Source of the DNA: Halobacteriovorax sp. GB3
GTDB taxonomy: Bacteria > Bdellovibrionota > Bacteriovoracia > Bacteriovoracales > Bacteriovoracaceae
Assembly: GCF_028649655.1 (NCBI RefSeq)
Contig: NZ_JAQSLN010000001.1
Span: forward strand, 496,001-560,000
Direction: 5' to 3'
DNA: 64,000 bases
Shown here: positions 1 to 64,000 of the stretch, in pieces
How the letters are laid out: each line of letters opens with the position of its first letter
How positions within the stretch are numbered: position 1 is the first letter of the stretch
Translations under genes and position numbers: made by a program
Notes under the pieces: model-generated
Databases searched by the model: none
What the model saw: the letters and a program-made list of their open reading frames with translations, nothing else
Told to the model about the DNA's origin: nothing

Positions 1-3000
1 ATTCAGGTTGAGATGTTAAGCTATTATCATTGAGATAGTGACGAGGCCAAATACCGATAACACCACCCCAAGTTCTCTTACCAACGAGTTTACCAAGGTT
101 CTTAAGTTTAAAACTATGAGAGAAAATATCTCCGTCTGAACCTGCGTGCTCATTTGTTAAACAAACCATTGGCCCATTTACAGCGTTTCTAGGATAGTTG
201 TCATGCCCATACCATCTTGTCGTATTGAAGCCGATGACTTGCTGATTGAGCATTTTAAAAATTAACTGACTTACTGATCCTCCGCCATTATAGCGAACAT
301 CAACAATCAATCCCTCGCGATTAGACTCTGAAAGATAATTTCTAAAAAACTCTGAGTAGCCAAAAATCCCCATGTCGGGAACATGGACATAGCCAATCTT
401 TCCTTTGGTTTTCTTGTGAACATATTCTTTGTTCTTATTTACCCACTGTCTATAGAGAGGGAGAGTTGGATTGGGAATCGTTTCAACAATGACATTTTCA
501 AATGTTCTCTTGTTCTTTCTTTTAATATAAAGAGTGATTCTCGTTTTTGGTTTTCCTTCTAGTGAGAAGTTTAAACTTTGTGAGTTCGAAAAAGCTTCTC
601 CATCAATAGCATAGATTTTGTCACCAATTTTCAAATCGACTCCTGAAACGGCGAGGGGGGAGCTAAAAAATGGATTCCATGAATCTCCATGATGGATTGA
701 GGTGATTTCAAAAGAGTTATCTTTTCTTTGAAATTTGAAACTAGCACCAAGGTGCCCATTTGGAAATTGAGGAGGTCTTCTATTGTAATCACCGCTAAAT
801 TCATAACAGTGACTCGTTCCAAGTTCTCCCTGCATCTCCCAGATGAGATCACTAAATTCAAGCCTTGTGTTTACCTTTGAAAGTAGGGGAAGGTATCTCT
901 TATAAATTTTTTCCCAGTCAATTTTTGACATATCTGGCGTCCAAAAGTGCTCTCTTTGAAGGAGCCATGCTTCCTGATACATTTGTCGCCATTCTCGTCT
1001 TGGGCATATTTTGATATTGATTCTTTGAATATCGATCCATCCATTCTTCTTATCATAGCCTTGATCATCAGAAGGCTTTGATGATGTTTGAACTAATCGC
1101 AAGTCATCACTTTCTAAGAGAAGATACTTTCCGTTGTCAGTGAGCATAAAGCTATGTGTATCGTCATGAAACTTTTCAAATTTCTTTGTTTTGAAGTCAA
1201 AAGTATAAAGAGCGCTACTCGTTGTCTCCATCGCCGACATAAGAGGTGAGATGGTCTGTGCTTCTTTTTTTAAGATAAAGAGTCTTTCATCAGTTGCTTT
1301 TGTCTCGATATATCCACCCATAGGAAGATCGAGAGCATAAATTCTATTTTCGATGCCATTGAAGTCAATGATTGTCTCTTCAGTTAAATCTTCATCATCT
1401 TGATCTTCATTATCATCTTCTTCTTCAAAGTTTAAGTAACGCTCCATTGGTGGTGGAGTAGAGGGCTCAAGACAAAGAGCATAGACTTTACTTGCGCTTG
1501 GAAATGAGAGGTCGTAGTGCGTTTCACATTCAACTGGATGAAATTCTCTCATTGAGTGGAAGTAGAGATATTTTCCATCAGGTGAAAAACAAGGACTACC
1601 ATCTCCAAGAACTGGCGTTATTAGTTGCCTAAGCTCTTTCTTTTTGAAGTTATAGACCATGAGGGCCTCTGTACCTTGTTTAAGTGGTTTTGGATAAACA
1701 AGATAGTTACTATCTGGGGACCAAGCAACATCACTGAAGGCAATTGGCCACGATTTACCTTCATCTATCAGTGAAAGTTTTCGCTTTTTAAGATCAAGTG
1801 AGAAAATCTGATTTCTATTATTAACTACACAGATATGCTTTTTATCTGGAGAGAGGGATAGATCGCTAATGATCCCCCAATCTTCTTTGAGAGTGATCTC
1901 TTCTTCTTGCATATTTTCTAAATTAAATAGTGAGAGACCTTCAGTGTTGTTTTCTAGACGAATCGCAAGGAGCTTTGTTTCGAATTCTTTTTTCTTTTTC
2001 TTCTTTCCTTTTTGCGCCTTTTCTACTTTCAGCCAAAGGGGGCTTTTGTAGCGAACATTATCCTTTCCAAGTTTTATTGGAGCCCCTCCCCATGGAGGAA
2101 TGATGTGTATCTGCCCTCGAACAGTGAGGGCTAATTTATCCGCATTTTCATTGATAATATATTCTTGAAGATAGTTGTATGCATTTTCAAATCGCTCTTG
2201 CCCTTGAATGGCCGTTGTTTTAAATTCAAATTCAACAAGCTGATCGGCGCCTGTCGACAAATCATGAAGATAGAGATCTGCTCCGCATTGGTAACAAATT
2301 CTATCGCCGTGAATAGAGAAGTTTCTCACATAGAAATCTTGGTGATGGGTCACTCGCTTAATTGAGCGACCATCTTTTGTACAAGAGTAGATATTTCCAA
2401 TCCCTTCGTGATCAGAGATAAAGAGAATACGATTATTCCACCACTTTGGAGAAGCTAAATTTCCTTTAATCGATTTTAAAATTTGTTTAAAACGATTACC
2501 CTTGCTCTTAGCTTGAGAAGTCCAGATTGTTCCAGCAGTTCCGCCTCGATATCTTTTCCATCTCGCTGGGTCTCCATTATTTCTCCCAAGAAGAGTTTCG
2601 CCTGTTTCATTTTGTGCATAAGCGGCAGCGGGGCCAACATCAATTCTTTTTAAATCAAGCGACTCAATATTGAGCTCATAGATGAGACGTTCTCTTGCCG
2701 TGAAATGCTCATGTGATGAACTTACGATTAAAGTTTTCTCGTTTTTCCATCCAAGAATCGTAGGCCAAAAAAGATTGGATACCTTGGCGTATTCACCTCC
2801 ATAGGAGTCCATGAGGTAAACATTCTTTTGTCCCAAGTCTGTCGCTATAAATGCAACAAGTTTACCATTTGGACTAAAGTGAGGACTTGTCATTGCTCCT
2901 CGTCCTGAAGTGATTTTATAGGCATAGGCCCTTTCGTTGAGGTCTAATCTCCAAAGGTCGTCATCTGATTGAAAAATGATTGAATTTTCGTGAATAGTTG

Positions 3001-3028
3001 GATGTTGGAAGTAGCCAAGTCCTTGCAT
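1..3028 (-). CDS. Tricorn-type protease homologue (3'-truncated by window edge)
   Basis: The reading frame opens at ATG 3026-3028, behind an AAGAGG ribosome site, and runs off the left edge with about 1009 codons visible. The N-terminus reads MQGLGYFQHPTI then DDLWRLDLNE, typical of the Tricorn beta-propeller start. The catalytic elements are present: GTSHCYE with Ser739-His740, and NEHAGSDGD with Ser964-Asp965, close to the spacing in archaeal Tricorn (Ser745/His746, Ser965). A PDZ-like and S41 core lies between them. The C-terminal Glu of the tetrad is beyond the window. An acidic Asp/Glu-rich stretch at about residues 525-550 (nt 1380-1440) looks like an insertion. Tricorn degrades peptides released by larger proteases; no export signal is visible, so it is probably cytoplasmic. 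Family call is strong; substrate unknown. Confidence 0.9.
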   Translation of the reverse strand, partial: MQGLGYFQHPTIHENSIIFQSDDDLWRLDLNERAYAYKITSGRGAMTSPHFSPNGKLVAFIATDLGQKNVYLMDSYGGEYAKVSNLFWPTILGWKNEKTLIVSSSHEHFTARERLIYELNIESLDLKRIDVGPAAAYAQNETGETLLGRNNGDPARWKRYRGGTAGTIWTSQAKSKGNRFKQILKSIKGNLASPKWWNNRILFISDHEGIGNIYSCTKDGRSIKRVTHHQDFYVRNFSIHGDRICYQCGADLYLHDLSTGADQLVEFEFKTTAIQGQERFENAYNYLQEYIINENADKLALTVRGQIHIIPPWGGAPIKLGKDNVRYKSPLWLKVEKAQKGKKKKKKEFETKLLAIRLENNTEGLSLFNLENMQEEEITLKEDWGIISDLSLSPDKKHICVVNNRNQIFSLDLKKRKLSLIDEGKSWPIAFSDVAWSPDSNYLVYPKPLKQGTEALMVYNFKKKELRQLITPVLGDGSPCFSPDGKYLYFHSMREFHPVECETHYDLSFPSASKVYALCLEPSTPPPMERYLNFEEEDDNEDQDDEDLTEETIIDFNGIENRIYALDLPMGGYIETKATDERLFILKKEAQTISPLMSAMETTSSALYTFDFKTKKFEKFHDDTHSFMLTDNGKYLLLESDDLRLVQTSSKPSDDQGYDKKNGWIDIQRINIKICPRREWRQMYQEAWLLQREHFWTPDMSKIDWEKIYKRYLPLLSKVNTRLEFSDLIWEMQGELGTSHCYEFSGDYNRRPPQFPNGHLGASFKFQRKDNSFEITSIHHGDSWNPFFSSPLAVSGVDLKIGDKIYAIDGEAFSNSQSLNFSLEGKPKTRITLYIKRKNKRTFENVIVETIPNPTLPLYRQWVNKNKEYVHKKTKGKIGYVHVPDMGIFGYSEFFRNYLSESNREGLIVDVRYNGGGSVSQLIFKMLNQQVIGFNTTRWYGHDNYPRNAVNGPMVCLTNEHAGSDGDIFSHSFKLKNLGKLVGKRTWGGVIGIWPRHYLNDNSLTSQPE

Positions 3029-3125
3029 ATATTCCTCTTTTTTAAGGTATAATAGAAATATTTATAGAGTTTAAATTATATAGAATTTTGCATATGTCAC
3101 AAGAGTTCCCTTTTGACCTAACTCG

Positions 3126-3154
3126 TTGACATATGGCGTTGGTATGGGCATTAT
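3126..3154 (+). promoter_or_regulatory. sigma70-like promoter for the desulfurase-thiI pair
   Basis: A perfect -35 TTGACA (3126-3131) is followed after 17 bp by CATTAT (3149-3154), 26 bp before the start of the cysteine desulfurase. Spacing and boxes fit a housekeeping promoter. It lies between divergent genes, so it would drive only the rightward operon. Confidence 0.6.
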
Positions 3155-3180
3155 TCGCTCTTTAAGGTTAGGAGTCATTC

Positions 3181-4326
3181 ATGTTGTATTTTGACTATGC
3201 GGCAAGCACACCTTTAAGTGAAAATGCCCTTAGATCATTGAAAAATTCTTTTGAAAGCGATTTTGCTAATCCTCATTCTGCGCATAAATTATCAAAGAAT
3301 ATTGCGAAAAAAGTTGAGGGGATTCGTTGTTCATTTTTGGATTTTCTTAAAGCAAAAGATCAATATGAACTCTATTTTCTTTCTTCTGCCACTGAAGCAA
3401 ATAATACAGTCATTAAGGGATTGGGACTAAATAGCGAATCAAAAGTTATTTTCTCTAATTCTGATCATCCAAGTACCGTTAATCCACTAGGTTTTATTGA
3501 AAAAATGACTGGGGCAAAGCTTTTTGAAATGCCTCTATGTCATGATGCTACTATTGATTTTGAATCTCTAGAGAAGCTCGTTGATGAAGCTACAAAACTT
3601 GTCGTGATCACTCACGTTAACAATCTATCGGGATCGCTTCAAAATATTCTTGAGATTGCGGCCCTTATAAAAAAGAAATCACCGAAATGTCATGTCCATG
3701 TTGATGGTGTTCAGGCCTTCTCTAAAGTTGAATTTTCTCTAAAAGACTCTCAAATTGATTCATATTCAATTTCAGCTCATAAAATTTGTGGGCCTAAGGG
3801 GATTGCAGCTCTTTATTTAAAAAAGGGTGTAACTCTTGAGCCTCTCTTACATGGTGGAAATCAAGAACACGGTATGCGTTCATCGACATTGGCCTATCCT
3901 CTTGTTGAAGCTTTCTTTAGTGCTGCCAAGGATCAATTTGAAAAATTAAATGATGCTTATATAAAGGCAAAAGAATTGAATCTTTTCTTGCGAGAAGAAC
4001 TCTCTAAACTTCATCAGAATATCTCTTATCCATTCTCTCTTGAATCAACGAGCCCTTATATTTTAATGATTCAATTTAAAGGAATTTCCAGTGATATTCT
4101 CCTTAGGCACCTTGAAATGAAAGACGTTTATATCTCTTCATCTTCTGCCTGTTCATCAAAGGTTAAGGGGTTGAATCCTAGCTATTTGGCGCTTGGGATC
4201 GATAGTAAATTTCACAAAAATATTTTGAGACTATCATTTGGTATGGATACTACCAAAGATGAAGTCGAATCACTTATCAATGAATTTAGAAGCGTTATCA
4301 ATGAAATTGGAATGCTCATTAAGTAA
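3181..4326 (+). CDS. Cysteine desulfurase (class V aminotransferase, NifS/IscS-like)
   Basis: A 381-residue PLP enzyme that removes sulfur from cysteine to form a protein persulfide. The start MLYFDYAASTPLS is the family's N-terminal signature. The PLP Schiff-base lysine is Lys201 in SAHKICGPKG, and the catalytic cysteine is Cys324 in SSSSACSS. It stands 11 bp upstream of thiI, so its most likely sulfur acceptor is ThiI, as in the Bacillus NifZ-ThiI pair, rather than a general iron-sulfur scaffold; no iscU, iscR or sufE is nearby. Start ATG 3181 follows an AGGAG-like site. The family is secure; the dedicated role is inferred from neighbourhood. Confidence 0.9.
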   Translation: MLYFDYAASTPLSENALRSLKNSFESDFANPHSAHKLSKNIAKKVEGIRCSFLDFLKAKDQYELYFLSSATEANNTVIKGLGLNSESKVIFSNSDHPSTVNPLGFIEKMTGAKLFEMPLCHDATIDFESLEKLVDEATKLVVITHVNNLSGSLQNILEIAALIKKKSPKCHVHVDGVQAFSKVEFSLKDSQIDSYSISAHKICGPKGIAALYLKKGVTLEPLLHGGNQEHGMRSSTLAYPLVEAFFSAAKDQFEKLNDAYIKAKELNLFLREELSKLHQNISYPFSLESTSPYILMIQFKGISSDILLRHLEMKDVYISSSSACSSKVKGLNPSYLALGIDSKFHKNILRLSFGMDTTKDEVESLINEFRSVINEIGMLIK

Positions 4327-4337
4327 TAAGGAATGTC

Positions 4338-5540
4338 ATGTATACAACAATTGTTTTAAATGTCGATGAGCTCTGGCTTAAAGGAAAAAATAGACCTCAC
4401 TACTTTAGTGCTATGAAAAAGCATTTGAAGTTCTTGTTTAAAAATTTACATGAAGCTCCTGTTACAATCAGAAATGAGCAGCAACGACTTGTCGCAAGAT
4501 CTGAAGTTGCGTTTGGCGAAGAGATAATTGATGCACTTAAAAAAGTTCCTGGATTAAGTTCCTTTTCTCCAGTTGTAAGTGTGGCCCTTGATCAAGAGGC
4601 GATTCTTCCTGCTGTAGAAAAAGAATTGAAGAAAATGGGTCTTGAAAAGAAGACGTTTAAAGTTCAATCAAAGAGAATTAACAAGCGTTTTTCAACTCCA
4701 TCGATGGAGCTTAACCGCTTTGTTGCTGGCCATGTTTTAAGAAATTTTGAACACTTTAAGGTCGATGTACATAAACCTGATTTCTATATTGATATCAAAG
4801 TAATGCCGAACTCAATCTATATTTCAACTCAGACAATTAAGTGCCCTGGTGGACTACCTGTTGGAACAAGTGGTCGTCTTGTAACGATGATCTCTGGTGG
4901 GTTTGATTCACCTGTAGCCAGTTACATGATGTCAAAAAGGGGAGCTTCACAAGATTTTATCTTTTTCTATGCCTATCCTTATGTTGGTGAAGAAGTAAAA
5001 GAGAAGATTCTAGATATGTGTAAAGTTCTTTCATGTTTTCAAAATGGATGCCGTCTGTATGTCGTTCCGTTTGGAGAAGTTCAAAATCATATTTCAAAAG
5101 TCTGTCGAGAAGAGTACAGAACTCTACTTTTTAGAAAATATATGATCGATATTGCCAATTTGCTCGCTGATCGAAATGGCGCCCAGGCCATCTTAACTGG
5201 AGATGCTCTTGGTCAAGTATCGAGCCAGACAATTGATAATATGAGTGCACTTGATAAAAGTTCTGATCGCCTAATCATGAGACCTTTAGTTGGATTTAAT
5301 AAATTAGAAATTATTGAAACGGCAAGAAAGATAGGAACTCATGATATCTCTATTATCCCTCACGATGATGCTTGTTCTTTATTTGCGCCAAAGCATCCTA
5401 TCATTCGCCCGCAATTGAAGTACTGGGACGCATTTTTGGCAGAAAATGACGTTAACGAGCTTCTGACAAAGGCCCTTGATGATGCAGAAGTGTACAAATT
5501 TAACAACGTTGGAGAGATAAAGTTCCATAATGTTGAATAA
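4338..5540 (+). CDS. thiI: tRNA 4-thiouridine synthase ThiI (short form, no rhodanese domain)
   Basis: 400 residues. The order is an N-terminal ferredoxin-like region, a THUMP RNA-binding domain (about 60-165), then a PP-loop adenylation domain with ISGGFDSPVASYMM at about residue 183. It adenylates U8 of tRNA and inserts sulfur. The protein ends after the PP-loop domain, matching the Bacillus length (about 400) rather than the 482-residue E. coli enzyme, which carries a C-terminal rhodanese. One cysteine is kept in DDACSLFAP (about Cys346), the region that holds the conserved active-site cysteine. Sulfur probably comes directly from the desulfurase encoded 11 bp upstream. AAGGA precedes the ATG. 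Confidence 0.93.
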   Translation: MYTTIVLNVDELWLKGKNRPHYFSAMKKHLKFLFKNLHEAPVTIRNEQQRLVARSEVAFGEEIIDALKKVPGLSSFSPVVSVALDQEAILPAVEKELKKMGLEKKTFKVQSKRINKRFSTPSMELNRFVAGHVLRNFEHFKVDVHKPDFYIDIKVMPNSIYISTQTIKCPGGLPVGTSGRLVTMISGGFDSPVASYMMSKRGASQDFIFFYAYPYVGEEVKEKILDMCKVLSCFQNGCRLYVVPFGEVQNHISKVCREEYRTLLFRKYMIDIANLLADRNGAQAILTGDALGQVSSQTIDNMSALDKSSDRLIMRPLVGFNKLEIIETARKIGTHDISIIPHDDACSLFAPKHPIIRPQLKYWDAFLAENDVNELLTKALDDAEVYKFNNVGEIKFHNVE

Positions 5541-5590
5541 AAATGTCAACTTTTTGTAAAATTATGAAATGACTCAATTTTGCCCCTTTA

Positions 5591-5618
5591 TTGATAAGGA
5601 TAGAGAACTTATTATAGA
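5591..5618 (+). promoter_or_regulatory. Candidate promoter for the S41 protease gene
   Basis: TTGATA (5591-5596), a 16-bp spacer and TATAGA (5613-5618) lie 44 bp before the protease start, in the 121-bp gap after thiI. Reasonable but not perfect match to a housekeeping promoter. Confidence 0.35.
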
Positions 5619-5661
5619 AAGATAGATTCTCTATATATCGTTATAAATAAATGGAGCTTAA

Positions 5662-7881
5662 ATGAAGTATTTTTTAATTACAGGGATGATGCTTTCTCTA
5701 ACATACCCTTCTTTTGCAGAACAGAATAAGGGACCTGATTTAACGCCAAATCCTAAAAAAGAAAGTTTTATTGGGAATATGGTTAAAGGTGCACTAGAGC
5801 AGGGACATTACAGGAAATTAAAAGTTAACGACTCTGTTTCAGTAAAAGCTTTTGAAGAGTATCTAAAAAGAATTGATTACGCTAAGCACTTTCTTACTCA
5901 AGCAGATGTGAAAGAATTGAGAAAGTATCAGTATAAAATGGATGACCAGATGAAATCTGGAGATCACGTTCTTTTAGGTAAGACAATTGATCTTGTTACT
6001 AAAAGAGTGAAAGAAGCTGAGAAGTATAGAGAAGAGTATTTCAAAAAAGGTTTCGATTTTTCTAAGGATGAATCTCTAGAACTTGATCCAGAAAAAAGAG
6101 AATTTGTCGCAAACGCAAAAGAACATAAAGAACTTTGGAGAAAGATTTTTAAACAATCTGTCTTAACTCGTTATTACACATTGGCCGAAGATCAAATTGA
6201 ATCTCAAAAAGAAGATAAGAAAGATAAAAAAGATAAGAAAAAAGATAAGGCAAAGAAGAAAGAGAAAATTTTAACTGATGCCCAACTTCAAGAAAAAGCA
6301 AAAGAGCTTGTAAACAAAAAATACAAAAGATACTTTGAAAGACAACTTCAGGAAAATAGAACGGACTATTTTGAAAAGTTCTTCAATTCAATCGCTACAA
6401 TCTTTGACCCACATACAGTTTATCTACCACCAAAGAGAAAAGAAGACTTCGATATTGATATCTCTGGTCAATTAGAAGGTATTGGTGCTGTTCTTCAAGA
6501 AGATGATGGTTATATTAAAGTCGTAACAATCGTACCTGGTGGAGCTGCTTGGAGACAAAAAGGGCTTGAGGTTGATGATGTTATTCTAAGCGTTTCAGAA
6601 GGTGAAGAGGGGGAGCCCGTTGATCTTGTTGGAATGAGAGTACAGGATGCTGTTCGCTACATTAGAGGGAAAAAAGATACTGAAGTAAGATTAACTGTTA
6701 GAAAGGCCGACGGTGCGAGAAAGGTTATCCCTATTATTAGAGATGTCGTCCAAGTTGGTGAATCCTATGCGAAGTCTTCAGTTCTAAAGCTTAAAGATTC
6801 TGATTATAAAGTTGGATATATTCATCTTCCAAAGTTTTATAGAGACTTCGAAAATAATACGGTCAACTGTACGAATGATGTTAAGAATGAAGTGAATCGA
6901 CTTAAAAAACAAAATGTTGATGCTATCATTCTCGACTTAAGAAATAACGGTGGTGGAGCACTTATTGATGCCACAGAAATGTCAGGTCTTTTCATTAAGC
7001 AAGGACCAATCGTTCAAGTTAAAGATAGTCGCGGTTACACAGAAATTAAAAAAGATACTGATCCATCTGTTGAGTATGATGGCCCAATGGTTGTTATGGT
7101 TAATAGATTTAGTGCCTCGGCCTCTGAGATTCTTGCAGGAGCTCTACAAGACTATAAAAGAGCCGTTATTGTTGGTGGGGAATATTCTCACGGTAAGGGA
7201 ACTGTTCAGGCCATTTATAACTTAAACCAAGGTGCACTTGTTAGCTTCTTTGGTCCTGTTGTTGGGGCCTTAAAAGTGACAATTCAAAAGTTCTACCGAG
7301 TAAATGGTGATTCAACACAGTATAAAGGTGTAACTCCAGATATTATACTTCCAGACCCATATGCTTATGTAGAAAATAGAGAACAAGACCTTGATTACTC
7401 TCTACCATGGGATAAGGTACAGCCTTTAAAGTATGATACTTGGAAGAGATTTAGTTATGATCTAAATACACTAAGTTCAAACTCTCAAAAACGTGTTTCT
7501 AAAGATCAGTGGTTCAGTAAGCTACAGAAAAATATCGATTACTTAACGAAGAGAAAAAATGAAACAAATGTAACTCTTAATTTCGATAAATTTAAAAGTG
7601 AAGAAGAAAAGAATAAGAAAATTGTAGAGGAACTTAAAATTGAAAAAGAATTTAAAGACCTTGAAGTAACTAACTTTGAAGCTTCTTTAAAGGCCCATGA
7701 AAAAATTAATCCAGGTGATGAAAAGCACTGGAAAGATGACTTTAAACAACGTAAGGATGAATGGGTATCGACTTTAAGAAAAGATATTCAGCTAAGAGAG
7801 ACGATGTCTATTGTAGGTGATATGCTTAAAGGTAAATCTGTTAAGCAGTATAAACTGGCTGCAGATAAGTCGAATAAGTAA
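5662..7881 (+). CDS. prc: Tail-specific (C-terminal processing) protease, S41A family
   Basis: 739 residues with a signal peptide (MKYFLITGMMLSLTYPSFA). After an N-terminal helical region comes a Lys/Asp-rich low-complexity stretch (about residues 184-206). A PDZ domain follows (GQLEGIGAVLQEDDGYIKV, about 270-360), then the S41 core. The catalytic pair is visible: the second Ser of FSASASEI (Ser486) and a Lys in SHGKGTVQ (about 512), a Ser-Lys dyad. The C-terminal helical extension matches long Prc/Tsp proteins. Prc trims or degrades periplasmic proteins from their C-termini and helps control peptidoglycan enzymes. A small gene and an RDD protein follow closely on the same strand. The start has GGAG 5 bp upstream. 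Confidence 0.93.
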   Translation: MKYFLITGMMLSLTYPSFAEQNKGPDLTPNPKKESFIGNMVKGALEQGHYRKLKVNDSVSVKAFEEYLKRIDYAKHFLTQADVKELRKYQYKMDDQMKSGDHVLLGKTIDLVTKRVKEAEKYREEYFKKGFDFSKDESLELDPEKREFVANAKEHKELWRKIFKQSVLTRYYTLAEDQIESQKEDKKDKKDKKKDKAKKKEKILTDAQLQEKAKELVNKKYKRYFERQLQENRTDYFEKFFNSIATIFDPHTVYLPPKRKEDFDIDISGQLEGIGAVLQEDDGYIKVVTIVPGGAAWRQKGLEVDDVILSVSEGEEGEPVDLVGMRVQDAVRYIRGKKDTEVRLTVRKADGARKVIPIIRDVVQVGESYAKSSVLKLKDSDYKVGYIHLPKFYRDFENNTVNCTNDVKNEVNRLKKQNVDAIILDLRNNGGGALIDATEMSGLFIKQGPIVQVKDSRGYTEIKKDTDPSVEYDGPMVVMVNRFSASASEILAGALQDYKRAVIVGGEYSHGKGTVQAIYNLNQGALVSFFGPVVGALKVTIQKFYRVNGDSTQYKGVTPDIILPDPYAYVENREQDLDYSLPWDKVQPLKYDTWKRFSYDLNTLSSNSQKRVSKDQWFSKLQKNIDYLTKRKNETNVTLNFDKFKSEEEKNKKIVEELKIEKEFKDLEVTNFEASLKAHEKINPGDEKHWKDDFKQRKDEWVSTLRKDIQLRETMSIVGDMLKGKSVKQYKLAADKSNK

Positions 7882-7895
7882 GTTGGAGTTATAGT

Positions 7896-8141
7896 TTGAG
7901 CGAAAAAATTGAAACGTACGTTGATAATAGCGAAATAAATGAAGTTATGTTGATTCTTGAGGAGCTGGAGGACGAGCAATTAGCCGTCCAACTCCTTAAG
8001 GAATTAAATGATAAAACAAGAGCACTAGGTGTTGTTCTTATGAATATGGACTCTTCACTTTCTCATGACGAATGGAAAAAAGAATGTGATAAGGCCAAAA
8101 AAGAAGTTGATCTGCTAGTTAAAAAAATTAAAAGTCTATAG
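7896..8141 (+). CDS. Small acidic protein of unknown function
   Basis: 81 residues from a TTG start with a GGAG site 7 bp upstream, 14 bp after the protease stop, so probably co-transcribed with it. The protein is helical and charged (NEVMLILEELEDEQLAVQLL), without membrane segments, cysteines or a recognisable family. It ends 14 bp before the RDD gene. Its placement between an envelope protease and a membrane protein is the only clue to function. Confidence 0.7.
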   Translation: MSEKIETYVDNSEINEVMLILEELEDEQLAVQLLKELNDKTRALGVVLMNMDSSLSHDEWKKECDKAKKEVDLLVKKIKSL

Positions 8142-8155
8142 AAAAAGGGCCACGG

Positions 8156-8845
8156 ATGGCGGAGAAAAAGAAGAAAGACTCTCAAGACTGGAGTTTTGAG
8201 GTTGAGACTAGTGACGGGGCAAAATCTGATGACAAGACAAAGACTAAAAAAAGAGTCGTTGCCTCAATCAAAAAGCCTAAAGAATTAGAACCACTAACAA
8301 AAAAAGAAAAAAATATTGGACTCGATTATAAGAGTCTTCCTAAACGTAAAACTCGAAGTCAAATGGCCAGAGAAGAGCGTGCAAGGGAGAGGCAACTAAA
8401 TGATCGTGCTACTCCTGTTCGCTTTACAGTTAGAACAACTGCTTTTTTTATTGATCTTATTTTAACTGGACTTATTGTTGGCGGAGTTTATCTCTACGAT
8501 TCGTCTCTTTTTAAAATACCTCTTAAATGGTTACTTCAGCTTCCACATGAAGTTCGACAAATTGATCAATTTCATTTAGCAGTAGCGGCCATGACTTTAG
8601 TTGCGTATCATATCGTTGTTATCATCCCAAGTATTCTCTTTGCGGGAAGTTTGGGAAAAAAGATGAAGAGAATTCGTATTTGTAATTTCAGTGAAAGAAG
8701 AGCTGGATTTTTACAAATAGCTTTACGAGAATACATTAAGTTCTTTTCTATCGTATCAATCATAGGCGTTCTCATTCTCTTTACAAATAGAAGAAAGAGA
8801 ACACTCCATGATTTATTATCTTTAACGGAATTACTCTACAATTAG
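8156..8845 (+). CDS. RDD-family membrane protein with charged N-terminal tail
   Basis: 229 residues. The first 95 are Lys/Asp/Glu-rich and probably cytoplasmic. The RDD signature starts at RFTVRTTAFFIDLIL (about 82-97), and three hydrophobic segments follow, with GSLGKKMKRIRICN in the loop and RKRTLHDLL near the end. RDD proteins are small polytopic membrane proteins; some are Na+/H+ antiporters, most are uncharacterised. The last 15 bp overlap tail to tail with pilT on the other strand. Third gene of the run beginning at 5662. Confidence 0.8.
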   Translation: MAEKKKKDSQDWSFEVETSDGAKSDDKTKTKKRVVASIKKPKELEPLTKKEKNIGLDYKSLPKRKTRSQMAREERARERQLNDRATPVRFTVRTTAFFIDLILTGLIVGGVYLYDSSLFKIPLKWLLQLPHEVRQIDQFHLAVAAMTLVAYHIVVIIPSILFAGSLGKKMKRIRICNFSERRAGFLQIALREYIKFFSIVSIIGVLILFTNRRKRTLHDLLSLTELLYN

Positions 8846-9907
8846 TTTTTGCATAAAATCAGATTGAGATGAAACCGATTCAAGGGCAACTTGCTTAGAG
8901 ATAATATTATTTTGGTAGAGACTCATTATATGTCCGTCAAATGATTGCGAGCCACTTGTTTGAGCAATGATTGAATTGATTCTTGCTAGTGGTTCGTCGC
9001 CAAGAATACACTCTCTAATTCCTGGATTTGACTGGCAGATTTCCTGTGCCACAACAATACCTTTTTCATTTCTTGCCTTAAGCATTCTTTGGCAAATGAC
9101 GGCCTTGAGAGATTCTGAAACTCTCTTTCGAACTTCATTTTGCTCTTCACTAGGAAACATTGAAATAATTCTGTTAATAGTACTGATAACATTTGTCGTG
9201 TGCACAGTTCCAATGACAAGGTGACCTGTTTCAGCAGCTTTGAGTGCCGTAGAAATAGTCTCTTGATCTCTTAGTTCACCAATGAGGATGATATCAGGGT
9301 CTTGTCTAAGAGCAGACCTTAGAGCACTTTTAAAGTCGTCTGTATCTTTACCAATTTCTCTTTGAGAGATTCTCGACTTTTTTTGAAAGTGTAGATATTC
9401 AATAGGGTCTTCAATGGTAACAATATGTGTTTGTTTATTTTCGTTGATATGATTAATCATAGAGGCAAGAGTCGTGGTTTTTCCTGAACCGGTTGCACCA
9501 GTAACGAGAATGAGTCCTCTCTTATAATCGCAAATATCATAGAGACTAGAACTTAGGTTGAGTTCAGCTATTGTAGGAATTTGTGTATTGATAATTCTAA
9601 AGATAATCCCATAGCGATCGGCGAATCGAAAAACGTTGTACCTTAGTCGACAGAGCCCTTCAATTTCGTATGCGCCATCCACTTCGTGTATTGTAGTGAG
9701 ATCGTCATCATTCTTTTTAATAGCACCTATGATATGAGCGATATCTTCAATATCTGAAAGAGAGAATTGTCTGTTAGACTTTACTGGGTAGAGCTCTCCC
9801 TTGATTCTTAGCGCAGGTGTTTCCTCGGCACGAATATGAATATCACTGGCCTTGTTATCCATGGCCACTTTAATTAAGCTTGCTAAATGTTCTTTTTTGA
9901 ATGGCAT
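8831..9907 (-). CDS. pilT: PilT, type IV pilus retraction ATPase
   Basis: 358 residues, a hexameric secretion ATPase that powers pilus retraction at the inner membrane. Visible motifs are an N-terminal PAS-like domain (DNKASDIHIRAEETPALRI), Walker A GATGSGKTTT (about 135-144), Asp box, Walker B DPDIILIGELRD, and His box (ETGHLVIGTVHTTN). Length and motifs match PilT more closely than PilB, which is about 560 residues. GGAGG precedes the ATG by 4 bp. No other pilus gene is adjacent. Type IV pili drive surface gliding and prey invasion in Bdellovibrio relatives. Confidence 0.9.
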   Translation of the reverse strand: MPFKKEHLASLIKVAMDNKASDIHIRAEETPALRIKGELYPVKSNRQFSLSDIEDIAHIIGAIKKNDDDLTTIHEVDGAYEIEGLCRLRYNVFRFADRYGIIFRIINTQIPTIAELNLSSSLYDICDYKRGLILVTGATGSGKTTTLASMINHINENKQTHIVTIEDPIEYLHFQKKSRISQREIGKDTDDFKSALRSALRQDPDIILIGELRDQETISTALKAAETGHLVIGTVHTTNVISTINRIISMFPSEEQNEVRKRVSESLKAVICQRMLKARNEKGIVVAQEICQSNPGIRECILGDEPLARINSIIAQTSGSQSFDGHIMSLYQNNIISKQVALESVSSQSDFMQKLIVE

Positions 9908-10010
9908 TGTTTCCTCCGAAGTCTATTTTCGCATTGAAGTGAAAATCAATCAATATGGTCTGGACATGATGCAAAATGTCTAAAAATTAAAAATAGTGTA
10001 AGGTAGTTTG

Positions 10011-11030
10011 GTGAGAGAAAAAATATTAATTATTAGATTTTCAAGCTTTGGGGATATTGTTCAAACAATGTCTGTTTTAAATCCCTTGAGAGCAAAATTT
10101 CCTCAGTCTGATGTTCACTGGGTTACAAGAAGTGATATGAGCTCACTTTTAAGTTACAATCCAATGATCGACAAGCTTTGGAGCTTTGATCGAAAGGAAG
10201 GGCTTGTCGGCCTTATTAAGCTCTCATTTAAACTAAGAAAAGAAGGGTATCGTTATGTTTATGATGCTCACTCAAATATCCGCTCTAAAATAATGTCTTT
10301 AATTTTATGCCCGCCATTTTCTAGAGCACATTTTGTAAGGCGCTCAAAAGATCGTTTAAAGAGAATTCTACTATTTAAATTTAGAAAGAATACCTATGAT
10401 TGGCCTTATCGTGGAATGCTCTCTTTTTTAAAACCTTTAAAAAGTTGGGGAGTTGAGTTTAGTCGCGATGATCTTTCACAGACATGGAATTTCCGTGAAA
10501 AAGAAATTCAAAATGTTAAAGAGAAATTAGGTGAATCACATTTTGTTGAGTATGACTTTATCGCTCTTGCTCCTTCTGCGGCGTGGGAAATGAAAAGGTG
10601 GCCACTGGATCATTGGAAAAGCCTTATCAGGTTAATGGAAAATGAGAAATTCGTTGTTCTTGGCGGACCTGGTGATGAGTTTTGCCAAGAATTAGTTGAT
10701 CTTGCTCCTGGTAGAGTTTTAAATCTTGCTGGGAAACTGAGTTTGATGGAGAGTTCTTTTTTAGTAACTCTCTCTAAGGGCCTTATTTCTGCAGACACAG
10801 GGGTTTTACATGTCGCCGATATCCTGGGCGTAAAAGCTTTAGCTCTTATTGGACCAACGGCTTTCGGATTTCCTACAGGATCTCAAATGAAGACATTAGA
10901 TATTGAGCTACCTTGTCGCCCATGTACTAAAGATGGGCGAGGTAAGTGTGTTCAAGATGTTTATCAAAAATGTATGGTTGATATATCGCCAGAAAGAGTA
11001 GCCGCGGAAGCTACTCTCTATCTTCGTTAA
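10011..11030 (+). CDS. Glycosyltransferase family 9 (heptosyltransferase-like)
   Basis: 339 residues. The N-terminus KILIIRFSSFGDIVQTMSVL is the GT9 opening, with ADP-heptose-type transferase features later (APSAAWEMKRWP, GGPGDEF, SADTGVLHVADILG). It likely adds a heptose or related sugar to the lipopolysaccharide core in the cytoplasm. A TTG at 10008 is an alternative start, but GTG 10011 has the better 7-bp spacing from AAGG (10000-10003). The C-terminus carries several cysteines (LPCRPCTKDGRGKC). The final 20 bp overlap the convergent hydrolase gene. Donor and acceptor cannot be told from sequence. Confidence 0.85.
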   Translation: MREKILIIRFSSFGDIVQTMSVLNPLRAKFPQSDVHWVTRSDMSSLLSYNPMIDKLWSFDRKEGLVGLIKLSFKLRKEGYRYVYDAHSNIRSKIMSLILCPPFSRAHFVRRSKDRLKRILLFKFRKNTYDWPYRGMLSFLKPLKSWGVEFSRDDLSQTWNFREKEIQNVKEKLGESHFVEYDFIALAPSAAWEMKRWPLDHWKSLIRLMENEKFVVLGGPGDEFCQELVDLAPGRVLNLAGKLSLMESSFLVTLSKGLISADTGVLHVADILGVKALALIGPTAFGFPTGSQMKTLDIELPCRPCTKDGRGKCVQDVYQKCMVDISPERVAAEATLYLR

Positions 11031-12657
11031 GAGATTTTCTCATCTCCCATAGTAGGTGAGAAATAAATGGTCTTCTATCTTCTTTTGTCGAAACCATAAG
11101 TAGTTTTGTAATCTTTAAATTATATGGATCAGAGACTAGGAGAATAAGAAGCTCTTGGATATAATTTGTCGATAGCGTTACATAGTTATCTGTACCAACT
11201 CCAAGGTTAACACCTTTCTTTTCCCACCATGAAAATGGGTGGTCTTTATAATCAGGGAATGAACCTGTTAACTTCAAGTTTGATGTAGGAAGGGCAACAA
11301 GCGATACTTTTTTATGGATCATTCTGTTGAGGACGTCGTGTTGATAGTGCTCAATCTCCCTTGCTGTATGGAATTTGGTTTTTAAAAAGAGAGTTTCCTC
11401 TCTCTTATTTAGCGGTTCACCTTTTAAGAGTTTCTCCAGAACTTCTGGCTCATACCAGTCCATATTTTTAAGCTCATTTTCTGTTTGAGAACCCTCTTTA
11501 ACTGGGCGAGAGGCCTTATTCTCTTCCATGACTCTTTGAAAAAGACGGTGGAAGTAGAAGTTTGGGTTAATCCCTAAACTGAGTCCATGTTCTAATGTGT
11601 CGATATGCCAAATATTCATCGCATTATCTACAGACTGAACACCATTTTTAAGGGTCTTCCAAGTTTCACCGTGGTGAGATCGAATGCTAAAACCATTGTA
11701 TTGAAGCTTTCTTAGACCACTGCGCATTTCACTGAAATGTACTTTTCTATAAAGCTCTTTCTCATCTCCAACGGTATCAACTTCACAAAGGTGATAAGCA
11801 AGCTCTGGTCTTTGATCGATAATATCGAGAATTTTATCGACTTGATCCATGAAGTGATCTTTTTTAGAAGAGTAATTCTCTGTATCGTAAAAATTTAATT
11901 CCTTTCTAAAACTAGGAGAGAGAATGAAGTCAAAAAATGGTTTCTCTTCTTGAAATTTTTTAAAACCATCATAGAGACCAAAGACAACATCTTCTTCTGT
12001 TACATCATCGAGTCCTGGAATTTGTTCTGATTTAATACCAGTAGATCTTGAAAGGGTGAACTTTAATCGAATTTTTCCTACGTTATATTTCTCGTAGAGA
12101 TCTTTGGCCATGTGATAAGCAGCATCGAAGTGAGCTTGTCTCGAGTTCAAAATGAGCTTTGGAAGATAGAGAATCTTCAAGTATTGCATGAACTGTTCGC
12201 CATCTTTTAGACGAATCAGATTATCAACATCTTCAACAGAGTTGATTGGTAGGGAGTCCTCACCATAAACTTCTGCAATTTTCTTCTCATAAATTTCTTT
12301 ATTCTCTCCTTCAAGAAGAACCTTAAGCCTAGGGTAGATAAACTCTGCTGTTAGAGATCCCGTTAAGTGAATATGTTCTTCATGATATGGAAGAGGGAAG
12401 TCTCTAAAGAAGCGAAAAAAGGCCTCTGAAAAAGGGTGATTCAAAAGAGTGTCGATTTCAACTTCATCGCTATGAAAACCAATTAACAGGCGGTGAAATT
12501 CATTAACTGATTTCTCTACCATAGGATTTTCTTGTACTGCAGGTGAGTGTTGGAGAAGTTCGATTGTATCTGCTAGATTGAGACCATTGGTCTCACTGAT
12601 AATATTGACAACTTGCTCGTAGATCATTTGAACAATTTGTTCGTGCTTTCTTTGCAT
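11011..12657 (-). CDS. Long adenosine/AMP deaminase-like metal-dependent hydrolase
   Basis: 548 residues, far longer than the about 340 of ordinary adenosine deaminase. The family's metal and catalytic motifs are present in order: HIHLTGSL (about 94-101; usual HxHLxG), RSHHGET (the catalytic Glu motif, usually HAGE), HIDTLEHG, ALPTSNLKLTG and GTDNYVTL (in place of TDDP). This supports a Zn-dependent amidohydrolase acting on a purine or related base. The large central part with FDFILSPSFRKEL is not a familiar ADA segment. It lies 8 bp downstream of the J-domain gene and is probably co-transcribed with it. Substrate is uncertain. Confidence 0.75.
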   Translation of the reverse strand: MQRKHEQIVQMIYEQVVNIISETNGLNLADTIELLQHSPAVQENPMVEKSVNEFHRLLIGFHSDEVEIDTLLNHPFSEAFFRFFRDFPLPYHEEHIHLTGSLTAEFIYPRLKVLLEGENKEIYEKKIAEVYGEDSLPINSVEDVDNLIRLKDGEQFMQYLKILYLPKLILNSRQAHFDAAYHMAKDLYEKYNVGKIRLKFTLSRSTGIKSEQIPGLDDVTEEDVVFGLYDGFKKFQEEKPFFDFILSPSFRKELNFYDTENYSSKKDHFMDQVDKILDIIDQRPELAYHLCEVDTVGDEKELYRKVHFSEMRSGLRKLQYNGFSIRSHHGETWKTLKNGVQSVDNAMNIWHIDTLEHGLSLGINPNFYFHRLFQRVMEENKASRPVKEGSQTENELKNMDWYEPEVLEKLLKGEPLNKREETLFLKTKFHTAREIEHYQHDVLNRMIHKKVSLVALPTSNLKLTGSFPDYKDHPFSWWEKKGVNLGVGTDNYVTLSTNYIQELLILLVSDPYNLKITKLLMVSTKEDRRPFISHLLWEMRKSLNEDRE

Positions 12658-12665
12658 AATAATTC

Positions 12666-13703
12666 CTATTTATTGTTTTGTTTGATTATATCATAGGCCA
12701 TTTTCACTATAGTGAAGTTCTCGCTGGCTATCTTTTTGCCGGCTTCATTGAGACCTTCTCCGGAGAGTACATCTGGATGGAAAACCTTCGCAAGTTTTCT
12801 GTAAATTTTCTTTGCTTCTTCCTCTGTTGACCCCTCGGCTAGTCCTAGAACTCGGTAAGCCTGCTCAGTAGTGGACTTTTTATTTAATTCTTCGAGAGGC
12901 GTAATCGCCTTTATCAAGTAGAACGTGTTTTGAATGTTTTTTAAAAGAGATTTTGTTTGATAGTTTTCTACATCTTGAATGATCTTAAAATAGCGACTCA
13001 TTATAGGAGAATTTCCAACAGGTTTTGGTACTTCAGTCTCTTGAATTTGTGCAAGACCTTTCGCTCTATCATTCTTATCAAAATAGAGATGAAGTGCGAT
13101 AGCTTGCTGAAGGGTTAAAGAGTTTATAGCATAAATCTTTTCTATAATTGGGGCCCTTCTTCCTTGTTCAAGAGAGTCAATGACAACGTATAGTTTTAAG
13201 ATCGAAGTGACTTCTTTAAAGCTGAGGGGTTGTCTTTTGAATTTCTCATAAAACTTCGATTGGATTAATTCTTTAAAAGCGCGAGAAATCTGATCAGTTG
13301 TAAGTTTTAAAGCAAAGTCGCGCTCTATTGATTTTGCCACTTCTTTAAAGGTCGGATGATCTCCCCACTGAAGAGATTCAATTAATTTGATGGATTTCTT
13401 TAAATCCTCTTCATCTCCATTAGCAAGATGAGATTTTAAAATCTGAAGAAAATCTTTTGAATCACTCGATTTCTCTCGCAACTTCTTTGAGGGGGCGAAT
13501 TCTTTTTGAGAAGCTCCTTGATTCCTTAGGGCATTTTTTTTCTTTTCAATTAGTGAATCAAAATTGTCGCCTTTTTTAAGCTGCCTACCTGTTACTTTCT
13601 CGTAGAGCCACTCATAGAGAGCTGGTCCCAGTGTTTTGATAAAAATATAGCCAAAAACAACACTTACAAAGGCATTGATAATGAGATCGATTCTTAAGTT
13701 CAT
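12666..13703 (-). CDS. Membrane-anchored J-domain (DnaJ-like) protein
   Basis: 345 residues. A single N-terminal membrane segment (LIINAFVSVVFGYIFI) is followed by a charged linker, a long helical middle (about 80-280) and a C-terminal J domain (about 280-345) with the HPD motif in KVFHPDVLSGEG. That order (TM, helical domain, C-terminal J) resembles DjlA, although the middle part does not clearly read as TerB. J domains stimulate the ATPase of DnaK/Hsp70, so this probably recruits DnaK to the membrane. The deaminase-like hydrolase follows 8 bp downstream. No zinc-finger or Gly/Phe region. Confidence 0.8.
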   Translation of the reverse strand: MNLRIDLIINAFVSVVFGYIFIKTLGPALYEWLYEKVTGRQLKKGDNFDSLIEKKKNALRNQGASQKEFAPSKKLREKSSDSKDFLQILKSHLANGDEEDLKKSIKLIESLQWGDHPTFKEVAKSIERDFALKLTTDQISRAFKELIQSKFYEKFKRQPLSFKEVTSILKLYVVIDSLEQGRRAPIIEKIYAINSLTLQQAIALHLYFDKNDRAKGLAQIQETEVPKPVGNSPIMSRYFKIIQDVENYQTKSLLKNIQNTFYLIKAITPLEELNKKSTTEQAYRVLGLAEGSTEEEAKKIYRKLAKVFHPDVLSGEGLNEAGKKIASENFTIVKMAYDIIKQNNK

Positions 13704-13805
13704 AATTACCTGATACCAGCTTTTAATAAAAAGGGATAAAATAATAAAATCTGGACATCCAGAATTGTATATTGATTATCATATTAAAAAAGGCGAATCT
13801 TTTCT

Positions 13806-14801
13806 ATGAAGTGGAATATTAGACCGATAGAACTCAAGTTAAAGTTTGACTGGAAAATTTCAAGATCAACGAGCTTAGAGAAAAAAAATTTCATCATAGA
13901 GATTGAAGAAGGTGATTATAAAGCATTTGGCGAGATAGCTCCTAATCTTCATTTTGAGGAAACTCCAGAAAGAGTAATTGAAGAATTTGAATTATTTTTA
14001 AATGAGAAACCTGAAAAATTTGAATCGATTGAAGAGTTAACGAAATTTTTAAAGAGTTGCTCTTATTGTAATGCTTTAAAGTTTGGTCTTGAATCAGCGT
14101 TCGTTGACTATATTGCAAGAATCAGTGATCTTTCGAAGCATCGTTTACTTGGAACGAATACTATTTCACAGATTGAAACATCTTTTTCTGTCCCGATTAT
14201 GGAAAAAGAGAAAGTTGAATCTTTTATCGCGACACATGATCTAAATCGTTTTTCTAGCTTAAAAATTAAAGTTGAAAAAGTAGAAGATAGCACTTTTGTT
14301 CATGAGGTTTTAACTCATTATCAAGGACGCATTCGCATTGATGGAAATGAGTGTTTTAAAAGTGCTCATGAGGTCATCGAATTTCTTAAAGGCTTTGATT
14401 ATTCAAGGCTTGATTTCATCGAGCAGCCACTTCCTGCTTCTGCCCATGAAGAGGCCCTCGATCTTAAGGAAGTTGCTCCTGTTCTTATCTTTGCAGATGA
14501 ATCTATCACAAATAATGAAATCACTGACTATTACAAAGAAAGATTTCACGGTGTGAATATAAAACTAATGAAGGCCGGAAGTTATTTTCAGGCATTAAAG
14601 CAACTTAGAAGAGCTAAGGAAATGGGTTTAAAGACAATGCTTGGCTGCATGATCGAATCATCTCTTGGTATCTCGCACGCCTTCGCTATCGCTGAAGGTT
14701 TCGACTATATTGACCTCGATGGCTCACTTCTCCATGAAGGGGATGAATTTGGTCTCATTACGGAAGAAAAAGGTCGCCTATTTTCATCTGAACTGCATTA
14801 A
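13806..14801 (+). CDS. Enolase-superfamily enzyme, probable dipeptide (L-Ala-D/L-Glu) epimerase
   Basis: 331 residues with the muconate-lactonizing-enzyme barrel. Visible catalytic residues are the KxK motif in SLKIKVEK (about 156-163), metal ligands in RIDGNECF, FIEQPLP and FADESI, and the opposite-face lysine in NIKLMKAGS. The GCMIESSLG and DLDGSLL signatures are typical of dipeptide epimerases, which recycle murein peptides by epimerising L-Ala-D-Glu. An o-succinylbenzoate synthase role is possible, but no men genes are near. The neighbouring lytic transglycosylase fits a peptidoglycan-recycling role. Confidence 0.75.
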   Translation: MKWNIRPIELKLKFDWKISRSTSLEKKNFIIEIEEGDYKAFGEIAPNLHFEETPERVIEEFELFLNEKPEKFESIEELTKFLKSCSYCNALKFGLESAFVDYIARISDLSKHRLLGTNTISQIETSFSVPIMEKEKVESFIATHDLNRFSSLKIKVEKVEDSTFVHEVLTHYQGRIRIDGNECFKSAHEVIEFLKGFDYSRLDFIEQPLPASAHEEALDLKEVAPVLIFADESITNNEITDYYKERFHGVNIKLMKAGSYFQALKQLRRAKEMGLKTMLGCMIESSLGISHAFAIAEGFDYIDLDGSLLHEGDEFGLITEEKGRLFSSELH

Positions 14802-14906
14802 AAGAATGCAAGTATAGCTGTGTTGCGTCAGGAAGTTTCGTCCGATTCTTGAACCTAATTCTTAGGACTTTAGAATATTGATAGAGATTGTATTAAGGAG
14901 TTCAAT

Positions 14907-16448
14907 TTGCGCCATATAAAAATAGTCGGATTAAGTTTACTTGTTGCTTCATGTTCAGGGATTCAACCTAAAAAACCAGGTTCGCAAAATTATGTAACGA
15001 AATCTGAAATAAGAGAGATCATTCAAGATGCAATGAGACCTCAAAGTGTTGCTGTTGCCACTCAAAATACAGTTTCCAAGCCTGCTTCAAAAGAGGTTGA
15101 AGAGAATGAGCCTGAAGAGCAAGCATTTGATGTTGATAACACGGAAAGTGGGACTACTCATTTTGATCCAAAGAACGAGCTGAATCTAGAGTACTCACCA
15201 AAGCTTTTTAATTTCTGGGTGAATTACTTCACAAAAAGAGAGAAAAAGAGATTTGCTCGTCACATGAGAAATGGTCAGCTCTATCGTGAAATCGTTCGTG
15301 AGACTTTTAAAAAGCATGGTTTACCAGAAGACCTCTTCTTTGTTGGTCTTATTGAAAGTGGATTTAACACTCATATCCGCTCACACGCTTCTGCAGTTGG
15401 TCCTTGGCAATTTATTAGAGGAACGGCTTTAAGATATGGACTAAGAGTTGAAAGATCGGTCGATGAAAGAAGTAATATTCATAAGGCTTCAGAAGCAGCT
15501 GCTGGATACTTTAAAGATCTCTATAATATTTTTGGTTCTTGGGAACTCGCTCTTTGTGCTTATAATGCTGGAGAGTATCGAATTATCAATGCGATTAGAA
15601 AAGGTAATACAAGAGACTATAGAGAGCTTGTTAGAAAGAAGCTTATTCCAAAAGAGACAATTTACTACGTTCCAAAAGTTGCGGCCGCTAGAGAAATTTA
15701 CAACAATCTTTCAAAGTATAAATTTACCAATATCACTAATGATGGAACGATATTCACTGAAAGTGAAATTCAAACAATTAGTGGTTCATTTGACTTAAAG
15801 TCTTTAGCATCTCATCTAGGGCTTAGTTACAACGAGATGAGAAAACTCAATCCCGATTTCAAGTATCGTCAAGTAAGATCAAGAAGAGGGAAGGTTCGCG
15901 TTGTTGTTCCTAAAAATAAAGTCGAAAGAGTTGCTAGTTTTTCTCCAAAGAAGGGACGTTTTTATACAGATCTTCCAGAATATCACTATGTGAAAAGAGG
16001 AGAGTCTCTTTACTCGATTGCTAAACGTTATGGAACATCTATTAAAACACTCAAAAGAAGTAACGGTTTAAAGAAGAGTTTTATCTATACGGGACAAAAG
16101 TTGATTCTTCCTGGATCTGATTCTAGCTCACCAAAAAAAGTTGCAAAAATAAAAGTTCACAGAGTTAGATCAGGTGAGTCGTTAACTGTTTTAGCTAAGA
16201 AATATGGAACTTCAGTTTCAAAAATTAAGAGCATTAATAGACTTAAAAGAAATACTCTTTATAAAGGCGAGAAGCTTAGAGTTCCAGCTTCGACAGTTTC
16301 ACATGAAACATATGTTGTACGAAGAGGTGATAATCTTTTTAAAATTGCTCGTAAATTCAGGACATCGATTCAAAAAATTGCTAGTATAAATTCTCTGAAA
16401 AACAATAGAATTTATTCGGGACAAAGGCTTTTTATCCCGAGAGGATAA
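14907..16448 (+). CDS. mltD: MltD-like membrane-bound lytic murein transglycosylase with LysM repeats
   Basis: 513 residues from a TTG start with AAGGAG 6 bp upstream. A lipoprotein signal ends at LLVASCSG. The SLT domain (about 125-270) contains the catalytic Glu in GLIESGFN and the SAVGPWQFI and CAYNAGE motifs. Three clear LysM repeats (about 355-400, 415-460, 470-513; YHYVKRGESLYSIAKRYG, HRVRSGESLTVLAKKYG, TYVVRRGDNLFKIARKF) bind peptidoglycan. A weaker LysM-like segment precedes them. It cleaves glycan strands to 1,6-anhydro ends in the periplasm. The next gene starts 3 bp after the stop. Confidence 0.92.
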   Translation: MRHIKIVGLSLLVASCSGIQPKKPGSQNYVTKSEIREIIQDAMRPQSVAVATQNTVSKPASKEVEENEPEEQAFDVDNTESGTTHFDPKNELNLEYSPKLFNFWVNYFTKREKKRFARHMRNGQLYREIVRETFKKHGLPEDLFFVGLIESGFNTHIRSHASAVGPWQFIRGTALRYGLRVERSVDERSNIHKASEAAAGYFKDLYNIFGSWELALCAYNAGEYRIINAIRKGNTRDYRELVRKKLIPKETIYYVPKVAAAREIYNNLSKYKFTNITNDGTIFTESEIQTISGSFDLKSLASHLGLSYNEMRKLNPDFKYRQVRSRRGKVRVVVPKNKVERVASFSPKKGRFYTDLPEYHYVKRGESLYSIAKRYGTSIKTLKRSNGLKKSFIYTGQKLILPGSDSSSPKKVAKIKVHRVRSGESLTVLAKKYGTSVSKIKSINRLKRNTLYKGEKLRVPASTVSHETYVVRRGDNLFKIARKFRTSIQKIASINSLKNNRIYSGQRLFIPRG

Positions 16449-16451
16449 AAA

Positions 16452-17585
16452 ATGAAAATAGGATACGATGGTAAAAGGGCCTTTCATAATTTTAGAGGTC
16501 TAGGAAATTACAGTCGACTTATGATTGAGGGGCTTGATCAATTTGCCCCTCAAAATCAATACCATCTCTTCACTCCTGATTTTAAATCTAAAAGGGCCAT
16601 GGATTGGCAAAAATCACTTAGCGATCAAGTCATCACGCATACTCCTAAAACATTTCTTTCAAAAATCTCTCAAAGCCTTTGGAGAAGATCACAACTGGCC
16701 TATCTGTCAGAGAGTTTAGAACTTGATATTTTTCATGGACTGTCACATGAATTACCAATAGGCATAGAAAGAACGAAAGTTAAGAGTGTCGTTTCTATGC
16801 ACGATCTCATTTTTATGAGATATCCTGAGTTTTTCCCATGGATTGATCGCTTTACTTACAAGAGAAAGTTCACTCATTCTGTAGAAGTTGCAGATTGCGT
16901 TCTCGCTATTTGTGAGCAGACAAAGAGAGACCTCATTGAGTTTTTAAATGTACCTGAGAGTAAGATAAAGGTGCATTATCAAAGTTGTGATCCTCATTTT
17001 TATAATCGAGTATCAGACGAATTTAAAGAGGATGTTCGTAAAAAATATGAGCTTCCAAGAAGCTATATTCTCTCTGTTGGAGCAATTGAGCAGAGAAAGA
17101 ATGCTCTTTCACTGGTTAAGGCATTTGATAAAGTTAAAAATAAAATTAATGAAGATTTAGTTCTTGTTGGAAATGGTAAGGCCTATAAAGAGCAAATTGT
17201 AGATTATATTTCAAAAAATAATTTAGAAAATAGAGTTCGTATTTTACACGGCATCCCTTTTTCTGAGCTACCGGCCTTTTATCAAATGGCCAAGCTATTT
17301 TGTTTTCCTTCTCATTTTGAAGGATTTGGGATACCTCTTATTGAATCACTTTTTGGTGGGACTCCTGTATTAACATCAATGGGAAGTTGCTTTCCTGAAA
17401 CTGTAGGTGAGGATCAGCTTTTTATCGATCCAAACCGCATTGAGAGTATTGAAGATGGCCTTTTGCAATTACTCACGAACGAAGATCTAAGGCTAGAAAA
17501 ATTAAGTCTTGGAATGAAGCATGTTGAAAAATTTAGAATTGAAAATACGACGAAGAAATTATTAGACCTCTATAGAGAGGTCTAA
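16452..17585 (+). CDS. Glycosyltransferase family 4
   Basis: 377 residues, GT-B fold. The N-terminus MKIGYDGKRAFHNFRGLG binds acceptor. The C-terminal nucleotide-sugar domain has SVGAIEQRKN, ILHGIPFSELPAFY and the EX7E motif in FEGFGIPLIESL. The start ATG lies 3 bp after the mltD stop with GGAT-type sites inside that gene's end, so the two are translationally close. Likely role is extracellular or lipopolysaccharide sugar assembly in the cytoplasm; donor sugar unknown. Confidence 0.85.
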   Translation: MKIGYDGKRAFHNFRGLGNYSRLMIEGLDQFAPQNQYHLFTPDFKSKRAMDWQKSLSDQVITHTPKTFLSKISQSLWRRSQLAYLSESLELDIFHGLSHELPIGIERTKVKSVVSMHDLIFMRYPEFFPWIDRFTYKRKFTHSVEVADCVLAICEQTKRDLIEFLNVPESKIKVHYQSCDPHFYNRVSDEFKEDVRKKYELPRSYILSVGAIEQRKNALSLVKAFDKVKNKINEDLVLVGNGKAYKEQIVDYISKNNLENRVRILHGIPFSELPAFYQMAKLFCFPSHFEGFGIPLIESLFGGTPVLTSMGSCFPETVGEDQLFIDPNRIESIEDGLLQLLTNEDLRLEKLSLGMKHVEKFRIENTTKKLLDLYREV

Positions 17586-17590
17586 TAAAT

Positions 17591-17980
17591 TTAATTTTCA
17601 GTAATAAGTGAGATGTTGGCCAAGTTATTTGCTTTAAGCTTGTCCAAAAGAATGACGACTCTTTCGTAACGAACATTCTTATCGACTCTAAGTTCAATTG
17701 GAGTATCTTTTTTAGTTACATCTTTTAACTTTGAATCGATTTGCTCTAACGGCATTTTTGCACCATTATAAGCAATTTCTTTCTCTGAGAGCTCAATGTA
17801 AATATTCTCTTTTTTCGTCTCTACCGATTCACCTTTACTTGCCTTTGGAAGATTGAGCAGTAGTGCCAATTCATCTTTTTTAAAGACCGTTGAAGTCATA
17901 AAAAAGATGAGTAGAAGAAAGACAACGTCAATCATTGGGGTGATGTCTGGAGGTAAGACTTCTCTTGTACGCTTGCGCAT
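17591..17980 (-). CDS. exbD: ExbD/TolR-family biopolymer transport protein
   Basis: 129 residues. It has one N-terminal membrane helix (DVVFLLLIFFMTSTVF) with the conserved Asp in PMIDVVFLL, which carries protons through the complex, and a periplasmic domain (LRVDKNVRYERVVILLD). It pairs with ExbB to turn proton flow into force for TonB-dependent uptake or Tol functions. The start codon overlaps the exbB stop by one base (TAATG), so the two are translationally coupled. No tonB or receptor is adjacent, so the partner is unknown. Confidence 0.85.
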   Translation of the reverse strand: MRKRTREVLPPDITPMIDVVFLLLIFFMTSTVFKKDELALLLNLPKASKGESVETKKENIYIELSEKEIAYNGAKMPLEQIDSKLKDVTKKDTPIELRVDKNVRYERVVILLDKLKANNLANISLITEN

Positions 17981-18498
17981 TAAAGTACCTTTTTAATGAT
18001 TTTCTTTTCTAGAGTTGTCTCTAAGTTATCAAGCATTCCAATAAGGTAGTTGTGTCCAATATAATGTGGAATCGCAACGATCATTCCACCAACTGTTGTT
18101 ATAAGGGCCATTGAAATCCCTTGAGCGAATGATGATGGATTATTGAGTCCTGTTTGAGACATAACTCTAAAGGCAATGAGTACACCAAGAACTGTTCCAA
18201 GAAGACCTAGAAGAGGTGAAATGGAAGCGATGATCTTAACAGTATTTAAACCTCTTTCCATATTAGAGATATATGTTTGTAGTTCTTGTTTTGCAACTTC
18301 GATAATTGAATTAGAATCTTTACTTTCGTAGTCATCTCTTACTCTCTTTCCTAGATCGTCTGAGATTTGTTCAGTCATTTTCTTTTCTTTTGCAAAAATG
18401 ATGAATTTTGTAAGCATGATAGCAAGACCGACAATATTGAGGGCCAAAAGAATATACATGATAACTCCACCTTGGTGGATGTAATCGATAACGCGCAT
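17980..18498 (-). CDS. exbB: ExbB/TolQ/MotA-family proton channel
   Basis: 172 residues. Membrane segments are at about 12-32 (VIMYILLALNIVGLAIMLT), 80-105 (ASISPLLGLLGTVLGVLIAF) and 125-150 (ISMALITTVGGMIVAIPHY), with the family motif around the GLLGTV stretch. It forms the pentameric channel around ExbD. Short for TolQ (about 230) but normal for ExbB-like proteins of this group. First gene of the two-gene operon. The upstream site is GGAGA, 6 bp from ATG. Confidence 0.87.
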   Translation of the reverse strand: MRVIDYIHQGGVIMYILLALNIVGLAIMLTKFIIFAKEKKMTEQISDDLGKRVRDDYESKDSNSIIEVAKQELQTYISNMERGLNTVKIIASISPLLGLLGTVLGVLIAFRVMSQTGLNNPSSFAQGISMALITTVGGMIVAIPHYIGHNYLIGMLDNLETTLEKKIIKKVL

Positions 18499-18596
18499 GA
18501 GTTCTCCTTAACTTTAAGTTCGGCGTGCAAAATAGTAATTCTATTTTTCTACAGTTTTACTCGCTTGGCAAATTGTTGAAGAGAACTCTTTTGCTT

Positions 18597-18977
18597 TTAA
18601 AGGTGATTTTGAATAACTTTCAGGGCATCAATCCATGTGAAGATACCTATTAGTTGACCGTTTTGTACAACCATTGCTGAGCTCAGTTTCTTTTCGGCCA
18701 TGTCTTTGCATACATCTTTTACAAGGGCCTCTTTGATAACAGTGTAGGGATCATCAGTGTAGGCATCATCTACTTTGAGATCTTTTAAATCTATTTTTTC
18801 GTAAGACTCAATAAAGCGAATATCTCTTTCTGAGAGCATTCCTGTTAATTTTCCACCTTCCATAACCGGTAGGTGTCTTACGTTATGCTCTTTCATTTTC
18901 TCTAGCGCAAAAGATAGGCTCTGTCCGCTGGCAACTGAGAGTGGAGCCTCTGTCATAACTTGTTCAATTGTAATCAT
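18597..18977 (-). CDS. Stand-alone CBS-domain-pair protein
   Basis: 126 residues made of two CBS motifs and little else (VMTEAPLSVASGQSLSFAL, VRHLPVMEGGKLTGMLSERD, AMVVQNGQLIGIFTWIDAL). CBS pairs bind adenosine nucleotides and sense energy state. No fused effector domain is present, so the regulated partner is unknown. GGGAG stands before the ATG. It lies 98 bp upstream of exbB on the same strand, with a probable separate transcript. Confidence 0.88.
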   Translation of the reverse strand: MITIEQVMTEAPLSVASGQSLSFALEKMKEHNVRHLPVMEGGKLTGMLSERDIRFIESYEKIDLKDLKVDDAYTDDPYTVIKEALVKDVCKDMAEKKLSSAMVVQNGQLIGIFTWIDALKVIQNHL

Positions 18978-19196
18978 ATAATCTCCCTTTTATACGAGAG
19001 AATTTTACATGTTCTGTGATTGAAGAAATATGATCTAGCTCATAATAAGAGTTAATTGAGGAGGGGCTAGGAGTGGATAAACATCATTTCATAATTAGAT
19101 ACAAGATAGGGTTGTATGATAAAAAATTGATACCATATTTATAGTGAAAAGGAGGACAATAAGGCCCTTCAAAAGGAATCCAAAATAGGAGGTTCT

Positions 19197-19487
19197 ATGA
19201 AAGTTCAAGTTGCCTATCATGGTGTCGATCACTCACAAGCTCTTGATTTCTTCGTTAGAGAGAAATTAGATAGAGCAAAAAAACTCTTTAGTCGTGCTAG
19301 TGATGTTGATTGTGTAGTAGCACGTGATGGCAATAATTATAGTTTTTCACTCCACTATAAAGGTCATGGATTAGATGAACATGTTAGAGCTAAAGGTAAT
19401 AGCGTTCATCGCTCAGTTTCTGAAGGGGTTCACAAACTGAAAAATAGACTTCGTGGCTTCAAATCTAAAAAACATTCCCACCGCTAA
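19197..19487 (+). CDS. hpf: Ribosome hibernation promoting factor (short HPF/YfiA)
   Basis: 96 residues, the short form without the C-terminal dimerisation domain of long HPF. The sequence VQVAYHGVDHSQALDFFVREKL and the basic tail HKLKNRLRGFKSKKHSHR fit the family, which binds the 30S decoding centre in slow growth. A strong AGGAGG lies 5 bp upstream of ATG 19197. No rpoN or PTS genes flank it, unlike in E. coli. A GC-rich hairpin follows the gene. Confidence 0.88.
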   Translation: MKVQVAYHGVDHSQALDFFVREKLDRAKKLFSRASDVDCVVARDGNNYSFSLHYKGHGLDEHVRAKGNSVHRSVSEGVHKLKNRLRGFKSKKHSHR

Positions 19488-19510
19488 ACCCCCCACGCCA
19501 TATATCTAGA

Positions 19511-19537
19511 GGGCCCCGCAAGAGGGGCCCAGTCTTT
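19511..19537 (+). terminator. Terminator after hpf
   Basis: A perfect 7-bp GC stem, GGGCCCC (19511-19517) and GGGGCCC (19524-19530) with a 6-base loop, is followed by AGTCTTTT. The U tract is short, so termination may be partial, but it separates hpf from the flagellin gene. Confidence 0.6.
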
Positions 19538-19645
19538 TAAAGTAAATTAGTCAGTCTTAAATCTCTAAACTTAGGGGCAAATATTTCCGTAGAGAGATTG
19601 AGGGACAAGGTAGTCCCCATATGAGCGAATTTTTGGGATTCAAGG

Positions 19646-20473
19646 ATGAAAGTCAATACAAATCCGCTCTCTTTACTGGCCCAAAGAAGGCTGGGACAAG
19701 TTGCCCGTAGGCAAGAAGAAGAGAGCCTAAGATTATCTAGTGGAAATAGAGTTTATCGTGCCGCATTCGATCCGGCAGGACTCGCTATATCTGCAAAGCT
19801 CAATGCCAAGTCAGTTTCCAATCTTCAAGCACAAAGAAACGTTAATGATGGAGTTTCACTTTTACAAGTGGCAGAAGGAACTCTGGATACTCTTCATAAA
19901 ATTGGTGGTCGTCTAAGAGAGCTGGCCATGCAAGCAGCTAACGACACAGTTGGTGTTCATGAAAGAGAAATTGCAAATAGAGAGTTTGTCAGTCTTAAGG
20001 ATGAAGTTAAGCGACTGACAAGTTCAACAAAGTTTAATGGAAATCATATCCTTAATGGTAAGGGCAGTGTTTATGATATCCAAATTGGTGTGAACAATAA
20101 TAATCGTGAAGATAGAGTTAGTTACAACTTAGAAGATGTTTTAAAGTCGGCGAATAATTTTGGTCTTGCTAGTGTTAATATCACTTCTAAGGTTGGTGCT
20201 CAAAATTCTTTTAGGGCCATTGATGGTATGCTTGAGGAGATTTCTTCTAGTAGAGCGAAACTTGGTAGTGCGATGAATCGCATGACATCATCTTTGAATA
20301 ATCTACAAATTCACCGTGAAAATGTTGAAAAGAGTAAGAGTAAAATTCAAGATGCAGATGTTGCTAAAGAGGCAAGTGATCATGCAAAAGATGAGATCAT
20401 CAAAAATGCTACACTGGATATGTTAAGACTTGTGAATCAATCACCTTCACATGTTGCCAAGTTGCTTGGTTAA
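19646..20473 (+). CDS. fliC: Flagellin, minimal type
   Basis: 275 residues with the two conserved flagellin ends and almost no variable centre. N-terminal D0/D1: LSLLAQRRLGQVARRQEE, then LRLSSGNRVYRAAFDPAG and LAISAKLNAKSVSNLQAQ. C-terminal D1/D0: GSAMNRMTSSLNNL and MLRLVNQSPSHVAKLLG. D2/D3 are absent, so the filament surface is only the D1 core. It is a filament subunit exported by the flagellar type III system without a cleaved signal. No other flagellar genes are nearby; the locus may be one of several flagellin copies, as in Bdellovibrio relatives. A GGGA site sits 7 bp upstream, and a 5-bp hairpin lies at 19602-19617. Confidence 0.92.
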   Translation: MKVNTNPLSLLAQRRLGQVARRQEEESLRLSSGNRVYRAAFDPAGLAISAKLNAKSVSNLQAQRNVNDGVSLLQVAEGTLDTLHKIGGRLRELAMQAANDTVGVHEREIANREFVSLKDEVKRLTSSTKFNGNHILNGKGSVYDIQIGVNNNNREDRVSYNLEDVLKSANNFGLASVNITSKVGAQNSFRAIDGMLEEISSSRAKLGSAMNRMTSSLNNLQIHRENVEKSKSKIQDADVAKEASDHAKDEIIKNATLDMLRLVNQSPSHVAKLLG

Positions 20474-20477
20474 TCAA

Positions 20478-22307
20478 TCAAGATAGGTACTGAGGAAAAG
20501 TAGCGGTAAAACTAGTTCCTTTGCCAATTTCACTTTCTACTTTTATTTCACCTTTATGTTTTCCAACAATATGCTTAACAATTGAAAGACCAAGACCTGT
20601 TCCACCTGATTTTCTATCTCTTGCTTCATCAACGCGATAAAACCTTTCAAAGAGCCTTTCATGGTGTTTTTTCTCAATTCCTGGACCATTATCTGAAATT
20701 TTAAGAATGATATAGCGAAATTGCTCATCGACTTTTTGAGTCCATGAGATCTTAATCTCTCCACTATCTCCAATATATTTATAAGCATTTTCAACTAAGT
20801 TTGTTATAACCTGTTCAAGAAGAGCAGCATTCGCAAATATAGAATCAGCTTCGTAGTGAGTATCAATTGTTACTTCTTTATCTCTGTATGATTGCCTTAC
20901 ATTTGAGATAACTTGTTCTGTTATTTCAGGAAGTGGAATATCTGACTTATCAATCTTTCCCTTTGACTCAATAACAGAGAGATTCAAAATATCTGAGAAT
21001 AGGTGGGTGAGCCGATCGCTATTGTGCTCAATTTTAGACATGCACTCGTTGGCCAACTCTTCATTTTGCATACCGAATTGTTTTAAAGTTTGAACATAAC
21101 CTTTCATTGCTGTCAGAGGGGTACGAACTTCGTGTGAGACATTAGCAACAAAATTTTCTCTCATTTGCTCCGTTAGTATACGATCAGTTACTTCTCTAAA
21201 AACACAGACGACACCATAGATATTGTCTTCACTAATACTAATTGGTGAAACCGTGATGTCGAAGTAGGCATCGTGCTTTTTTCCTTTGATTTGGAGAAGA
21301 GTTGAGTTGAGATGATTCGTACTCTTCTTCTCAATAGACTCATTAATAAGCATATTAATGTCTTCGTGGTTAAAATAGTCTTGAAGAGAGTTTTTCCTAA
21401 GCTCATCAGGGCCCATTCCAAGATGCTCAACAGGTAAAAAGTTTTTAATAAAGTGTTTGTTGGCAAAGAGGATTTTTCCATCGTGCCTAACGGCAAGAAT
21501 AGATTCTGAAATTGATTCAAGAAGACTTGTTTTGATAACATATTCACGATTCAATTTGAATGAGAGTCTGTTTCTATCCCATTGAGTGGAGTCGATCGTT
21601 TTAGAAATTAACTCCCATTCATCATCATAATGAGAGTTTTCATTGATCTCTTTATCTGTCGTTGAAATTTTTGAAAGAATCTTTTGTAGTGGTGTTGATG
21701 CTTTTAGACTCCCATAGAGCGAGATAACGGCGATCGCAATCAGCACTGGCAAAAGAAAGAGAATGATAATCATATCTAACTTTGCAACGGCCTCATGAAG
21801 CTTAGCTAGTGGAAATGAAAGTCGAAGAATATACTCTTGATTTGAAGCATTTCGAAGTCTGATGGCACTATATATTCTCTGGTCTTTCATTGTGTCACTA
21901 TAGCGTACACTTGAACCCTTACCCTTATTAAGGGCCTCGATAAATTCCGGCCTATCTTCGTGGTTGTTAAGATGAGATCGCGTAACTTTAGAGTCACACA
22001 TAACAACACCAAGGGTGTTGATGAGAGTCACTCGGTTATCATTTTTTTCACTTAACTCACTACACCAGACTCTTGGATTGAGATCTGAGTAATAAAATGA
22101 TTGCTTAATTAATTGAAGAGAATCTTCAAGCTGTTCAATACTTTGATTCGTAATGTAGTTTTTTAGATAGTAGCGAGCAACTCCAGCCGTTACTAAAATA
22201 ATAAGGACAGCTGTGATGATTTGAATTAAAGCAATTTTTCTAAAGAACTTCCAAGGAAGCTTTTGCTTTGTCTGTTCGCCGTTAAGAAGTTGCTCTAGTT
22301 GTGGCAT
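20478..22307 (-). CDS. phoR: PhoR-type sensor histidine kinase
   Basis: 609 residues. Two membrane segments (about 25-46 and 184-204) enclose a periplasmic domain of about 130 residues. A HAMP-like linker, a PAS domain (SESILAVRHDGKILFAN) and a HisKA domain with the phospho-His in FVANVSHEVRTPLTAMKGY follow. The HATPase domain has NLVENAYKY, DNGPGIEKK and GGTGLGLSIVKH. It phosphorylates PhoB under phosphate limitation. E. coli PhoR has no large periplasmic domain, so this is the Gram-positive/delta-like form. Last gene of the pst-pho operon; the 2-bp gap to phoB suggests coupling. Confidence 0.9.
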   Translation of the reverse strand: MPQLEQLLNGEQTKQKLPWKFFRKIALIQIITAVLIILVTAGVARYYLKNYITNQSIEQLEDSLQLIKQSFYYSDLNPRVWCSELSEKNDNRVTLINTLGVVMCDSKVTRSHLNNHEDRPEFIEALNKGKGSSVRYSDTMKDQRIYSAIRLRNASNQEYILRLSFPLAKLHEAVAKLDMIIILFLLPVLIAIAVISLYGSLKASTPLQKILSKISTTDKEINENSHYDDEWELISKTIDSTQWDRNRLSFKLNREYVIKTSLLESISESILAVRHDGKILFANKHFIKNFLPVEHLGMGPDELRKNSLQDYFNHEDINMLINESIEKKSTNHLNSTLLQIKGKKHDAYFDITVSPISISEDNIYGVVCVFREVTDRILTEQMRENFVANVSHEVRTPLTAMKGYVQTLKQFGMQNEELANECMSKIEHNSDRLTHLFSDILNLSVIESKGKIDKSDIPLPEITEQVISNVRQSYRDKEVTIDTHYEADSIFANAALLEQVITNLVENAYKYIGDSGEIKISWTQKVDEQFRYIILKISDNGPGIEKKHHERLFERFYRVDEARDRKSGGTGLGLSIVKHIVGKHKGEIKVESEIGKGTSFTATFPQYLS

Positions 22308-22309
22308 AG

Positions 22310-23023
22310 TTATTCTTTAAAGTCGCTTGATACTCTGTAACCAATCCCTCGTATCGTTTCAACGATCTTAGAGTAGGGACCAAGCTTCTTGCGTAAACCA
22401 AAAATATGAGTGTCAATAGTCCTGTCTGTTACATGCACTGGACCATCTTGAATTTCAGAAACGAGTTGATTTCTTGTCATCACTTTTCCAGGCTCTTTCA
22501 TAAAAGTGCAAAGAAGCTTGTATTCAGAGAGAGTTAGCTCAACTTCATTGCCTTCAAGCCAGACTTTACATTGATTGGTATCAATTTTTAATTCTTGAAT
22601 TTGAAGAACAGATTCATCAGTAGGCTTTTGTTCAATTGATTTAATATGATCAACTCTTCGGGATAAAGAGCGAACTCTTGCCATGAGAACATTGATGTCA
22701 AAAGGTTTTGTTATATAGTCATCAGCTCCAGCATCGAGCCCTTCAACAATTTGTTCAGGCTTTGTTAGTGCTGTAACCATGAGGATTGGTTTCTTTTTGG
22801 TTCTTTGGTACATTCTAAGAAACTTGCAGATTTCCAAACCGTTTGTTCCAGGTAGCATACGATCGAGAATAAATAGATCAATGTCTTCCTCATCTGATTG
22901 GATGTAACTAAGTGCTTCGGCTCCATCGGAAATAACTGTGACTTTAGATCCTGTCGTTAGAAGTTGAATTTTTAACAGGTCACTAATATCTTTTTCATCT
23001 TCAACAATAAGTACGTGCTTCAA
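22310..23023 (-). CDS. phoB: PhoB phosphate response regulator
   Basis: 237 residues, OmpR/PhoB family. The receiver has the phospho-acceptor in LFILDRMLPGTNGLEICKFL (about Asp54) and the Lys in DDYITKPFD. The C-terminal winged helix has LTLSEYKLLCTFM and RTIDTHIFGLRKKLG (about 160-237). It activates Pho genes when phosphorylated by PhoR, which is encoded 2 bp downstream. The operon context (pst and phoU upstream) makes the assignment secure. Confidence 0.93.
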   Translation of the reverse strand: MKHVLIVEDEKDISDLLKIQLLTTGSKVTVISDGAEALSYIQSDEEDIDLFILDRMLPGTNGLEICKFLRMYQRTKKKPILMVTALTKPEQIVEGLDAGADDYITKPFDINVLMARVRSLSRRVDHIKSIEQKPTDESVLQIQELKIDTNQCKVWLEGNEVELTLSEYKLLCTFMKEPGKVMTRNQLVSEIQDGPVHVTDRTIDTHIFGLRKKLGPYSKIVETIRGIGYRVSSDFKE

Positions 23024-23046
23024 AGTATTCTCCCCGCTGTCGCAGA

Positions 23047-23658
23047 TTAATTGTCCGGATTATGCCTGATATCATCACCTGATTCAAGGAATATAATATC
23101 TTCTGCAATATTTGTAATATGATCGCCAATTCGCTCAAGGTTTTTCGATATTCTCATAATGGCCATGGCCTCTTCAAAAGGAAGTTCGTTAGCATGAGAG
23201 ACGATTTCTTGAATGTTTTCTTTGTTTATTTCATTGATATGTTCATCGAATTTAATGACTTCAGTCGCAAGGTGAGTGTCCTTTTCTTTAAAGGCCTTAA
23301 GGCAACTCGTGTAGTTGTTCATAACATTGTCATAAAGACTTTTAAGACCTGGTCTCTCTGATTTTATCTTGCGAAGGTAGCGTTTAATATTGACGGCTTG
23401 ATCTCCAATTCGCTCGAGTTCTGAGTTCATTTTCATAACGGCCAAGGCCATGCGAAGATCTTTTGCGTGTGGGTTCATTAGGGCAATATATTTGAAAACT
23501 TTATCATCAATGTCTTTGTGATATTGATTGATTCGTCTCTCTATTTCGAAAAGTTGTTCTAAAGTGACATCCGCTTCTTGAGATGCTTTTAGAATCATCT
23601 CAACTTCACTGGCCATGTCTAAAGCAATTTGTTTAATATCGTTTCTAGTTAATTCCAT
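23047..23658 (-). CDS. phoU: PhoU, phosphate signalling regulator
   Basis: 203 residues, two tandem three-helix PhoU repeats. Each carries the family's metal-binding motif style: MKMNSELERIGDQAVNI and MRISKNLERIGDHITNIAED. PhoU couples the Pst transporter to PhoR and represses the regulon when phosphate is plentiful. The gene lies 9 bp after pstB and 23 bp before phoB. Confidence 0.94.
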   Translation of the reverse strand: MELTRNDIKQIALDMASEVEMILKASQEADVTLEQLFEIERRINQYHKDIDDKVFKYIALMNPHAKDLRMALAVMKMNSELERIGDQAVNIKRYLRKIKSERPGLKSLYDNVMNNYTSCLKAFKEKDTHLATEVIKFDEHINEINKENIQEIVSHANELPFEEAMAIMRISKNLERIGDHITNIAEDIIFLESGDDIRHNPDN

Positions 23659-23667
23659 AAAGGCCTC

Positions 23668-24432
23668 TTATCCAAATCTTCCCGTAACATAGTCTTCAGT
23701 TTTCTTTTCTTTCGGATTGGTGAAAATATCCGTACTCAAACCATTTTCAATTAATTCTCCAAGAACGAAGAAACTTGTATAATCTGAAATTCTCGCAGCT
23801 TGTTGCATATTGTGAGTTACAACAATAACGGTATAATCTTCTTTTAATGCACTCATGAGATCTTCAATCTTAGCTGATGCAATTGGATCGAGTGCCGATG
23901 TTGGCTCATCCATTAAAAGTACTGGAGGGTTTACTGCTAGAGCTCTTGCGATACAAAGTCTCTGTTGCTGACCCCCTGAAAGAGAAGTTCCATCTTTGTT
24001 GAGCTTATGTTTTACTTCTTCCCAAAGTGCAGCTTTTTTTAAACATAATTCAGCTTGCTCTCTAAGGTAGGCTTTATTTTTAATTCCTTGTAGACGAAGA
24101 CCAATCACGACATTGTCAAAAATACTCATGGCCGGAAATGGATTGGGCTTTTGAAAAACCATTCCAATCTTTCTTCTTAAAACAACGGGATCCATCTTTG
24201 GGTCAAAAATATTAACACCATCAAGAATGGCCTCGCCACTTAAACGAGCCCCCGGGACTTCCTCGTGAATTCTATTGAGACAACGAATGTAGGTTGATTT
24301 ACCACATCCAGATGGTCCAATAATTGCGTTAATCGTATTTTTCTTATAGTCGAGACTAATACCTTTGACGGCATGAAAATCTCCAAACCAGGCATTAAGG
24401 TCTTTAACTTCTAAAATATTTTCGTCATTCAT
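23668..24432 (-). CDS. pstB: PstB, phosphate ABC transporter ATPase
   Basis: 254 residues. Walker [19 protein letters not shown], signature [15 protein letters not shown], Walker [13 protein letters not shown], and the switch His in [14 protein letters not shown]. It energises phosphate import through PstA/PstC. It starts 2 bp after the pstA stop. Confidence 0.96.
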
Positions 24433-24434
24433 TT

Positions 24435-25304
24435 TTATTTCCTCTTGTAATCTTTAATCTCAAAGACAAGTCGCGCCGTGAGATTGAGGCCAAGAACAAT
24501 AAGTATTAAAACAAAGGCCGCTGTCCAGGCCTGTGCTTGCCAGTCATCAAAGGGAGAAATGGCATAGTTATAAATTTGTACTGGCAGTGATGCCATTGGT
24601 TCTTTGACGTTGTAGGAGAGATAGAGACTTCCAAATGCTGTAAAGAGCAGTGGAGCTGTTTCTCCTGCGGCCCTAGAGATAGCGAGAATAATTCCTGTAA
24701 AGAGCTTTGATAGTGATCCTCTTACAATGATAAAGAAGATAACTTTCCAGCGTGGGATTCCAAGAGCAAGTCCGGCTTCGCGAACATGATTTGGAACGAG
24801 TTTTAAGATTTCTTCCGTAGATCTCGTTACGATTGGTAAAATAATAAGTGAAAGACTTAAAGCACCAGCTAGAGCTGAAAAGCTTTTAAAGGGAACGACA
24901 ACTAAAAGATATCCAAAAATTCCAATAACAATTGAAGGCACTCCAGCTAAAAGATCTGTCGCAAAGCGAAGAGCCGTTTGAATTGGTCCTTTTTCAAACT
25001 CTGATAAAAGAACACCTGCAAGGATTCCAACAGGTATTGAGATGAGTGAGCCAAGAGTGACCATAATAAATGTTCCAACAATGGCATGAAGCATCCCACC
25101 ACCAGGTTCTCCAACTGGTTTTGGTATTTCTGTAAAAAAGTCGAGGTTTACTCCACTTGCCCCTTTTCCAAGAAGATAGAGGACAACGAGAAAGAGGGGA
25201 GCAATGACAATCAATGCACTTAGGACGAGGGCCATGTGGAAGAGCTTGTTTTTAAGTTTCCTTAGCTTTAAGTCTCTCATTGAGTCTTTCATTGGTTCTT
25301 TCAT
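24435..25304 (-). CDS. pstA: PstA, phosphate ABC transporter permease
   Basis: 289 residues, about six membrane segments. The ABC permease signature is visible in [20 protein letters not shown] (the EAGLALG loop that contacts PstB). The N-terminus is hydrophilic and Met/Lys-rich ([20 protein letters not shown]); later in-frame ATGs exist, so the start may be one of the internal ones. Its first 4 bp overlap the end of pstC (ATGA-type coupling). Confidence 0.93.
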
Positions 25305-26296
25305 TTTTTCACCCTCCTGTTATTTCTCCAAATAACCATTCTCGCGACAAAGTTCACGATGAAGGTGACAAGAAAGAGGACGATGGCAATAAGGCAAAGG
25401 GCCGAAAGATGAAGTTCTCCCTCAGCTTCAGCATACTCATTAGCGATAATACTGGCCATCGTTGCTCCTGGAGCAAAAAGTGACTTAGAAATAACTGGAG
25501 AGTTTCCAATGACCATAGCAACGGCCATGGTTTCTCCAAGGGCTCGACCAAGACCTAGAACGCAAGCTCCAAGAATTCCCGAGAGGGAAGGCTTAAGGAT
25601 TGCAATCTTGATCATTTCAAACTTTGTGGCCCCAAGACCTAGTGCCGCTTCCTTTTGTAAGGGCGATATGGCCTTGAAAACTTCCCTTGTTAATGAAGTA
25701 ATCGTCGGCGTAATCATAATGGCCAAAATAATTCCAGCTGTTAAAAGTCCGATTCCAAAACTTGGTCCCTGAAACAAGGGAAGAAAGCCAAGAGTCGTCT
25801 TGAGAAAGGGAGTTAAACTATTTTTTACCCATGGTGCGAGATAGAAAAGACCCCATAGACCAAAGACAATACTTGGAATTGCTGCAATAAGCTCAACAAG
25901 AAGTCCTAGAAACTTTGCTAGAGCACCTCTTAAAACAACAGTTAAAAACAAGGCCATGGCAATACTCAAAGGAGCAGCAACAACAATGGCAATAGCTGAA
26001 GTAACGAGTGTTCCGTAAATAAAGGAGAGTGCTCCAAATTCATCCTCAACAGGGTTCCACCAGTCGGTCTTGATGAAACTTGTAAGGCCATATTCTTTGA
26101 GCGCCAAAGAAGACATGTCAAAGAGTAAATAAATCATGAGAGCGAGAATAAAGATGATAAAAAGGCCGATTCCCTTTAAAAGATAAAGGGCCAATTTATC
26201 CTGGCTTTTATAACTTAAAAGTGGACTAGACCCAGAAGAATCGAAATTCTTTTGGGCCTTATCTATGGGTAAGTTTTCTTTCAATTCAACTTCCAA
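25301..26296 (-). CDS. pstC: PstC, phosphate ABC transporter permease
   Basis: 331 residues with a 35-residue hydrophilic N-terminal extension and about six membrane segments. The permease loop reads TREVFKAISPLQKEAALGLGATK. It forms the translocation pore with PstA. It starts 9 bp after the pstS stop, so it is in the same operon. Confidence 0.93.
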   Translation of the reverse strand: MEVELKENLPIDKAQKNFDSSGSSPLLSYKSQDKLALYLLKGIGLFIIFILALMIYLLFDMSSLALKEYGLTSFIKTDWWNPVEDEFGALSFIYGTLVTSAIAIVVAAPLSIAMALFLTVVLRGALAKFLGLLVELIAAIPSIVFGLWGLFYLAPWVKNSLTPFLKTTLGFLPLFQGPSFGIGLLTAGIILAIMITPTITSLTREVFKAISPLQKEAALGLGATKFEMIKIAILKPSLSGILGACVLGLGRALGETMAVAMVIGNSPVISKSLFAPGATMASIIANEYAEAEGELHLSALCLIAIVLFLVTFIVNFVARMVIWRNNRRVKK

Positions 26297-26305
26297 GGTT
26301 TTTAC

Positions 26306-27298
26306 CTATTTTATCTGCTTTAAAACCTCTTTTGCAAATTTGTTAGGAAGCGGAGCATAGTGAAGTGCTGGCGCATAATTTTGGCCTTTAGTTAGGGCCC
26401 AATTTAAGAATTCCTTAACAAATTTAAGGTTCTCTCCCTGGTGAACAGGAAGGAGAATATATGTAAAAGCTGCGATCGGGTAAACTCCCTTACCTGAAGC
26501 ATCTACAATTGAAGTTGTTAGTCCTTTTGAGGCATCAACATTTTGGGCCGCAAGAGATACACCTTGAACTGTTGGCAACTTATATTCTCCAGCTTTATTT
26601 TTAAGAGAAACAACTGAGAGCTTGTTCTTAATAGCGTAAGCTAGCTCGATATAACCAATAGCCCCATCGTTCTGTTTTACAGCTCCTGTTACACCACTAT
26701 TTCCTTTCGCTCCAATTCCTGTAGGCCAGCGAAGAGACTTTCCTCTTCCTACTTTATCTTCCCAGTTCTTACTAACTGTTGAAAGGTAGTCAGAGAAAAT
26801 CGCTGTGGTACCAGAACCATCAGCACGACGAACAACGAGGATATCTTTTGCAGGAAGCTTAAGCCCCTTGTTTAGAGTTTGAATTTTTTCGTCATTCCAC
26901 TTTGTAATTTGACCTAAGAAGATTGCTGAAAGAGTTTCTCCATCTAGCTTGATACTTCTTGTGATTCCTTTGAGATTGTAGGCAATCGCAACGGCACCAA
27001 GAACAGTTGGAATATGCTTAACTGGCCAAGCGGCTTTTTTAATATCTTTATCTTTCATAGGAGCATCGCTGGCGCCAAAGTCTACTGTCTGCTTAATGAG
27101 TTGTCTGATTCCGCCACCAGATCCAATGGCCTGGTAATCAAATTGAACATCTTTATTTAATTTTGAGTATTCACTGAACCACTTTGAGTAAATTGGGTAG
27201 GGAAATGAAGCTCCCGCACCATTAATTTTTGTAATCGCATGAGCACTTAGGCCACAAAGCATGAGAATTGTTAGAACAACATTTTTCATTATAAGCAT
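26306..27298 (-). CDS. pstS: PstS, periplasmic phosphate-binding protein
   Basis: 330 residues. A signal peptide (MKNVVLTILMLCGLSAHA) precedes the mature start ITKINGAGASFPYPIYSKW, the PstS hallmark. Phosphate contacts include GSGGGIRQLI and RRADGSGTTAIF. A second in-frame ATG at 27289 gives the cleaner signal peptide and is an equally good start. First gene of the operon; a candidate Pho box lies 64-92 bp upstream. It delivers phosphate to PstCAB. Confidence 0.95.
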   Translation of the reverse strand: MLIMKNVVLTILMLCGLSAHAITKINGAGASFPYPIYSKWFSEYSKLNKDVQFDYQAIGSGGGIRQLIKQTVDFGASDAPMKDKDIKKAAWPVKHIPTVLGAVAIAYNLKGITRSIKLDGETLSAIFLGQITKWNDEKIQTLNKGLKLPAKDILVVRRADGSGTTAIFSDYLSTVSKNWEDKVGRGKSLRWPTGIGAKGNSGVTGAVKQNDGAIGYIELAYAIKNKLSVVSLKNKAGEYKLPTVQGVSLAAQNVDASKGLTTSIVDASGKGVYPIAAFTYILLPVHQGENLKFVKEFLNWALTKGQNYAPALHYAPLPNKFAKEVLKQIK

Positions 27299-27361
27299 CC
27301 CTTTCCTGATTGTATTGATATGTTATTTAGTCATTTTATAACAAAGTTGTTTGATTTTTAT

Positions 27362-27390
27362 TGTTAGGGTTCTGTTAGGATCATGTCCTA
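27362..27390 (-). promoter_or_regulatory. Candidate Pho box upstream of pstS
   Basis: On the pstS strand two identical 7-bp copies CCTAACA (27373-27379 and 27362-27368) are separated by 4 bp, giving the 11-bp period of PhoB binding sites. A weaker third unit (27384-27390) continues the period. A TATAAAAT -10-like element lies about 21 bp further towards pstS (27333-27340). The sequence differs from E. coli CTGTCAT but resembles the TTAACA repeats of Gram-positive Pho boxes. Confidence 0.6.
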
Positions 27391-27460
27391 GCTTTATTAG
27401 TTGCAGCTTCGTTAACGGCTTGATTTAATTAAAGCATTAAGAATAAATTATGGAGTAAAT

Positions 27461-29224
27461 ATGAAGAAAATAGTTTTTATTTCCATGTTGGCACTTGGTT
27501 GCTCACATATGGAGGCACCTTTAGAAAAGGAAGTGCTTCTGGTAAACCCTGGTAAGGGGCAAAAGAGACAAGATCACGAAGCTCAATCTAAGAAGTTCAT
27601 GATCACAACTCAGGGTGTTTACGCCACGAAGGCCGCTGAAAAGATGTTTGAGCTAGGTGGAAATATCGCCGATGCTGCAGCTGCGGCTTCCTTTGTCATA
27701 TCAGTAGAAAGACCTCAGTCAACGGGAATTGGTGGAGGAGGCTTTCTTCTCTATTTTGATGCTGTTAAGAATAAAGATTCCAATCCTTGGGCCTATGACT
27801 TTAGAGAGAAGGCACCTCTTTTAGCGCATAATAAAATGTTCCTAAACCAAAAGGGAGAAGAGATTAAGGGGAAATCTCTCGATGGCATTTTTGCTGCCGG
27901 TGTACCTGGTCTTGTCGCTGGAATTGTTGATTTTCAAAAAGAGCACGGGAAGCTAGATTTATCAAAAGTTATTGCTCCGGCCATTGAGTTAGCTCAAAAT
28001 GGATTCATCATTTATCCAGAGTTGGCAAAGGCACTCAAGTATCGTGAAGATGTTCTCTGTCGATTTAAGGCATCAAGAAAAATTTTCTGTCACAAAAATA
28101 GAAAGGCATTAAAAGAAGGTGAGAGGCTTGTCCAAAAGGATCTTGCAAAGACATTGAAAATTATCTCTAAAAAGGGAAGAGATGGTTTTTATAAAGGTTA
28201 TATTGCTAATCAGATCATTAAAGAAAACAGAAGACTTGGTGGTCTTATGCAACAGAATGATCTTGATCAATATGATGTAAAACTTAGAAGACCTGTTATG
28301 GGGAGTTATAAGGATTACGAAATCTATTCAATGTCTCCTCCTAGTTCTGGTGGTGCCCACGTTGTTCAAATTTTAAATATTTTAGAAAATGATGACTTAA
28401 AATATTATGGAGTTCATCATCCAAAAACAATTCACCTCACTGCTACTGCTATGCAGTTGGCCTTTGTTGATAGGGCCAAGTATATGGGCGATAGTGATTT
28501 TGTTAGTGTCCCTCTCACTGGTTTAACTTCTAAGAAATATGCAAAGGACCTTCGTTTTTCAATCCCTGAGTCAAAGGCACTCAATAAGATGTGGGCAGGA
28601 AATTTAAATCCTTTTCTCTATCAATCGCTAAAAGTAAAAAATGAGCACAAAGAGACAACACATTTTACAATTATGGATGATCAAGGAAATGTCGTTAGTT
28701 CTACTCAAACGATTAATGGTTACTTTGGTTCAGGAGTTGTTGTTCCAGGAACGGGAATCTTGTTGAATAATGAAATGGATGACTTTGCAACAAAGCCAGG
28801 TGCAAAGAACCTCTTTGGAGCCGTTGGTTCAGATAAAAACCTTGTTGAACCACAGAAGAGACCACTAAGTTCAATGTCTCCTACGATTGTCTTTAAAGAT
28901 AAAAAGCCTATTCTTGCTCTTGGAACTCCATCCGGTACAAGAATTCTAACTTGTGTTGCTCAAACCATTCTTAACTACATTGAGCACGATCTTTCTCTTT
29001 ATGATTCTGTTCATGCTCTACGCTATCATCATCAGTGGATGCCAGATGAGATTCGCTTTGAGGAGGTCTCACTTCCAAAGAGAACGAGCGATAAGCTCAA
29101 GAGAATGGAGCATCAGTTAAACTTTAAAAATTTTGGTTGTCGTATTCAGGCCGTTGCCAAGGAAGGAGAGTTCTTAAAAGGAGTCTCCGATGCCAGGGGG
29201 CGTGGATTTGCTCGCGGACTTTAA
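27461..29224 (+). CDS. ggt: Gamma-glutamyltransferase (lipoprotein form)
   Basis: 587 residues with a lipoprotein-type signal (MKKIVFISMLALGCSHME). The GGT opening ATKAAEKMFELGGNIADAA and GIGGGGFLLYF are followed by the autoprocessing site in KETTHFTIMD, where Thr399 is the nucleophile exposed by self-cleavage. Oxyanion and substrate loops follow (LSSMSPTIVF, GTPSGTRIL). It hydrolyses glutathione or transfers its glutamyl group, probably outside the inner membrane. The gene is divergent from pstS with 162 bp between, so shared control by the Pho box is possible but unproven. Confidence 0.93.
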   Translation: MKKIVFISMLALGCSHMEAPLEKEVLLVNPGKGQKRQDHEAQSKKFMITTQGVYATKAAEKMFELGGNIADAAAAASFVISVERPQSTGIGGGGFLLYFDAVKNKDSNPWAYDFREKAPLLAHNKMFLNQKGEEIKGKSLDGIFAAGVPGLVAGIVDFQKEHGKLDLSKVIAPAIELAQNGFIIYPELAKALKYREDVLCRFKASRKIFCHKNRKALKEGERLVQKDLAKTLKIISKKGRDGFYKGYIANQIIKENRRLGGLMQQNDLDQYDVKLRRPVMGSYKDYEIYSMSPPSSGGAHVVQILNILENDDLKYYGVHHPKTIHLTATAMQLAFVDRAKYMGDSDFVSVPLTGLTSKKYAKDLRFSIPESKALNKMWAGNLNPFLYQSLKVKNEHKETTHFTIMDDQGNVVSSTQTINGYFGSGVVVPGTGILLNNEMDDFATKPGAKNLFGAVGSDKNLVEPQKRPLSSMSPTIVFKDKKPILALGTPSGTRILTCVAQTILNYIEHDLSLYDSVHALRYHHQWMPDEIRFEEVSLPKRTSDKLKRMEHQLNFKNFGCRIQAVAKEGEFLKGVSDARGRGFARGL

Positions 29225-29231
29225 ATAAATT

Positions 29232-29261
29232 AAAAGGCCTTCTACTGCGAAGGCCTTTTTT
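29232..29261. terminator. Bidirectional terminator between ggt and a convergent lipoprotein gene
   Basis: AAAAGGCCTTC pairs with GAAGGCCTTTT across a 6-base loop, with T runs on both strands. It ends the ggt transcript and overlaps the stop region of the convergent gene. Confidence 0.85.
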
Positions 29262-30198
29262 ATAATTGTTTTTCTATTTCTTTGATCATGTCTTCAAATT
29301 CTTCAATTTTTATAAAACTGCGATTTGATTTTCCTTCGCGATTATATATTTTTTCAATAATAATTTCGATTCCTTCTTTTTGCGTAATACTTAGAACCTG
29401 AGCAAATGAAAGAAGGGCGAGAGGGTCAATGGATTCGGTCTTTTCTTTTAAAAACCTAGAAGCGTCGATATTTCCAAGTTCTACTGCATTTGGAAACTTC
29501 TTATACAACTTATCTAGAAATTTTTGATAAGAAATCATTTTCTCTTTTAACATCGCATTGTTTTCTACGATGTAGATGAGTTTAGCTTTCTCTTGATCTT
29601 GATAATGCTTACCTGCAACTCTTTTTGCATCATAGGTTTCAATAATTGTATCCTCTTCAAAGGGAAGGCCCTTTTCTCTAAAAGAAGCAACACTACTTAA
29701 GAGGCTGTCATCATCTCCACGAAAGCTTCCTGAAAAATTATTAAGCTTTTGAATATGTCCTCGATAAATTTTTAGTTCACCAGCTCCGATGACAAAGCGA
29801 TCAGAGTTTAGTCCCTCTAAAAGAGATCTATGTGAATTGTATTTCTCTATTTTTGGGTTAAATTTTTTATCAATAAAGAGTGAACCATCACTTAGAGTAA
29901 GATAAATATATTCACCATCATCGAGTTCTTGAGATTCGTAGAAATAACCTGCCTTATCTGTTTCAAAGGGGAGTCTTTGTTGATCAGACCTTTCAATTTT
30001 AAATTCTGACTTTTTTAAATCGGCAGGAAGTGTTGAATAGGCGATACGATGAGTTGATTCAAAGAGAGGGTGTCTCTTTAGGACATTGAACTCACTATGT
30101 TTTTCAAAGCAATCTATCTTTGATGAAGGAGCTCTTCTGATTGAGAACTCAGAACAACTAGTGACGAAGAGTAAAAGGATTAAGAAGAGAGATCTCAT
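29260..30198 (-). CDS. Lipoprotein of unknown function
   Basis: 312 residues. The signal MRSLFLILLLFVTSCSEF carries a lipobox with Cys16, so the protein is probably anchored in the outer or inner membrane facing the periplasm. The mature part is charged and mixed alpha/beta (QELDDGEYIYLTLSDGSLFI), ending in a Glu/Lys-rich helix. No known family was recognised. Its stop lies within the terminator shared with ggt. Confidence 0.75.
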   Translation of the reverse strand: MRSLFLILLLFVTSCSEFSIRRAPSSKIDCFEKHSEFNVLKRHPLFESTHRIAYSTLPADLKKSEFKIERSDQQRLPFETDKAGYFYESQELDDGEYIYLTLSDGSLFIDKKFNPKIEKYNSHRSLLEGLNSDRFVIGAGELKIYRGHIQKLNNFSGSFRGDDDSLLSSVASFREKGLPFEEDTIIETYDAKRVAGKHYQDQEKAKLIYIVENNAMLKEKMISYQKFLDKLYKKFPNAVELGNIDASRFLKEKTESIDPLALLSFAQVLSITQKEGIEIIIEKIYNREGKSNRSFIKIEEFEDMIKEIEKQL

Positions 30199-30284
30199 AC
30201 TAATCTTGTCGGAAATATTAAGAGAAAACTTGAGTTGAATTTAAGAAGGTCCTTGGCCAAAAGATGATGACCAAGGAGCTAATT

Positions 30285-30503
30285 TTACATAAGTGTATTT
30301 GTAATATAGAGGTAGAATGTCTTGTCTTTCGATCTTCTGATCGTACATCTTCCGTCATTCTTTTGATCAATGAGATAATCGTAAAATTCAGGAAGAGTGT
30401 CTTGGACTTCAAGAACTGACTTTCCTTCATGTTCACCAAAGTCGATAACAACTTGTTCTTCGGCAATAATTCCTGTGATTGGACTAATTTCCTGTTGTAA
30501 CAT
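30285..30503 (-). CDS. Small acidic protein, possible ExoX-C-terminal-like fold
   Basis: 72 residues from ATG 30503, preceded by a strong GGGAGGG site. This frame was preferred over a longer overlapping one because of that site and its acidic composition. The core VIDFGEHEGKSVLEV and PEFYDYLID resembles the small GKYKGK-type domain found at the end of exonuclease X and in stand-alone proteins, but the match is by eye. The function is unknown; it is flanked by unrelated genes. Confidence 0.6.
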   Translation of the reverse strand: MLQQEISPITGIIAEEQVVIDFGEHEGKSVLEVQDTLPEFYDYLIDQKNDGRCTIRRSKDKTFYLYITNTLM

Positions 30504-30654
30504 ATTCCCTCCCTAGAATTATGTTTCAAATTTTATATATATCTAAAATCGAGTTAATTGCATTCCTTTGCGTCTCTATAATTATGATGATTTATGAAAA
30601 ACGAAATGTAAAACATTTTAAACTGGAACAAATTAGTCGGAGGTGGGACCAAGT

Positions 30655-31668
30655 TTATTTTCTCATCGTTTTAGCAAAGAAATTTTTAAAGTAGGTAACA
30701 ATCAGACGAAATTCATTTGGATAGCTGTCGCTGATGAGAATTTTAATCATCTCAAGAGCTTCAAAAAGGCTTGTAGAGCCTCTGTAGGGACGCTCTGATA
30801 TCATTGCAGAAATAATATCCATACAGGCAACCATAACTGTTTCAGTTCCTGTAATGACCAGACTGTTTTCTTTTTTCACTTCACTTAAGTCATCAGAGAG
30901 GAGGGAGAAAGCATGGTGACCTTCAATGATTTTTAAATGATTTGGTGAAATCGGCAGACGACCTTGAAGAATATCTACAGAGATATCGGCATGCCTTGAT
31001 AGAAGTTTTTTGTCATGTTCGGAAAGTTCTTTTTCATTATATTTTTCTATTGGTACTGCTGACATCCCAATATCTTTGAAGTAACTCGTAACAAAGAGAT
31101 TCTCTAATTCTTTTTCAGAATAGACGTGTGACATTTTCAAAACACCTAGAAGAAAAAGTGAACTTAGAAATGGTTGAGAAAAAATATAATGGTGCTTGTA
31201 CTTTTTAAAGTCGAGATAAAGTTGTTCATGAATACTCGTGTTTTCAAAAAGAAAGCGAAAGAGATTCACAACACTTTGATACTGAAGTTGAAGAAGATCA
31301 TCTTCCATTGGAAACTCATAGAGATAACCCATGTTAATGGCCAAGAGATTCGTTTGCTTTTTCCCCTTCTCAAGGGCATCACCAATCGAGAGAGATCTCG
31401 TTACTTGACGTAGGTTTTCTTGTTGTACAGCAATCAACTCTTTTTTGTCGTCAGCGTAAATGAATAAGTGAATTTGATTATTCTGGATAAGCTCACGAAT
31501 AACATCATTATCAATGTAAGTATTTTTTCTTAAGAGTTCTACATAGAGTCCATTTTCCTGAATGTAAAAATCGCAAGGAGTCGAACTCAAATAGAGGAGT
31601 TGGCGAATTGTAACGGGAACAAGTTTATAACCCAATCTTGCTTGCTCGAGGGCCTGTGCTGCTTTCAT
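30655..31668 (-). CDS. Degenerate HD-GYP-like signalling protein with a novel N-terminal module
   Basis: 337 residues. Residues about 15-90 (TIRQLLYLSSTPCDFYI ... IHLFIYADDKKEL) form the module also seen in three other proteins of this window. The C-terminal half (about 180-330) reads as an HD-GYP domain: YFKDIGMSAVP, LSRHADISVDIL, IIEGHH and DIISAMISERPYRG. The metal-binding HD pair is changed to KD, and the GYP loop is absent, so phosphodiesterase activity is unlikely. It probably acts as a c-di-GMP or protein-binding regulator. The unknown gene at 31849 is divergent, with inverted repeats between. Confidence 0.7.
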   Translation of the reverse strand: MKAAQALEQARLGYKLVPVTIRQLLYLSSTPCDFYIQENGLYVELLRKNTYIDNDVIRELIQNNQIHLFIYADDKKELIAVQQENLRQVTRSLSIGDALEKGKKQTNLLAINMGYLYEFPMEDDLLQLQYQSVVNLFRFLFENTSIHEQLYLDFKKYKHHYIFSQPFLSSLFLLGVLKMSHVYSEKELENLFVTSYFKDIGMSAVPIEKYNEKELSEHDKKLLSRHADISVDILQGRLPISPNHLKIIEGHHAFSLLSDDLSEVKKENSLVITGTETVMVACMDIISAMISERPYRGSTSLFEALEMIKILISDSYPNEFRLIVTYFKNFFAKTMRK

Positions 31669-31706
31669 CTCATCTATTGTACCTCAAATTTGAAAAATCA
31701 AAAGAA

Positions 31707-31796
31707 CTGTCAAAAATGACAGGCACTTATCAGGGGCTAAGAAAACATTAATTTTCAATAAAAAGTGGATCTAAGTACCTGATAAAAAGCTAAGTG
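31707..31796. repeat. Nested inverted repeats between divergent genes
   Basis: CTGTCA AAAA TGACAG (31707-31722) forms a perfect hairpin. TTATCAGG (31727-31734) pairs with CCTGATAA (31778-31785), and CACTTA (31724-31729) with TAAGTG (31791-31796). They lie in the 180-bp gap before the gene at 31849 and could be operators or a folded leader. No known riboswitch consensus was recognised. Confidence 0.45.
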
Positions 31797-31848
31797 GAGA
31801 GAAATGCTCAACTAACTCTAGAAAAAACCGATAAGTATCCTAAAGTAA

Positions 31849-32796
31849 ATGTATATGGAAAAAGAAAAAACAAATATTCACAAATTTAAAGACTATTTAA
31901 ACAAAGGCAATCTTTGTCAAAAGCACGAACTTACAAAGAATGGGAATTTATATTTCCACTGGGCCAACTGGGCCGAGAGTTGTAAGTATCAAAAAAGTTT
32001 GCTCTATAAAAATAGTAAACAGTCTAAGCGTCTTAAGAATCTTGAAGCTGAGCTAGAGAAATTAAAAGACATTCCAATCTGGCTTTCTATTAAAAATGAA
32101 AGACATGAAATTTGTCTCTATGATCTTTATAAAGCCTATTTAGATCCTCGACTTAAAAGTGCCTGGTTTGATGTGCATTCTGAAACATTGGTGTCTTCTC
32201 AGTCAATATCTGGCCCTTATGTTACGTTGCATTCGATGAGATGGTTTGAAAAAGATACTTATGAGAAATTTATCTATTTAAAGATCTTATCTAATTATGT
32301 GCCTTTAAGAAGTTTTCGACTAGGGGTCAATGTTCCTGTTAAGGCCTTTGGTGATGATTCTCCATTGAAAGATATTGGCATGACTCTCTACCAACTTTCA
32401 AAAGATGGATGCGTTTTTAAGATTAAAGGACAATTGAAAATTGCTAATCTTCTCAATAGTGAGAAGTTAACGATGAAAATGAGGATACGTCCTTTTAAAA
32501 ATGTTATTGATGCTGGCTTTGATGATGTTATTAAGGCCTTTTCTAAAATAGACTTTTCAATAATTAATGATGATGAGTTGAGTGTTGTTGAAATTGATCG
32601 AGATGTTATTGATCGCTTTGGAAAAGATGAGGGTGTTCGCTTCTCTAATGGAGATGAATTTTTTCTCTATGTTCCTTATCATCAAATGAAGCTAGTAGAT
32701 GATAAGTATAAAATTTCAGAAATTTTCACTTCACTCGTTAATAAAGTGGAATTCCACTTACTCGATGAACTACAAGAAGATCTAATCGCAGCATAA
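31849..32796 (+). CDS. Unknown protein, possible PilZ-like C-terminal region
   Basis: 315 residues, no signal peptide. The N-terminal 80 residues are basic with a coiled-coil-like helix (SKQSKRLKNLEAELEKLKD). A mid-region YDLYKAYLDPRLKSAWFDV follows. The segment LYQLSKDGCVFKIKG (about 184-198) faintly resembles the D-S-x-G core of PilZ domains, but the N-terminal RxxxR of PilZ was not found, so this is a guess. Start ATG 31849 has no strong ribosome site; ATG 31855 is an alternative. It is divergent from the degenerate HD-GYP gene. Confidence 0.6.
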   Translation: MYMEKEKTNIHKFKDYLNKGNLCQKHELTKNGNLYFHWANWAESCKYQKSLLYKNSKQSKRLKNLEAELEKLKDIPIWLSIKNERHEICLYDLYKAYLDPRLKSAWFDVHSETLVSSQSISGPYVTLHSMRWFEKDTYEKFIYLKILSNYVPLRSFRLGVNVPVKAFGDDSPLKDIGMTLYQLSKDGCVFKIKGQLKIANLLNSEKLTMKMRIRPFKNVIDAGFDDVIKAFSKIDFSIINDDELSVVEIDRDVIDRFGKDEGVRFSNGDEFFLYVPYHQMKLVDDKYKISEIFTSLVNKVEFHLLDELQEDLIAA

Positions 32797-32825
32797 AAAA
32801 AGGGAAGCAATTTGCTTCCCTTTTT
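32795..32825. terminator. Bidirectional terminator between convergent genes
   Basis: AAAAAGGGAAGC (32795-32807) and GCTTCCCTTTTT (32814-32825) form a strong stem with a 5-base loop and A/T tracts on both sides, ending both the unknown gene and the dpp operon. Confidence 0.9.
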
Positions 32826-32827
32826 GT

Positions 32828-33691
32828 TTATTTTCTAAGTCTAGGATCGAGAGTGTCTCTAAGTCCATCTCCCAATAAATTAAATCCAAGAACACATACT
32901 GAAATACAAACACCTGGTAAAGTAACTAGCCAAGGTGAGCTTTCGATATAGGCCCTTGCATCTGCAAGCATAATTCCCCATTCTGGAGTTGGAGGTTGAG
33001 CTCCAAGTCCTAAGAAACCAAGTGCTGCGGCATTAAGAATACCGTCACTGAATCCAAGAGTTGCTTGAACAATCATTGGCGCCACACAGTTTGGTAGAAT
33101 TTCAATGAACATAATTCTAAAGTCTGAAGCACCAAAAGATCTTGAAGCTTGAACGTACTCTTTACTTTTCTCAGTGAGAACACTCGCTCTTACCAGTCGG
33201 ATAAAACTTGGAAGAGAGACGATACTAACTGCAACGATCGCATTCATAAGTCCTGGTCCCATAACAGAGACAACAACAATGGCCAGAAGAATACTTGGAA
33301 AGGCCATAAGGATATCAACAAATCTCATGATCACTTTTTCAATTTTTCCTTCATAGTATCCAGCGATGAGTCCTAGAAAGCTTCCTATTGTTACAGAAAG
33401 AAGAACAACAGCAAAACCGATGAAGAGAGAAATTCTCGCTCCAAAGATTAGACGTGTATATAAATCTCTTCCTAGATCATCTGTTCCTAGAATAAAAAAC
33501 TTATCCCCAGCACTTTCAAATGGAGCGACTCTAAGAGCGCCCTGGATAATTTGGTCTGGAGTATAAGGAGTAAGCATTGGCGCAAATATTGCTAAAAAAA
33601 GGAAAAGAAGAATAATAATGAGACCACAGATGGCCCCTTTATTCTTTTTAAACCTTTTATAAAAATCTTTATCTATTAGTTGAATTGACAT
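32828..33691 (-). CDS. dppC: DppC-like peptide ABC transporter permease
   Basis: 287 residues with six membrane segments. The N-terminus (FYKRFKKNKGAICGLIIILL) and FILGTDDLGRDLYTRLIFGAR are the OppC/DppC signature, and the cytoplasmic loop reads YVQASRSFGASDFRIMFIEI. It imports peptides with DppB. It starts 6 bp after dppB. The terminator at 32795 follows at once, so the ATPase subunits (DppD/F) are not in this operon. Confidence 0.9.
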   Translation of the reverse strand: MSIQLIDKDFYKRFKKNKGAICGLIIILLFLFLAIFAPMLTPYTPDQIIQGALRVAPFESAGDKFFILGTDDLGRDLYTRLIFGARISLFIGFAVVLLSVTIGSFLGLIAGYYEGKIEKVIMRFVDILMAFPSILLAIVVVSVMGPGLMNAIVAVSIVSLPSFIRLVRASVLTEKSKEYVQASRSFGASDFRIMFIEILPNCVAPMIVQATLGFSDGILNAAALGFLGLGAQPPTPEWGIMLADARAYIESSPWLVTLPGVCISVCVLGFNLLGDGLRDTLDPRLRK

Positions 33692-33697
33692 AATTTC

Positions 33698-34717
33698 CTA
33701 CTTTCTAAGTCTTGGGTTAATGACAAGGTAAAGCGTGTCTACCATCGCATTAATAAAAACGATCATTGAAGCAATAAAGAGAAGTCCACCCTGAATAACT
33801 GGGTAGTCCCTCGCAGTAATACTTGCAACAAGCCATTTTCCAATTCCTGGCCAAGAGAAAATTGTCTCAGTAAGAATTGCACCTGTAATGATACTTCCAA
33901 ACATTAGTCCAATAATGGTTACAATTGGAATGAGTGCATTTCTAAGGGCGTGATTGACGACAACTTTAACTGGAGAAAGACCTTTGGCCTTAGCAGTTCT
34001 AATAAAATCTTGTCCAAGAACTTCTAGCATACTCGATCTTGTCATTCTTGCGACGATAGCAAGAGGAATCGTTCCCATGGCAATTGATGGAAGAATAAGG
34101 TGTCTAATTGCACTAAAAAATGGTGCAATTCCTTCTTCACTCAATACCGTTGGGCTCAAAGTATCGATCAGATAAAAACCTGTAAGATTAGGAATATCGT
34201 AGATAACTTCAATTCTTCCCGAAACTGGTGTAATTCCCATTTGTACAGAGAAGATAAGAATCAGAATAAGGCCCCACCAAAAGATTGGCATTGAATATCC
34301 TGTTAGCGATCCTCCCATGAGAATGTAATCTAGGGGAGAGTTTCTTTTTACGGCCGCAATAACTCCAAGAGGAATTCCTAGAATAATGGCAAAGACCATT
34401 GCACAGATTCCAAGTTCAAGAGTTGCCGGAAAACGAGAAAAGAATTCTTCAACGACAGGTCTCTTAGAGACAATCGATAAACCTAACTCACCTTGAAACA
34501 CTTGAGTGAGGTAGTTGAAGTATTGTTTATAAATTGGAAGGTCAAGTCCAAGGTTTCTTTTCATTTCCATGTAAACAGCAGGGTCTGCACCCCTTTCTCC
34601 TAACATGAGAAGAACTGGATCACCTGGAATAAGTCGAATAAGAAAAAAGGAAATGACCGAGATCCCTACAATTGTAGGGATCAGCGATAGCATTTTTTTT
34701 AGAAAGTGAGTCAACAT
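33698..34717 (-). CDS. dppB: DppB-like peptide ABC transporter permease
   Basis: 339 residues, six membrane segments. The N-terminus ISVISFFLIRLIPGDPVLLM and the loop DFIRTAKAKGLSPVKVVVNHAL are hallmarks of DppB/OppB. The start codon overlaps the stop of the binding-protein gene by one base. Functions as a heterodimer with DppC. Confidence 0.92.
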   Translation of the reverse strand: MLTHFLKKMLSLIPTIVGISVISFFLIRLIPGDPVLLMLGERGADPAVYMEMKRNLGLDLPIYKQYFNYLTQVFQGELGLSIVSKRPVVEEFFSRFPATLELGICAMVFAIILGIPLGVIAAVKRNSPLDYILMGGSLTGYSMPIFWWGLILILIFSVQMGITPVSGRIEVIYDIPNLTGFYLIDTLSPTVLSEEGIAPFFSAIRHLILPSIAMGTIPLAIVARMTRSSMLEVLGQDFIRTAKAKGLSPVKVVVNHALRNALIPIVTIIGLMFGSIITGAILTETIFSWPGIGKWLVASITARDYPVIQGGLLFIASMIVFINAMVDTLYLVINPRLRK

Positions 34718-36315
34718 TATTTAAGCTCTACGTATTTTAAAATATCATTACCAAGAGGATCAATTTTATATCCTCCAACCTTATTGCTCATAGCTCTAAA
34801 AACAATTGAGTGTGCAATTGGTACCCAAGGAGCTTGTTCTTTGAAAACAACTTGTGCTTGTCTGTAGAGTTCAGTTCTCTCTCTTACATCAGTTGTTGTC
34901 TTTGCTTTCATTACTAGGTCGTTAAATGGAGAGTAACACCACTTCGCATAGTTTGATCCAGCAGCTACTGCTGAACAACCTAGAAGCGTATTGAGGAAGT
35001 TGTCAGGGTCTCCATTGTCTCCTGTCCAACCCATCTGCAGCATTTCGTGTTCACCATCAGATGATTTTTTCAGGTAAGTTGGCCAGTCGTAACTAATAAG
35101 TTCAACTTTGATTCCAATCTTCGCAAGGTCAGCTTGCATAAGCTCACCCATCTTCTTTCCATTTGGGTTGTATGGGCGAGTAACTGGAAGGGTCCAAAGA
35201 GTCGTCTTAAATCCATCAGCATATCCTGCTTCTTTAAGAAGTTCTTTTGCTTGAGCAATGTTGTACTCATCATCTTTGATATCGTCATTATATGACCAGA
35301 TCGTTGGAGGAAGAGGGTTCTTTGCTACTTGAGCGTGACCAAGGTAAATAGCATCAATATAGCTCGACTTATTTAGTGCCATTGAAATCGCTTTTCTAAC
35401 CTTTACATTATCAAATGGCTTTTTCTCAGTATTCATTGCTAGGTAACCAACATTGAACCCTGGAGCTTGCATCAATTTAAGGTCTTTATTCTCTTTCATT
35501 GCTTGAAGATCTGCAGGAGATGGTTCAATCACAAGGTGACACTCACCAGTCTTTAGTTTTTGGTAACGAACTGATGCATCTGGTGTGATAGCAAAAACGA
35601 GACGATCAACTTTAGGCTTTCCTTCAAAGTACTTATCAAAGGCCTTGTACTTGATGAGATTGTCTTTGACATACTTTTGGAAAACATAGGCGCCTGTTCC
35701 AACAGGGTAGTTGTCGATGTCTTCTTTTTTGTCTTCTTTAACAAGCTTGTCAGCATACTCTTTTGAAAGAACACTCATAAAAGGCATGGCAAGGTTTGCT
35801 AAGAAAGGAGCTTCTGGCTTTGAAAGGATGATTGAAACAGTGTGCTCATCAACTTTTTGAACATCTTTAATAATATCGCCCATGGCCATACCGCTAAAAT
35901 ATTCATAGTTCCCACCACCAACTTTATGGAATGGATGATCTTTAGATCTCATTCTGTTAAAGCTGAAAATGATGTCATCTGCATTCATCTTACGAGTAGG
36001 CTTGAAGTAGCTTGTCGTGTGAAATTCAATGTCTTTTCTTAGGTTGAATGTGTAAGTTAATTTGTCATCAGAGATGGCCCATGAGCTAGCTAGAGCTGGA
36101 GTCAGTTCTGTTGTTCCATATTTAAACTCAACAAGTCTATTGTAGATTGTTTGTCCTGCAGCGTTGCTAGAAGTTCCATCTGTTGTGACTTGTGGGTTGA
36201 AGGCCGTAGGGCTTCCCTCTGAACAATATACAAATGTCTTGTTATCTGCTTTCTTTCCCGAACAAGCACTCAGTAAACCTGTTAGTGCAAGCAAAAGTCC
36301 GATATTACGAACCAT
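34717..36315 (-). CDS. dppA: DppA-like peptide-binding lipoprotein
   Basis: 532 residues, SBP_bac_5 family. The signal ends in a lipobox (LALTGLLSACSG), so this is a tethered binding protein rather than a free periplasmic one. Signature regions are FVYCSEGSPTAFNPQ, LTPALASSWAISDD, DDIIFSFNRMRSKDHP and AISMALNKSSYIDA. It captures short peptides, or haem in E. coli DppA, for the permeases encoded downstream. First gene of a three-gene operon with GGAGG upstream. A peptide importer suits an organism that lives on digested protein. Confidence 0.92.
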   Translation of the reverse strand: MVRNIGLLLALTGLLSACSGKKADNKTFVYCSEGSPTAFNPQVTTDGTSSNAAGQTIYNRLVEFKYGTTELTPALASSWAISDDKLTYTFNLRKDIEFHTTSYFKPTRKMNADDIIFSFNRMRSKDHPFHKVGGGNYEYFSGMAMGDIIKDVQKVDEHTVSIILSKPEAPFLANLAMPFMSVLSKEYADKLVKEDKKEDIDNYPVGTGAYVFQKYVKDNLIKYKAFDKYFEGKPKVDRLVFAITPDASVRYQKLKTGECHLVIEPSPADLQAMKENKDLKLMQAPGFNVGYLAMNTEKKPFDNVKVRKAISMALNKSSYIDAIYLGHAQVAKNPLPPTIWSYNDDIKDDEYNIAQAKELLKEAGYADGFKTTLWTLPVTRPYNPNGKKMGELMQADLAKIGIKVELISYDWPTYLKKSSDGEHEMLQMGWTGDNGDPDNFLNTLLGCSAVAAGSNYAKWCYSPFNDLVMKAKTTTDVRERTELYRQAQVVFKEQAPWVPIAHSIVFRAMSNKVGGYKIDPLGNDILKYVELK

Positions 36316-36752
36316 TAGTTCCTCCCATTGTGTTGTGTGAATATATTATTTTTACAAGCGGACTGTAAGAAGACAACAACTTATCGCCGAAAAACCGATC
36401 TTTTTTGGCCAGTATTGCCGCACTCTCTTCTCTTGAATTGGATGCTGCGCTGCTTGGAAAAATAAAAAATGTGTGTGGTTTTATATCACGACTCAGCGAC
36501 TCCTTGAGTCGTAAGAATTATTTTTGTCAACTTATTTAAAGAAATGATATTTATCTACCTGAAAAATCGAAGGTTATTAAAGTTTTTAGTAAAAAATGGT
36601 GAAAAATAATCATGCAAATAGACCAGAGAAAAGTTTTTTATTTGTAACTTTTTCAATAACGTCTATTTTTATGCCACTTTTTTTTGGAGTTGTGTATTTT
36701 GCCCTCACATACAGCTTAATAAGCTCGTGTTCACATTTTTGGGGGGTATAAA
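36316..36752. other. 437-bp intergenic region, no gene found
   Basis: The gap between the divergent dppA and L,D-transpeptidase genes holds no supported open reading frame. It contains an 8-bp stem hairpin (ACGACTCA 36488-36495, TGAGTCGT 36505-36512) followed by a T-rich tract, a perfect 13-bp palindrome (36713-36725), and a G6 run (36741-36746) just before the transpeptidase. A small RNA or a long regulatory region is possible. Confidence 0.5.
36713..36746 (+). promoter_or_regulatory. Palindrome and G6 leader upstream of the L,D-transpeptidase
   Basis: AGCTTA-A-TAAGCT (36713-36725) is a perfect 6+1+6 palindrome, 27 bp before the start. GGGGGG (36741-36746) ends 6 bp before ATG and is the only candidate ribosome site, an unusual form shared with two nearby envelope genes. 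Confidence 0.45.
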
Positions 36753-38180
36753 ATGAGAAACACAAACCTTATGGCATTAGGCGTTAGTGCGCTTATTGGT
36801 CTATCTACAGTTGTAAGCCCTATGGCCTACGCACAATCTGAACAAATTGAAAATCAAAAGGAAGCTGAGGAAGGTCTTTCTCTTGGTGAGACTTACTATG
36901 TTACGGCGAACCGTCTAACTGTAAGATCACTAAATAAAACACCTCTTGGTTACCTAAACCGTTCTGATAAAGTTGAATTAGTCGACAATTCATCAGATCT
37001 TCCTGAAGGATATGTTCTTGTTAAAGTAACATACTCATTCAACTACGATGCTAAAGGAAAGAGAATTAGAGGGAATCAATACCTTGTTAGTTCTAAGTAC
37101 CTAAGCGGTGAGAAAAATGACTACAGAAACTTTGATGGTAAGTATTTTGTTATTCAAAACTTAGCAACAGAAAGACTTAGAGTTTACGAAAAGCAGTGTA
37201 ACGAAGACCAAGCATGTAAGCATAAGATGATTATGGAAACAGAAATGGTTGTCGGAGAAAATACAAGTGATGGTGGGACAAGAACTTATGTTGGATCTTA
37301 CCGTCTTACTGAATGGGTTAAGTTTTACGAAGATGGTAAAGGTGAATACCCAGCTTGGTATAAAGAGGGATATCCATTTCCTCCTGGTCCAGAATCAGGT
37401 GCTATGACTTGGTTTAGAGATAAGTATATGCCAGAAGAAAATGGAAAGCCAAAAGGAAGTATGAGAGGTGCTTTTGGATGGTATGCCGCTCTTGTTGGTC
37501 CAAACCACAATTCTCAGTGGACACACGGAACGATTGGTTGGGGAGAGAACAAAGATGAGTTTATTCTTAAGACAAAGAAATTCTTTTCTAACGTTGTTTC
37601 TGATCCACGTTCACACGGTTGCTCAAGACTTAATAACGAAGCGATTGCTTTTTTAAGAGAGAAGCTTCCTGTTGGAACACCATTTATTAAAATCTATGCG
37701 AAAGAAGCACTTCTAGATGGCGATAGATTAGATTACCCAGAGAGAACAAATACTTGGGACTACATTCTAACAAAAGAGAGAACTTCAAAGGCCTACAGTT
37801 CTGATGAGCAAAAGGTTTTAGAGAGAGGTGTTTCTCAAGATATGTGGTTAGAGCAAGGAAGATTTGAATACGATGCGTATCCAAACCTTGTTTATTACAC
37901 TCCTGCTAAGTCCCTTTGGGGATGGAGAGCGAAGCTCAAAGATAGAGGAAATGTTTATAAAGTGAGAAAGAAAGCAATGAGAGGGGTTTACTTCGTTGAT
38001 GCTGGACTTCTTTTTGATTATCAGCACCCGATTGACTCTGAAAAGCACAACAAAATTGAAGTTGGTGGATTTAAAGATGAAGTTGCACCAAACTATATGT
38101 GGCTAAACAGAAAAGAGATCTCTCTAGACCGTATGTCTTGGGATGATCCTGAAGTGAAAAGAAAATATTACCAAAAGTAA
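36753..38180 (+). CDS. Secreted L,D-transpeptidase (YkuD domain) with SH3-like N-terminus
   Basis: 475 residues. A signal peptide (ALGVSALIGLSTVVSPMAYA) is followed by a probable SH3b-type domain (about 47-120; TVRSLNKTPLGYLNRSDKV) and a YkuD catalytic domain (about 128-315). The His is His258 in QWTHGTIGW, and the nucleophile Cys290 lies in SHGCSRLNN. A C-terminal domain of about 150 residues (FVDAGLLFDYQHP) has no recognised family. YkuD enzymes make 3-3 peptidoglycan crosslinks or attach proteins to the wall. An insertion rich in Gly/Pro/Trp (KEGYPFPPGPESGAM) lies between the two catalytic motifs. A terminator follows at 38222. Confidence 0.88.
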   Translation: MRNTNLMALGVSALIGLSTVVSPMAYAQSEQIENQKEAEEGLSLGETYYVTANRLTVRSLNKTPLGYLNRSDKVELVDNSSDLPEGYVLVKVTYSFNYDAKGKRIRGNQYLVSSKYLSGEKNDYRNFDGKYFVIQNLATERLRVYEKQCNEDQACKHKMIMETEMVVGENTSDGGTRTYVGSYRLTEWVKFYEDGKGEYPAWYKEGYPFPPGPESGAMTWFRDKYMPEENGKPKGSMRGAFGWYAALVGPNHNSQWTHGTIGWGENKDEFILKTKKFFSNVVSDPRSHGCSRLNNEAIAFLREKLPVGTPFIKIYAKEALLDGDRLDYPERTNTWDYILTKERTSKAYSSDEQKVLERGVSQDMWLEQGRFEYDAYPNLVYYTPAKSLWGWRAKLKDRGNVYKVRKKAMRGVYFVDAGLLFDYQHPIDSEKHNKIEVGGFKDEVAPNYMWLNRKEISLDRMSWDDPEVKRKYYQK

Positions 38181-38221
38181 TCCTTTTTGAGAGAGGGATT
38201 ATTTTATACCCCAAATGACTT

Positions 38222-38250
38222 AAGGTCCCGTTTATACGGGGCCTTTTTTT
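38222..38250 (+). terminator. Terminator after the L,D-transpeptidase gene
   Basis: AAGGTCCCG (38222-38230) and CGGGGCCTT (38237-38245) pair with one G-U, followed by seven T residues. Confidence 0.85.
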
Positions 38251-38309
38251 GTTCTAAAAATCAACACTTCTTCAGCTTTTCTTTTATATCCCGATAAGTT
38301 TATTGATAT

Positions 38310-40559
38310 ATGAGAAGAGGAATAAAATTCATTACCATATTGGCGACAACTTTCAGCTTAGTAAGCGCCCAAGCAAGGAATTGTTATGACACTCCTAAGG
38401 CCGCCTTGCGTGTTACTGATTCGGGCCTAGAGAAAGTGATTCGAAATTCTCTCGTTAACGGTAAAGAAGCGATGGAAAAAAGTCTATCCGCAGGTAAGCC
38501 TTTCGCTTTTCAAGTGAAAGCAAAAAGAGATAAGTGCACACGCGAAAAGTGGGAGGCCATGACTATTGGTGAATCATGGAAACACTGTGCTGGCTATCCT
38601 ATGGCCCTTTCTGGACTGCCTGTCTCTATTAAAAAAATGCAAGACATGGGAAAACCTCTTCCAACTGATTTTGATTTTAATAATTTTAGAATAGATGAAC
38701 TTAAACTTAAAGAGCCTCTAGTTAAGTGTCAGGGGCGATTGTGCGATATTGAAGTTCCCATTGAAAGAGTGAAGCTTAGAACGGATCTGAAGGGGAAAGA
38801 TCTTTTTTATGATAAGACTTTTGTCGATATTGATGATCTTACGATAACGATTGATGAGAGTGAAAAAACGACACCTAAAGTGCGTTTTCAAGTGAAGCTA
38901 GGCGACGACAACTCAATTGAAAATTTCGTTTCATTTCCTGCTGATTTTTTAGGCGGAGATATGAAGAGTGAAAATCTAAAGTTAGGAGTAGGTGGAAAAG
39001 ACTCTCTCTATGACTTTACAAGTGATAGGCTTAATAGCTTCTTGAAAAATGATTACTTCGTAAACGTTGTAACTGACTTTTATAAGTTATCAGAAGAGAA
39101 GTTTTCTCCTGATGGTGAGTTTAAGCACCTCAGTAAAGAGGCAAGAGAACAAAAGCAAAAAGAGTGGCTAAAGCAGAAAATCGAATTCGTAGAAAAGCAG
39201 ATTATCGACTCTTCTGTTAAAAAGGGTCTTGAAGATGCAAATAAGTATTTAAAAAACGATGAAAGTAAGGCGCTCTTTTTTATATCAGATCAAATTGCTG
39301 ATATGCAACTCCCAGTAGTAGATCAACTTTTCGGTAAGTTGATTCCAAAAATGGCCGAGAAAATTGAACCAAAAATTCGCGAGAAAATGGAACCGGCCAT
39401 GAATAATCTACCTTTCATTCATAAGGATAAGGATTTTGTTGTTCCAAGTGTAAAAATTGAAGACCTTGTTAATGAGAAGAAAATTATTCAACTTCAAGAA
39501 GCGATAAAAAAGTCATTTGATGCTTGTATGGTAGAGTATCGAAGAAAGTATTGCCGAAATGATATCTTTGATGATCTGGATACTTTTTATAAGAAATCTT
39601 CGCATAAAAAAGTTCTCGATTTGATGGATGATTTAGGAGTTTATTTTGCTGATCTGCAAGAGAAATTAAAGCGCAATGAACAGGGAAAAGGCTTCTCAGC
39701 GAGAAAGAAAGAGCGATTAGAACTTGATGTGAAGAAGCTCCATTCGCGCTTAATTAATAAAAGAAAGCGAGTCTTGCAAAACATTGAAAATAAAGATGCT
39801 CAATTTGCAGTTAAGCTTGCAGTTGATTCCATCTTATCGAGTGATGAGATGATTGATTTCTATGTTGGGGTTTGTAATTCAGATTGCCAGGAAGTCGATA
39901 TTCAAAAGATCTCCAATACTAATATTGTAGACATGGGGCTTCCTTACGACGTTGCACTTAAAGTAAATATTGGTGTGATTAATGATTACTTAGAGAAATT
40001 GCAAAAGAATGGTCTTCTCGATGTTTGCATGGTCCAAGGAAGTTTATCTCATTGTGATGAGTTTAATCTCTTTGAAACGGAACATCGCTTTCGATTTAAA
40101 AAGGCCCCTAAAATTCTTTGGGATGAATCTAAAAATGCCTTTGTTCTTCATGCTCACGATATTTTAAGAGAGCAGGACCTGATAGGACTTCCATCTTGGA
40201 TGATTGGAAATAGAGAGTACACTGACCTTGAAGTTCCCTTTCAATTTGATATTCATAGTGATGGAAAAGGCGTTGGTCTTAGGCCATTAGGCGATATAAA
40301 AATGAATTATGATGTTGATGAGAAGAGCTTTATCCTACCGACAATTCTAACCTTTGCCGTGGCCCCATATGCCGGTCTGGCCTTTGAAATGATTCATGCA
40401 TCAACTCATTCAATTGTCTCTAAAGGGCAAGAGAAGCAACTTCAAACGAAAATGATTCAGGGTGTTCGCTTAAGTGACAATGGCCCTATTCGTGAATTTG
40501 TTGGAATGGATGTTGAGAATCAAGACATAACAGTGTTTGTTAATTTAGAGGACAATTAA
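38310..40559 (+). CDS. Large secreted cysteine-rich protein, possibly BPI/TULIP-like
   Basis: 749 residues with a signal peptide (FITILATTFSLVSAQA). Eleven cysteines occur, several closely spaced (KCQGRLC, CNSDC), implying disulfides in the periplasm or outside. Two segments resemble the lipid-binding BPI/LBP/TULIP repeats: LRVTDSGLEKVIRNSL near the start, and DVALKVNIGVINDYLEKLQ plus NGLLDVC at about 550-577. Two such repeats about 500 residues apart would fit a two-barrel lipid-binding protein. A charged helical stretch (about 265-320 and 440-480) lies between. The TULIP call is by eye only; otherwise the gene is unknown. The last 20 bp overlap the convergent gene. Confidence 0.65.
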   Translation: MRRGIKFITILATTFSLVSAQARNCYDTPKAALRVTDSGLEKVIRNSLVNGKEAMEKSLSAGKPFAFQVKAKRDKCTREKWEAMTIGESWKHCAGYPMALSGLPVSIKKMQDMGKPLPTDFDFNNFRIDELKLKEPLVKCQGRLCDIEVPIERVKLRTDLKGKDLFYDKTFVDIDDLTITIDESEKTTPKVRFQVKLGDDNSIENFVSFPADFLGGDMKSENLKLGVGGKDSLYDFTSDRLNSFLKNDYFVNVVTDFYKLSEEKFSPDGEFKHLSKEAREQKQKEWLKQKIEFVEKQIIDSSVKKGLEDANKYLKNDESKALFFISDQIADMQLPVVDQLFGKLIPKMAEKIEPKIREKMEPAMNNLPFIHKDKDFVVPSVKIEDLVNEKKIIQLQEAIKKSFDACMVEYRRKYCRNDIFDDLDTFYKKSSHKKVLDLMDDLGVYFADLQEKLKRNEQGKGFSARKKERLELDVKKLHSRLINKRKRVLQNIENKDAQFAVKLAVDSILSSDEMIDFYVGVCNSDCQEVDIQKISNTNIVDMGLPYDVALKVNIGVINDYLEKLQKNGLLDVCMVQGSLSHCDEFNLFETEHRFRFKKAPKILWDESKNAFVLHAHDILREQDLIGLPSWMIGNREYTDLEVPFQFDIHSDGKGVGLRPLGDIKMNYDVDEKSFILPTILTFAVAPYAGLAFEMIHASTHSIVSKGQEKQLQTKMIQGVRLSDNGPIREFVGMDVENQDITVFVNLEDN

Positions 40560-41442
40560 TCTCTTGTGACTTTAATCTTTTAAAATTATAAGCACTCGAA
40601 CGCCATAGCACATCACCCATATCATCTTTTTTCTGACAGAGGGCTTCTTCCAATTCGATTGTCGATTGATTTTCTAATTGTCCATCTTTCATGTTTTGTA
40701 GAAGATATTCTAAAGAGCTTGAAGGGCTTAATCCAGCCTTTTCGTTGAGTGAATGGATTGTTTCACTCGTTGATTTTTCGTCGCTTAGAAGCTCTGTGAA
40801 GAGGCTAGAGAAGCCTTCTTTTGTTAAAGAAGGGGCAACGTTTACAATCAACTCTTTGTTAAAATTCATTTTCAAATAAAGTGAGATTGCGGCCACATCT
40901 ATTTCACTTGTCTTTATACTTATAGCGTTTAATAGGGCCTCTTGATCTATTTGTGGTTGAAATCCTTCTTCTATAAGTGAAGACATCATTTCAAATACGC
41001 GAACTAAGAGTTGGTGAGCGACGGTTCGATCACTTTCAAAATATCGTTCTCCCTTTTTCCTTTTTAGCCCACAATTATCAATCTTTAAGCAGCTTGTTAG
41101 TTCATCATTAATTTGAGGAAGAAATTCATTTAACTCCGTAAGTCTTTTCTGTTCTTTGAGTTGATCAAATTGGACTGTGAAATTTAAAATTTCCTTCATC
41201 ATTTTATGTGATGACGACTTAACAAGGCTCTGAGCGATGAGTTGAAGATCTTCGTTACTCTCTTTGAGAATGTCTTGGTCTTCATTTTCTTTTTGATTAT
41301 CAAAATCAAAGCGCTCATCATTGTTATCTGACTGCTCTTTGAAAATACTTACTTGCTTTGAATCATCAATATCTGATTGTAAGTAAGTGTAGAGCGAAGC
41401 TCCAGCGATAATAAGAATAGAGAGAACGATTATTTTTTTCAT
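40540..41442 (-). CDS. Membrane-anchored or exported protein of unknown function
   Basis: 300 residues. A single N-terminal hydrophobic segment (IIVLSILIIAGASLYTYL) without a clear cleavage site suggests an inner-membrane anchor. An acidic linker follows, then a helical domain with four cysteines (TSCLKIDNCGLKRKKG, EALCQKK, EINCPLN). No family was recognised. It lies 45 bp downstream of another exported gene on the same strand and overlaps the secreted 749-residue protein's gene by 20 bp at its end. Confidence 0.7.
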   Translation of the reverse strand: MKKIIVLSILIIAGASLYTYLQSDIDDSKQVSIFKEQSDNNDERFDFDNQKENEDQDILKESNEDLQLIAQSLVKSSSHKMMKEILNFTVQFDQLKEQKRLTELNEFLPQINDELTSCLKIDNCGLKRKKGERYFESDRTVAHQLLVRVFEMMSSLIEEGFQPQIDQEALLNAISIKTSEIDVAAISLYLKMNFNKELIVNVAPSLTKEGFSSLFTELLSDEKSTSETIHSLNEKAGLSPSSSLEYLLQNMKDGQLENQSTIELEEALCQKKDDMGDVLWRSSAYNFKRLKSQEINCPLN

Positions 41443-41487
41443 AGATTCTAAAAGAGGGTCTAGTTATTAGACCCTCGATATTGGAGA

Positions 41488-42831
41488 TTATTTAGAGAGA
41501 ACTGATCTTAGATCGCTATAACCTTTTGTTGCAATCTGAGAACATTTCGCTTGTACTTTTTGATCAAACTCTTGAGCTTCTTTTTTGTCATCAATCGAAT
41601 CAGAAAGCTTCTTTGTATTGTAGTTGTAGTGACAAATGATTTCATCAAGTGCACCTTTAACTTGCCTAGAAGGAATAAAGCTTACATCTTCTCTATAACC
41701 TAGGCTCTCTTGGAAAAGGAAACCGTAGATCTTTTTGATGTTGTTGTAGAACCACTTGTCAGCTGAAAGATCTTCTTTCTTAAAGCGACATGCATTGTAG
41801 ATACTACCTGAGTTGTAAGTCCCGGCCCAAGAAGCTCTGATAAGATTTTCGAAGTTAAAATCTCTATCGAAGAAACCATTTCTTAAACAGCTCTTTGTTT
41901 TCTTCTTTACTTTCTTCATATAAGTTGAATCAGGCTTTTTCATATGGAAAGCTTGGTAAAGTGGTGCAAAAGATTTATCGTGAAGAAAGTTAAGTCCGTA
42001 GGCAAAAGTCTTTCTAAGGGACTTGTAGCTTTGCTTGGCAAAGAATTTATCTAAGTGCCAACGAATTGATAATTGCATGGCCCCAAGGTCTGATCCATCG
42101 TAACCACGAATAATATAACGAACCACTTGGTCGTTTCTAATTTCATCACAATTAGCAAGAAATGGTGTTGATCCTGTCTTAAGTGCCTTATTGAAGTTTC
42201 TAAGAGTGATCGCTTCTTTCTGCTTTTTCTCTTCAATTTCTTCATAACTCATTTTTCTGTAGTCTTCTTCCTTTGGATTAATCATCGTAAGACCACTTTG
42301 AGCATATGGGTTACAAACGCCAGGAATATCTGTTGTCTTTCTAAAGTGCATCCAAAGTCCCTCGTGTAGAGGAACAACAAGAGCTGTCATCATAAAAGCG
42401 TAGTAAGCTTTAAGATCACCTTGTCTTTTATATGAAGAAGCGATTTTGTCAGCTTCTTGCATGAGAGTTTGAAGATATTCTGTCCCATAACGTGACTTAT
42501 TAATTGGCGTGTTGTGAAACTCTGGCCCATCAAGTTTTTGACCTGGAGTTAGTGCAAACGTCATATTGTCTAGAAGGGGAACACGATTTCCTGCTGCAAT
42601 CTCTTGCGTATTTTCATCAGAAAAGTCTGCTGTTAGATCGATCAGACTCTTTTGCAGCTTTCTGTCTTCACTTTGCTCTGCAGAGTTAGAGTTTTTTGCA
42701 TTTGCTTTTGCAGTTTGTTCTTGATTCGTCTGAGATGTTGGCTCAGTACTTGTTTCTGTCTCTTTGTCGCTTTGGCACGATACCAAAAGCACAGTCATAA
42801 GAAAGAGAAATCCTGCGGATTTAATTTTCAT
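41488..42831 (-). CDS. Lipoprotein of unknown function with six mature cysteines
   Basis: 447 residues. The lipobox VLLVSCQSD places it on a membrane surface. A low-complexity Ser/Thr/Gln/Asn linker (about 22-55) leads to a folded domain with six Cys (for example PGVCNPYAQ, LANCDEIRN, NACRFKK) and many aromatic residues (WMHFRKTTDIPG). Six cysteines after the anchor suggest disulfides. No known family. The start is ATG 42831, with a GGGGG run ending 6 bp upstream in place of a normal ribosome site, and a 13-bp palindrome at 42865-42877. Confidence 0.75.
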   Translation of the reverse strand: MKIKSAGFLFLMTVLLVSCQSDKETETSTEPTSQTNQEQTAKANAKNSNSAEQSEDRKLQKSLIDLTADFSDENTQEIAAGNRVPLLDNMTFALTPGQKLDGPEFHNTPINKSRYGTEYLQTLMQEADKIASSYKRQGDLKAYYAFMMTALVVPLHEGLWMHFRKTTDIPGVCNPYAQSGLTMINPKEEDYRKMSYEEIEEKKQKEAITLRNFNKALKTGSTPFLANCDEIRNDQVVRYIIRGYDGSDLGAMQLSIRWHLDKFFAKQSYKSLRKTFAYGLNFLHDKSFAPLYQAFHMKKPDSTYMKKVKKKTKSCLRNGFFDRDFNFENLIRASWAGTYNSGSIYNACRFKKEDLSADKWFYNNIKKIYGFLFQESLGYREDVSFIPSRQVKGALDEIICHYNYNTKKLSDSIDDKKEAQEFDQKVQAKCSQIATKGYSDLRSVLSK

Positions 42832-42837
42832 TGAATA

Positions 42838-42877
42838 CCCCCAATTGTATAAATGACTGGGGCGATCCTATTAGGAT
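42838..42877 (-). promoter_or_regulatory. G5 leader, -10-like element and palindrome before the lipoprotein gene
   Basis: On the coding strand a perfect palindrome ATCCTA-A-TAGGAT (42865-42877) is followed by a TATACAAT -10-like sequence and a GGGGG run (42838-42842) that ends 6 bp before ATG. If the -10 is used, the transcript would begin at or near the G run with a very short leader. Confidence 0.45.
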
Positions 42878-42947
42878 ATTGATAACGCGGCAAGTTAAAT
42901 TGTTGAGTTGTGAAAATTCTATAGGCTTGATTTTAATAGGTTAAGGC

Positions 42948-42975
42948 AAAAAAAAAGGGCCCATGAAAGGCCCTC
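42948..42975 (-). terminator. Terminator after the polysaccharide deacetylase gene
   Basis: On the minus strand AGGGCC and GGCCCT form a stem with a 7-base loop, followed by a run of nine T (the A run at 42948-42956 on the plus strand). Confidence 0.8.
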
Positions 42976-42978
42976 ATA

Positions 42979-43863
42979 TTAATTTAATCGACAGTCGCGA
43001 CCATGGTATTTGTATTCTTCAACTTCATTTAAAGGAACAACCTTCACGCGTTCTCTTTGGGCCCACTTGAGAAGAAGTTCAGTGGCCTTAATCGAGCGCT
43101 CATGAATATCGTGCATAAGAACTACACCTCCACCTCTAGGAGATCGAATCTTATATTTTTCGACTTTGTGTTTTGTATTTCCAAAAAATGTGCGAACCGT
43201 TTTATGTTTATAGGCCGTTCCACCTACGATGTGTGCTTGAATATTAGAAGCGATATTTTCCGGCGTAAGCTTTGCAACCCAGTCCTCAGAATCAATATCC
43301 CAAAATGCAAAGTTAATGCAGTTTTCACCAAAGAGCTCATCCGAGACATCTTTCATAACATTAAAGTGGTGATACGCTTCATTTGATCCGTAAGCACCAT
43401 AAGGAAAACGGTAATAAGATTCATTTTGAATAATCCCTAGATCGTTTTCGATATCTTTGATCATTTTCACTGATTTTTTTAAGTCACTGTGAAAATGGGC
43501 CCTACTTTCATTGTTATTGTTACCATGATCGTGATCGTGGCTTGCAAGGATATGTCCTTCTTTAAGAATTCTCTCAACAATTGGGAGAGTTCTCTTGTTA
43601 ACATTTTTAGTAAGAATGAAAAACGTCGCTTTTACGTCATATTTTTTAAGAAGATCAAGAACGCGAGGAGTCCTCGTTGCGTGCGGTCCATCATCAAAAG
43701 TTAAAACCATCTTCTTTGTCCCGCGCAAAGAGTTTGATTTATATTGATCAAAACCTCTATCAACTTTTGGACGATAGATTTTATTAAGTTCTGGAAATTG
43801 TTTTTGAGCGGAAAAAGCTGAAATACTCAGCATGAGTCCGGCCATAAGAATAGACTTGTTCAC
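42979..43863 (-). CDS. Secreted polysaccharide deacetylase (NodB domain)
   Basis: 294 residues from GTG 43863, chosen because it follows a GGGGGG run by 8 bp and begins a clean signal peptide (NKSILMAGLMLSISAFSA); a TTG 18 bp further up is less likely. The NodB domain shows motif 1 MVLTFDDGPHATRTP, motif 2 ILASHDHDHGN and motif 3 RFPYGAYGSNEAYH, with the metal-binding D-H-H triad. LMHDIHERS completes the active site. It removes N-acetyl groups from a glycan such as peptidoglycan, chitin or a surface polysaccharide. In Bdellovibrio, related deacetylases act on prey wall, which is an inference here. Confidence 0.88.
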   Translation of the reverse strand: MNKSILMAGLMLSISAFSAQKQFPELNKIYRPKVDRGFDQYKSNSLRGTKKMVLTFDDGPHATRTPRVLDLLKKYDVKATFFILTKNVNKRTLPIVERILKEGHILASHDHDHGNNNNESRAHFHSDLKKSVKMIKDIENDLGIIQNESYYRFPYGAYGSNEAYHHFNVMKDVSDELFGENCINFAFWDIDSEDWVAKLTPENIASNIQAHIVGGTAYKHKTVRTFFGNTKHKVEKYKIRSPRGGGVVLMHDIHERSIKATELLLKWAQRERVKVVPLNEVEEYKYHGRDCRLN

Positions 43864-43871
43864 GATAGTAA

Positions 43872-43877
43872 CCCCCC
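43872..43877 (-). promoter_or_regulatory. G6 leader before the deacetylase start
   Basis: A GGGGGG run on the coding strand, 8 bp before GTG 43863, with CATGAT about 5 bp further upstream as a weak -10. It is one of three such leaders in this neighbourhood and decides the start. Confidence 0.4.
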
Positions 43878-43942
43878 ACAAATCATGAAAATTTTTAAAT
43901 TTTTAGCATAAGATGAATGAGGGGCCACGATAATTGTATTTT

Positions 43943-44674
43943 TTATAGCTCGTAAGGGAGGAGTTTTTCTACTTGAACTCCATTTTCATCAATCAAGCAC
44001 TGGTAGGGAAGTATCTCTACGCCTGCTTTATGGGCTTCTTTTAAGAGTCTGGCATACTCGGGATCAATTTCTATTGCAGGTGCAAAAATTTCAACATCAC
44101 GTCTTTGAATAATATAGAGCATGCAGGCCCTAATTCCTTGCTCTTTCAAGCTAATAAGCTCTTTAAGGTGTTTTTGTCCACGCTCACTAACTCCATCAGG
44201 AAAGATTGCTCTTCTTTCATCTTGAAGCATCGTAACGTTTTTAACTTCGACATAACATTGTTTGGTCGGCGCTTTTTTGTCACCATCATAGAGATAAATA
44301 TCGATTCTACTTTTTCCAATCTTTGCTTCTGGCTTTATTGTCTCATAGCCCTGAAGTTCTTTGATTGTTCCATCAGCGATGGCCTCAACTGATATTTTAT
44401 TTGGAATTGCTGTATTGACGCCAATCCATGTTTTTCCATTATGAGTCATCTCAAGAGAATACTTAAGTTTTCTTGTGGGAGAGTCGTTGAAGCTAATGAG
44501 AACTGGCCAGCCTGGTTCCCAGCACGTTTTCATGCTCCCTGTGTTGGCAGTATGGGCAGTAATGACCTCTCCCTTCTTGTGCTCTCCATGATCTTCACTT
44601 AGTTCAATATCGGCCAAAAACCTTTTATATCTCTTTAAAATGACGCCTTTAACGATGGGCTTATCAAATTTCAT
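43943..44674 (-). CDS. sfsA: SfsA-family protein
   Basis: 243 residues, full family length. The signature ITAHTANTGSMKTCWEPGWP, GVNTAIPNKI, CYVEVKNVTM and AIFPDGVSERGQKHLKEL are all present; the last two resemble a nuclease-type active site. The protein was named for an effect on sugar fermentation in E. coli; its biochemical function is not settled, although DNA or nucleotide binding has been suggested. Stand-alone gene. Confidence 0.95.
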   Translation of the reverse strand: MKFDKPIVKGVILKRYKRFLADIELSEDHGEHKKGEVITAHTANTGSMKTCWEPGWPVLISFNDSPTRKLKYSLEMTHNGKTWIGVNTAIPNKISVEAIADGTIKELQGYETIKPEAKIGKSRIDIYLYDGDKKAPTKQCYVEVKNVTMLQDERRAIFPDGVSERGQKHLKELISLKEQGIRACMLYIIQRRDVEIFAPAIEIDPEYARLLKEAHKAGVEILPYQCLIDENGVQVEKLLPYEL

Positions 44675-44777
44675 TTAGTCCTCCTATCATTCGGTTTGGC
44701 ATTTTATGAAATAGGTTAGAATCTGGCCCGTTTTTTTGTTAAAATGTTCTAACTTGCTAATAATTCAAAAGGATTTT

Positions 44778-46118
44778 ATGAAGAAACTTCTTCTTATCAG
44801 TCATAATGATATTATTTGTTCGTTGTATAAAACGAATCTAAAAGTTTACGTAAACTGTGAACTGGATGTTTCAAAGGGCTACCAAGAAGCTCTGGATAAA
44901 CTTGAAGATGGTGAGAGCTATGATCTTATTCTCTGTGAAAGTTCTCATGGCGAACATGCGGCCGGTGCGCTCATCTACCAATATCTGGTAGAGCATGATG
45001 TTAAAAGTGAACTGATCTTACTTGGAAGAAATGATGATGTTCCTGAAGATGTTGATGCCATTGGGGATGTTACAAATATTCCCGATCTTATTAAGATGAT
45101 TGCTAAGAAAGTGAATATCACAGCTAAGGACATGATTGCCCTTGATGTTCCGGATATGTTTCCACTCTCAATACGCCTATTTTATAGCCTGAAAACTTCT
45201 CCTTGTAATGTTTATTGCAAGACAGAAGATAATTATCAACTGATCTTTTCTAAGGACGGACCAGTCTGGCCAGAAATTAAGCAATACCTCGATCAAGGTG
45301 TTGGCGAGTTGTACGTTCATGCCATGGACCGTTTAAAACTTGTCAATGAATCAACGTCAGTGCTTCTTAAGATTGTGAAGAATAAACGAGATGGTGCAAG
45401 TGCCGATGAAAAAATCGATGTCACTGAGCAGGGCTTTGAAGCTGTTGCTCAAGCTTTCTTTGGTGGAGATGAGTTTAATGAAGAGCTTCTTCAGCTTTCA
45501 AATGAATGTATGTCGATGATGCAAGATGTGGTGAAAGAGATCCCAGATCTTAAAAACTTGATTCTCCTTTTAGCTAAGAATAAATCGAGCTTTCTTTTTA
45601 GTCACTCTGTGATTGCAACTTTTGTTGCTGAACATATTGTTACTGAAATCTCTTGGGGCTCTGATGCTCATAGAGAAAAGCTTAAATTTGTCTTCTTCTT
45701 TCACGACATTTTCTTAGCTCCAATCTATGCCAAGTATCCTGATCTCACTTATGAAGATTCTCTCGTTCTAGATAAGAGACTTTCAGAAAAAGAAAAAGAA
45801 CAAGTCCTCTCGCACGCTAAAGATGCAGCAGAAGCGCTATCGCGTTATCCTAAAATTCCTATGGGTGCCGATACAATTATTCGTCAACATCATGGAACGA
45901 CAAATGGACTTGGATTTGCGATTCAATACAAAGACGATATCTCGCCACTTTCAAAAGTGATGATTATCTCAGAGGCCTTCACTGAATCAATTCTTCGTGC
46001 TCTCAAAGAAGAGGGGGTGAAACTTGATAAGAAAAAGGCAATTGAAGATCTCAAATTGCGTTTTAGAAAACATACATATATCAAGATCATTGAAACACTT
46101 GAGAACATTCCTGTTTAA
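44778..46118 (+). CDS. Degenerate receiver plus novel module plus degenerate HD-GYP protein
   Basis: 446 residues from ATG 44778 (AAAGGA upstream); a TTG at 44736 in frame is less likely. Residues 1-110 look like a receiver (KKLLLISHNDIICSLY, YDLILCESSHG) but lack a clear phospho-acceptor Asp. Residues 127-197 (PLSIRLFYSLKTSPCNVY ... GVGELYVHAMDRLKL) are the shared module. The HD-GYP part keeps an HD pair in FFHDIFLAPIY but loses the GK, and the GYP loop reads QHHGTTNGLGF. Probably a non-catalytic regulator. It is tail to tail with its paralogue at 46115, sharing 4 bp. Confidence 0.75.
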   Translation: MKKLLLISHNDIICSLYKTNLKVYVNCELDVSKGYQEALDKLEDGESYDLILCESSHGEHAAGALIYQYLVEHDVKSELILLGRNDDVPEDVDAIGDVTNIPDLIKMIAKKVNITAKDMIALDVPDMFPLSIRLFYSLKTSPCNVYCKTEDNYQLIFSKDGPVWPEIKQYLDQGVGELYVHAMDRLKLVNESTSVLLKIVKNKRDGASADEKIDVTEQGFEAVAQAFFGGDEFNEELLQLSNECMSMMQDVVKEIPDLKNLILLLAKNKSSFLFSHSVIATFVAEHIVTEISWGSDAHREKLKFVFFFHDIFLAPIYAKYPDLTYEDSLVLDKRLSEKEKEQVLSHAKDAAEALSRYPKIPMGADTIIRQHHGTTNGLGFAIQYKDDISPLSKVMIISEAFTESILRALKEEGVKLDKKKAIEDLKLRFRKHTYIKIIETLENIPV

Positions 46119-47521
46119 AAAAGTGTTCTTTGAAGTGAATTGAGAGGCTCTTTAAAATTTCCAACATTATAAAGAGTCTTGATCTCACGAAAGATCTTAA
46201 TGAGGTTCCCTTGCTCTCCATTACTCATCGCAAGCCGAGTGGTAAAGGCGGTCGCTAAAATAAAGGCACAGCTGTGAGCAGTGAGCTTGTTGGAAGTGAG
46301 TTTTGCCGGGAATCCATCTCCTCTTGGACGTTCGTGGTGTTGAGCAATGATAAAGTCAACTTCAGAGTAGCCTTGGAAATGTCTGGCCATTTGCGCAGCT
46401 TTTGCTGGATGAAGTCTAAACTCTTCCTGCTCCTGTTCAGTAAACATCGCAAGATTTCTATCGTCGAGAGATCGAATTTTTGAGAGGTCTTCATTTGTTA
46501 ACATGGAATCATAGAGAATACTTGCAAGCCCAAGTTTTTTTCTCGAAGTATCACTGGCCCAACCAAGGCCAACAAGCATGGCCTCACAGAGATAGGCGGT
46601 GAAAACGGCTTGTTCTGAAGTATCGAAATTATTAAAAGGAAAATCTACTAGTAGAGTTTTCATCTTTCCATATTGTCTAAAGACGATATTGGTCGTCTCG
46701 ATCAGTTCTTTGCAAAGAAGGTTCAGCTCCTTTGTAACACCAACTTTTTGAATGTATTGGTGGGCGAGAAGAACGCCCTTAATCTGTGTTGCGATTAATA
46801 TCTTTGGTGTTTGCTTATTTTTTTGTTTTAAAATAAAGAGAATTCTCTTCATTCCCTCTTCGAGTAATTTTAGAAAATCGTCTTTAAATAAGTAGAGGTG
46901 CTTAACTCCGCGCTTAGAGAAATTACTAATTTCTGCCTGAACGTATTTCTTATCTTTTGTTAGTACTTTAGCAAACTTTGTTTGAGTCAGTTCCAAGTAG
47001 GCATCGTAGGGGATTGTATTGTAGAGATAGAAATTTCTAATTCTCATAGGAAGAAGCTCTTCCTTATCGATTTCAATAATACTTTGTTCAAACTCTTCTT
47101 TTCTAACCCAATCGAGACCGGCCTTAACTATTTTTTTAAAGGAGTGAATATCAAAAGGCTTAATAAGGATCTCGTTGACTTCACTTTCTTCAATGAGCTG
47201 CTCATCGATTCTAGAAGAAATGTGAACTTTCTCGCCAACAAAGATGATAGGTCTTTCTCCGGCGAGATCGATAATATTTTGAGCAATCTGACTAGGTTCT
47301 TCATTTTTTAGACCGGCTTCAATTAAAAAGAGAGAAAAGCTCTCTTCAGAACCAATCTTTTCTATGGCCTCATCTCCATGTATGCAAAAGACAACTTCAA
47401 GCTTCGTGAAGTGGCTTGCAAAGAGATTTCTATAATAAGTCCATAAATCTTTTTCATCGCAGACAAATAGGGCCTTCAAATACTTTCCTTTATTAGGGAG
47501 TTTCTCTATGTATCTTATCAC
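46115..47521 (-). CDS. Receiver plus novel module plus degenerate HD-GYP protein
   Basis: 468 residues. The N-terminus (KALFVCDEKDLWTYYRN, SLFLIEAGLKNE, LIKPFDIHSFKK) is receiver-like, with Glu in place of the acceptor Asp, which can mimic the phosphorylated state. The shared module spans about 153-225 (PMRIRNFYLYNTIPYDAYL ... GVKHLYLFKDDFLKL). The HD-GYP domain has the HD pair changed to YD (ASILYDSML) but keeps RLHPAKAAQMA and AQHHERPRGDGFP. It probably binds partners or nucleotide without hydrolysis. Convergent paralogue of the gene at 44778. Confidence 0.75.
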   Translation of the reverse strand: MIRYIEKLPNKGKYLKALFVCDEKDLWTYYRNLFASHFTKLEVVFCIHGDEAIEKIGSEESFSLFLIEAGLKNEEPSQIAQNIIDLAGERPIIFVGEKVHISSRIDEQLIEESEVNEILIKPFDIHSFKKIVKAGLDWVRKEEFEQSIIEIDKEELLPMRIRNFYLYNTIPYDAYLELTQTKFAKVLTKDKKYVQAEISNFSKRGVKHLYLFKDDFLKLLEEGMKRILFILKQKNKQTPKILIATQIKGVLLAHQYIQKVGVTKELNLLCKELIETTNIVFRQYGKMKTLLVDFPFNNFDTSEQAVFTAYLCEAMLVGLGWASDTSRKKLGLASILYDSMLTNEDLSKIRSLDDRNLAMFTEQEQEEFRLHPAKAAQMARHFQGYSEVDFIIAQHHERPRGDGFPAKLTSNKLTAHSCAFILATAFTTRLAMSNGEQGNLIKIFREIKTLYNVGNFKEPLNSLQRTLF

Positions 47522-47617
47522 TATTCGAGTTATTAAATTGATAACTTAAGGATTACGGAGTAAAGATTTATTAACTCGTAAAAATTCAGTAGTAATTCGC
47601 TTTCTAGGAAAAAGAAT

Positions 47618-48526
47618 GTGGCAAAATTAGATCTATTTACAACGCTCATACAAAAGATCAGCGAGACTCAATCACAGGCTCCTCACTCTTACAGGCTTTT
47701 TCATGGAAGAGGTGGACGCTATGAGGGGCTAGAGCATATTTGTGTCGACCAATTTGGCGAGATTCTTCTGGTAACACTCTTTAAAGAAGAAGAGTGTTTT
47801 AATCTACTGCTTGAGATGCTGAGCAAAACCGATCACAAAAAAGCCTATATTCAAAAGAGATATCTTCAAAGGGCCGAAATAGAATGTTTTAAAGGGCAAG
47901 AAGTTGAAGTTGAAACTTTTGCTAAATGGAATGATTTAAAATTTCATTTAAACTTCCACGGTATTCAAAACCTTGGCTACTTCCTCGATATGGAAAAGGG
48001 CCGTCAATACGTTCATGATCACAGTAAAGGTCGGAAGATTCTCAATCTCTTTAGCTTTACTTGCGCCCTTTCTGTTATTGCAAAAGATGCTGGGGCTGAG
48101 TCAGTTCTCAATGTTGATATGAGTAAAGGGGTTTTAAAAAGAGGAAGAGAAAACCATCAACTCAATGGTCACGATCTTCGAAGCGTTAGCTTTCTCTCGC
48201 ACGATATTATGAAGTCGATGGGAAAGCTTACTAAGCTTGGTCCCTTTGATGGCATTATCCTCGATCCACCAACCAGTCAGGGAAAGAGCTTTCAAATCGA
48301 GAAGGACTATCCAAAAATTCTTAGACGAGTTTCATCAATGCTTTCTCCTGGCGCTTGGCTGATGGCCTGTGTGAACTCCCCATTTCTTGAGGTTTCCACG
48401 ATAAAAGACTGGTTTGAAAGTAATTGTGAAGATTTAGAATTTCAGGAGGTTTTTTATTCCTGTGAGTCCTTTGAAGAGCTTCGTGATTCAAGTGGCTTAA
48501 AGGTTCTGATCTATAAAAAGACATAA
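47618..48526 (+). CDS. RlmI/RlmK-like SAM-dependent methyltransferase
   Basis: 302 residues from GTG 47618 with AGGAA upstream. The early part (ICVDQFGEILLVTLF) matches the PUA-like/RlmI region. The class I methyltransferase domain has NLGYFLDMEKGRQYV, ILNLFSFTCALSVIAKDAGA and the DPPTS active-site motif (IILDPPTSQGKSFQ). The family methylates bases of 23S rRNA at carbon or nitrogen. It is shorter than E. coli RlmI (396) and resembles the C-terminal domain of RlmL/K. Exact target unknown. Confidence 0.82.
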   Translation: MAKLDLFTTLIQKISETQSQAPHSYRLFHGRGGRYEGLEHICVDQFGEILLVTLFKEEECFNLLLEMLSKTDHKKAYIQKRYLQRAEIECFKGQEVEVETFAKWNDLKFHLNFHGIQNLGYFLDMEKGRQYVHDHSKGRKILNLFSFTCALSVIAKDAGAESVLNVDMSKGVLKRGRENHQLNGHDLRSVSFLSHDIMKSMGKLTKLGPFDGIILDPPTSQGKSFQIEKDYPKILRRVSSMLSPGAWLMACVNSPFLEVSTIKDWFESNCEDLEFQEVFYSCESFEELRDSSGLKVLIYKKT

Positions 48527-48630
48527 TTTAGAGGCAAAATTGAATATTAACATTAACCTAATTTTAATTAGTTAATCCTCAATTAATTGATTCTTAAGAC
48601 TAAGCCTATAATAAATTTCAGGATTGGTCG

Positions 48631-49887
48631 TTGCTTATGAAAAAAATTGAAATTAATGATTTGGACGAGATTTCTCGCTCCTTTAGAGAAGAATCAAATC
48701 TGGCCTTGTGTCTGGATCGAGTGGCTCCCATTTTATGTGAGTACCTCAAGGTTCATCGCTTATTTTTGATTGAAATCGCCGGCGATAGTGGTGGTGTCTT
48801 GATTTTAAAAGATCAATTCGAACACGCCGTTGATGGAGTTGAAAAAGTTCACAACAACATTAACCTTCAAAAGTCGGATTCCCCATTAGTCTCTAATATT
48901 TACTTCGACTACTTTTGCGCAGGAAAGTCTTATATCGCTAGAGGTGAACAAGTTCGTCAATTTGGAGAGGGAATCATTGAATCTTATCAGCAGTACAAAA
49001 ATAAGATGACAGCTCTTTGTCCTGTTCTCGTTCAGGGGGAACTTGTCGCTCTTTTAGGTGTCAATGACCTCGATGATGAAAGGCATGAATTTGAAGAGGA
49101 GCAAAAATTCTTAGAGTTTATTGCAAGAAATGTAGAGTCAAAATTAGAGGGGATGAATTATCAATCAAATCTTGGATCAATTGATGAAAATACAGAAAGA
49201 CTTGCTACGCTTGGTAAAATGACCGCTGGAATTGTCCATGAAATCAATAATCCCATGTTTGTCATCTATGGCTACTCAAGTAAGATTCAACAAATGCTCG
49301 AGCGCAATGATCTTAATGAAGAGAAGCTCGATGGTTACGCCTCTATGATTCAAAAAAACTGTAAGCGGATCAATGGAATTATATCTGGACTTCAAACTCT
49401 ATCGCGTAATTCAAGTCGTGATGACTTTGAAGTGACGAGTTTAAATAATATTGTGGAATCGACCTTAGATTTTTCTAAGGAGAGGATTAGACTTGGTGAA
49501 ATCAAGCTAGATGTAGAGCTAAGTGAGGATGATCTTCCAATTGAGTGTAAATCGGGACAGATCGTTCAAGTTCTAACAAATCTTTTAAATAATGCCTATG
49601 ATTCACTTGAAGGACAAAGTGGCCAGAGATGGATAAAGATTGAGAGTGAATCAAAAGATGATCGTGCGCTCGTTCGCGTAACGGACTCTGGAGAGCCTTT
49701 ATCAGAAGATCTTCGAGAGAAGTTGATGGCCCCATTCTTTACGACAAAAGGTCAGGGAAAAGGCACAGGATTAGGACTTCATATATCGAGAGAAATTTTA
49801 AAGCGCCACGATGGTAGGCTTTTTATTGATGAAGATTCAAATCATGTTAGCTTTGTGGTTGAACTTCCCATGCTGCAATATGAGTGA
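48631..49887 (+). CDS. GAF-domain sensor histidine kinase
   Basis: 418 residues, cytoplasmic. A GAF domain (about 25-175) precedes HisKA with the phospho-His in TAGIVHEINNPMFVIYGY, the NtrB/ZraS-like H-box. The HATPase has QVLTNLLNNAYDSL and GKGTGLGLHISREILKR. TTG 48631 sits 7 bp from AGGA and is the likelier start by spacing; ATG 48637 is an alternative. No response regulator is next to it, so it is an orphan kinase here. Confidence 0.85.
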   Translation: MLMKKIEINDLDEISRSFREESNLALCLDRVAPILCEYLKVHRLFLIEIAGDSGGVLILKDQFEHAVDGVEKVHNNINLQKSDSPLVSNIYFDYFCAGKSYIARGEQVRQFGEGIIESYQQYKNKMTALCPVLVQGELVALLGVNDLDDERHEFEEEQKFLEFIARNVESKLEGMNYQSNLGSIDENTERLATLGKMTAGIVHEINNPMFVIYGYSSKIQQMLERNDLNEEKLDGYASMIQKNCKRINGIISGLQTLSRNSSRDDFEVTSLNNIVESTLDFSKERIRLGEIKLDVELSEDDLPIECKSGQIVQVLTNLLNNAYDSLEGQSGQRWIKIESESKDDRALVRVTDSGEPLSEDLREKLMAPFFTTKGQGKGTGLGLHISREILKRHDGRLFIDEDSNHVSFVVELPMLQYE

Positions 49888-49918
49888 TAAATTAGATTAA
49901 AAACTTCTCGAGGTTTTC

Positions 49919-50557
49919 ATGTCTGATTCTTCAAATCTTGTTGCTAAAACTCTTCTTGAACTTAAGTGTGTCCAATTTTCTCCCAATGAACCTTTTACCT
50001 ATGCTTCTGGTTTAAAAGGTCCCATGTATTGTGACAATCGATTATTACTCTCACATCCAAAAGAGCGCTCACTAGTGATTGATCTCTTTATCAAAGTGAT
50101 TGAAGAAAATAATCTTTCTTATGATCAACTTGCAGGTCTTGCAACAGCGGGAATCCCACATGCTGCCTTTATTGCTGATCGCTTAAAAAAGCCCATGCTC
50201 TACATTAGAAGTAAGGCCAAGGGACATGGAAAGGGCAACCAGATTGAGGGAAGATATAAAGAAGGGGAGAGATTGCTTCTAGTCGAAGACTTGGTTAATC
50301 AGGGCTCAAGTCTTGAGAAGGCGGTTTTGGCCGCCAAGGAAAGTGCTCTGGAATTGAGCGGGTGTCTCTCTATTGTCGACTATCAAATGGAGCAGGCCCA
50401 TGCTCGTCTTAAGAAGTTCGATCTTACTCTCTTTTCGCTAACAGATTTCACCTCACTTGCCGATACGGCACTAGAAATGAAGCTCATTGATAGGACGGGA
50501 CGTGAAATTTTAGAAAAGTGGCATGCTGCGCCGGCAGACTGGCAAGCTCCTCTATAA
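49919..50557 (+). CDS. pyrE: Orotate phosphoribosyltransferase
   Basis: 212 residues. FTYASGLKGPMYCDNRLLLS is the PyrE opening, with the PRPP-binding loop in RLLLVEDLVNQGSSLEKAV and the Lys-rich flexible loop (YIRSKAKGHGKGNQIEGRY). It makes OMP from orotate and PRPP in pyrimidine synthesis. No other pyr gene is adjacent. It lies 31 bp after the histidine kinase gene, possibly in the same transcript. Confidence 0.93.
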   Translation: MSDSSNLVAKTLLELKCVQFSPNEPFTYASGLKGPMYCDNRLLLSHPKERSLVIDLFIKVIEENNLSYDQLAGLATAGIPHAAFIADRLKKPMLYIRSKAKGHGKGNQIEGRYKEGERLLLVEDLVNQGSSLEKAVLAAKESALELSGCLSIVDYQMEQAHARLKKFDLTLFSLTDFTSLADTALEMKLIDRTGREILEKWHAAPADWQAPL

Positions 50558-50761
50558 ATTTCAGTTAATTAGACGCACCTAATAACGACAAATCGTATAT
50601 TTGTTAGTAGGTTAGCGATAATGACTCCTTTAGGCTTGGCCCTGTGCTAAAATTTGAGCCTCATGTAAGACCAAAAACCTTTGGAACATTGAACGATAGA
50701 TTAAGATTACAACGACTTGTCGTAATATATTTCTCAGAAACCTATATTTGGAGGATTTTTT

Positions 50762-52036
50762 ATGTCCAATGTAAAATTAGAACTCGATGGTAAAACGATT
50801 GAACTTCCTGTGATCGAAGGATCGGAAGGGGAGAAGGCCATCGATATCACGAAGCTTCGTGCTGAAACTGGTTATGTCACTATTGATAGTGGTTATGGAA
50901 ATACTGGATCTTGTACTTCGGAAATTACTTTCCTAGACGGTGAGAAGGGAATTCTTCGCTACCGTGGATACCCTATTGAACAACTTGCAGATAAGTCGAA
51001 CTTTGTTGAAGTTGCTTACCTTTTAGTTTTTGGAAAACTTCCATCTGCTAGTGAACTTGCTGAGTTTAACAAGCTTATCGCTGATAACTCTGAACTACCG
51101 GAAGGTGTTAAGAAGATTATCGATTCATTCCCATCAGATGCTCACCCAATGGGTGTTCTTTCATCTGTAACTGCTGGTCTTTCAGCTTTCTATCCTGAGC
51201 TTCTTGGTGCAGAACTGAGCGCTTCAGAGCAAACGAAGGCCATTGCTCAACTTATGGGGCAAACGAAAACAGCGATGGGTTACTTCTTTAATAAGACTCA
51301 AGGAAAAACTCCAAAGTCGACAGATGCTAACCTTGATTACTCAACAGATTTCCTAAGCATGATGTTTAATAAAGACGGTGAAGTGGATGCAGACGTTGCA
51401 AAAGCTCTAGACGTTCTTCTTATTCTTCACGCTGATCACGAGCAAAACTGTTCAACTTCAACAGTTAGAAATGTTGGTTCATCACACGCTAACGTTTTTG
51501 CAACAATCTCTGCTGGGATTGATGCTCTTTGGGGACCACTACACGGTGGAGCAAACCAAGCTGTTCTTGAAATGCTTGAAGAAATTCAAAATGACGGTGG
51601 AGATTACAAGAAATTTATCGGTAAAGCGAAAGACAAAAATGATTCATTCCGTCTTATGGGATTTGGTCACAGAGTTTATAAGAACTTTGATCCAAGAGCT
51701 AAGATCATCAAGAAAGCATGTGATGTTGTTCTTGAGAAGCTTGATGTTAAAGACCCACTTCTTAACATCGCTAAAGGTCTAGAAGAGGAAGCTCTTAAAG
51801 ATCCATACTTTGTTGAAAGAAAGCTTTATCCTAACGTTGATTTCTATTCTGGGATCATCTATAAGGCCTTAGGAATTCCAACAAACATGTTTACAGGTAT
51901 GTTTGTTCTTGGTCGTCTTCCTGGTTGGCTAGCTCAGTGGAAAGAACTTCGTGAGTCGGGAGCTAGAATTGCTCGCCCACGTCAGATCTACACTGGGGCG
52001 ACAGAGAGAAACTACGTTGATCAAAACGAAAGATAA
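50762..52036 (+). CDS. gltA: Citrate synthase (type II)
   Basis: 424 residues, hexameric E. coli-like form. Catalytic residues appear in ALWGPLHGGANQAVL (His264 type), GFGHRVYKNFDPR (His305 type) and YPNVDFYSGI (Asp362 type). The N-terminus carries the small beta-domain of the NADH-sensitive class (LDGKTIELPVIEG). It condenses oxaloacetate with acetyl-CoA to enter the TCA cycle. GGAGG is 7 bp before ATG. A terminator follows. An extended -10-like TGCTAAAAT lies at 50645-50653. Confidence 0.96.
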   Translation: MSNVKLELDGKTIELPVIEGSEGEKAIDITKLRAETGYVTIDSGYGNTGSCTSEITFLDGEKGILRYRGYPIEQLADKSNFVEVAYLLVFGKLPSASELAEFNKLIADNSELPEGVKKIIDSFPSDAHPMGVLSSVTAGLSAFYPELLGAELSASEQTKAIAQLMGQTKTAMGYFFNKTQGKTPKSTDANLDYSTDFLSMMFNKDGEVDADVAKALDVLLILHADHEQNCSTSTVRNVGSSHANVFATISAGIDALWGPLHGGANQAVLEMLEEIQNDGGDYKKFIGKAKDKNDSFRLMGFGHRVYKNFDPRAKIIKKACDVVLEKLDVKDPLLNIAKGLEEEALKDPYFVERKLYPNVDFYSGIIYKALGIPTNMFTGMFVLGRLPGWLAQWKELRESGARIARPRQIYTGATERNYVDQNER

Positions 52037-52046
52037 TCGCTAAATT

Positions 52047-52077
52047 GGCCCTCTTCTAAAGTGGGCCTTTTTTTTTT
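52047..52077 (+). terminator. Terminator after gltA
   Basis: GGCCC (52047-52051) pairs with GGGCC (52063-52067) with a further CTCTT/AAG inner pairing, followed by ten T residues. Confidence 0.85.
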
Positions 52078-52086
52078 GGAAAAGAA

Positions 52087-53145
52087 ATGAACGGAAACAC
52101 TTTAAGGCCTTTGCTATTAAATCCCAATCTTCCAGAGACTAAACTCGTCGATAAACTCAAAGAGGTGAGTGCTAATTTTACTTCTTCGCGTGATCAGATT
52201 GGAAAGTACGTTTTAGATGAGGACATGGTTAGTGCCTATGCCGCATTTTTTCTTCCTACAAATATTCCGAAATTTCACTTCTTAATGAATCAATTGAGTG
52301 AAGAGGTTAAGAGTTACCTAAAAGATGCAACCTTCATTGATATTGGTTGTGGCCCTGGAACTTATTCTGTGGCCTTTTTAGAGGCCTTAAATGCCAAGGG
52401 ACGAGTTCACCTTGTCGACTCTAGCCCTTTAATGCTTAAACAAGCTCAAAAGATCATTAGTGCTCTCTATCCAGAGGCTAATGCCACGTACAGCTCAGAA
52501 GTTCAAGTGGAAGATTCTAAGCGCGTTCTTTTTTGGGGTAATAGTCTCAATGAGATGGGGGTTAAGGCCGCTAAAAAGATCTTAGAAAAAGTTCAAGCAG
52601 ATATGATTCTCTTTATTGAGCCTGGAACAAAAGAAGTCTTTGATCAGGTACATCTTTTAAGAGAGAGTTTAATTGAAAAGGAATTTGATATTCTCTATCC
52701 TTGCCAAGATTCTAAAAAATGCCCTGCTGCTAAAAATGATAAGGAGTGGTGTCACCAAGTTCTTCGCATGACCCATGAATTATCTATTGAGCGATTGGGA
52801 CAAATGGCAAAAATTGATCGAAAGATCATGCCTTTTATTGGCCACGTCTACTCCAAAAAAACACTCTTTGAACATGGAAATACATCGGCCCTCCTTTTTC
52901 GCTTTCTACAGGAGACTAAATTTTCTTTCAATTGGCAATTGTGTGCAAATGTTGAAGGAGAGTTAAAGCTTATTCATGTTGAAGTTATGAAGAAGGATCT
53001 CGGCAAAAAAGTAGCAAAAGAATTCAAGAAATTAAGTGTCGGGTGTCGAGTTGAATATGAGGTTTTGAAGGTATTAAAGGACAATCATTTAAGAATTCGT
53101 GTGCAAAATTTAGACGATCTCTTGAGTTTTTCTTTGAATACTTAG
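52087..53145 (+). CDS. Rsm22-like methyltransferase-family protein
   Basis: 352 residues. A class I SAM fold is read from DIGCGPGTYSVAFLEAL (about 85-102). It then has the Rsm22 cysteine cluster: Cys206, Cys212 and Cys222 in CQDSKKCPA and EWCHQV, followed by ERLGQMAKIDRK. Rsm22/METTL17 proteins assist small-subunit ribosome assembly in mitochondria and bind an iron-sulfur cluster through these cysteines. The bacterial role is less known. The start follows the gltA terminator with GGAAAAGAA; it may need its own promoter. Confidence 0.8.
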   Translation: MNGNTLRPLLLNPNLPETKLVDKLKEVSANFTSSRDQIGKYVLDEDMVSAYAAFFLPTNIPKFHFLMNQLSEEVKSYLKDATFIDIGCGPGTYSVAFLEALNAKGRVHLVDSSPLMLKQAQKIISALYPEANATYSSEVQVEDSKRVLFWGNSLNEMGVKAAKKILEKVQADMILFIEPGTKEVFDQVHLLRESLIEKEFDILYPCQDSKKCPAAKNDKEWCHQVLRMTHELSIERLGQMAKIDRKIMPFIGHVYSKKTLFEHGNTSALLFRFLQETKFSFNWQLCANVEGELKLIHVEVMKKDLGKKVAKEFKKLSVGCRVEYEVLKVLKDNHLRIRVQNLDDLLSFSLNT

Positions 53146-53224
53146 GGTTCCCAAAGCTTCTGTCATTTTCTTTGTTATTTGCCAAAATAATCTTTTGAAT
53201 AAACCGATAGTGTCTCCATAATCA

Positions 53225-55660
53225 ATGTTAGTGGAAACATCTGTGAATCAAAGAAAGTCTATATTTACAGTCTTTAAAAGAAGGTTGGCTTTTGTCAGCT
53301 TAGCCTGCTTTGTTGTGCTTGCTTTCTTCTGGATGGGTGAACTTTATTTTGGTTACCAAGGTCACTACGAAGAGATTAAAAATGATGTTTATCATGACAA
53401 AGAACTTTTGATTCGATCTCAAGTAAATAATGCCATTCAATTTATTTCCAATAAAAGACAGAAAGTAGAAGTCCATCTAAGGGAGAAGTTAGAAGATAAA
53501 GTTTCAAGTGTTGCTAAGTCGATTGAAGGACACGACAAGGCCTTTAGATCAAAGGACTCACTCGAAGATTTTATTATTAAATCTCTTCGTGGTCTCGAGT
53601 ATAAAAATAATCGTGACTACTTCTTTGCCTTTTCTAGAAATGGGAAAATGATTTTTCATGGAAATAATAAAAAGCTTCAAGGTAAGCATGTTCCTTTTCT
53701 AAAAGATGAAAAGGGCAATCTTATTATGGAAGAGTTTATAAAAACGGGAATGGGTGGTGGAGGATTCTACGACTACTGGTGGAAGCATCCTCAGACTCAT
53801 CTGGTCGATCGAAAATTTTCTTATGTTAGAAGAATTGGGCTCTCCGATTATTTTATCGCAGCTGGTGAGTATTACTCAGATGTCGAAAAAAGAGTAAAAG
53901 ACGATGTTATTGAGTGGTTTCGATCAATTCGTTTTGAAAATGGTGAAGGCTACCTTTTTGTATTTACTGAAGATGGACATCAATTATTAAATCCTGGAAG
54001 TCCTGAAATTGAAGGAACTTCTGTTGTAAAACTCAAAGATGCGAGGGGCCGAGAATTCGTCTCAGATATAATGAATGCGGCTAAGTCCTCTGGGGGTGGA
54101 GTCACTAAGTATTTTTGGAAGAAACCTACAAATGGTATTGTCAGTGAAAAATTGACCTTTGTACGTTTTGATCCTATGTGGAAATGGGTTATTGGAACGG
54201 GGATCTATCTTGATTCAGTTGAGAAAATTCTCGCTGTTAAAAGATCACATCAAAAGAAAGAGATCTTTTTAAAAATTATCTTGATTGTAGTTATTGCAGG
54301 ACTGCTTTTCTTTCTCTTTCAGTATAACAACCATAAATTCTTTAAAAAGATTAATTCTGAAACAAGTAACATCATTCAGTACTTCTCAAAAAGTCATGAA
54401 CTAGAAGAGAAGTTAGATATTGAAAATATATATTACGAAGAGTTTTATCATATTGTTGAAGCTTACAATCAAATGATTGAAAAACATGTCAAAGTGGAAC
54501 AAGAAAAAGAGAGTCTCCAAGTTCAGGTTCTCGAATCTATGGAAGAGAGTGTTAGGATTAAAAATGATTTTCTAGGTACTGTCTCCCATGAACTTAGAAC
54601 TCCATTAAATGGGATTAAGGGGATGTGTGAGCTCTTAGAGGGAACAGAATTAAGTGATGAACAAAAAGAATATCTTGGAACTCTTGATGGTTGTTCTGAA
54701 CGATTAAACATTCTTATTCACGATCTACTAGACTATTCACGTCTAGAGACGGGAAAATTTAAGCTTTTCAAAAAGAGCTTTTCTTTAAATGAGATCATAT
54801 CTACTCTTGAAAATATTTATAACTTTCGTGCAAAAGAAAAGAGCATCGAATTCTCTATTACGACAAATGCCAAAAAGGATGTGAATATTATCGGTGATGA
54901 TATGCGTATTCTTCAAATCGTAATGAATCTTCTCGATAATGCTTTCAAATTCACTAATACTGGAAAAGTAGAGCTTGTGATTAATGCTTCTTCAATAAAA
55001 GATTCGATAAAGCTTGATTTTCAAATTCAAGATACAGGAATTGGTATCTCCGATAAGAAAAAGGCAACTATTCTCGAGTCCTTCTCTCAAGAGGAATCCA
55101 CAAACTCTAGGCGTTATGACGGTTTGGGCCTTGGTCTAAGTATCTCTAAGAAGTTAATTGAGATGATGGGTGGAACGATTGGGTTTGAAAGTGAAGAGGG
55201 GACAGGTTCTGTTTTTTACTTCTTTGTCGTTGCAAAGCTCGACCATACTGTGACGAGTGTTAATGAGCAGTGGGAAGATCAAATTAAAGGCCTTCGCATT
55301 CTCATTGCTGAAGATAATCCTGTTAATTTGAAATTGATTAAAAAGCTTCTTGAAAAAAGAGGTCTTTCGCCGGATATCGCCTTGAACGGACAAGAGGCCG
55401 TGGATGCTGCTCTTTTAAATGATTACGATATGATTCTTATGGACATTCAAATGCCGATTCTTGATGGAATGAATGCTTCTCTTAAGATTAGAGAGTTCGT
55501 TGGTAGTACGCCTTTCATTGTTGCCCTAACGGCCAATATGGAAGAGGTTACAAAAGAAGAGTGTTACAAGAGTGGAATGAATTACTTTGTTTCAAAGCCA
55601 ATTAAGAAAGATAAATTGAAAGAGATTGTTGAAGTTTATACAAAAGAAAAAGGCTCCTGA
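53225..55660 (+). CDS. Double-Cache hybrid sensor histidine kinase with receiver
   Basis: 811 residues. Membrane segments at about 22-42 and 350-368 enclose a periplasmic region with two repeated Cache units (YFFAFSRNGKMIFHGN, then YLFVFTEDGHQLLNPG), each ending in a W/K...G-x-Y segment. Then come HisKA (LGTVSHELRTPLNGIKGM), HATPase (NLLDNAFKFTNTGK, GLGLGLSISKKLIEMMGG) and a C-terminal receiver (ILIAEDNPVNLKLI; acceptor Asp in MILMDIQMPILDG). Cache sensors bind small metabolites. A hybrid kinase of this type usually passes phosphate to an Hpt protein, which is not nearby. Confidence 0.92.
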   Translation: MLVETSVNQRKSIFTVFKRRLAFVSLACFVVLAFFWMGELYFGYQGHYEEIKNDVYHDKELLIRSQVNNAIQFISNKRQKVEVHLREKLEDKVSSVAKSIEGHDKAFRSKDSLEDFIIKSLRGLEYKNNRDYFFAFSRNGKMIFHGNNKKLQGKHVPFLKDEKGNLIMEEFIKTGMGGGGFYDYWWKHPQTHLVDRKFSYVRRIGLSDYFIAAGEYYSDVEKRVKDDVIEWFRSIRFENGEGYLFVFTEDGHQLLNPGSPEIEGTSVVKLKDARGREFVSDIMNAAKSSGGGVTKYFWKKPTNGIVSEKLTFVRFDPMWKWVIGTGIYLDSVEKILAVKRSHQKKEIFLKIILIVVIAGLLFFLFQYNNHKFFKKINSETSNIIQYFSKSHELEEKLDIENIYYEEFYHIVEAYNQMIEKHVKVEQEKESLQVQVLESMEESVRIKNDFLGTVSHELRTPLNGIKGMCELLEGTELSDEQKEYLGTLDGCSERLNILIHDLLDYSRLETGKFKLFKKSFSLNEIISTLENIYNFRAKEKSIEFSITTNAKKDVNIIGDDMRILQIVMNLLDNAFKFTNTGKVELVINASSIKDSIKLDFQIQDTGIGISDKKKATILESFSQEESTNSRRYDGLGLGLSISKKLIEMMGGTIGFESEEGTGSVFYFFVVAKLDHTVTSVNEQWEDQIKGLRILIAEDNPVNLKLIKKLLEKRGLSPDIALNGQEAVDAALLNDYDMILMDIQMPILDGMNASLKIREFVGSTPFIVALTANMEEVTKEECYKSGMNYFVSKPIKKDKLKEIVEVYTKEKGS

Positions 55661-55673
55661 CGGAGCCTTTTTT
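55648..55673. terminator. Bidirectional terminator with the hybrid kinase stop codon in its loop
   Basis: AAAGGCTCC and GGAGCCTTT form the stem; the 4-base loop TGAC contains the kinase's own TGA stop. T runs occur on both strands, so the convergent rpmE transcript can end here too. Confidence 0.88.
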
Positions 55674-55675
55674 GA

Positions 55676-55939
55676 TTATTTCTTTTTAAGAGCAGCGTAA
55701 GAATTTCCAAATTTCTTCTTGAACTTCTCAATACGTCCTTCAGTATCAAGAACTTTTTGCTTCCCAGTATAGAATGGGTGTGAAGCTGAAGAAATATCAA
55801 GCTTAACCATTGGATACTCTTTTCCTTCGAAAGTAGTCGTTAGGTCAGTCTTGATTGTTGATTTTGTAAGAATTTCTTCTCCACAAGAAACGTCGTGGAA
55901 AACTACTTCTCTGTACTCTGGGTGAATACCTTTTTTCAT
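55676..55939 (-). CDS. rpmE: Ribosomal protein bL31, type B
   Basis: 87 residues from ATG 55939 (AGAGG upstream); upstream in-frame codons were rejected. [16 protein letters not shown] and [13 protein letters not shown] are the L31 signatures, with the type-B length and spacing. Only one Cys (VSCGEE) remains of the zinc ribbon found in the C+ form, so the protein cannot bind zinc in the usual way. 50S subunit protein near the central bridge. Confidence 0.95.
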
Positions 55940-56054
55940 AATAAAACCTCTGATTTCGTTACATTGCTTGATACAATGATTCTTAAATATAAGTCTTAGG
56001 AATTTCGCTAATTTTCGGCCTGTTGTCAATAGGCAAAGCCCGAATTAGTAAAGT

Positions 56055-56330
56055 TTAGTGGGCGCTACAGCTTGAGCAACCATCGCCACTTTGTCCATTC
56101 GTAGCATCAACAAATTCCCATGAGTCGTAACGAGAGTTGAGAGCGTCCATGGCTTCTTCAAGAGAGTAGTGTTCAGATTGAAAGAGTTCTTTATCGTCAA
56201 AATCAGTTACTGTGACGAAGAAAAGCTCTTGGATCTCATTTTCATCACTTGGCTCAGCTCCAAGACTGATAAAGGCCTTGAGTTTTAAGTTCTTGAAATG
56301 ACAATAAGTCCAGTTTTCATTTGTGATCAT
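56055..56330 (-). CDS. Small protein with C-terminal Cys-rich tail
   Basis: 91 residues, mostly an alpha/beta-looking domain (LFFVTVTDFDDKELFQSEH, SLEEAMDALNSRYDSWEF) that ends in GDGCSSCSAH, a CxxC plus His that could bind a metal. No known family was recognised. It lies between two ribosomal protein genes (rpmE 115 bp downstream, rpmG divergent) and has no strong ribosome site. Low-level unknown, but the tail looks selected. Confidence 0.6.
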   Translation of the reverse strand: MITNENWTYCHFKNLKLKAFISLGAEPSDENEIQELFFVTVTDFDDKELFQSEHYSLEEAMDALNSRYDSWEFVDATNGQSGDGCSSCSAH

Positions 56331-56494
56331 ATTTGCTCTCGAGCACCATCAAATGGGCCATCTAACGTTTTTTTTTCATGTTTTATCAGTTTTTGGTTGT
56401 CATGCCAAACGGAATCTAGTAAGTTTTCCAGACCGCTATTGGTTTAGTTATTAGTTAATATATTGATTTTAAATAGTTTATATTGGAGGCTGTC

Positions 56495-56671
56495 GTGGCA
56501 AAGGGACCTAGAGTAGTTATTACACTTGAGTGTACAGAGGCGAGAAAGTTAGGAAAATCTCCTTCACGTTACACTACAACAAAAAACAAGAAGACGAACC
56601 CAGATCGTCTAGAGATTAAGAAATACAATCCATTTCTTAAGAGACACACTGTTCACAAAGAAATTAAATAA
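56495..56671 (+). CDS. rpmG: Ribosomal protein bL33
   Basis: 58 residues from GTG 56495 with GGAGG 6 bp upstream; a TTG at 56483 lies ahead of the ribosome site and was rejected. The backbone [17 protein letters not shown] and [15 protein letters not shown] is that of the zinc-binding form, but the usual CxxC reads CTEA and the later CP reads NP. So three of four zinc ligands are gone. It binds near the E site of the 50S subunit. Confidence 0.94.
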
Positions 56672-56683
56672 TTTCTCGATATA

Positions 56684-56715
56684 AAAGGCCCTTCTTCTAA
56701 GAAGGGCTTTTTTTT
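56684..56715 (+). terminator. Terminator after rpmG
   Basis: GCCCTTC (56688-56694) and GAAGGGC (56701-56707) form a stem with a 6-base loop, followed by eight T residues. Confidence 0.88.
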
Positions 56716-56819
56716 GCCTTTTTTTACTTTCACCCACTTACTCATTCAATTTTTCTTTAGATTTTTAGGATAAATACCGATCTGTGTTAAAGTAAAACCT
56801 AGCTAATAGGGGATAAACT

Positions 56820-58271
56820 TTGGCCTTAAATGTACTGCTTGCTGATCCTGATTCCGAATGGTTGGAAACAGTCGGTAAGTTTCTTCGAGATCAATTCTAT
56901 CAAGTAAAATGTGTTACCAATGGTAAGGACGCACAGCTGTCTTTATACAATGATAAATATTTTGCTGTGATTATCAATTGGGACTTGAAAAATCATGCAG
57001 GAAGCCAGGTTTTAAAGTTTATTCGCACAAATTATCCCTCTCAAAAAGTCATTCTCGTTCTAGAAAATGATGGGCTCTATGCTTCTGGCCAATATGATGA
57101 AGAGAAGTTGAAAAAACTTGGAGCAACAGAAATCGCTCTAAAGCCATTTGAAATCTCACATTTAAAAGAATTATTAGAAGGTCACCAGAGTCTTGGAGAT
57201 CTCGTTTCTTCTCTGCCAAAGAGGGAAGGTCTCTCTGAAGAGGAAGAAGTTCAGCTTCAAGATGAAGAGTTTACAAGTGTTAACATCAATAGCTTCTATT
57301 CTTCAAAAGCAGTTCTCTTTGATATTTATATTCGCCTTTCAAGTGGACGCTATGTAAAGATCTTGCATGCTGGAGATAACTTTTCAAAAGAGCGAATTGA
57401 TAAATACAAAAATGACAAAGGTGTTGAGAATCTCTACTTTCATAAAAGTGATAGAAGAAAATTCATTCAATATAATAACTACTTAACAAGAAAGGTCGTT
57501 GGAAATAAACAACTTCCTGGTTCTGTTAAAATCGATATGATGAAAAATGTGGCCGATAAATTCGTTGAAGAAATTCATACGCAAGGGGTAAAGCCACAAG
57601 TTGTTGATCAAGGAAAAGAAGTTTGTAAAACCCTCTTTCGTCTGGTTGAAAAACAAGATGATCTCTACAAAGTTTTAAAAGAGCTTGAGCAGGACGATCC
57701 CAATATCTTCACTCATAGCTTCCTTGTTAGTCTCTATTCAACGGCGATTATTAAGCAATTTGAGTGGCAATCTCAAATTACAATCGAATCGACGGCACTT
57801 GCTTGCTTACTTCACGATATTGGAAAAACAAAGCTTCCAAAAGAGCTTATTTCCATGCGACCTGAAGATATGAACGATGAGCAGCTTGAAGAGTACCAAA
57901 ATCACCCACAATACGGTGCTGAGATCGTAGAGCAAAATAGAATGATTAATAACTCTGTTAAGCAGATTATTTTACAACACCATGAGTGTTATGATGGAAG
58001 TGGTTTTCCATTTGGAAAGAGGGGATCAAAGATTCTAACGCTTGCTAATATCGTTAAACTTGCCGATGACTTCACCCACATCATGCTCGATGAGAAAAAG
58101 AGTCCGACAGAGGCCCTCAAATCAATTCTCATGAACCAAGAGATGGTGGCCCGCTATAACTCAATGATCGTTGAAAATTTCATTAAGGTCTTTGTTGATC
58201 CTGCAAAAATTGAAAGGGAAGCAAAAGTTCTCCCTTCAAATAGTCGCATGGTTAATAAAAAAGCTTCTTAA
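56820..58271 (+). CDS. Receiver plus novel module plus intact HD-GYP phosphodiesterase
   Basis: 483 residues from TTG 56820 (AGGGGA 6 bp upstream). The receiver (1-120; LNVLLADPDSEWLE, Asp in VIINWDLKNHAG) is followed by the shared module at about 150-225 (VNINSFYSSKAVLFDIYI ... GVENLYFHKSDRRKF). The HD-GYP domain is intact: ACLLHDIGKTKLPKEL, YQNHPQYGAEIV, QHHECYDGSGFPFG and VKLADDFTHIM. It should hydrolyse c-di-GMP. It is the only canonical member among four related proteins here and overlaps the DUF4340-like gene by 20 bp. Confidence 0.85.
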   Translation: MALNVLLADPDSEWLETVGKFLRDQFYQVKCVTNGKDAQLSLYNDKYFAVIINWDLKNHAGSQVLKFIRTNYPSQKVILVLENDGLYASGQYDEEKLKKLGATEIALKPFEISHLKELLEGHQSLGDLVSSLPKREGLSEEEEVQLQDEEFTSVNINSFYSSKAVLFDIYIRLSSGRYVKILHAGDNFSKERIDKYKNDKGVENLYFHKSDRRKFIQYNNYLTRKVVGNKQLPGSVKIDMMKNVADKFVEEIHTQGVKPQVVDQGKEVCKTLFRLVEKQDDLYKVLKELEQDDPNIFTHSFLVSLYSTAIIKQFEWQSQITIESTALACLLHDIGKTKLPKELISMRPEDMNDEQLEEYQNHPQYGAEIVEQNRMINNSVKQIILQHHECYDGSGFPFGKRGSKILTLANIVKLADDFTHIMLDEKKSPTEALKSILMNQEMVARYNSMIVENFIKVFVDPAKIEREAKVLPSNSRMVNKKAS

Positions 58272-59271
58272 TTGTCAGTGGAGGGAAGTTCCTCTGTCTT
58301 TTCGAGAAAAGCTCAAGAGCATTCTTATGAACAATGAACGGGTGTTGTCTATTAGATGCTCGAATGATGAAGTTCTGCTTTTTTTCAAGCTTGATATCAG
58401 GGAGAGTTGTGAAAATATAAGAGACATCGTAATTGATGCTTTTATTTTCTTTTGTCTCAACAACAATTCGATAAAGTGGTTTGCTTAGATATTGATCAAT
58501 CTTTTCTTGTTGCTCTTGGGTTCTCGAGTCTAGGATATAATTACTCTTTGTCGTTAGAAGCTCTTGCAGATAAGTTTCAACTGTTCCTGAGTTTAACTTT
58601 CCCTTAGGGCCACTCCAAGTGGCATCTTCATCGCGAAGAATTTCAAGTCTTGTTTTACTTTGTTCGTTTTGGCGAAAAATCTTGAAAGACTGAATATCTG
58701 TAATATTCATTGTAAAAATTCTCGAGTCAACAAAGTCGGGAAGAGATAGTCTTTCTAACTTTGGAAGAATATTATCTACGTGATAAATTGCATCGAGTCC
58801 TTCAAGCGTTAAGTAGGTCGAGTTATCAATTGAGTTAATAAGACCAAAGTGAATGGTTTTCTTTTCCGTTTTATTTTGTAGCGTTAAAGAAAGAGAGGGA
58901 CTCTCTAATTGGAAGTTAGACATATTGATCGTATCTTTTGGATAGATCTTTCTAATCTTTAAAGATCCAATGGCATTTTTAATGATATCGATCGTCTTGA
59001 TGTTTGCATCAATTCTTCTTGGAGCTGTAAGTAGCCAGTGGTCATTCTTTTCTAAGTTAAATTGACCGAGGTTATTTTTAAATTGAATGATACTAAAAGT
59101 GTCTAGTTGTTCTGAAGTTAGGAGTTGACGGTATTTTTCAAGTTCCTTTGTCGTCGTCACAGGAGCTTGGAAAAATTCACTAGCGAGCCCACCAATAATG
59201 AGTGAAAAGGTAAAGAGGGCAAGTACCCATGAAGAAATCGTATTTTTATTGATTTGTAAGTTTACTAGCAT
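58252..59271 (-). CDS. DUF4340-like membrane-anchored protein
   Basis: 339 residues. One N-terminal membrane helix (SSWVLALFTFSLIIGGLAS), then a beta-rich repeat-like domain (KNDHWLLTAPRRIDANIKT, TIHFGLINSIDNSTYLTLEG) of the DUF4340 type, which often lies next to ABC-2/gliding transport genes. No such gene is near. It probably sits on the periplasmic face. Its end overlaps the HD-GYP gene tail to tail. Match is by pattern, not search. Confidence 0.65.
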   Translation of the reverse strand: MLVNLQINKNTISSWVLALFTFSLIIGGLASEFFQAPVTTTKELEKYRQLLTSEQLDTFSIIQFKNNLGQFNLEKNDHWLLTAPRRIDANIKTIDIIKNAIGSLKIRKIYPKDTINMSNFQLESPSLSLTLQNKTEKKTIHFGLINSIDNSTYLTLEGLDAIYHVDNILPKLERLSLPDFVDSRIFTMNITDIQSFKIFRQNEQSKTRLEILRDEDATWSGPKGKLNSGTVETYLQELLTTKSNYILDSRTQEQQEKIDQYLSKPLYRIVVETKENKSINYDVSYIFTTLPDIKLEKKQNFIIRASNRQHPFIVHKNALELFSKRQRNFPPLTIKKLFY

Positions 59272-59331
59272 ATAAATGTCCTATTTTAAGAACATTTTAG
59301 CTTCTAAAAACTACGAAGTCATCCGAGAAAG

Positions 59332-60135
59332 CTAGATTTCCATGTCGTCAAGACTGTCAAAGAGATCGTCCTCATCATCCTCTTGCGCACTCGATTGAGC
59401 CTCTTGGGCCGGTGCTTCTGGGATATCTGGTTCAATACTCTCAACAAAATTTCTTAAAAGAGTTCTTTCTCCGTCTTTTAAAAAACTGAAGTTGGCGCCG
59501 ATGCGAAAAGGCATCCTCTTCTCACTAATGATTCGGCTTTTCATATTAAAGGAACGACAGAATAAGATATTAGCGTTCACGATAAAACGCTTTGGAATTA
59601 AAAATTCAATGACAATTGACTGACCAGAGAGAAATTCTTTCGTTGAAAAGAAATAAATCTCACTCATATTCACTTCAGAAAGTATCGTTTTAGCGTGATA
59701 GACTTTATCTTCAGAAAGGGCAGGTGAGCGCTGGCGAATAAGATAGTTGTCGCCTTGCTTTAAGGCCTGAGTCTCAGTTGCCCCAACTTCACTACTTGAC
59801 TCCTCTTCAGCTTGCTCTTGCTCAGATTCATCTTCTTCCTCATCATCTTCAGCAGCTTGCATTGCAGCTAACATGGCCGCTTCGCCATCATCTTCTTCGG
59901 GAAGATCTTCTACAGCTCTAAGACCAGTTTCTTCTTGCTCTTGGCCTTGGAAGTGGCCTTGTGAGCGATACTCTTGAATGAGGTCTTCGATAGAAGGGGC
60001 TTCTTCACCTTCTTTAAGGTTTTTGATTCTCTCATTAATGACAGCTTCGATTTCATCTCGAAGGAGCCATACTTTGAGGGCGATCTTTTTAATTAAAACT
60101 GGGTCTGGTGAGCTTCCGTGTATCATGTCTAACAT
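59332..60135 (-). CDS. Acidic PilZ-like protein
   Basis: 267 residues. The first 145 residues are highly acidic and Gln-rich (EEDDGEAAMLAAMQAAED, EEDESEQEQAEEESSS). The C-terminal domain (about 145-235; YHAKTILSEVNMSEIYF, IVIEFLIPKRFIVNANI, RIGANFSFLKDGERTLL) has the beta-barrel rhythm of PilZ, a c-di-GMP receptor, although the RxxxR motif is weak. A short acidic tail ends the protein. The c-di-GMP theme of the region supports the call; otherwise unknown. Confidence 0.55.
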   Translation of the reverse strand: MLDMIHGSSPDPVLIKKIALKVWLLRDEIEAVINERIKNLKEGEEAPSIEDLIQEYRSQGHFQGQEQEETGLRAVEDLPEEDDGEAAMLAAMQAAEDDEEEDESEQEQAEEESSSEVGATETQALKQGDNYLIRQRSPALSEDKVYHAKTILSEVNMSEIYFFSTKEFLSGQSIVIEFLIPKRFIVNANILFCRSFNMKSRIISEKRMPFRIGANFSFLKDGERTLLRNFVESIEPDIPEAPAQEAQSSAQEDDEDDLFDSLDDMEI

Positions 60136-60294
60136 TTTCTCACAGACTTGCGGATTTCGGGAGCTTAACTAACTTTGGAAAAAATTGCCCTCTGCGTAAA
60201 ATGAGTCGCTGCGCATTAAGCTTATATTATCGATAAATATTTTGGGAATATTAATCAAGTCCTCCAAAAGAGGCCATTGGGGAAGGAGAACCTT

Positions 60295-61992
60295 ATGAAA
60301 AAAAGCTTAGCGCTTAGCGCACTATGTGCTGTAACTATGATGGGAACAGCTAGTGCAAATGAAATCAAAGTTGTACCAGGAGAACTTATTGTTAAGTTTA
60401 AAAGTACAATGAATAAGAGTCTTGTTAATGGTTTAACAACTCTTGGTGTTGATATCGACAGAAAAATTGAAGTTTCATCTGACAATCTTTATGTTGTTAA
60501 GTTTCCTCAAACAAAATCAATGAAGGGAATTCAAAACCTTCTTTCTGATCACCCTGAAATCGAATATGCAGAGCCTAACTTTATTTATGAAATCGTTAAG
60601 CCAGTTTCTAAGACAGATGATATTCAAGGTCTTATTAGCTCTTATAGTGATGTAAATGAAGAATATAACTATACTCCAATGGATCCAAAGTTTGGACAAC
60701 TATGGGGACTTCAAAATACTGGTGAAAATGATCCAGGAAGAACTCCAGGTGTTGTTGGTGCCGATATTGATATGATGAAGGCGTGGGAAATCACTAAAGG
60801 TGATAGAGCTGTAAGAATTGCTGTTATCGATACAGGGATTGATTACAATCACCCAGACCTAAGAAATCAAATGTGGACTAACGAAGCTGAGCTTAATGGT
60901 CTAGATGGTGTTGATGATGATGGAAACGGATACGTTGATGATATTCACGGATATGACTTTGCTTCAAATGATGGTGATCCACTAGATGGTAACTCTCACG
61001 GTACTCACTGTGCTGGAACGATCGGTGCTGAACACAATGATCTTGGTGTTGCTGGGATTATGGCCGATGTAGAATTTGTTGCGGTTAAGTTCCTTTCTGA
61101 TAGTGGTTCAGGAACAACTGAAGCAGCTATTAAGGCGATTGATTATGCAACGAAGCTAAACGTAGATATCATGTCAAACTCTTGGGGTGGTGGTGGCCGC
61201 TCAGAAGCTCTTAAAGAAGCAATTGAAAGAGCGAATGACAAGGGAATCATCTTTACGGCCGCTGCTGGTAACTCAAGCACTGACAATGATACTCGTCCAC
61301 ATTACCCATCGAACTATGAAGTTGAAAACGTAATTTCAGTTGCTGCGACAACTTCTTCTGATGATCTAGCAAGCTTCTCTTGTTACGGAAGAAATACTGT
61401 TCATATCGCTGCTCCTGGGCACAACATTCTTTCAACAGTTAAAAACGGAAAGTATTCATCATTTTCTGGAACATCAATGGCAACTCCACACGTAACTGGT
61501 GCTATTGGACTTCTTCTTGCTCAAGAGGGAAGACTTCCAACAAGTGAAGTTAAAGAGAGAGTTATGATGACTTCTGAGCCTCTAAGCAGCCTAAGAGGAA
61601 AGACAATCAACAGTGGTCGTCTAAATGCTTACAACCTTCTTACTGATACTCGTCCAGAGAGAAAAGAGCCAAAGCCAGAACTTTGGGAAGTTATGTCAGT
61701 TGATCAGTGGCTAATGGATGGATACTCAGAGAATATGGATGAGTCGAGAACTTATGAAGCTCCAGGTGCGAAGTACATGAGACTTAAAGTTAAGAGATAT
61801 GACCTAGAGTCAAAATATGACTTCTTAGCTGTTAAAGATGCAAATGGAACAGTTTCTGAGAAAATCAGCGGTAAAGGTGAAGACTATACTTCAATGTTTA
61901 TCGAAGGTGACTCAATGACTATTCAATTCAAGTCAGACCGTTCTGTACAGAAGTGGGGATTTGAGATTGTTGAAATCGAAGTTCAGTACTAA
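60295..61992 (+). CDS. Secreted subtilisin-family protease with CUB-like C-terminal domain
   Basis: 565 residues from ATG 60295 with AAGGAG upstream. The order is a signal peptide (MKKSLALSALCAVTMMGTASA), an I9-type inhibitory propeptide (GELIVKFKSTM ... YAEPNFIYE, to about 105), and an S8 catalytic domain with Asp in IAVIDTGIDYNHPDL, His in NSHGTHCAGTIG and Ser in SGTSMATPHVTG. The last about 100 residues (from LWEVMSVDQW) form a beta domain with YDLESKYDFLAVKDANG and KWGFEI, like a CUB domain. It is a broad extracellular or periplasmic protease made as a self-processed zymogen. A strong terminator follows. Confidence 0.92.
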   Translation: MKKSLALSALCAVTMMGTASANEIKVVPGELIVKFKSTMNKSLVNGLTTLGVDIDRKIEVSSDNLYVVKFPQTKSMKGIQNLLSDHPEIEYAEPNFIYEIVKPVSKTDDIQGLISSYSDVNEEYNYTPMDPKFGQLWGLQNTGENDPGRTPGVVGADIDMMKAWEITKGDRAVRIAVIDTGIDYNHPDLRNQMWTNEAELNGLDGVDDDGNGYVDDIHGYDFASNDGDPLDGNSHGTHCAGTIGAEHNDLGVAGIMADVEFVAVKFLSDSGSGTTEAAIKAIDYATKLNVDIMSNSWGGGGRSEALKEAIERANDKGIIFTAAAGNSSTDNDTRPHYPSNYEVENVISVAATTSSDDLASFSCYGRNTVHIAAPGHNILSTVKNGKYSSFSGTSMATPHVTGAIGLLLAQEGRLPTSEVKERVMMTSEPLSSLRGKTINSGRLNAYNLLTDTRPERKEPKPELWEVMSVDQWLMDGYSENMDESRTYEAPGAKYMRLKVKRYDLESKYDFLAVKDANGTVSEKISGKGEDYTSMFIEGDSMTIQFKSDRSVQKWGFEIVEIEVQY

Positions 61993-62020
61993 GATTATTT
62001 TTCGAAAATAAGACGAAAAA

Positions 62021-62053
62021 AAAGGCCCTCAATTGAGGGCCTTTCTTTTTTTT
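62021..62053. terminator. Bidirectional terminator between the S8 protease and rpmB
   Basis: AAAGGCCCTC-AATT-GAGGGCCTTT is a perfect palindrome (62021-62044) with an A run before it and a T run after it, ending both converging transcripts. Confidence 0.92.
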
Positions 62054-62067
62054 AAGTATCTTTAAAC

Positions 62068-62304
62068 TTACACTTCAAAAAGGTGCTTGTACTTTCTAAG
62101 GAACTTAGAAAGTGATCCAACTTTATCAAGTGTTCTAATAGCACTTGTAGAAAGTCTTAGCTTAACTGTTTCACCAGTTTCTGGATCGTAAATCTTCTTC
62201 GTTTGAAGGTTTGGTTTTTGAGTCATTTTCGTCTTGTTGTTTGCGTGCGAAACTTTGTTTCCAACAAGTCTTCTTTTTCCTGTCAAATCACATACACGTG
62301 CCAT
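62068..62304 (-). CDS. rpmB: Ribosomal protein bL28
   Basis: 78 residues. MARVCDLTGKRRLVGNKVSH and LSTSAIRTLDKVG are clear L28 signatures, in the zinc-free (C-) form with a single Cys. Component of the 50S subunit. Not next to rpmG as in many bacteria. GGATGATGTT precedes the ATG, and a good promoter lies 66-94 bp upstream. Confidence 0.95.
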   Translation of the reverse strand: MARVCDLTGKRRLVGNKVSHANNKTKMTQKPNLQTKKIYDPETGETVKLRLSTSAIRTLDKVGSLSKFLRKYKHLFEV

Positions 62305-62369
62305 AACATCATCCTTATTTAATATGCAAAAATTATCACAACTTTAAAGCTTAAGTATACAGGTTGCAT

Positions 62370-62398
62370 AATATATATAAATTCCGCCCAATTAGCAA
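62370..62398 (-). promoter_or_regulatory. sigma70-like promoter for rpmB
   Basis: On the rpmB strand TTGCTA (62393-62398) is followed after 17 bp by TATATT (62370-62375). Spacing is ideal and both boxes are near consensus. Confidence 0.55.
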
Positions 62399-62578
62399 GG
62401 GGTTTGACTATTTTTCACAACCTTCGCTTAAAGCTCTCGCATAATTCCAGTAAATACTCAAAATTTCAAGAAAAAAAATGATGCAAGGCCAAAGTTTTAG
62501 GCAAATTTATTACATTGATAATATTTGTTGATAGGAAAAAAATAGAGGGAATAAATCTTGTTGAGAAAGGAGTTCCCC

Positions 62579-64000
62579 ATGGATTTAGGTCCAAAGAGTT
62601 TTATGTATGGAAGAAAGGGGCCATGGCCTCAGCCCTCACCGGCCCATCCACAAGGTGAGGCCTTTGCCGTTATTCACTTGCCCTTTATTGAAAAGTTAGA
62701 TTGGTGGATTCATATCGGTTCCCGTTATATGTATTCTCTTGGAATGGCGCCTTTTATGCTTTTAAAGGCCTTATTCTTCAATGGACTCTCTCCTGTGAGT
62801 GATACTGAGTTTCACGCCATTTTAACTAATTCTATGATGAGTAAATTTCTCTGCCCAAAACTTGATGAAGATGATCTGATCAATTTCAAAGATGTCCTTG
62901 AAGAGGGTGAGCGCTATATGATTACTGATTTGCAGGCGGTGCAAACAGTGAAGCCTTACAAAGGAATCCACGTTAGTGCGACAAAGACTCTCTTTAAAAT
63001 GAAAATGAACGATGCCAATGAAATGGAATATGAAGTTGTCGCCATCTATGTTTTTAAAACAAATGAGCTTTTTAGGCCAACAGACGGAGATGCTTGGGAA
63101 CTTGCTAAATACTTTGTTCTACAGGGGGGCGCAATTTGTGCAACTCTAGTTGTTCATCCAAATCTTCATTTTCCCCTTGATGCCATCAATGCGATAACCA
63201 AGACATCACTTCCAAAAAAACATCCTATCGTTCAACTATTAAAGCCGCACATGCGTTTTACTTTGCCCTTAGAAAATGCCGTCTTAACTTTTGGGCTTTC
63301 AGTCTTAAAGAATAAACCATGGATGAGTTACGCTCCCTATCCAGGCCACTATGATGGATTAAGAGACTTACTCGTTGAAGGCTTCACCGGAATTAAGGGC
63401 AATGATAGTTATCCTCCTTATGAGTTTCCCATGAATCCTCCAAAGATATATTCAAAGTATGGAGATTTTCAGCAAGCTTACTTCGATGTCATGTACACTT
63501 TTGTTTCTAAAGTGCTTGAGAAAGTAGATCCAAATGATCGCTACGTCATTAGCTGGGCCAACTATATTAGTGAGCACGTACCAGGCTTTCCAAGTGGAAG
63601 TGAGATTTTTGAAGGTGATAACTTAGTAAGAGCGGTAACAAGTTATTTTTGGAGTATCACAGTGGCCCATTCTATTGATCATTATAATTATGGCGAGATG
63701 GATGTTCGAAAAGTTCCCATGCGCTTAAGGCAAGCGCCACCTGTGAAGGGAGTTAAAATGAACCCTTTATCAAAGCTTGTTACTCCGATTGATCAAATGA
63801 AATATCTCATGTGTATGAAGATGTTTTTTGGTCCAACGAATGTGACAACACTATATAAATCGAAATATAAGTTTGAAGTAGAGCATGGACTTGAAAGTGC
63901 TGTGCAAGAATTTAAAAAAGAGATGGAAGATCTCGAAAAGCTCATGATCGAAAAAGGGATGAACTACATTCCTTTAAAAGAGATTGCTGCCAGTATTCAA
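62579..64000 (+). CDS. Lipoxygenase-family protein (3'-truncated by window edge)
   Basis: At least 474 codons from ATG 62579 with AAGGAG upstream. The lipoxygenase core is recognisable: WELAKYFVLQGGA, then His193 and His197 in VVHPNLHFPLD, KKHPIVQLLKPHMRFTLP, and His364 and His368 in VAHSIDHYNYGE. The four histidines fit the iron site of animal-type lipoxygenases, although the first pair is spaced by 4 rather than the usual 5. The C-terminal Ile ligand is beyond the window. The enzyme would add oxygen to polyunsaturated fatty acids. No signal peptide is visible. It could also be a non-catalytic homologue. Confidence 0.65.
   Translation, partial: MDLGPKSFMYGRKGPWPQPSPAHPQGEAFAVIHLPFIEKLDWWIHIGSRYMYSLGMAPFMLLKALFFNGLSPVSDTEFHAILTNSMMSKFLCPKLDEDDLINFKDVLEEGERYMITDLQAVQTVKPYKGIHVSATKTLFKMKMNDANEMEYEVVAIYVFKTNELFRPTDGDAWELAKYFVLQGGAICATLVVHPNLHFPLDAINAITKTSLPKKHPIVQLLKPHMRFTLPLENAVLTFGLSVLKNKPWMSYAPYPGHYDGLRDLLVEGFTGIKGNDSYPPYEFPMNPPKIYSKYGDFQQAYFDVMYTFVSKVLEKVDPNDRYVISWANYISEHVPGFPSGSEIFEGDNLVRAVTSYFWSITVAHSIDHYNYGEMDVRKVPMRLRQAPPVKGVKMNPLSKLVTPIDQMKYLMCMKMFFGPTNVTTLYKSKYKFEVEHGLESAVQEFKKEMEDLEKLMIEKGMNYIPLKEIAASIQ

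What the first reader, a model, noticed from the sequence alone, without database searches (positions are those of the whole stretch)
30655..58271. A shared, apparently unnamed ~70-residue module in four HD-GYP-family proteins
Proteins at 30655-31668, 44778-46118, 46115-47521 and 56820-58271 all carry the same region directly upstream of an HD-GYP-like domain: an I-R/N-x-F-Y-like start, a P-x-D-x-Y step about 10 residues later, and a G-V-x-x-L-Y/F-x-x-x-x-D end. Three have a receiver-like domain in front of it; the first lacks one. I could not match the module to a named domain. Four copies in 64 kb implies an expanded lineage-specific signalling family. The alignment is seen by eye; its role as a sensor or c-di-GMP/partner-binding domain is inference.
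Basis: partly seen in the sequence, partly recalled or inferred. Interest (0 to 1): 0.75.

Follow-up and report, generated by a model that had tools for sequence, protein, structure and literature searches.

The report
Bd1817-type N-terminal domain, multiplied in predators
The shared 70-residue stretch is real, but it is the unnamed front domain already seen in the crystal structure of the Bdellovibrio protein Bd1817; what is less expected is that this predatory-type bacterium carries 13 copies, mostly in signalling proteins whose enzyme and receiver parts have lost key residues yet stay conserved.

Summary
All four proteins carry a homologous module of about 70 residues directly upstream of an HD-GYP-like domain. 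A profile without the window copies finds exactly these four among 194 window ORFs (each E <= 2e-10). The module has no Pfam or NCBIfam model, but it is not a new fold. It is the N-terminal domain of Bdellovibrio Bd1817 (PDB 3TM8): sequence profile E 2.3e-9; AlphaFold model TM 0.71, the only Foldseek hit below 1e-3. A 2023 review already notes this domain in Bd1817 and Bd2325. It is not private to this genome: it occurs in 251 of 291 sampled genomes of the phylum (median about 10 copies in this family, about 4 in others) and also in proteins without HD. It resembles DUF3391 remotely; PilZ is not supported. Of 13 copies in this genome, only one HD domain keeps every catalytic residue. P0002 keeps the metal ligands but has GFP instead of GYP. 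The three other window proteins have lost ligands, and all three receivers lack the phospho-acceptor aspartate. These pseudo-HD domains are conserved between genera (54-58% identity) and partly syntenic. Best reading, inferred: a coupling or docking domain in mostly non-catalytic proteins of the cyclic-dinucleotide network.

The parts
30655..31668 (-). P0003: module + helical linker + degenerate HD domain, no receiver (337 aa)
   Evidence: orthologues L180 (67% identity), L183 (54%)
31399..31626 (-). Bd1817-NTD-type module of P0003
   Evidence: E about 1.7e-10 with window copies left out
44778..46118 (+). P0001: degenerate receiver + module + degenerate HD (446 aa)
   Evidence: orthologues L182, L179
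45150..45374 (+). module of P0001
46115..47521 (-). P0004: degenerate receiver + module + degenerate HD (468 aa), tail-to-tail with P0001, stop codons overlapping by 4 bp
   Evidence: orthologues L176, L171
46832..47065 (-). module of P0004
56820..58271 (+). P0002: receiver with Asn at the acceptor position + module + HD-GYP with intact metal ligands but GFP motif (483 aa)
   Evidence: AlphaFold model m800fa48fb8e1; orthologues L163, L162
57261..57497 (+). module of P0002 (modelled: E4-8 H9-12 E22-25 E31-35 H43-52 E57-61 H62-78)

Best explanation
The module is the N-terminal domain type of Bd1817/Bd2325: a compact beta-alpha domain whose last helix leads into the helical linker that joins it to the HD-GYP domain. 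In this genome it sits between a receiver, mostly with its phospho-acceptor lost, and an HD-GYP domain, mostly with metal ligands lost. Shown: the homology, fold, architecture, residue losses, their retention in orthologues and the synteny. Inferred: most of these proteins no longer hydrolyse cyclic dinucleotides. They act as receptors or scaffolds whose conserved pseudo-HD domain is the output surface, and the module couples or docks it to an upstream domain or to partner proteins, while a small catalytically competent minority (L003, perhaps P0002) sets the nucleotide level.
For: Identity: the 13-copy profile A3, without any Bdellovibrio sequence, hits 3tm8 residues 21-93 at E 2.3e-9. The module model (pLDDT 87.5) matches only Bd1817 in the PDB (E 7.4e-4, TM 0.71), and full-length P0002 matches Bd1817 best over 319 columns. 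Mobility: the module also sits C-terminally after receiver-like fronts and linkers, and at the N-terminus of about 930-aa proteins, both without HD, so it is an independent domain. Non-catalytic: of 13 own copies only L003 keeps H, HD, K, H, HH, GYP, D, D, R; P0002 keeps the seven metal ligands; the others have lost at least one. Across 125 module+HD proteins 67 lack at least one of seven ligands. Maintained function: the pseudo-HD domains of P0003, P0001 and P0004 keep 74, 68, 80% identity to the same-genus orthologues and 58, 58, 54% to another genus, similar to competent L003 (76, 63%); receivers change fastest. Order of P0001/P0004/P0002 is kept in another genus. Precedent: Bd1817 is inactive and showed no c-di-GMP binding (PMC4159591, PMC3774798); Bd2325 carries this domain type and an HD-GYP (PMC10482364) and lies in the RomR polar-hub proximity set (PMC11025332).
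Against: No experiment on any of these proteins. Bd2325 itself is an active cGAMP phosphodiesterase (PMC9140294), so the module is not tied to inactivity. Loss of ligands is read from alignments; catalytic loss is inferred. No interaction partner is known for the module, and the AlphaFold model has no dimer or partner. The receiver acceptor differs between P0004 orthologues (E, D, E), so some receivers may still be phosphorylated in some species.
Confidence: 0.5

Rival explanations
1. The module is a divergent DUF3391, i.e. the same small domain that precedes HD-GYP domains in other phyla, under a sequence so changed that Pfam misses it.
For: Same place directly upstream of HD-GYP. hhalign against 15 DUF3391 sequences: score 22.1, P 1.3e-4, probability 53%; 0 of 200 column shuffles reach it (best 14.0), a reversed copy scores 8.1; receiver profiles of P0001 and P0004 against the same DUF3391 core give 0.2-0.5%. 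DUF3391 gave no hit in 192 genomes of the phylum, as if replaced.
Against: The confident match covers 28 columns only; global alignment is not significant. No module copy reaches DUF3391 in Pfam. No DUF3391 structure was found to compare. No control genome rang.
Confidence: 0.35
2. The module is a ligand-binding sensor (c-di-GMP, cGAMP or another metabolite) that gates the HD domain allosterically.
For: Position between input and output domains; phylum-wide use in HD-GYP-type proteins; conserved FD, GD, LY and D positions.
Against: No PilZ or other ligand-domain hit in Pfam or by fold. Bd1817, which holds this domain, showed no c-di-GMP binding (PMC3774798).
Confidence: 0.2
3. Ordinary phospho-regulated phosphodiesterases: receivers are phosphorylated by nearby kinases (e.g. 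the hybrid kinase at 53225-55660) and HD domains hydrolyse c-di-GMP; the residue changes are tolerated.
For: P0002 keeps all seven metal ligands; L016 and L005 keep the receiver residues.
Against: P0002 has Asn at the acceptor, as do its two orthologues, and lacks the GYP tyrosine; P0001, P0003 and P0004 lack metal ligands; only L003 has the full set and it has no receiver.
Confidence: 0.15

Closest known systems
N-terminal domain of Bd1817 (PDB 3TM8, 3TMB, 3TMC, 3TMD)
   Same: Same sequence family (E 2.3e-9), same fold (TM 0.71), same place before helical linker and HD domain; Bd1817's HD domain is also degenerate and inactive (PMC4159591, PMC8177086).
   Different: Bd1817 has no receiver; three window proteins do. 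The HD domains of P0001, P0003 and P0004 have other residue losses. L007 (G000:C1, outside the window) is the likely Bd1817-like copy here: no receiver, Glu and Asn at the same two ligand positions.
Bd2325, cGAMP/c-di-GMP phosphodiesterase of Bdellovibrio
   Same: HD-GYP, helical linker and NTD, as stated in PMC10482364; in the RomR proximity set (PMC11025332).
   Different: Active enzyme (PMC9140294); not compared by sequence here, since no annotated HD100 genome was in the tools.
DUF3391 (PF11871)
   Same: Sits directly upstream of HD-GYP; remote profile similarity.
   Different: No direct Pfam match for any of 95 module copies; similarity confident over 28 columns only.
RpfG-type response regulators (REC-HD-GYP)
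   Same: Receiver in front and HD-GYP behind (P0001, P0002, P0004).
   Different: The module lies between them; receiver acceptor and HD residues are mostly lost.

Membership tests
Bd1817 N-terminal domain family | Significant sequence profile match to residues 21-94 of 3TM8 | tested here: met
   E 2.3e-9 with a profile lacking Bdellovibrio sequences
Bd1817 N-terminal domain family | Same fold | tested here: met
   AlphaFold model vs 3TMB: E 7.4e-4, probability 1.00, TM 0.71 over 76 columns; next non-Bd1817 hit E 0.13
DUF3391 (PF11871) | Match above the Pfam cut-off | tested here: not met
   None of 95 members; none in own genome
DUF3391 (PF11871) | Profile-profile homology over the core | tested here: inconclusive
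   P 1.3e-4, probability 53%, 28 columns; beats 200 shuffles
PilZ | Pfam PilZ match or PilZ fold | tested here: not met
   No Pfam hit; no PilZ structure among the best Foldseek hits
Active HD-GYP phosphodiesterase | Metal ligands H, HD, H, HH, D | tested here: not met
   P0001, P0003, P0004 lack one or more; P0002 alone in the window keeps all seven
Active HD-GYP phosphodiesterase | GYP motif | tested here: not met
   P0002 GFP, P0004 GFP, P0001 GFA, P0003 no motif
Active HD-GYP phosphodiesterase | Hydrolysis of c-di-GMP or cGAMP | not testable with these tools
   Needs enzyme assay
Phospho-accepting receiver | Acceptor Asp with acidic pair, Thr/Ser and Lys | tested here: not met
   Acceptor position E (P0001), E (P0004), N (P0002); full set only in L016 and L005 outside the window

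The most novel reading that the evidence does not exclude
Predatory Bdellovibrionota have built a large lineage-expanded class of pseudo-response-regulators (dead receiver, Bd1817-type docking domain, dead HD-GYP) that act as non-catalytic cyclic-dinucleotide receptors or polar scaffolds, outnumbering the catalytic HD-GYP enzymes and together organising prey attack.
Probability: 0.3. Interest if true: 0.65.

Novelty: new member of a known kind. Interest (0 to 1): 0.42.

Why it matters
A phylum-wide domain with a solved structure since 2011 still has no curated family model, so its proteins are recognised only as HD-GYP or not at all. Giving it a model would expose the family. The many conserved pseudo-HD-GYP proteins in predatory bacteria suggest that counts of phosphodiesterases from domain searches overstate the enzymes and miss a class of likely receptors or scaffolds. 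That is directly testable by deletion and localisation in a genetically tractable Bdellovibrio.

Tried and rejected
PilZ: no Pfam or fold support. Private to this genome: rejected, phylum-wide. A genome-contig scan with the alignment was not possible; with one Bdellovibrio protein it reached only close relatives, nearly all titled Bdellovibrio or its families. Search outside the phylum: plasmids gave no module match, and a centre in another phylum was not accepted, so presence outside the phylum is untested. My recollection that similar N-termini precede HD-GYP domains in other delta-type bacteria is a lead only. L006 as a 14th copy: inconclusive. The primary Bd1817 paper and the cGAMP HD-GYP paper are not in the library.

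Full report
OBSERVATION. The four ORFs are present; two are on the minus strand. A first profile of the four segments (A2) found seven further significant copies in the same genome, and the 13-row profile A3 finds 13 copies, each upstream of an HD-type domain. With all window copies and near relatives removed, the profile still picks exactly the four proteins out of 194 window ORFs, each at E <= 2e-10. The module is therefore real homology, not a chance motif. Thirteen copies placed at random would put four within 26 kb with P = 0.001.

IDENTITY. None of 95 module copies has a consistent Pfam match, and NCBIfam has none either. The sequence profile, built without any Bdellovibrio protein, hits one solved structure, Bd1817 of Bdellovibrio bacteriovorus (3TM8), residues 21-93, E 2.3e-9. 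The profile A4 gives 5.3e-20, but it contains a Bd1817-like sequence (L088), so that value is partly circular. An AlphaFold model from the 95-row alignment (pLDDT 87.5, pTM 0.73) matches only the Bd1817 entries with confidence (E 7.4e-4, TM 0.71, probability 1.00; next hit E 0.13). The full-length P0002 model (pLDDT 85) has Bd1817 as best hit over 319 columns covering module, linker and HD; the high rmsd (15 A) suggests a different domain arrangement, though the relative placement of domains in the model may itself be uncertain (pTM 0.58). The 2023 review PMC10482364 describes the same three parts (NTD, helical linker, HD-GYP) in Bd1817 and Bd2325. So the domain is known structurally but has no curated family.

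DISTRIBUTION. In the window's class 124 of 129 genomes have it, in the phylum sample 251 of 291. Median copy number is 10 in the window's family and about 4 in positive genomes of other families, the latter counted by hand from the listing. A module protein of one sampled phylum member (G170) is 97% identical to one of B. bacteriovorus strain kdesi, which places the phylum as Bdellovibrionota; the class Bacteriovoracia for the window is my inference. Outside the phylum the question is open.

CONTEXT. The module is not tied to HD. It occurs at the C-terminus of proteins with a receiver-like front and a long low-complexity linker (L108, L109, L111-L114, L116) and at the N-terminus of about 930-residue proteins (L106, L107); those scanned have no HD hit. 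That the fronts are receiver-like is my reading of the sequence.

DEGENERATION. Residues were mapped on PmGH numbering (PMC4159591) from the alignment. Of the 13 module+HD proteins here, L003 alone keeps all catalytic residues; P0002 keeps the seven metal ligands but has GFP for GYP and lacks D308; P0001 lacks the last Asp (E), P0004 lacks three ligands (Q, Y, T), P0003 lacks three (Q, K, M) and the GYP region. Orthologues in the same genus and in another genus keep most of these losses. In 125 sampled module+HD proteins 58 keep all seven ligands and 67 do not; this sample is biased to high-scoring modules. Receivers: P0001 and P0004 have Glu at the acceptor position, P0002 has Asn, kept in its two orthologues; only L016 and L005 keep the full set.

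CONSTRAINT. Comparing domains between orthologues, the pseudo-HD domains are the best or nearly best conserved part (74, 68, 80% to the same genus; 58, 58, 54% to another genus), like the HD domain of the competent L003 (76, 63%), while receivers drift fastest. P0003, P0001, P0004 and P0002 keep order and orientation in the same-genus genome; P0001/P0004/P0002 keep it in a second genus. This argues against decay and for a non-catalytic function.

MECHANISM. Best supported, partly inferred: the module is a coupling or docking domain whose last helix leads toward the linker helices and HD domain (P0002 model: helix 209-228, then 234-254 and 259-278). Most proteins of the set are likely receptors or scaffolds. 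Bd1817 gives the precedent of an inactive HD domain with this NTD (PMC4159591, PMC3774798); Bd2325, an active cGAMP phosphodiesterase (PMC9140294), is in the RomR polar-hub proximity set (PMC11025332). None of this was tested on the window proteins.

DUF3391. The module shares place and a weak but shuffle-resistant profile similarity with DUF3391, with receiver profiles as negative control. DUF3391 gave no hit in 192 genomes of the phylum, with the caveat that no control rang. A common origin is plausible and unproven.

VERDICT. The claim of an unmatched module becomes 'known structure, unnamed family'. The new points are its phylum-wide reach, its occurrence without HD, and the conserved, doubly degenerate paralogues.

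Noticed in passing
L114:1936-3573 (-), also L108, L109, L111, L112, L113, L116: Proteins of the phylum with a receiver-like N-terminus, a long low-complexity linker and this module at the C-terminus, no HD domain; one lies in a Bdellovibrio genome next to a cysteine desulfurase-like gene.
   Followed up: partly
L106:2041-4839 (+), L107:2085-4592 (+): Very long proteins, coiled-coil by eye (about 930 aa), with the module at the N-terminus and no Pfam hit.
   Followed up: no
L006 (G000:C3, about 687 kb): HD protein with a lost HD pair and an N-terminus that may be a very diverged module (4.9 bits).
   Followed up: partly
53225-55660: Hybrid histidine kinase, by eye with two Cache-like sensor parts and a C-terminal receiver, just upstream of P0002; a possible phospho-partner.
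   Followed up: no
46115-46118: P0001 and P0004 are convergent with ends overlapping by 4 bp; the same convergent pair exists in two other genomes (L182/L176, L179/L171).
   Followed up: yes
22310-27298 (-): Phosphate-uptake operon by eye: pstS, pstC, pstA, pstB, phoU, phoB, with a phoR-like kinase gene following at 20478-22307 (-).
   Followed up: no
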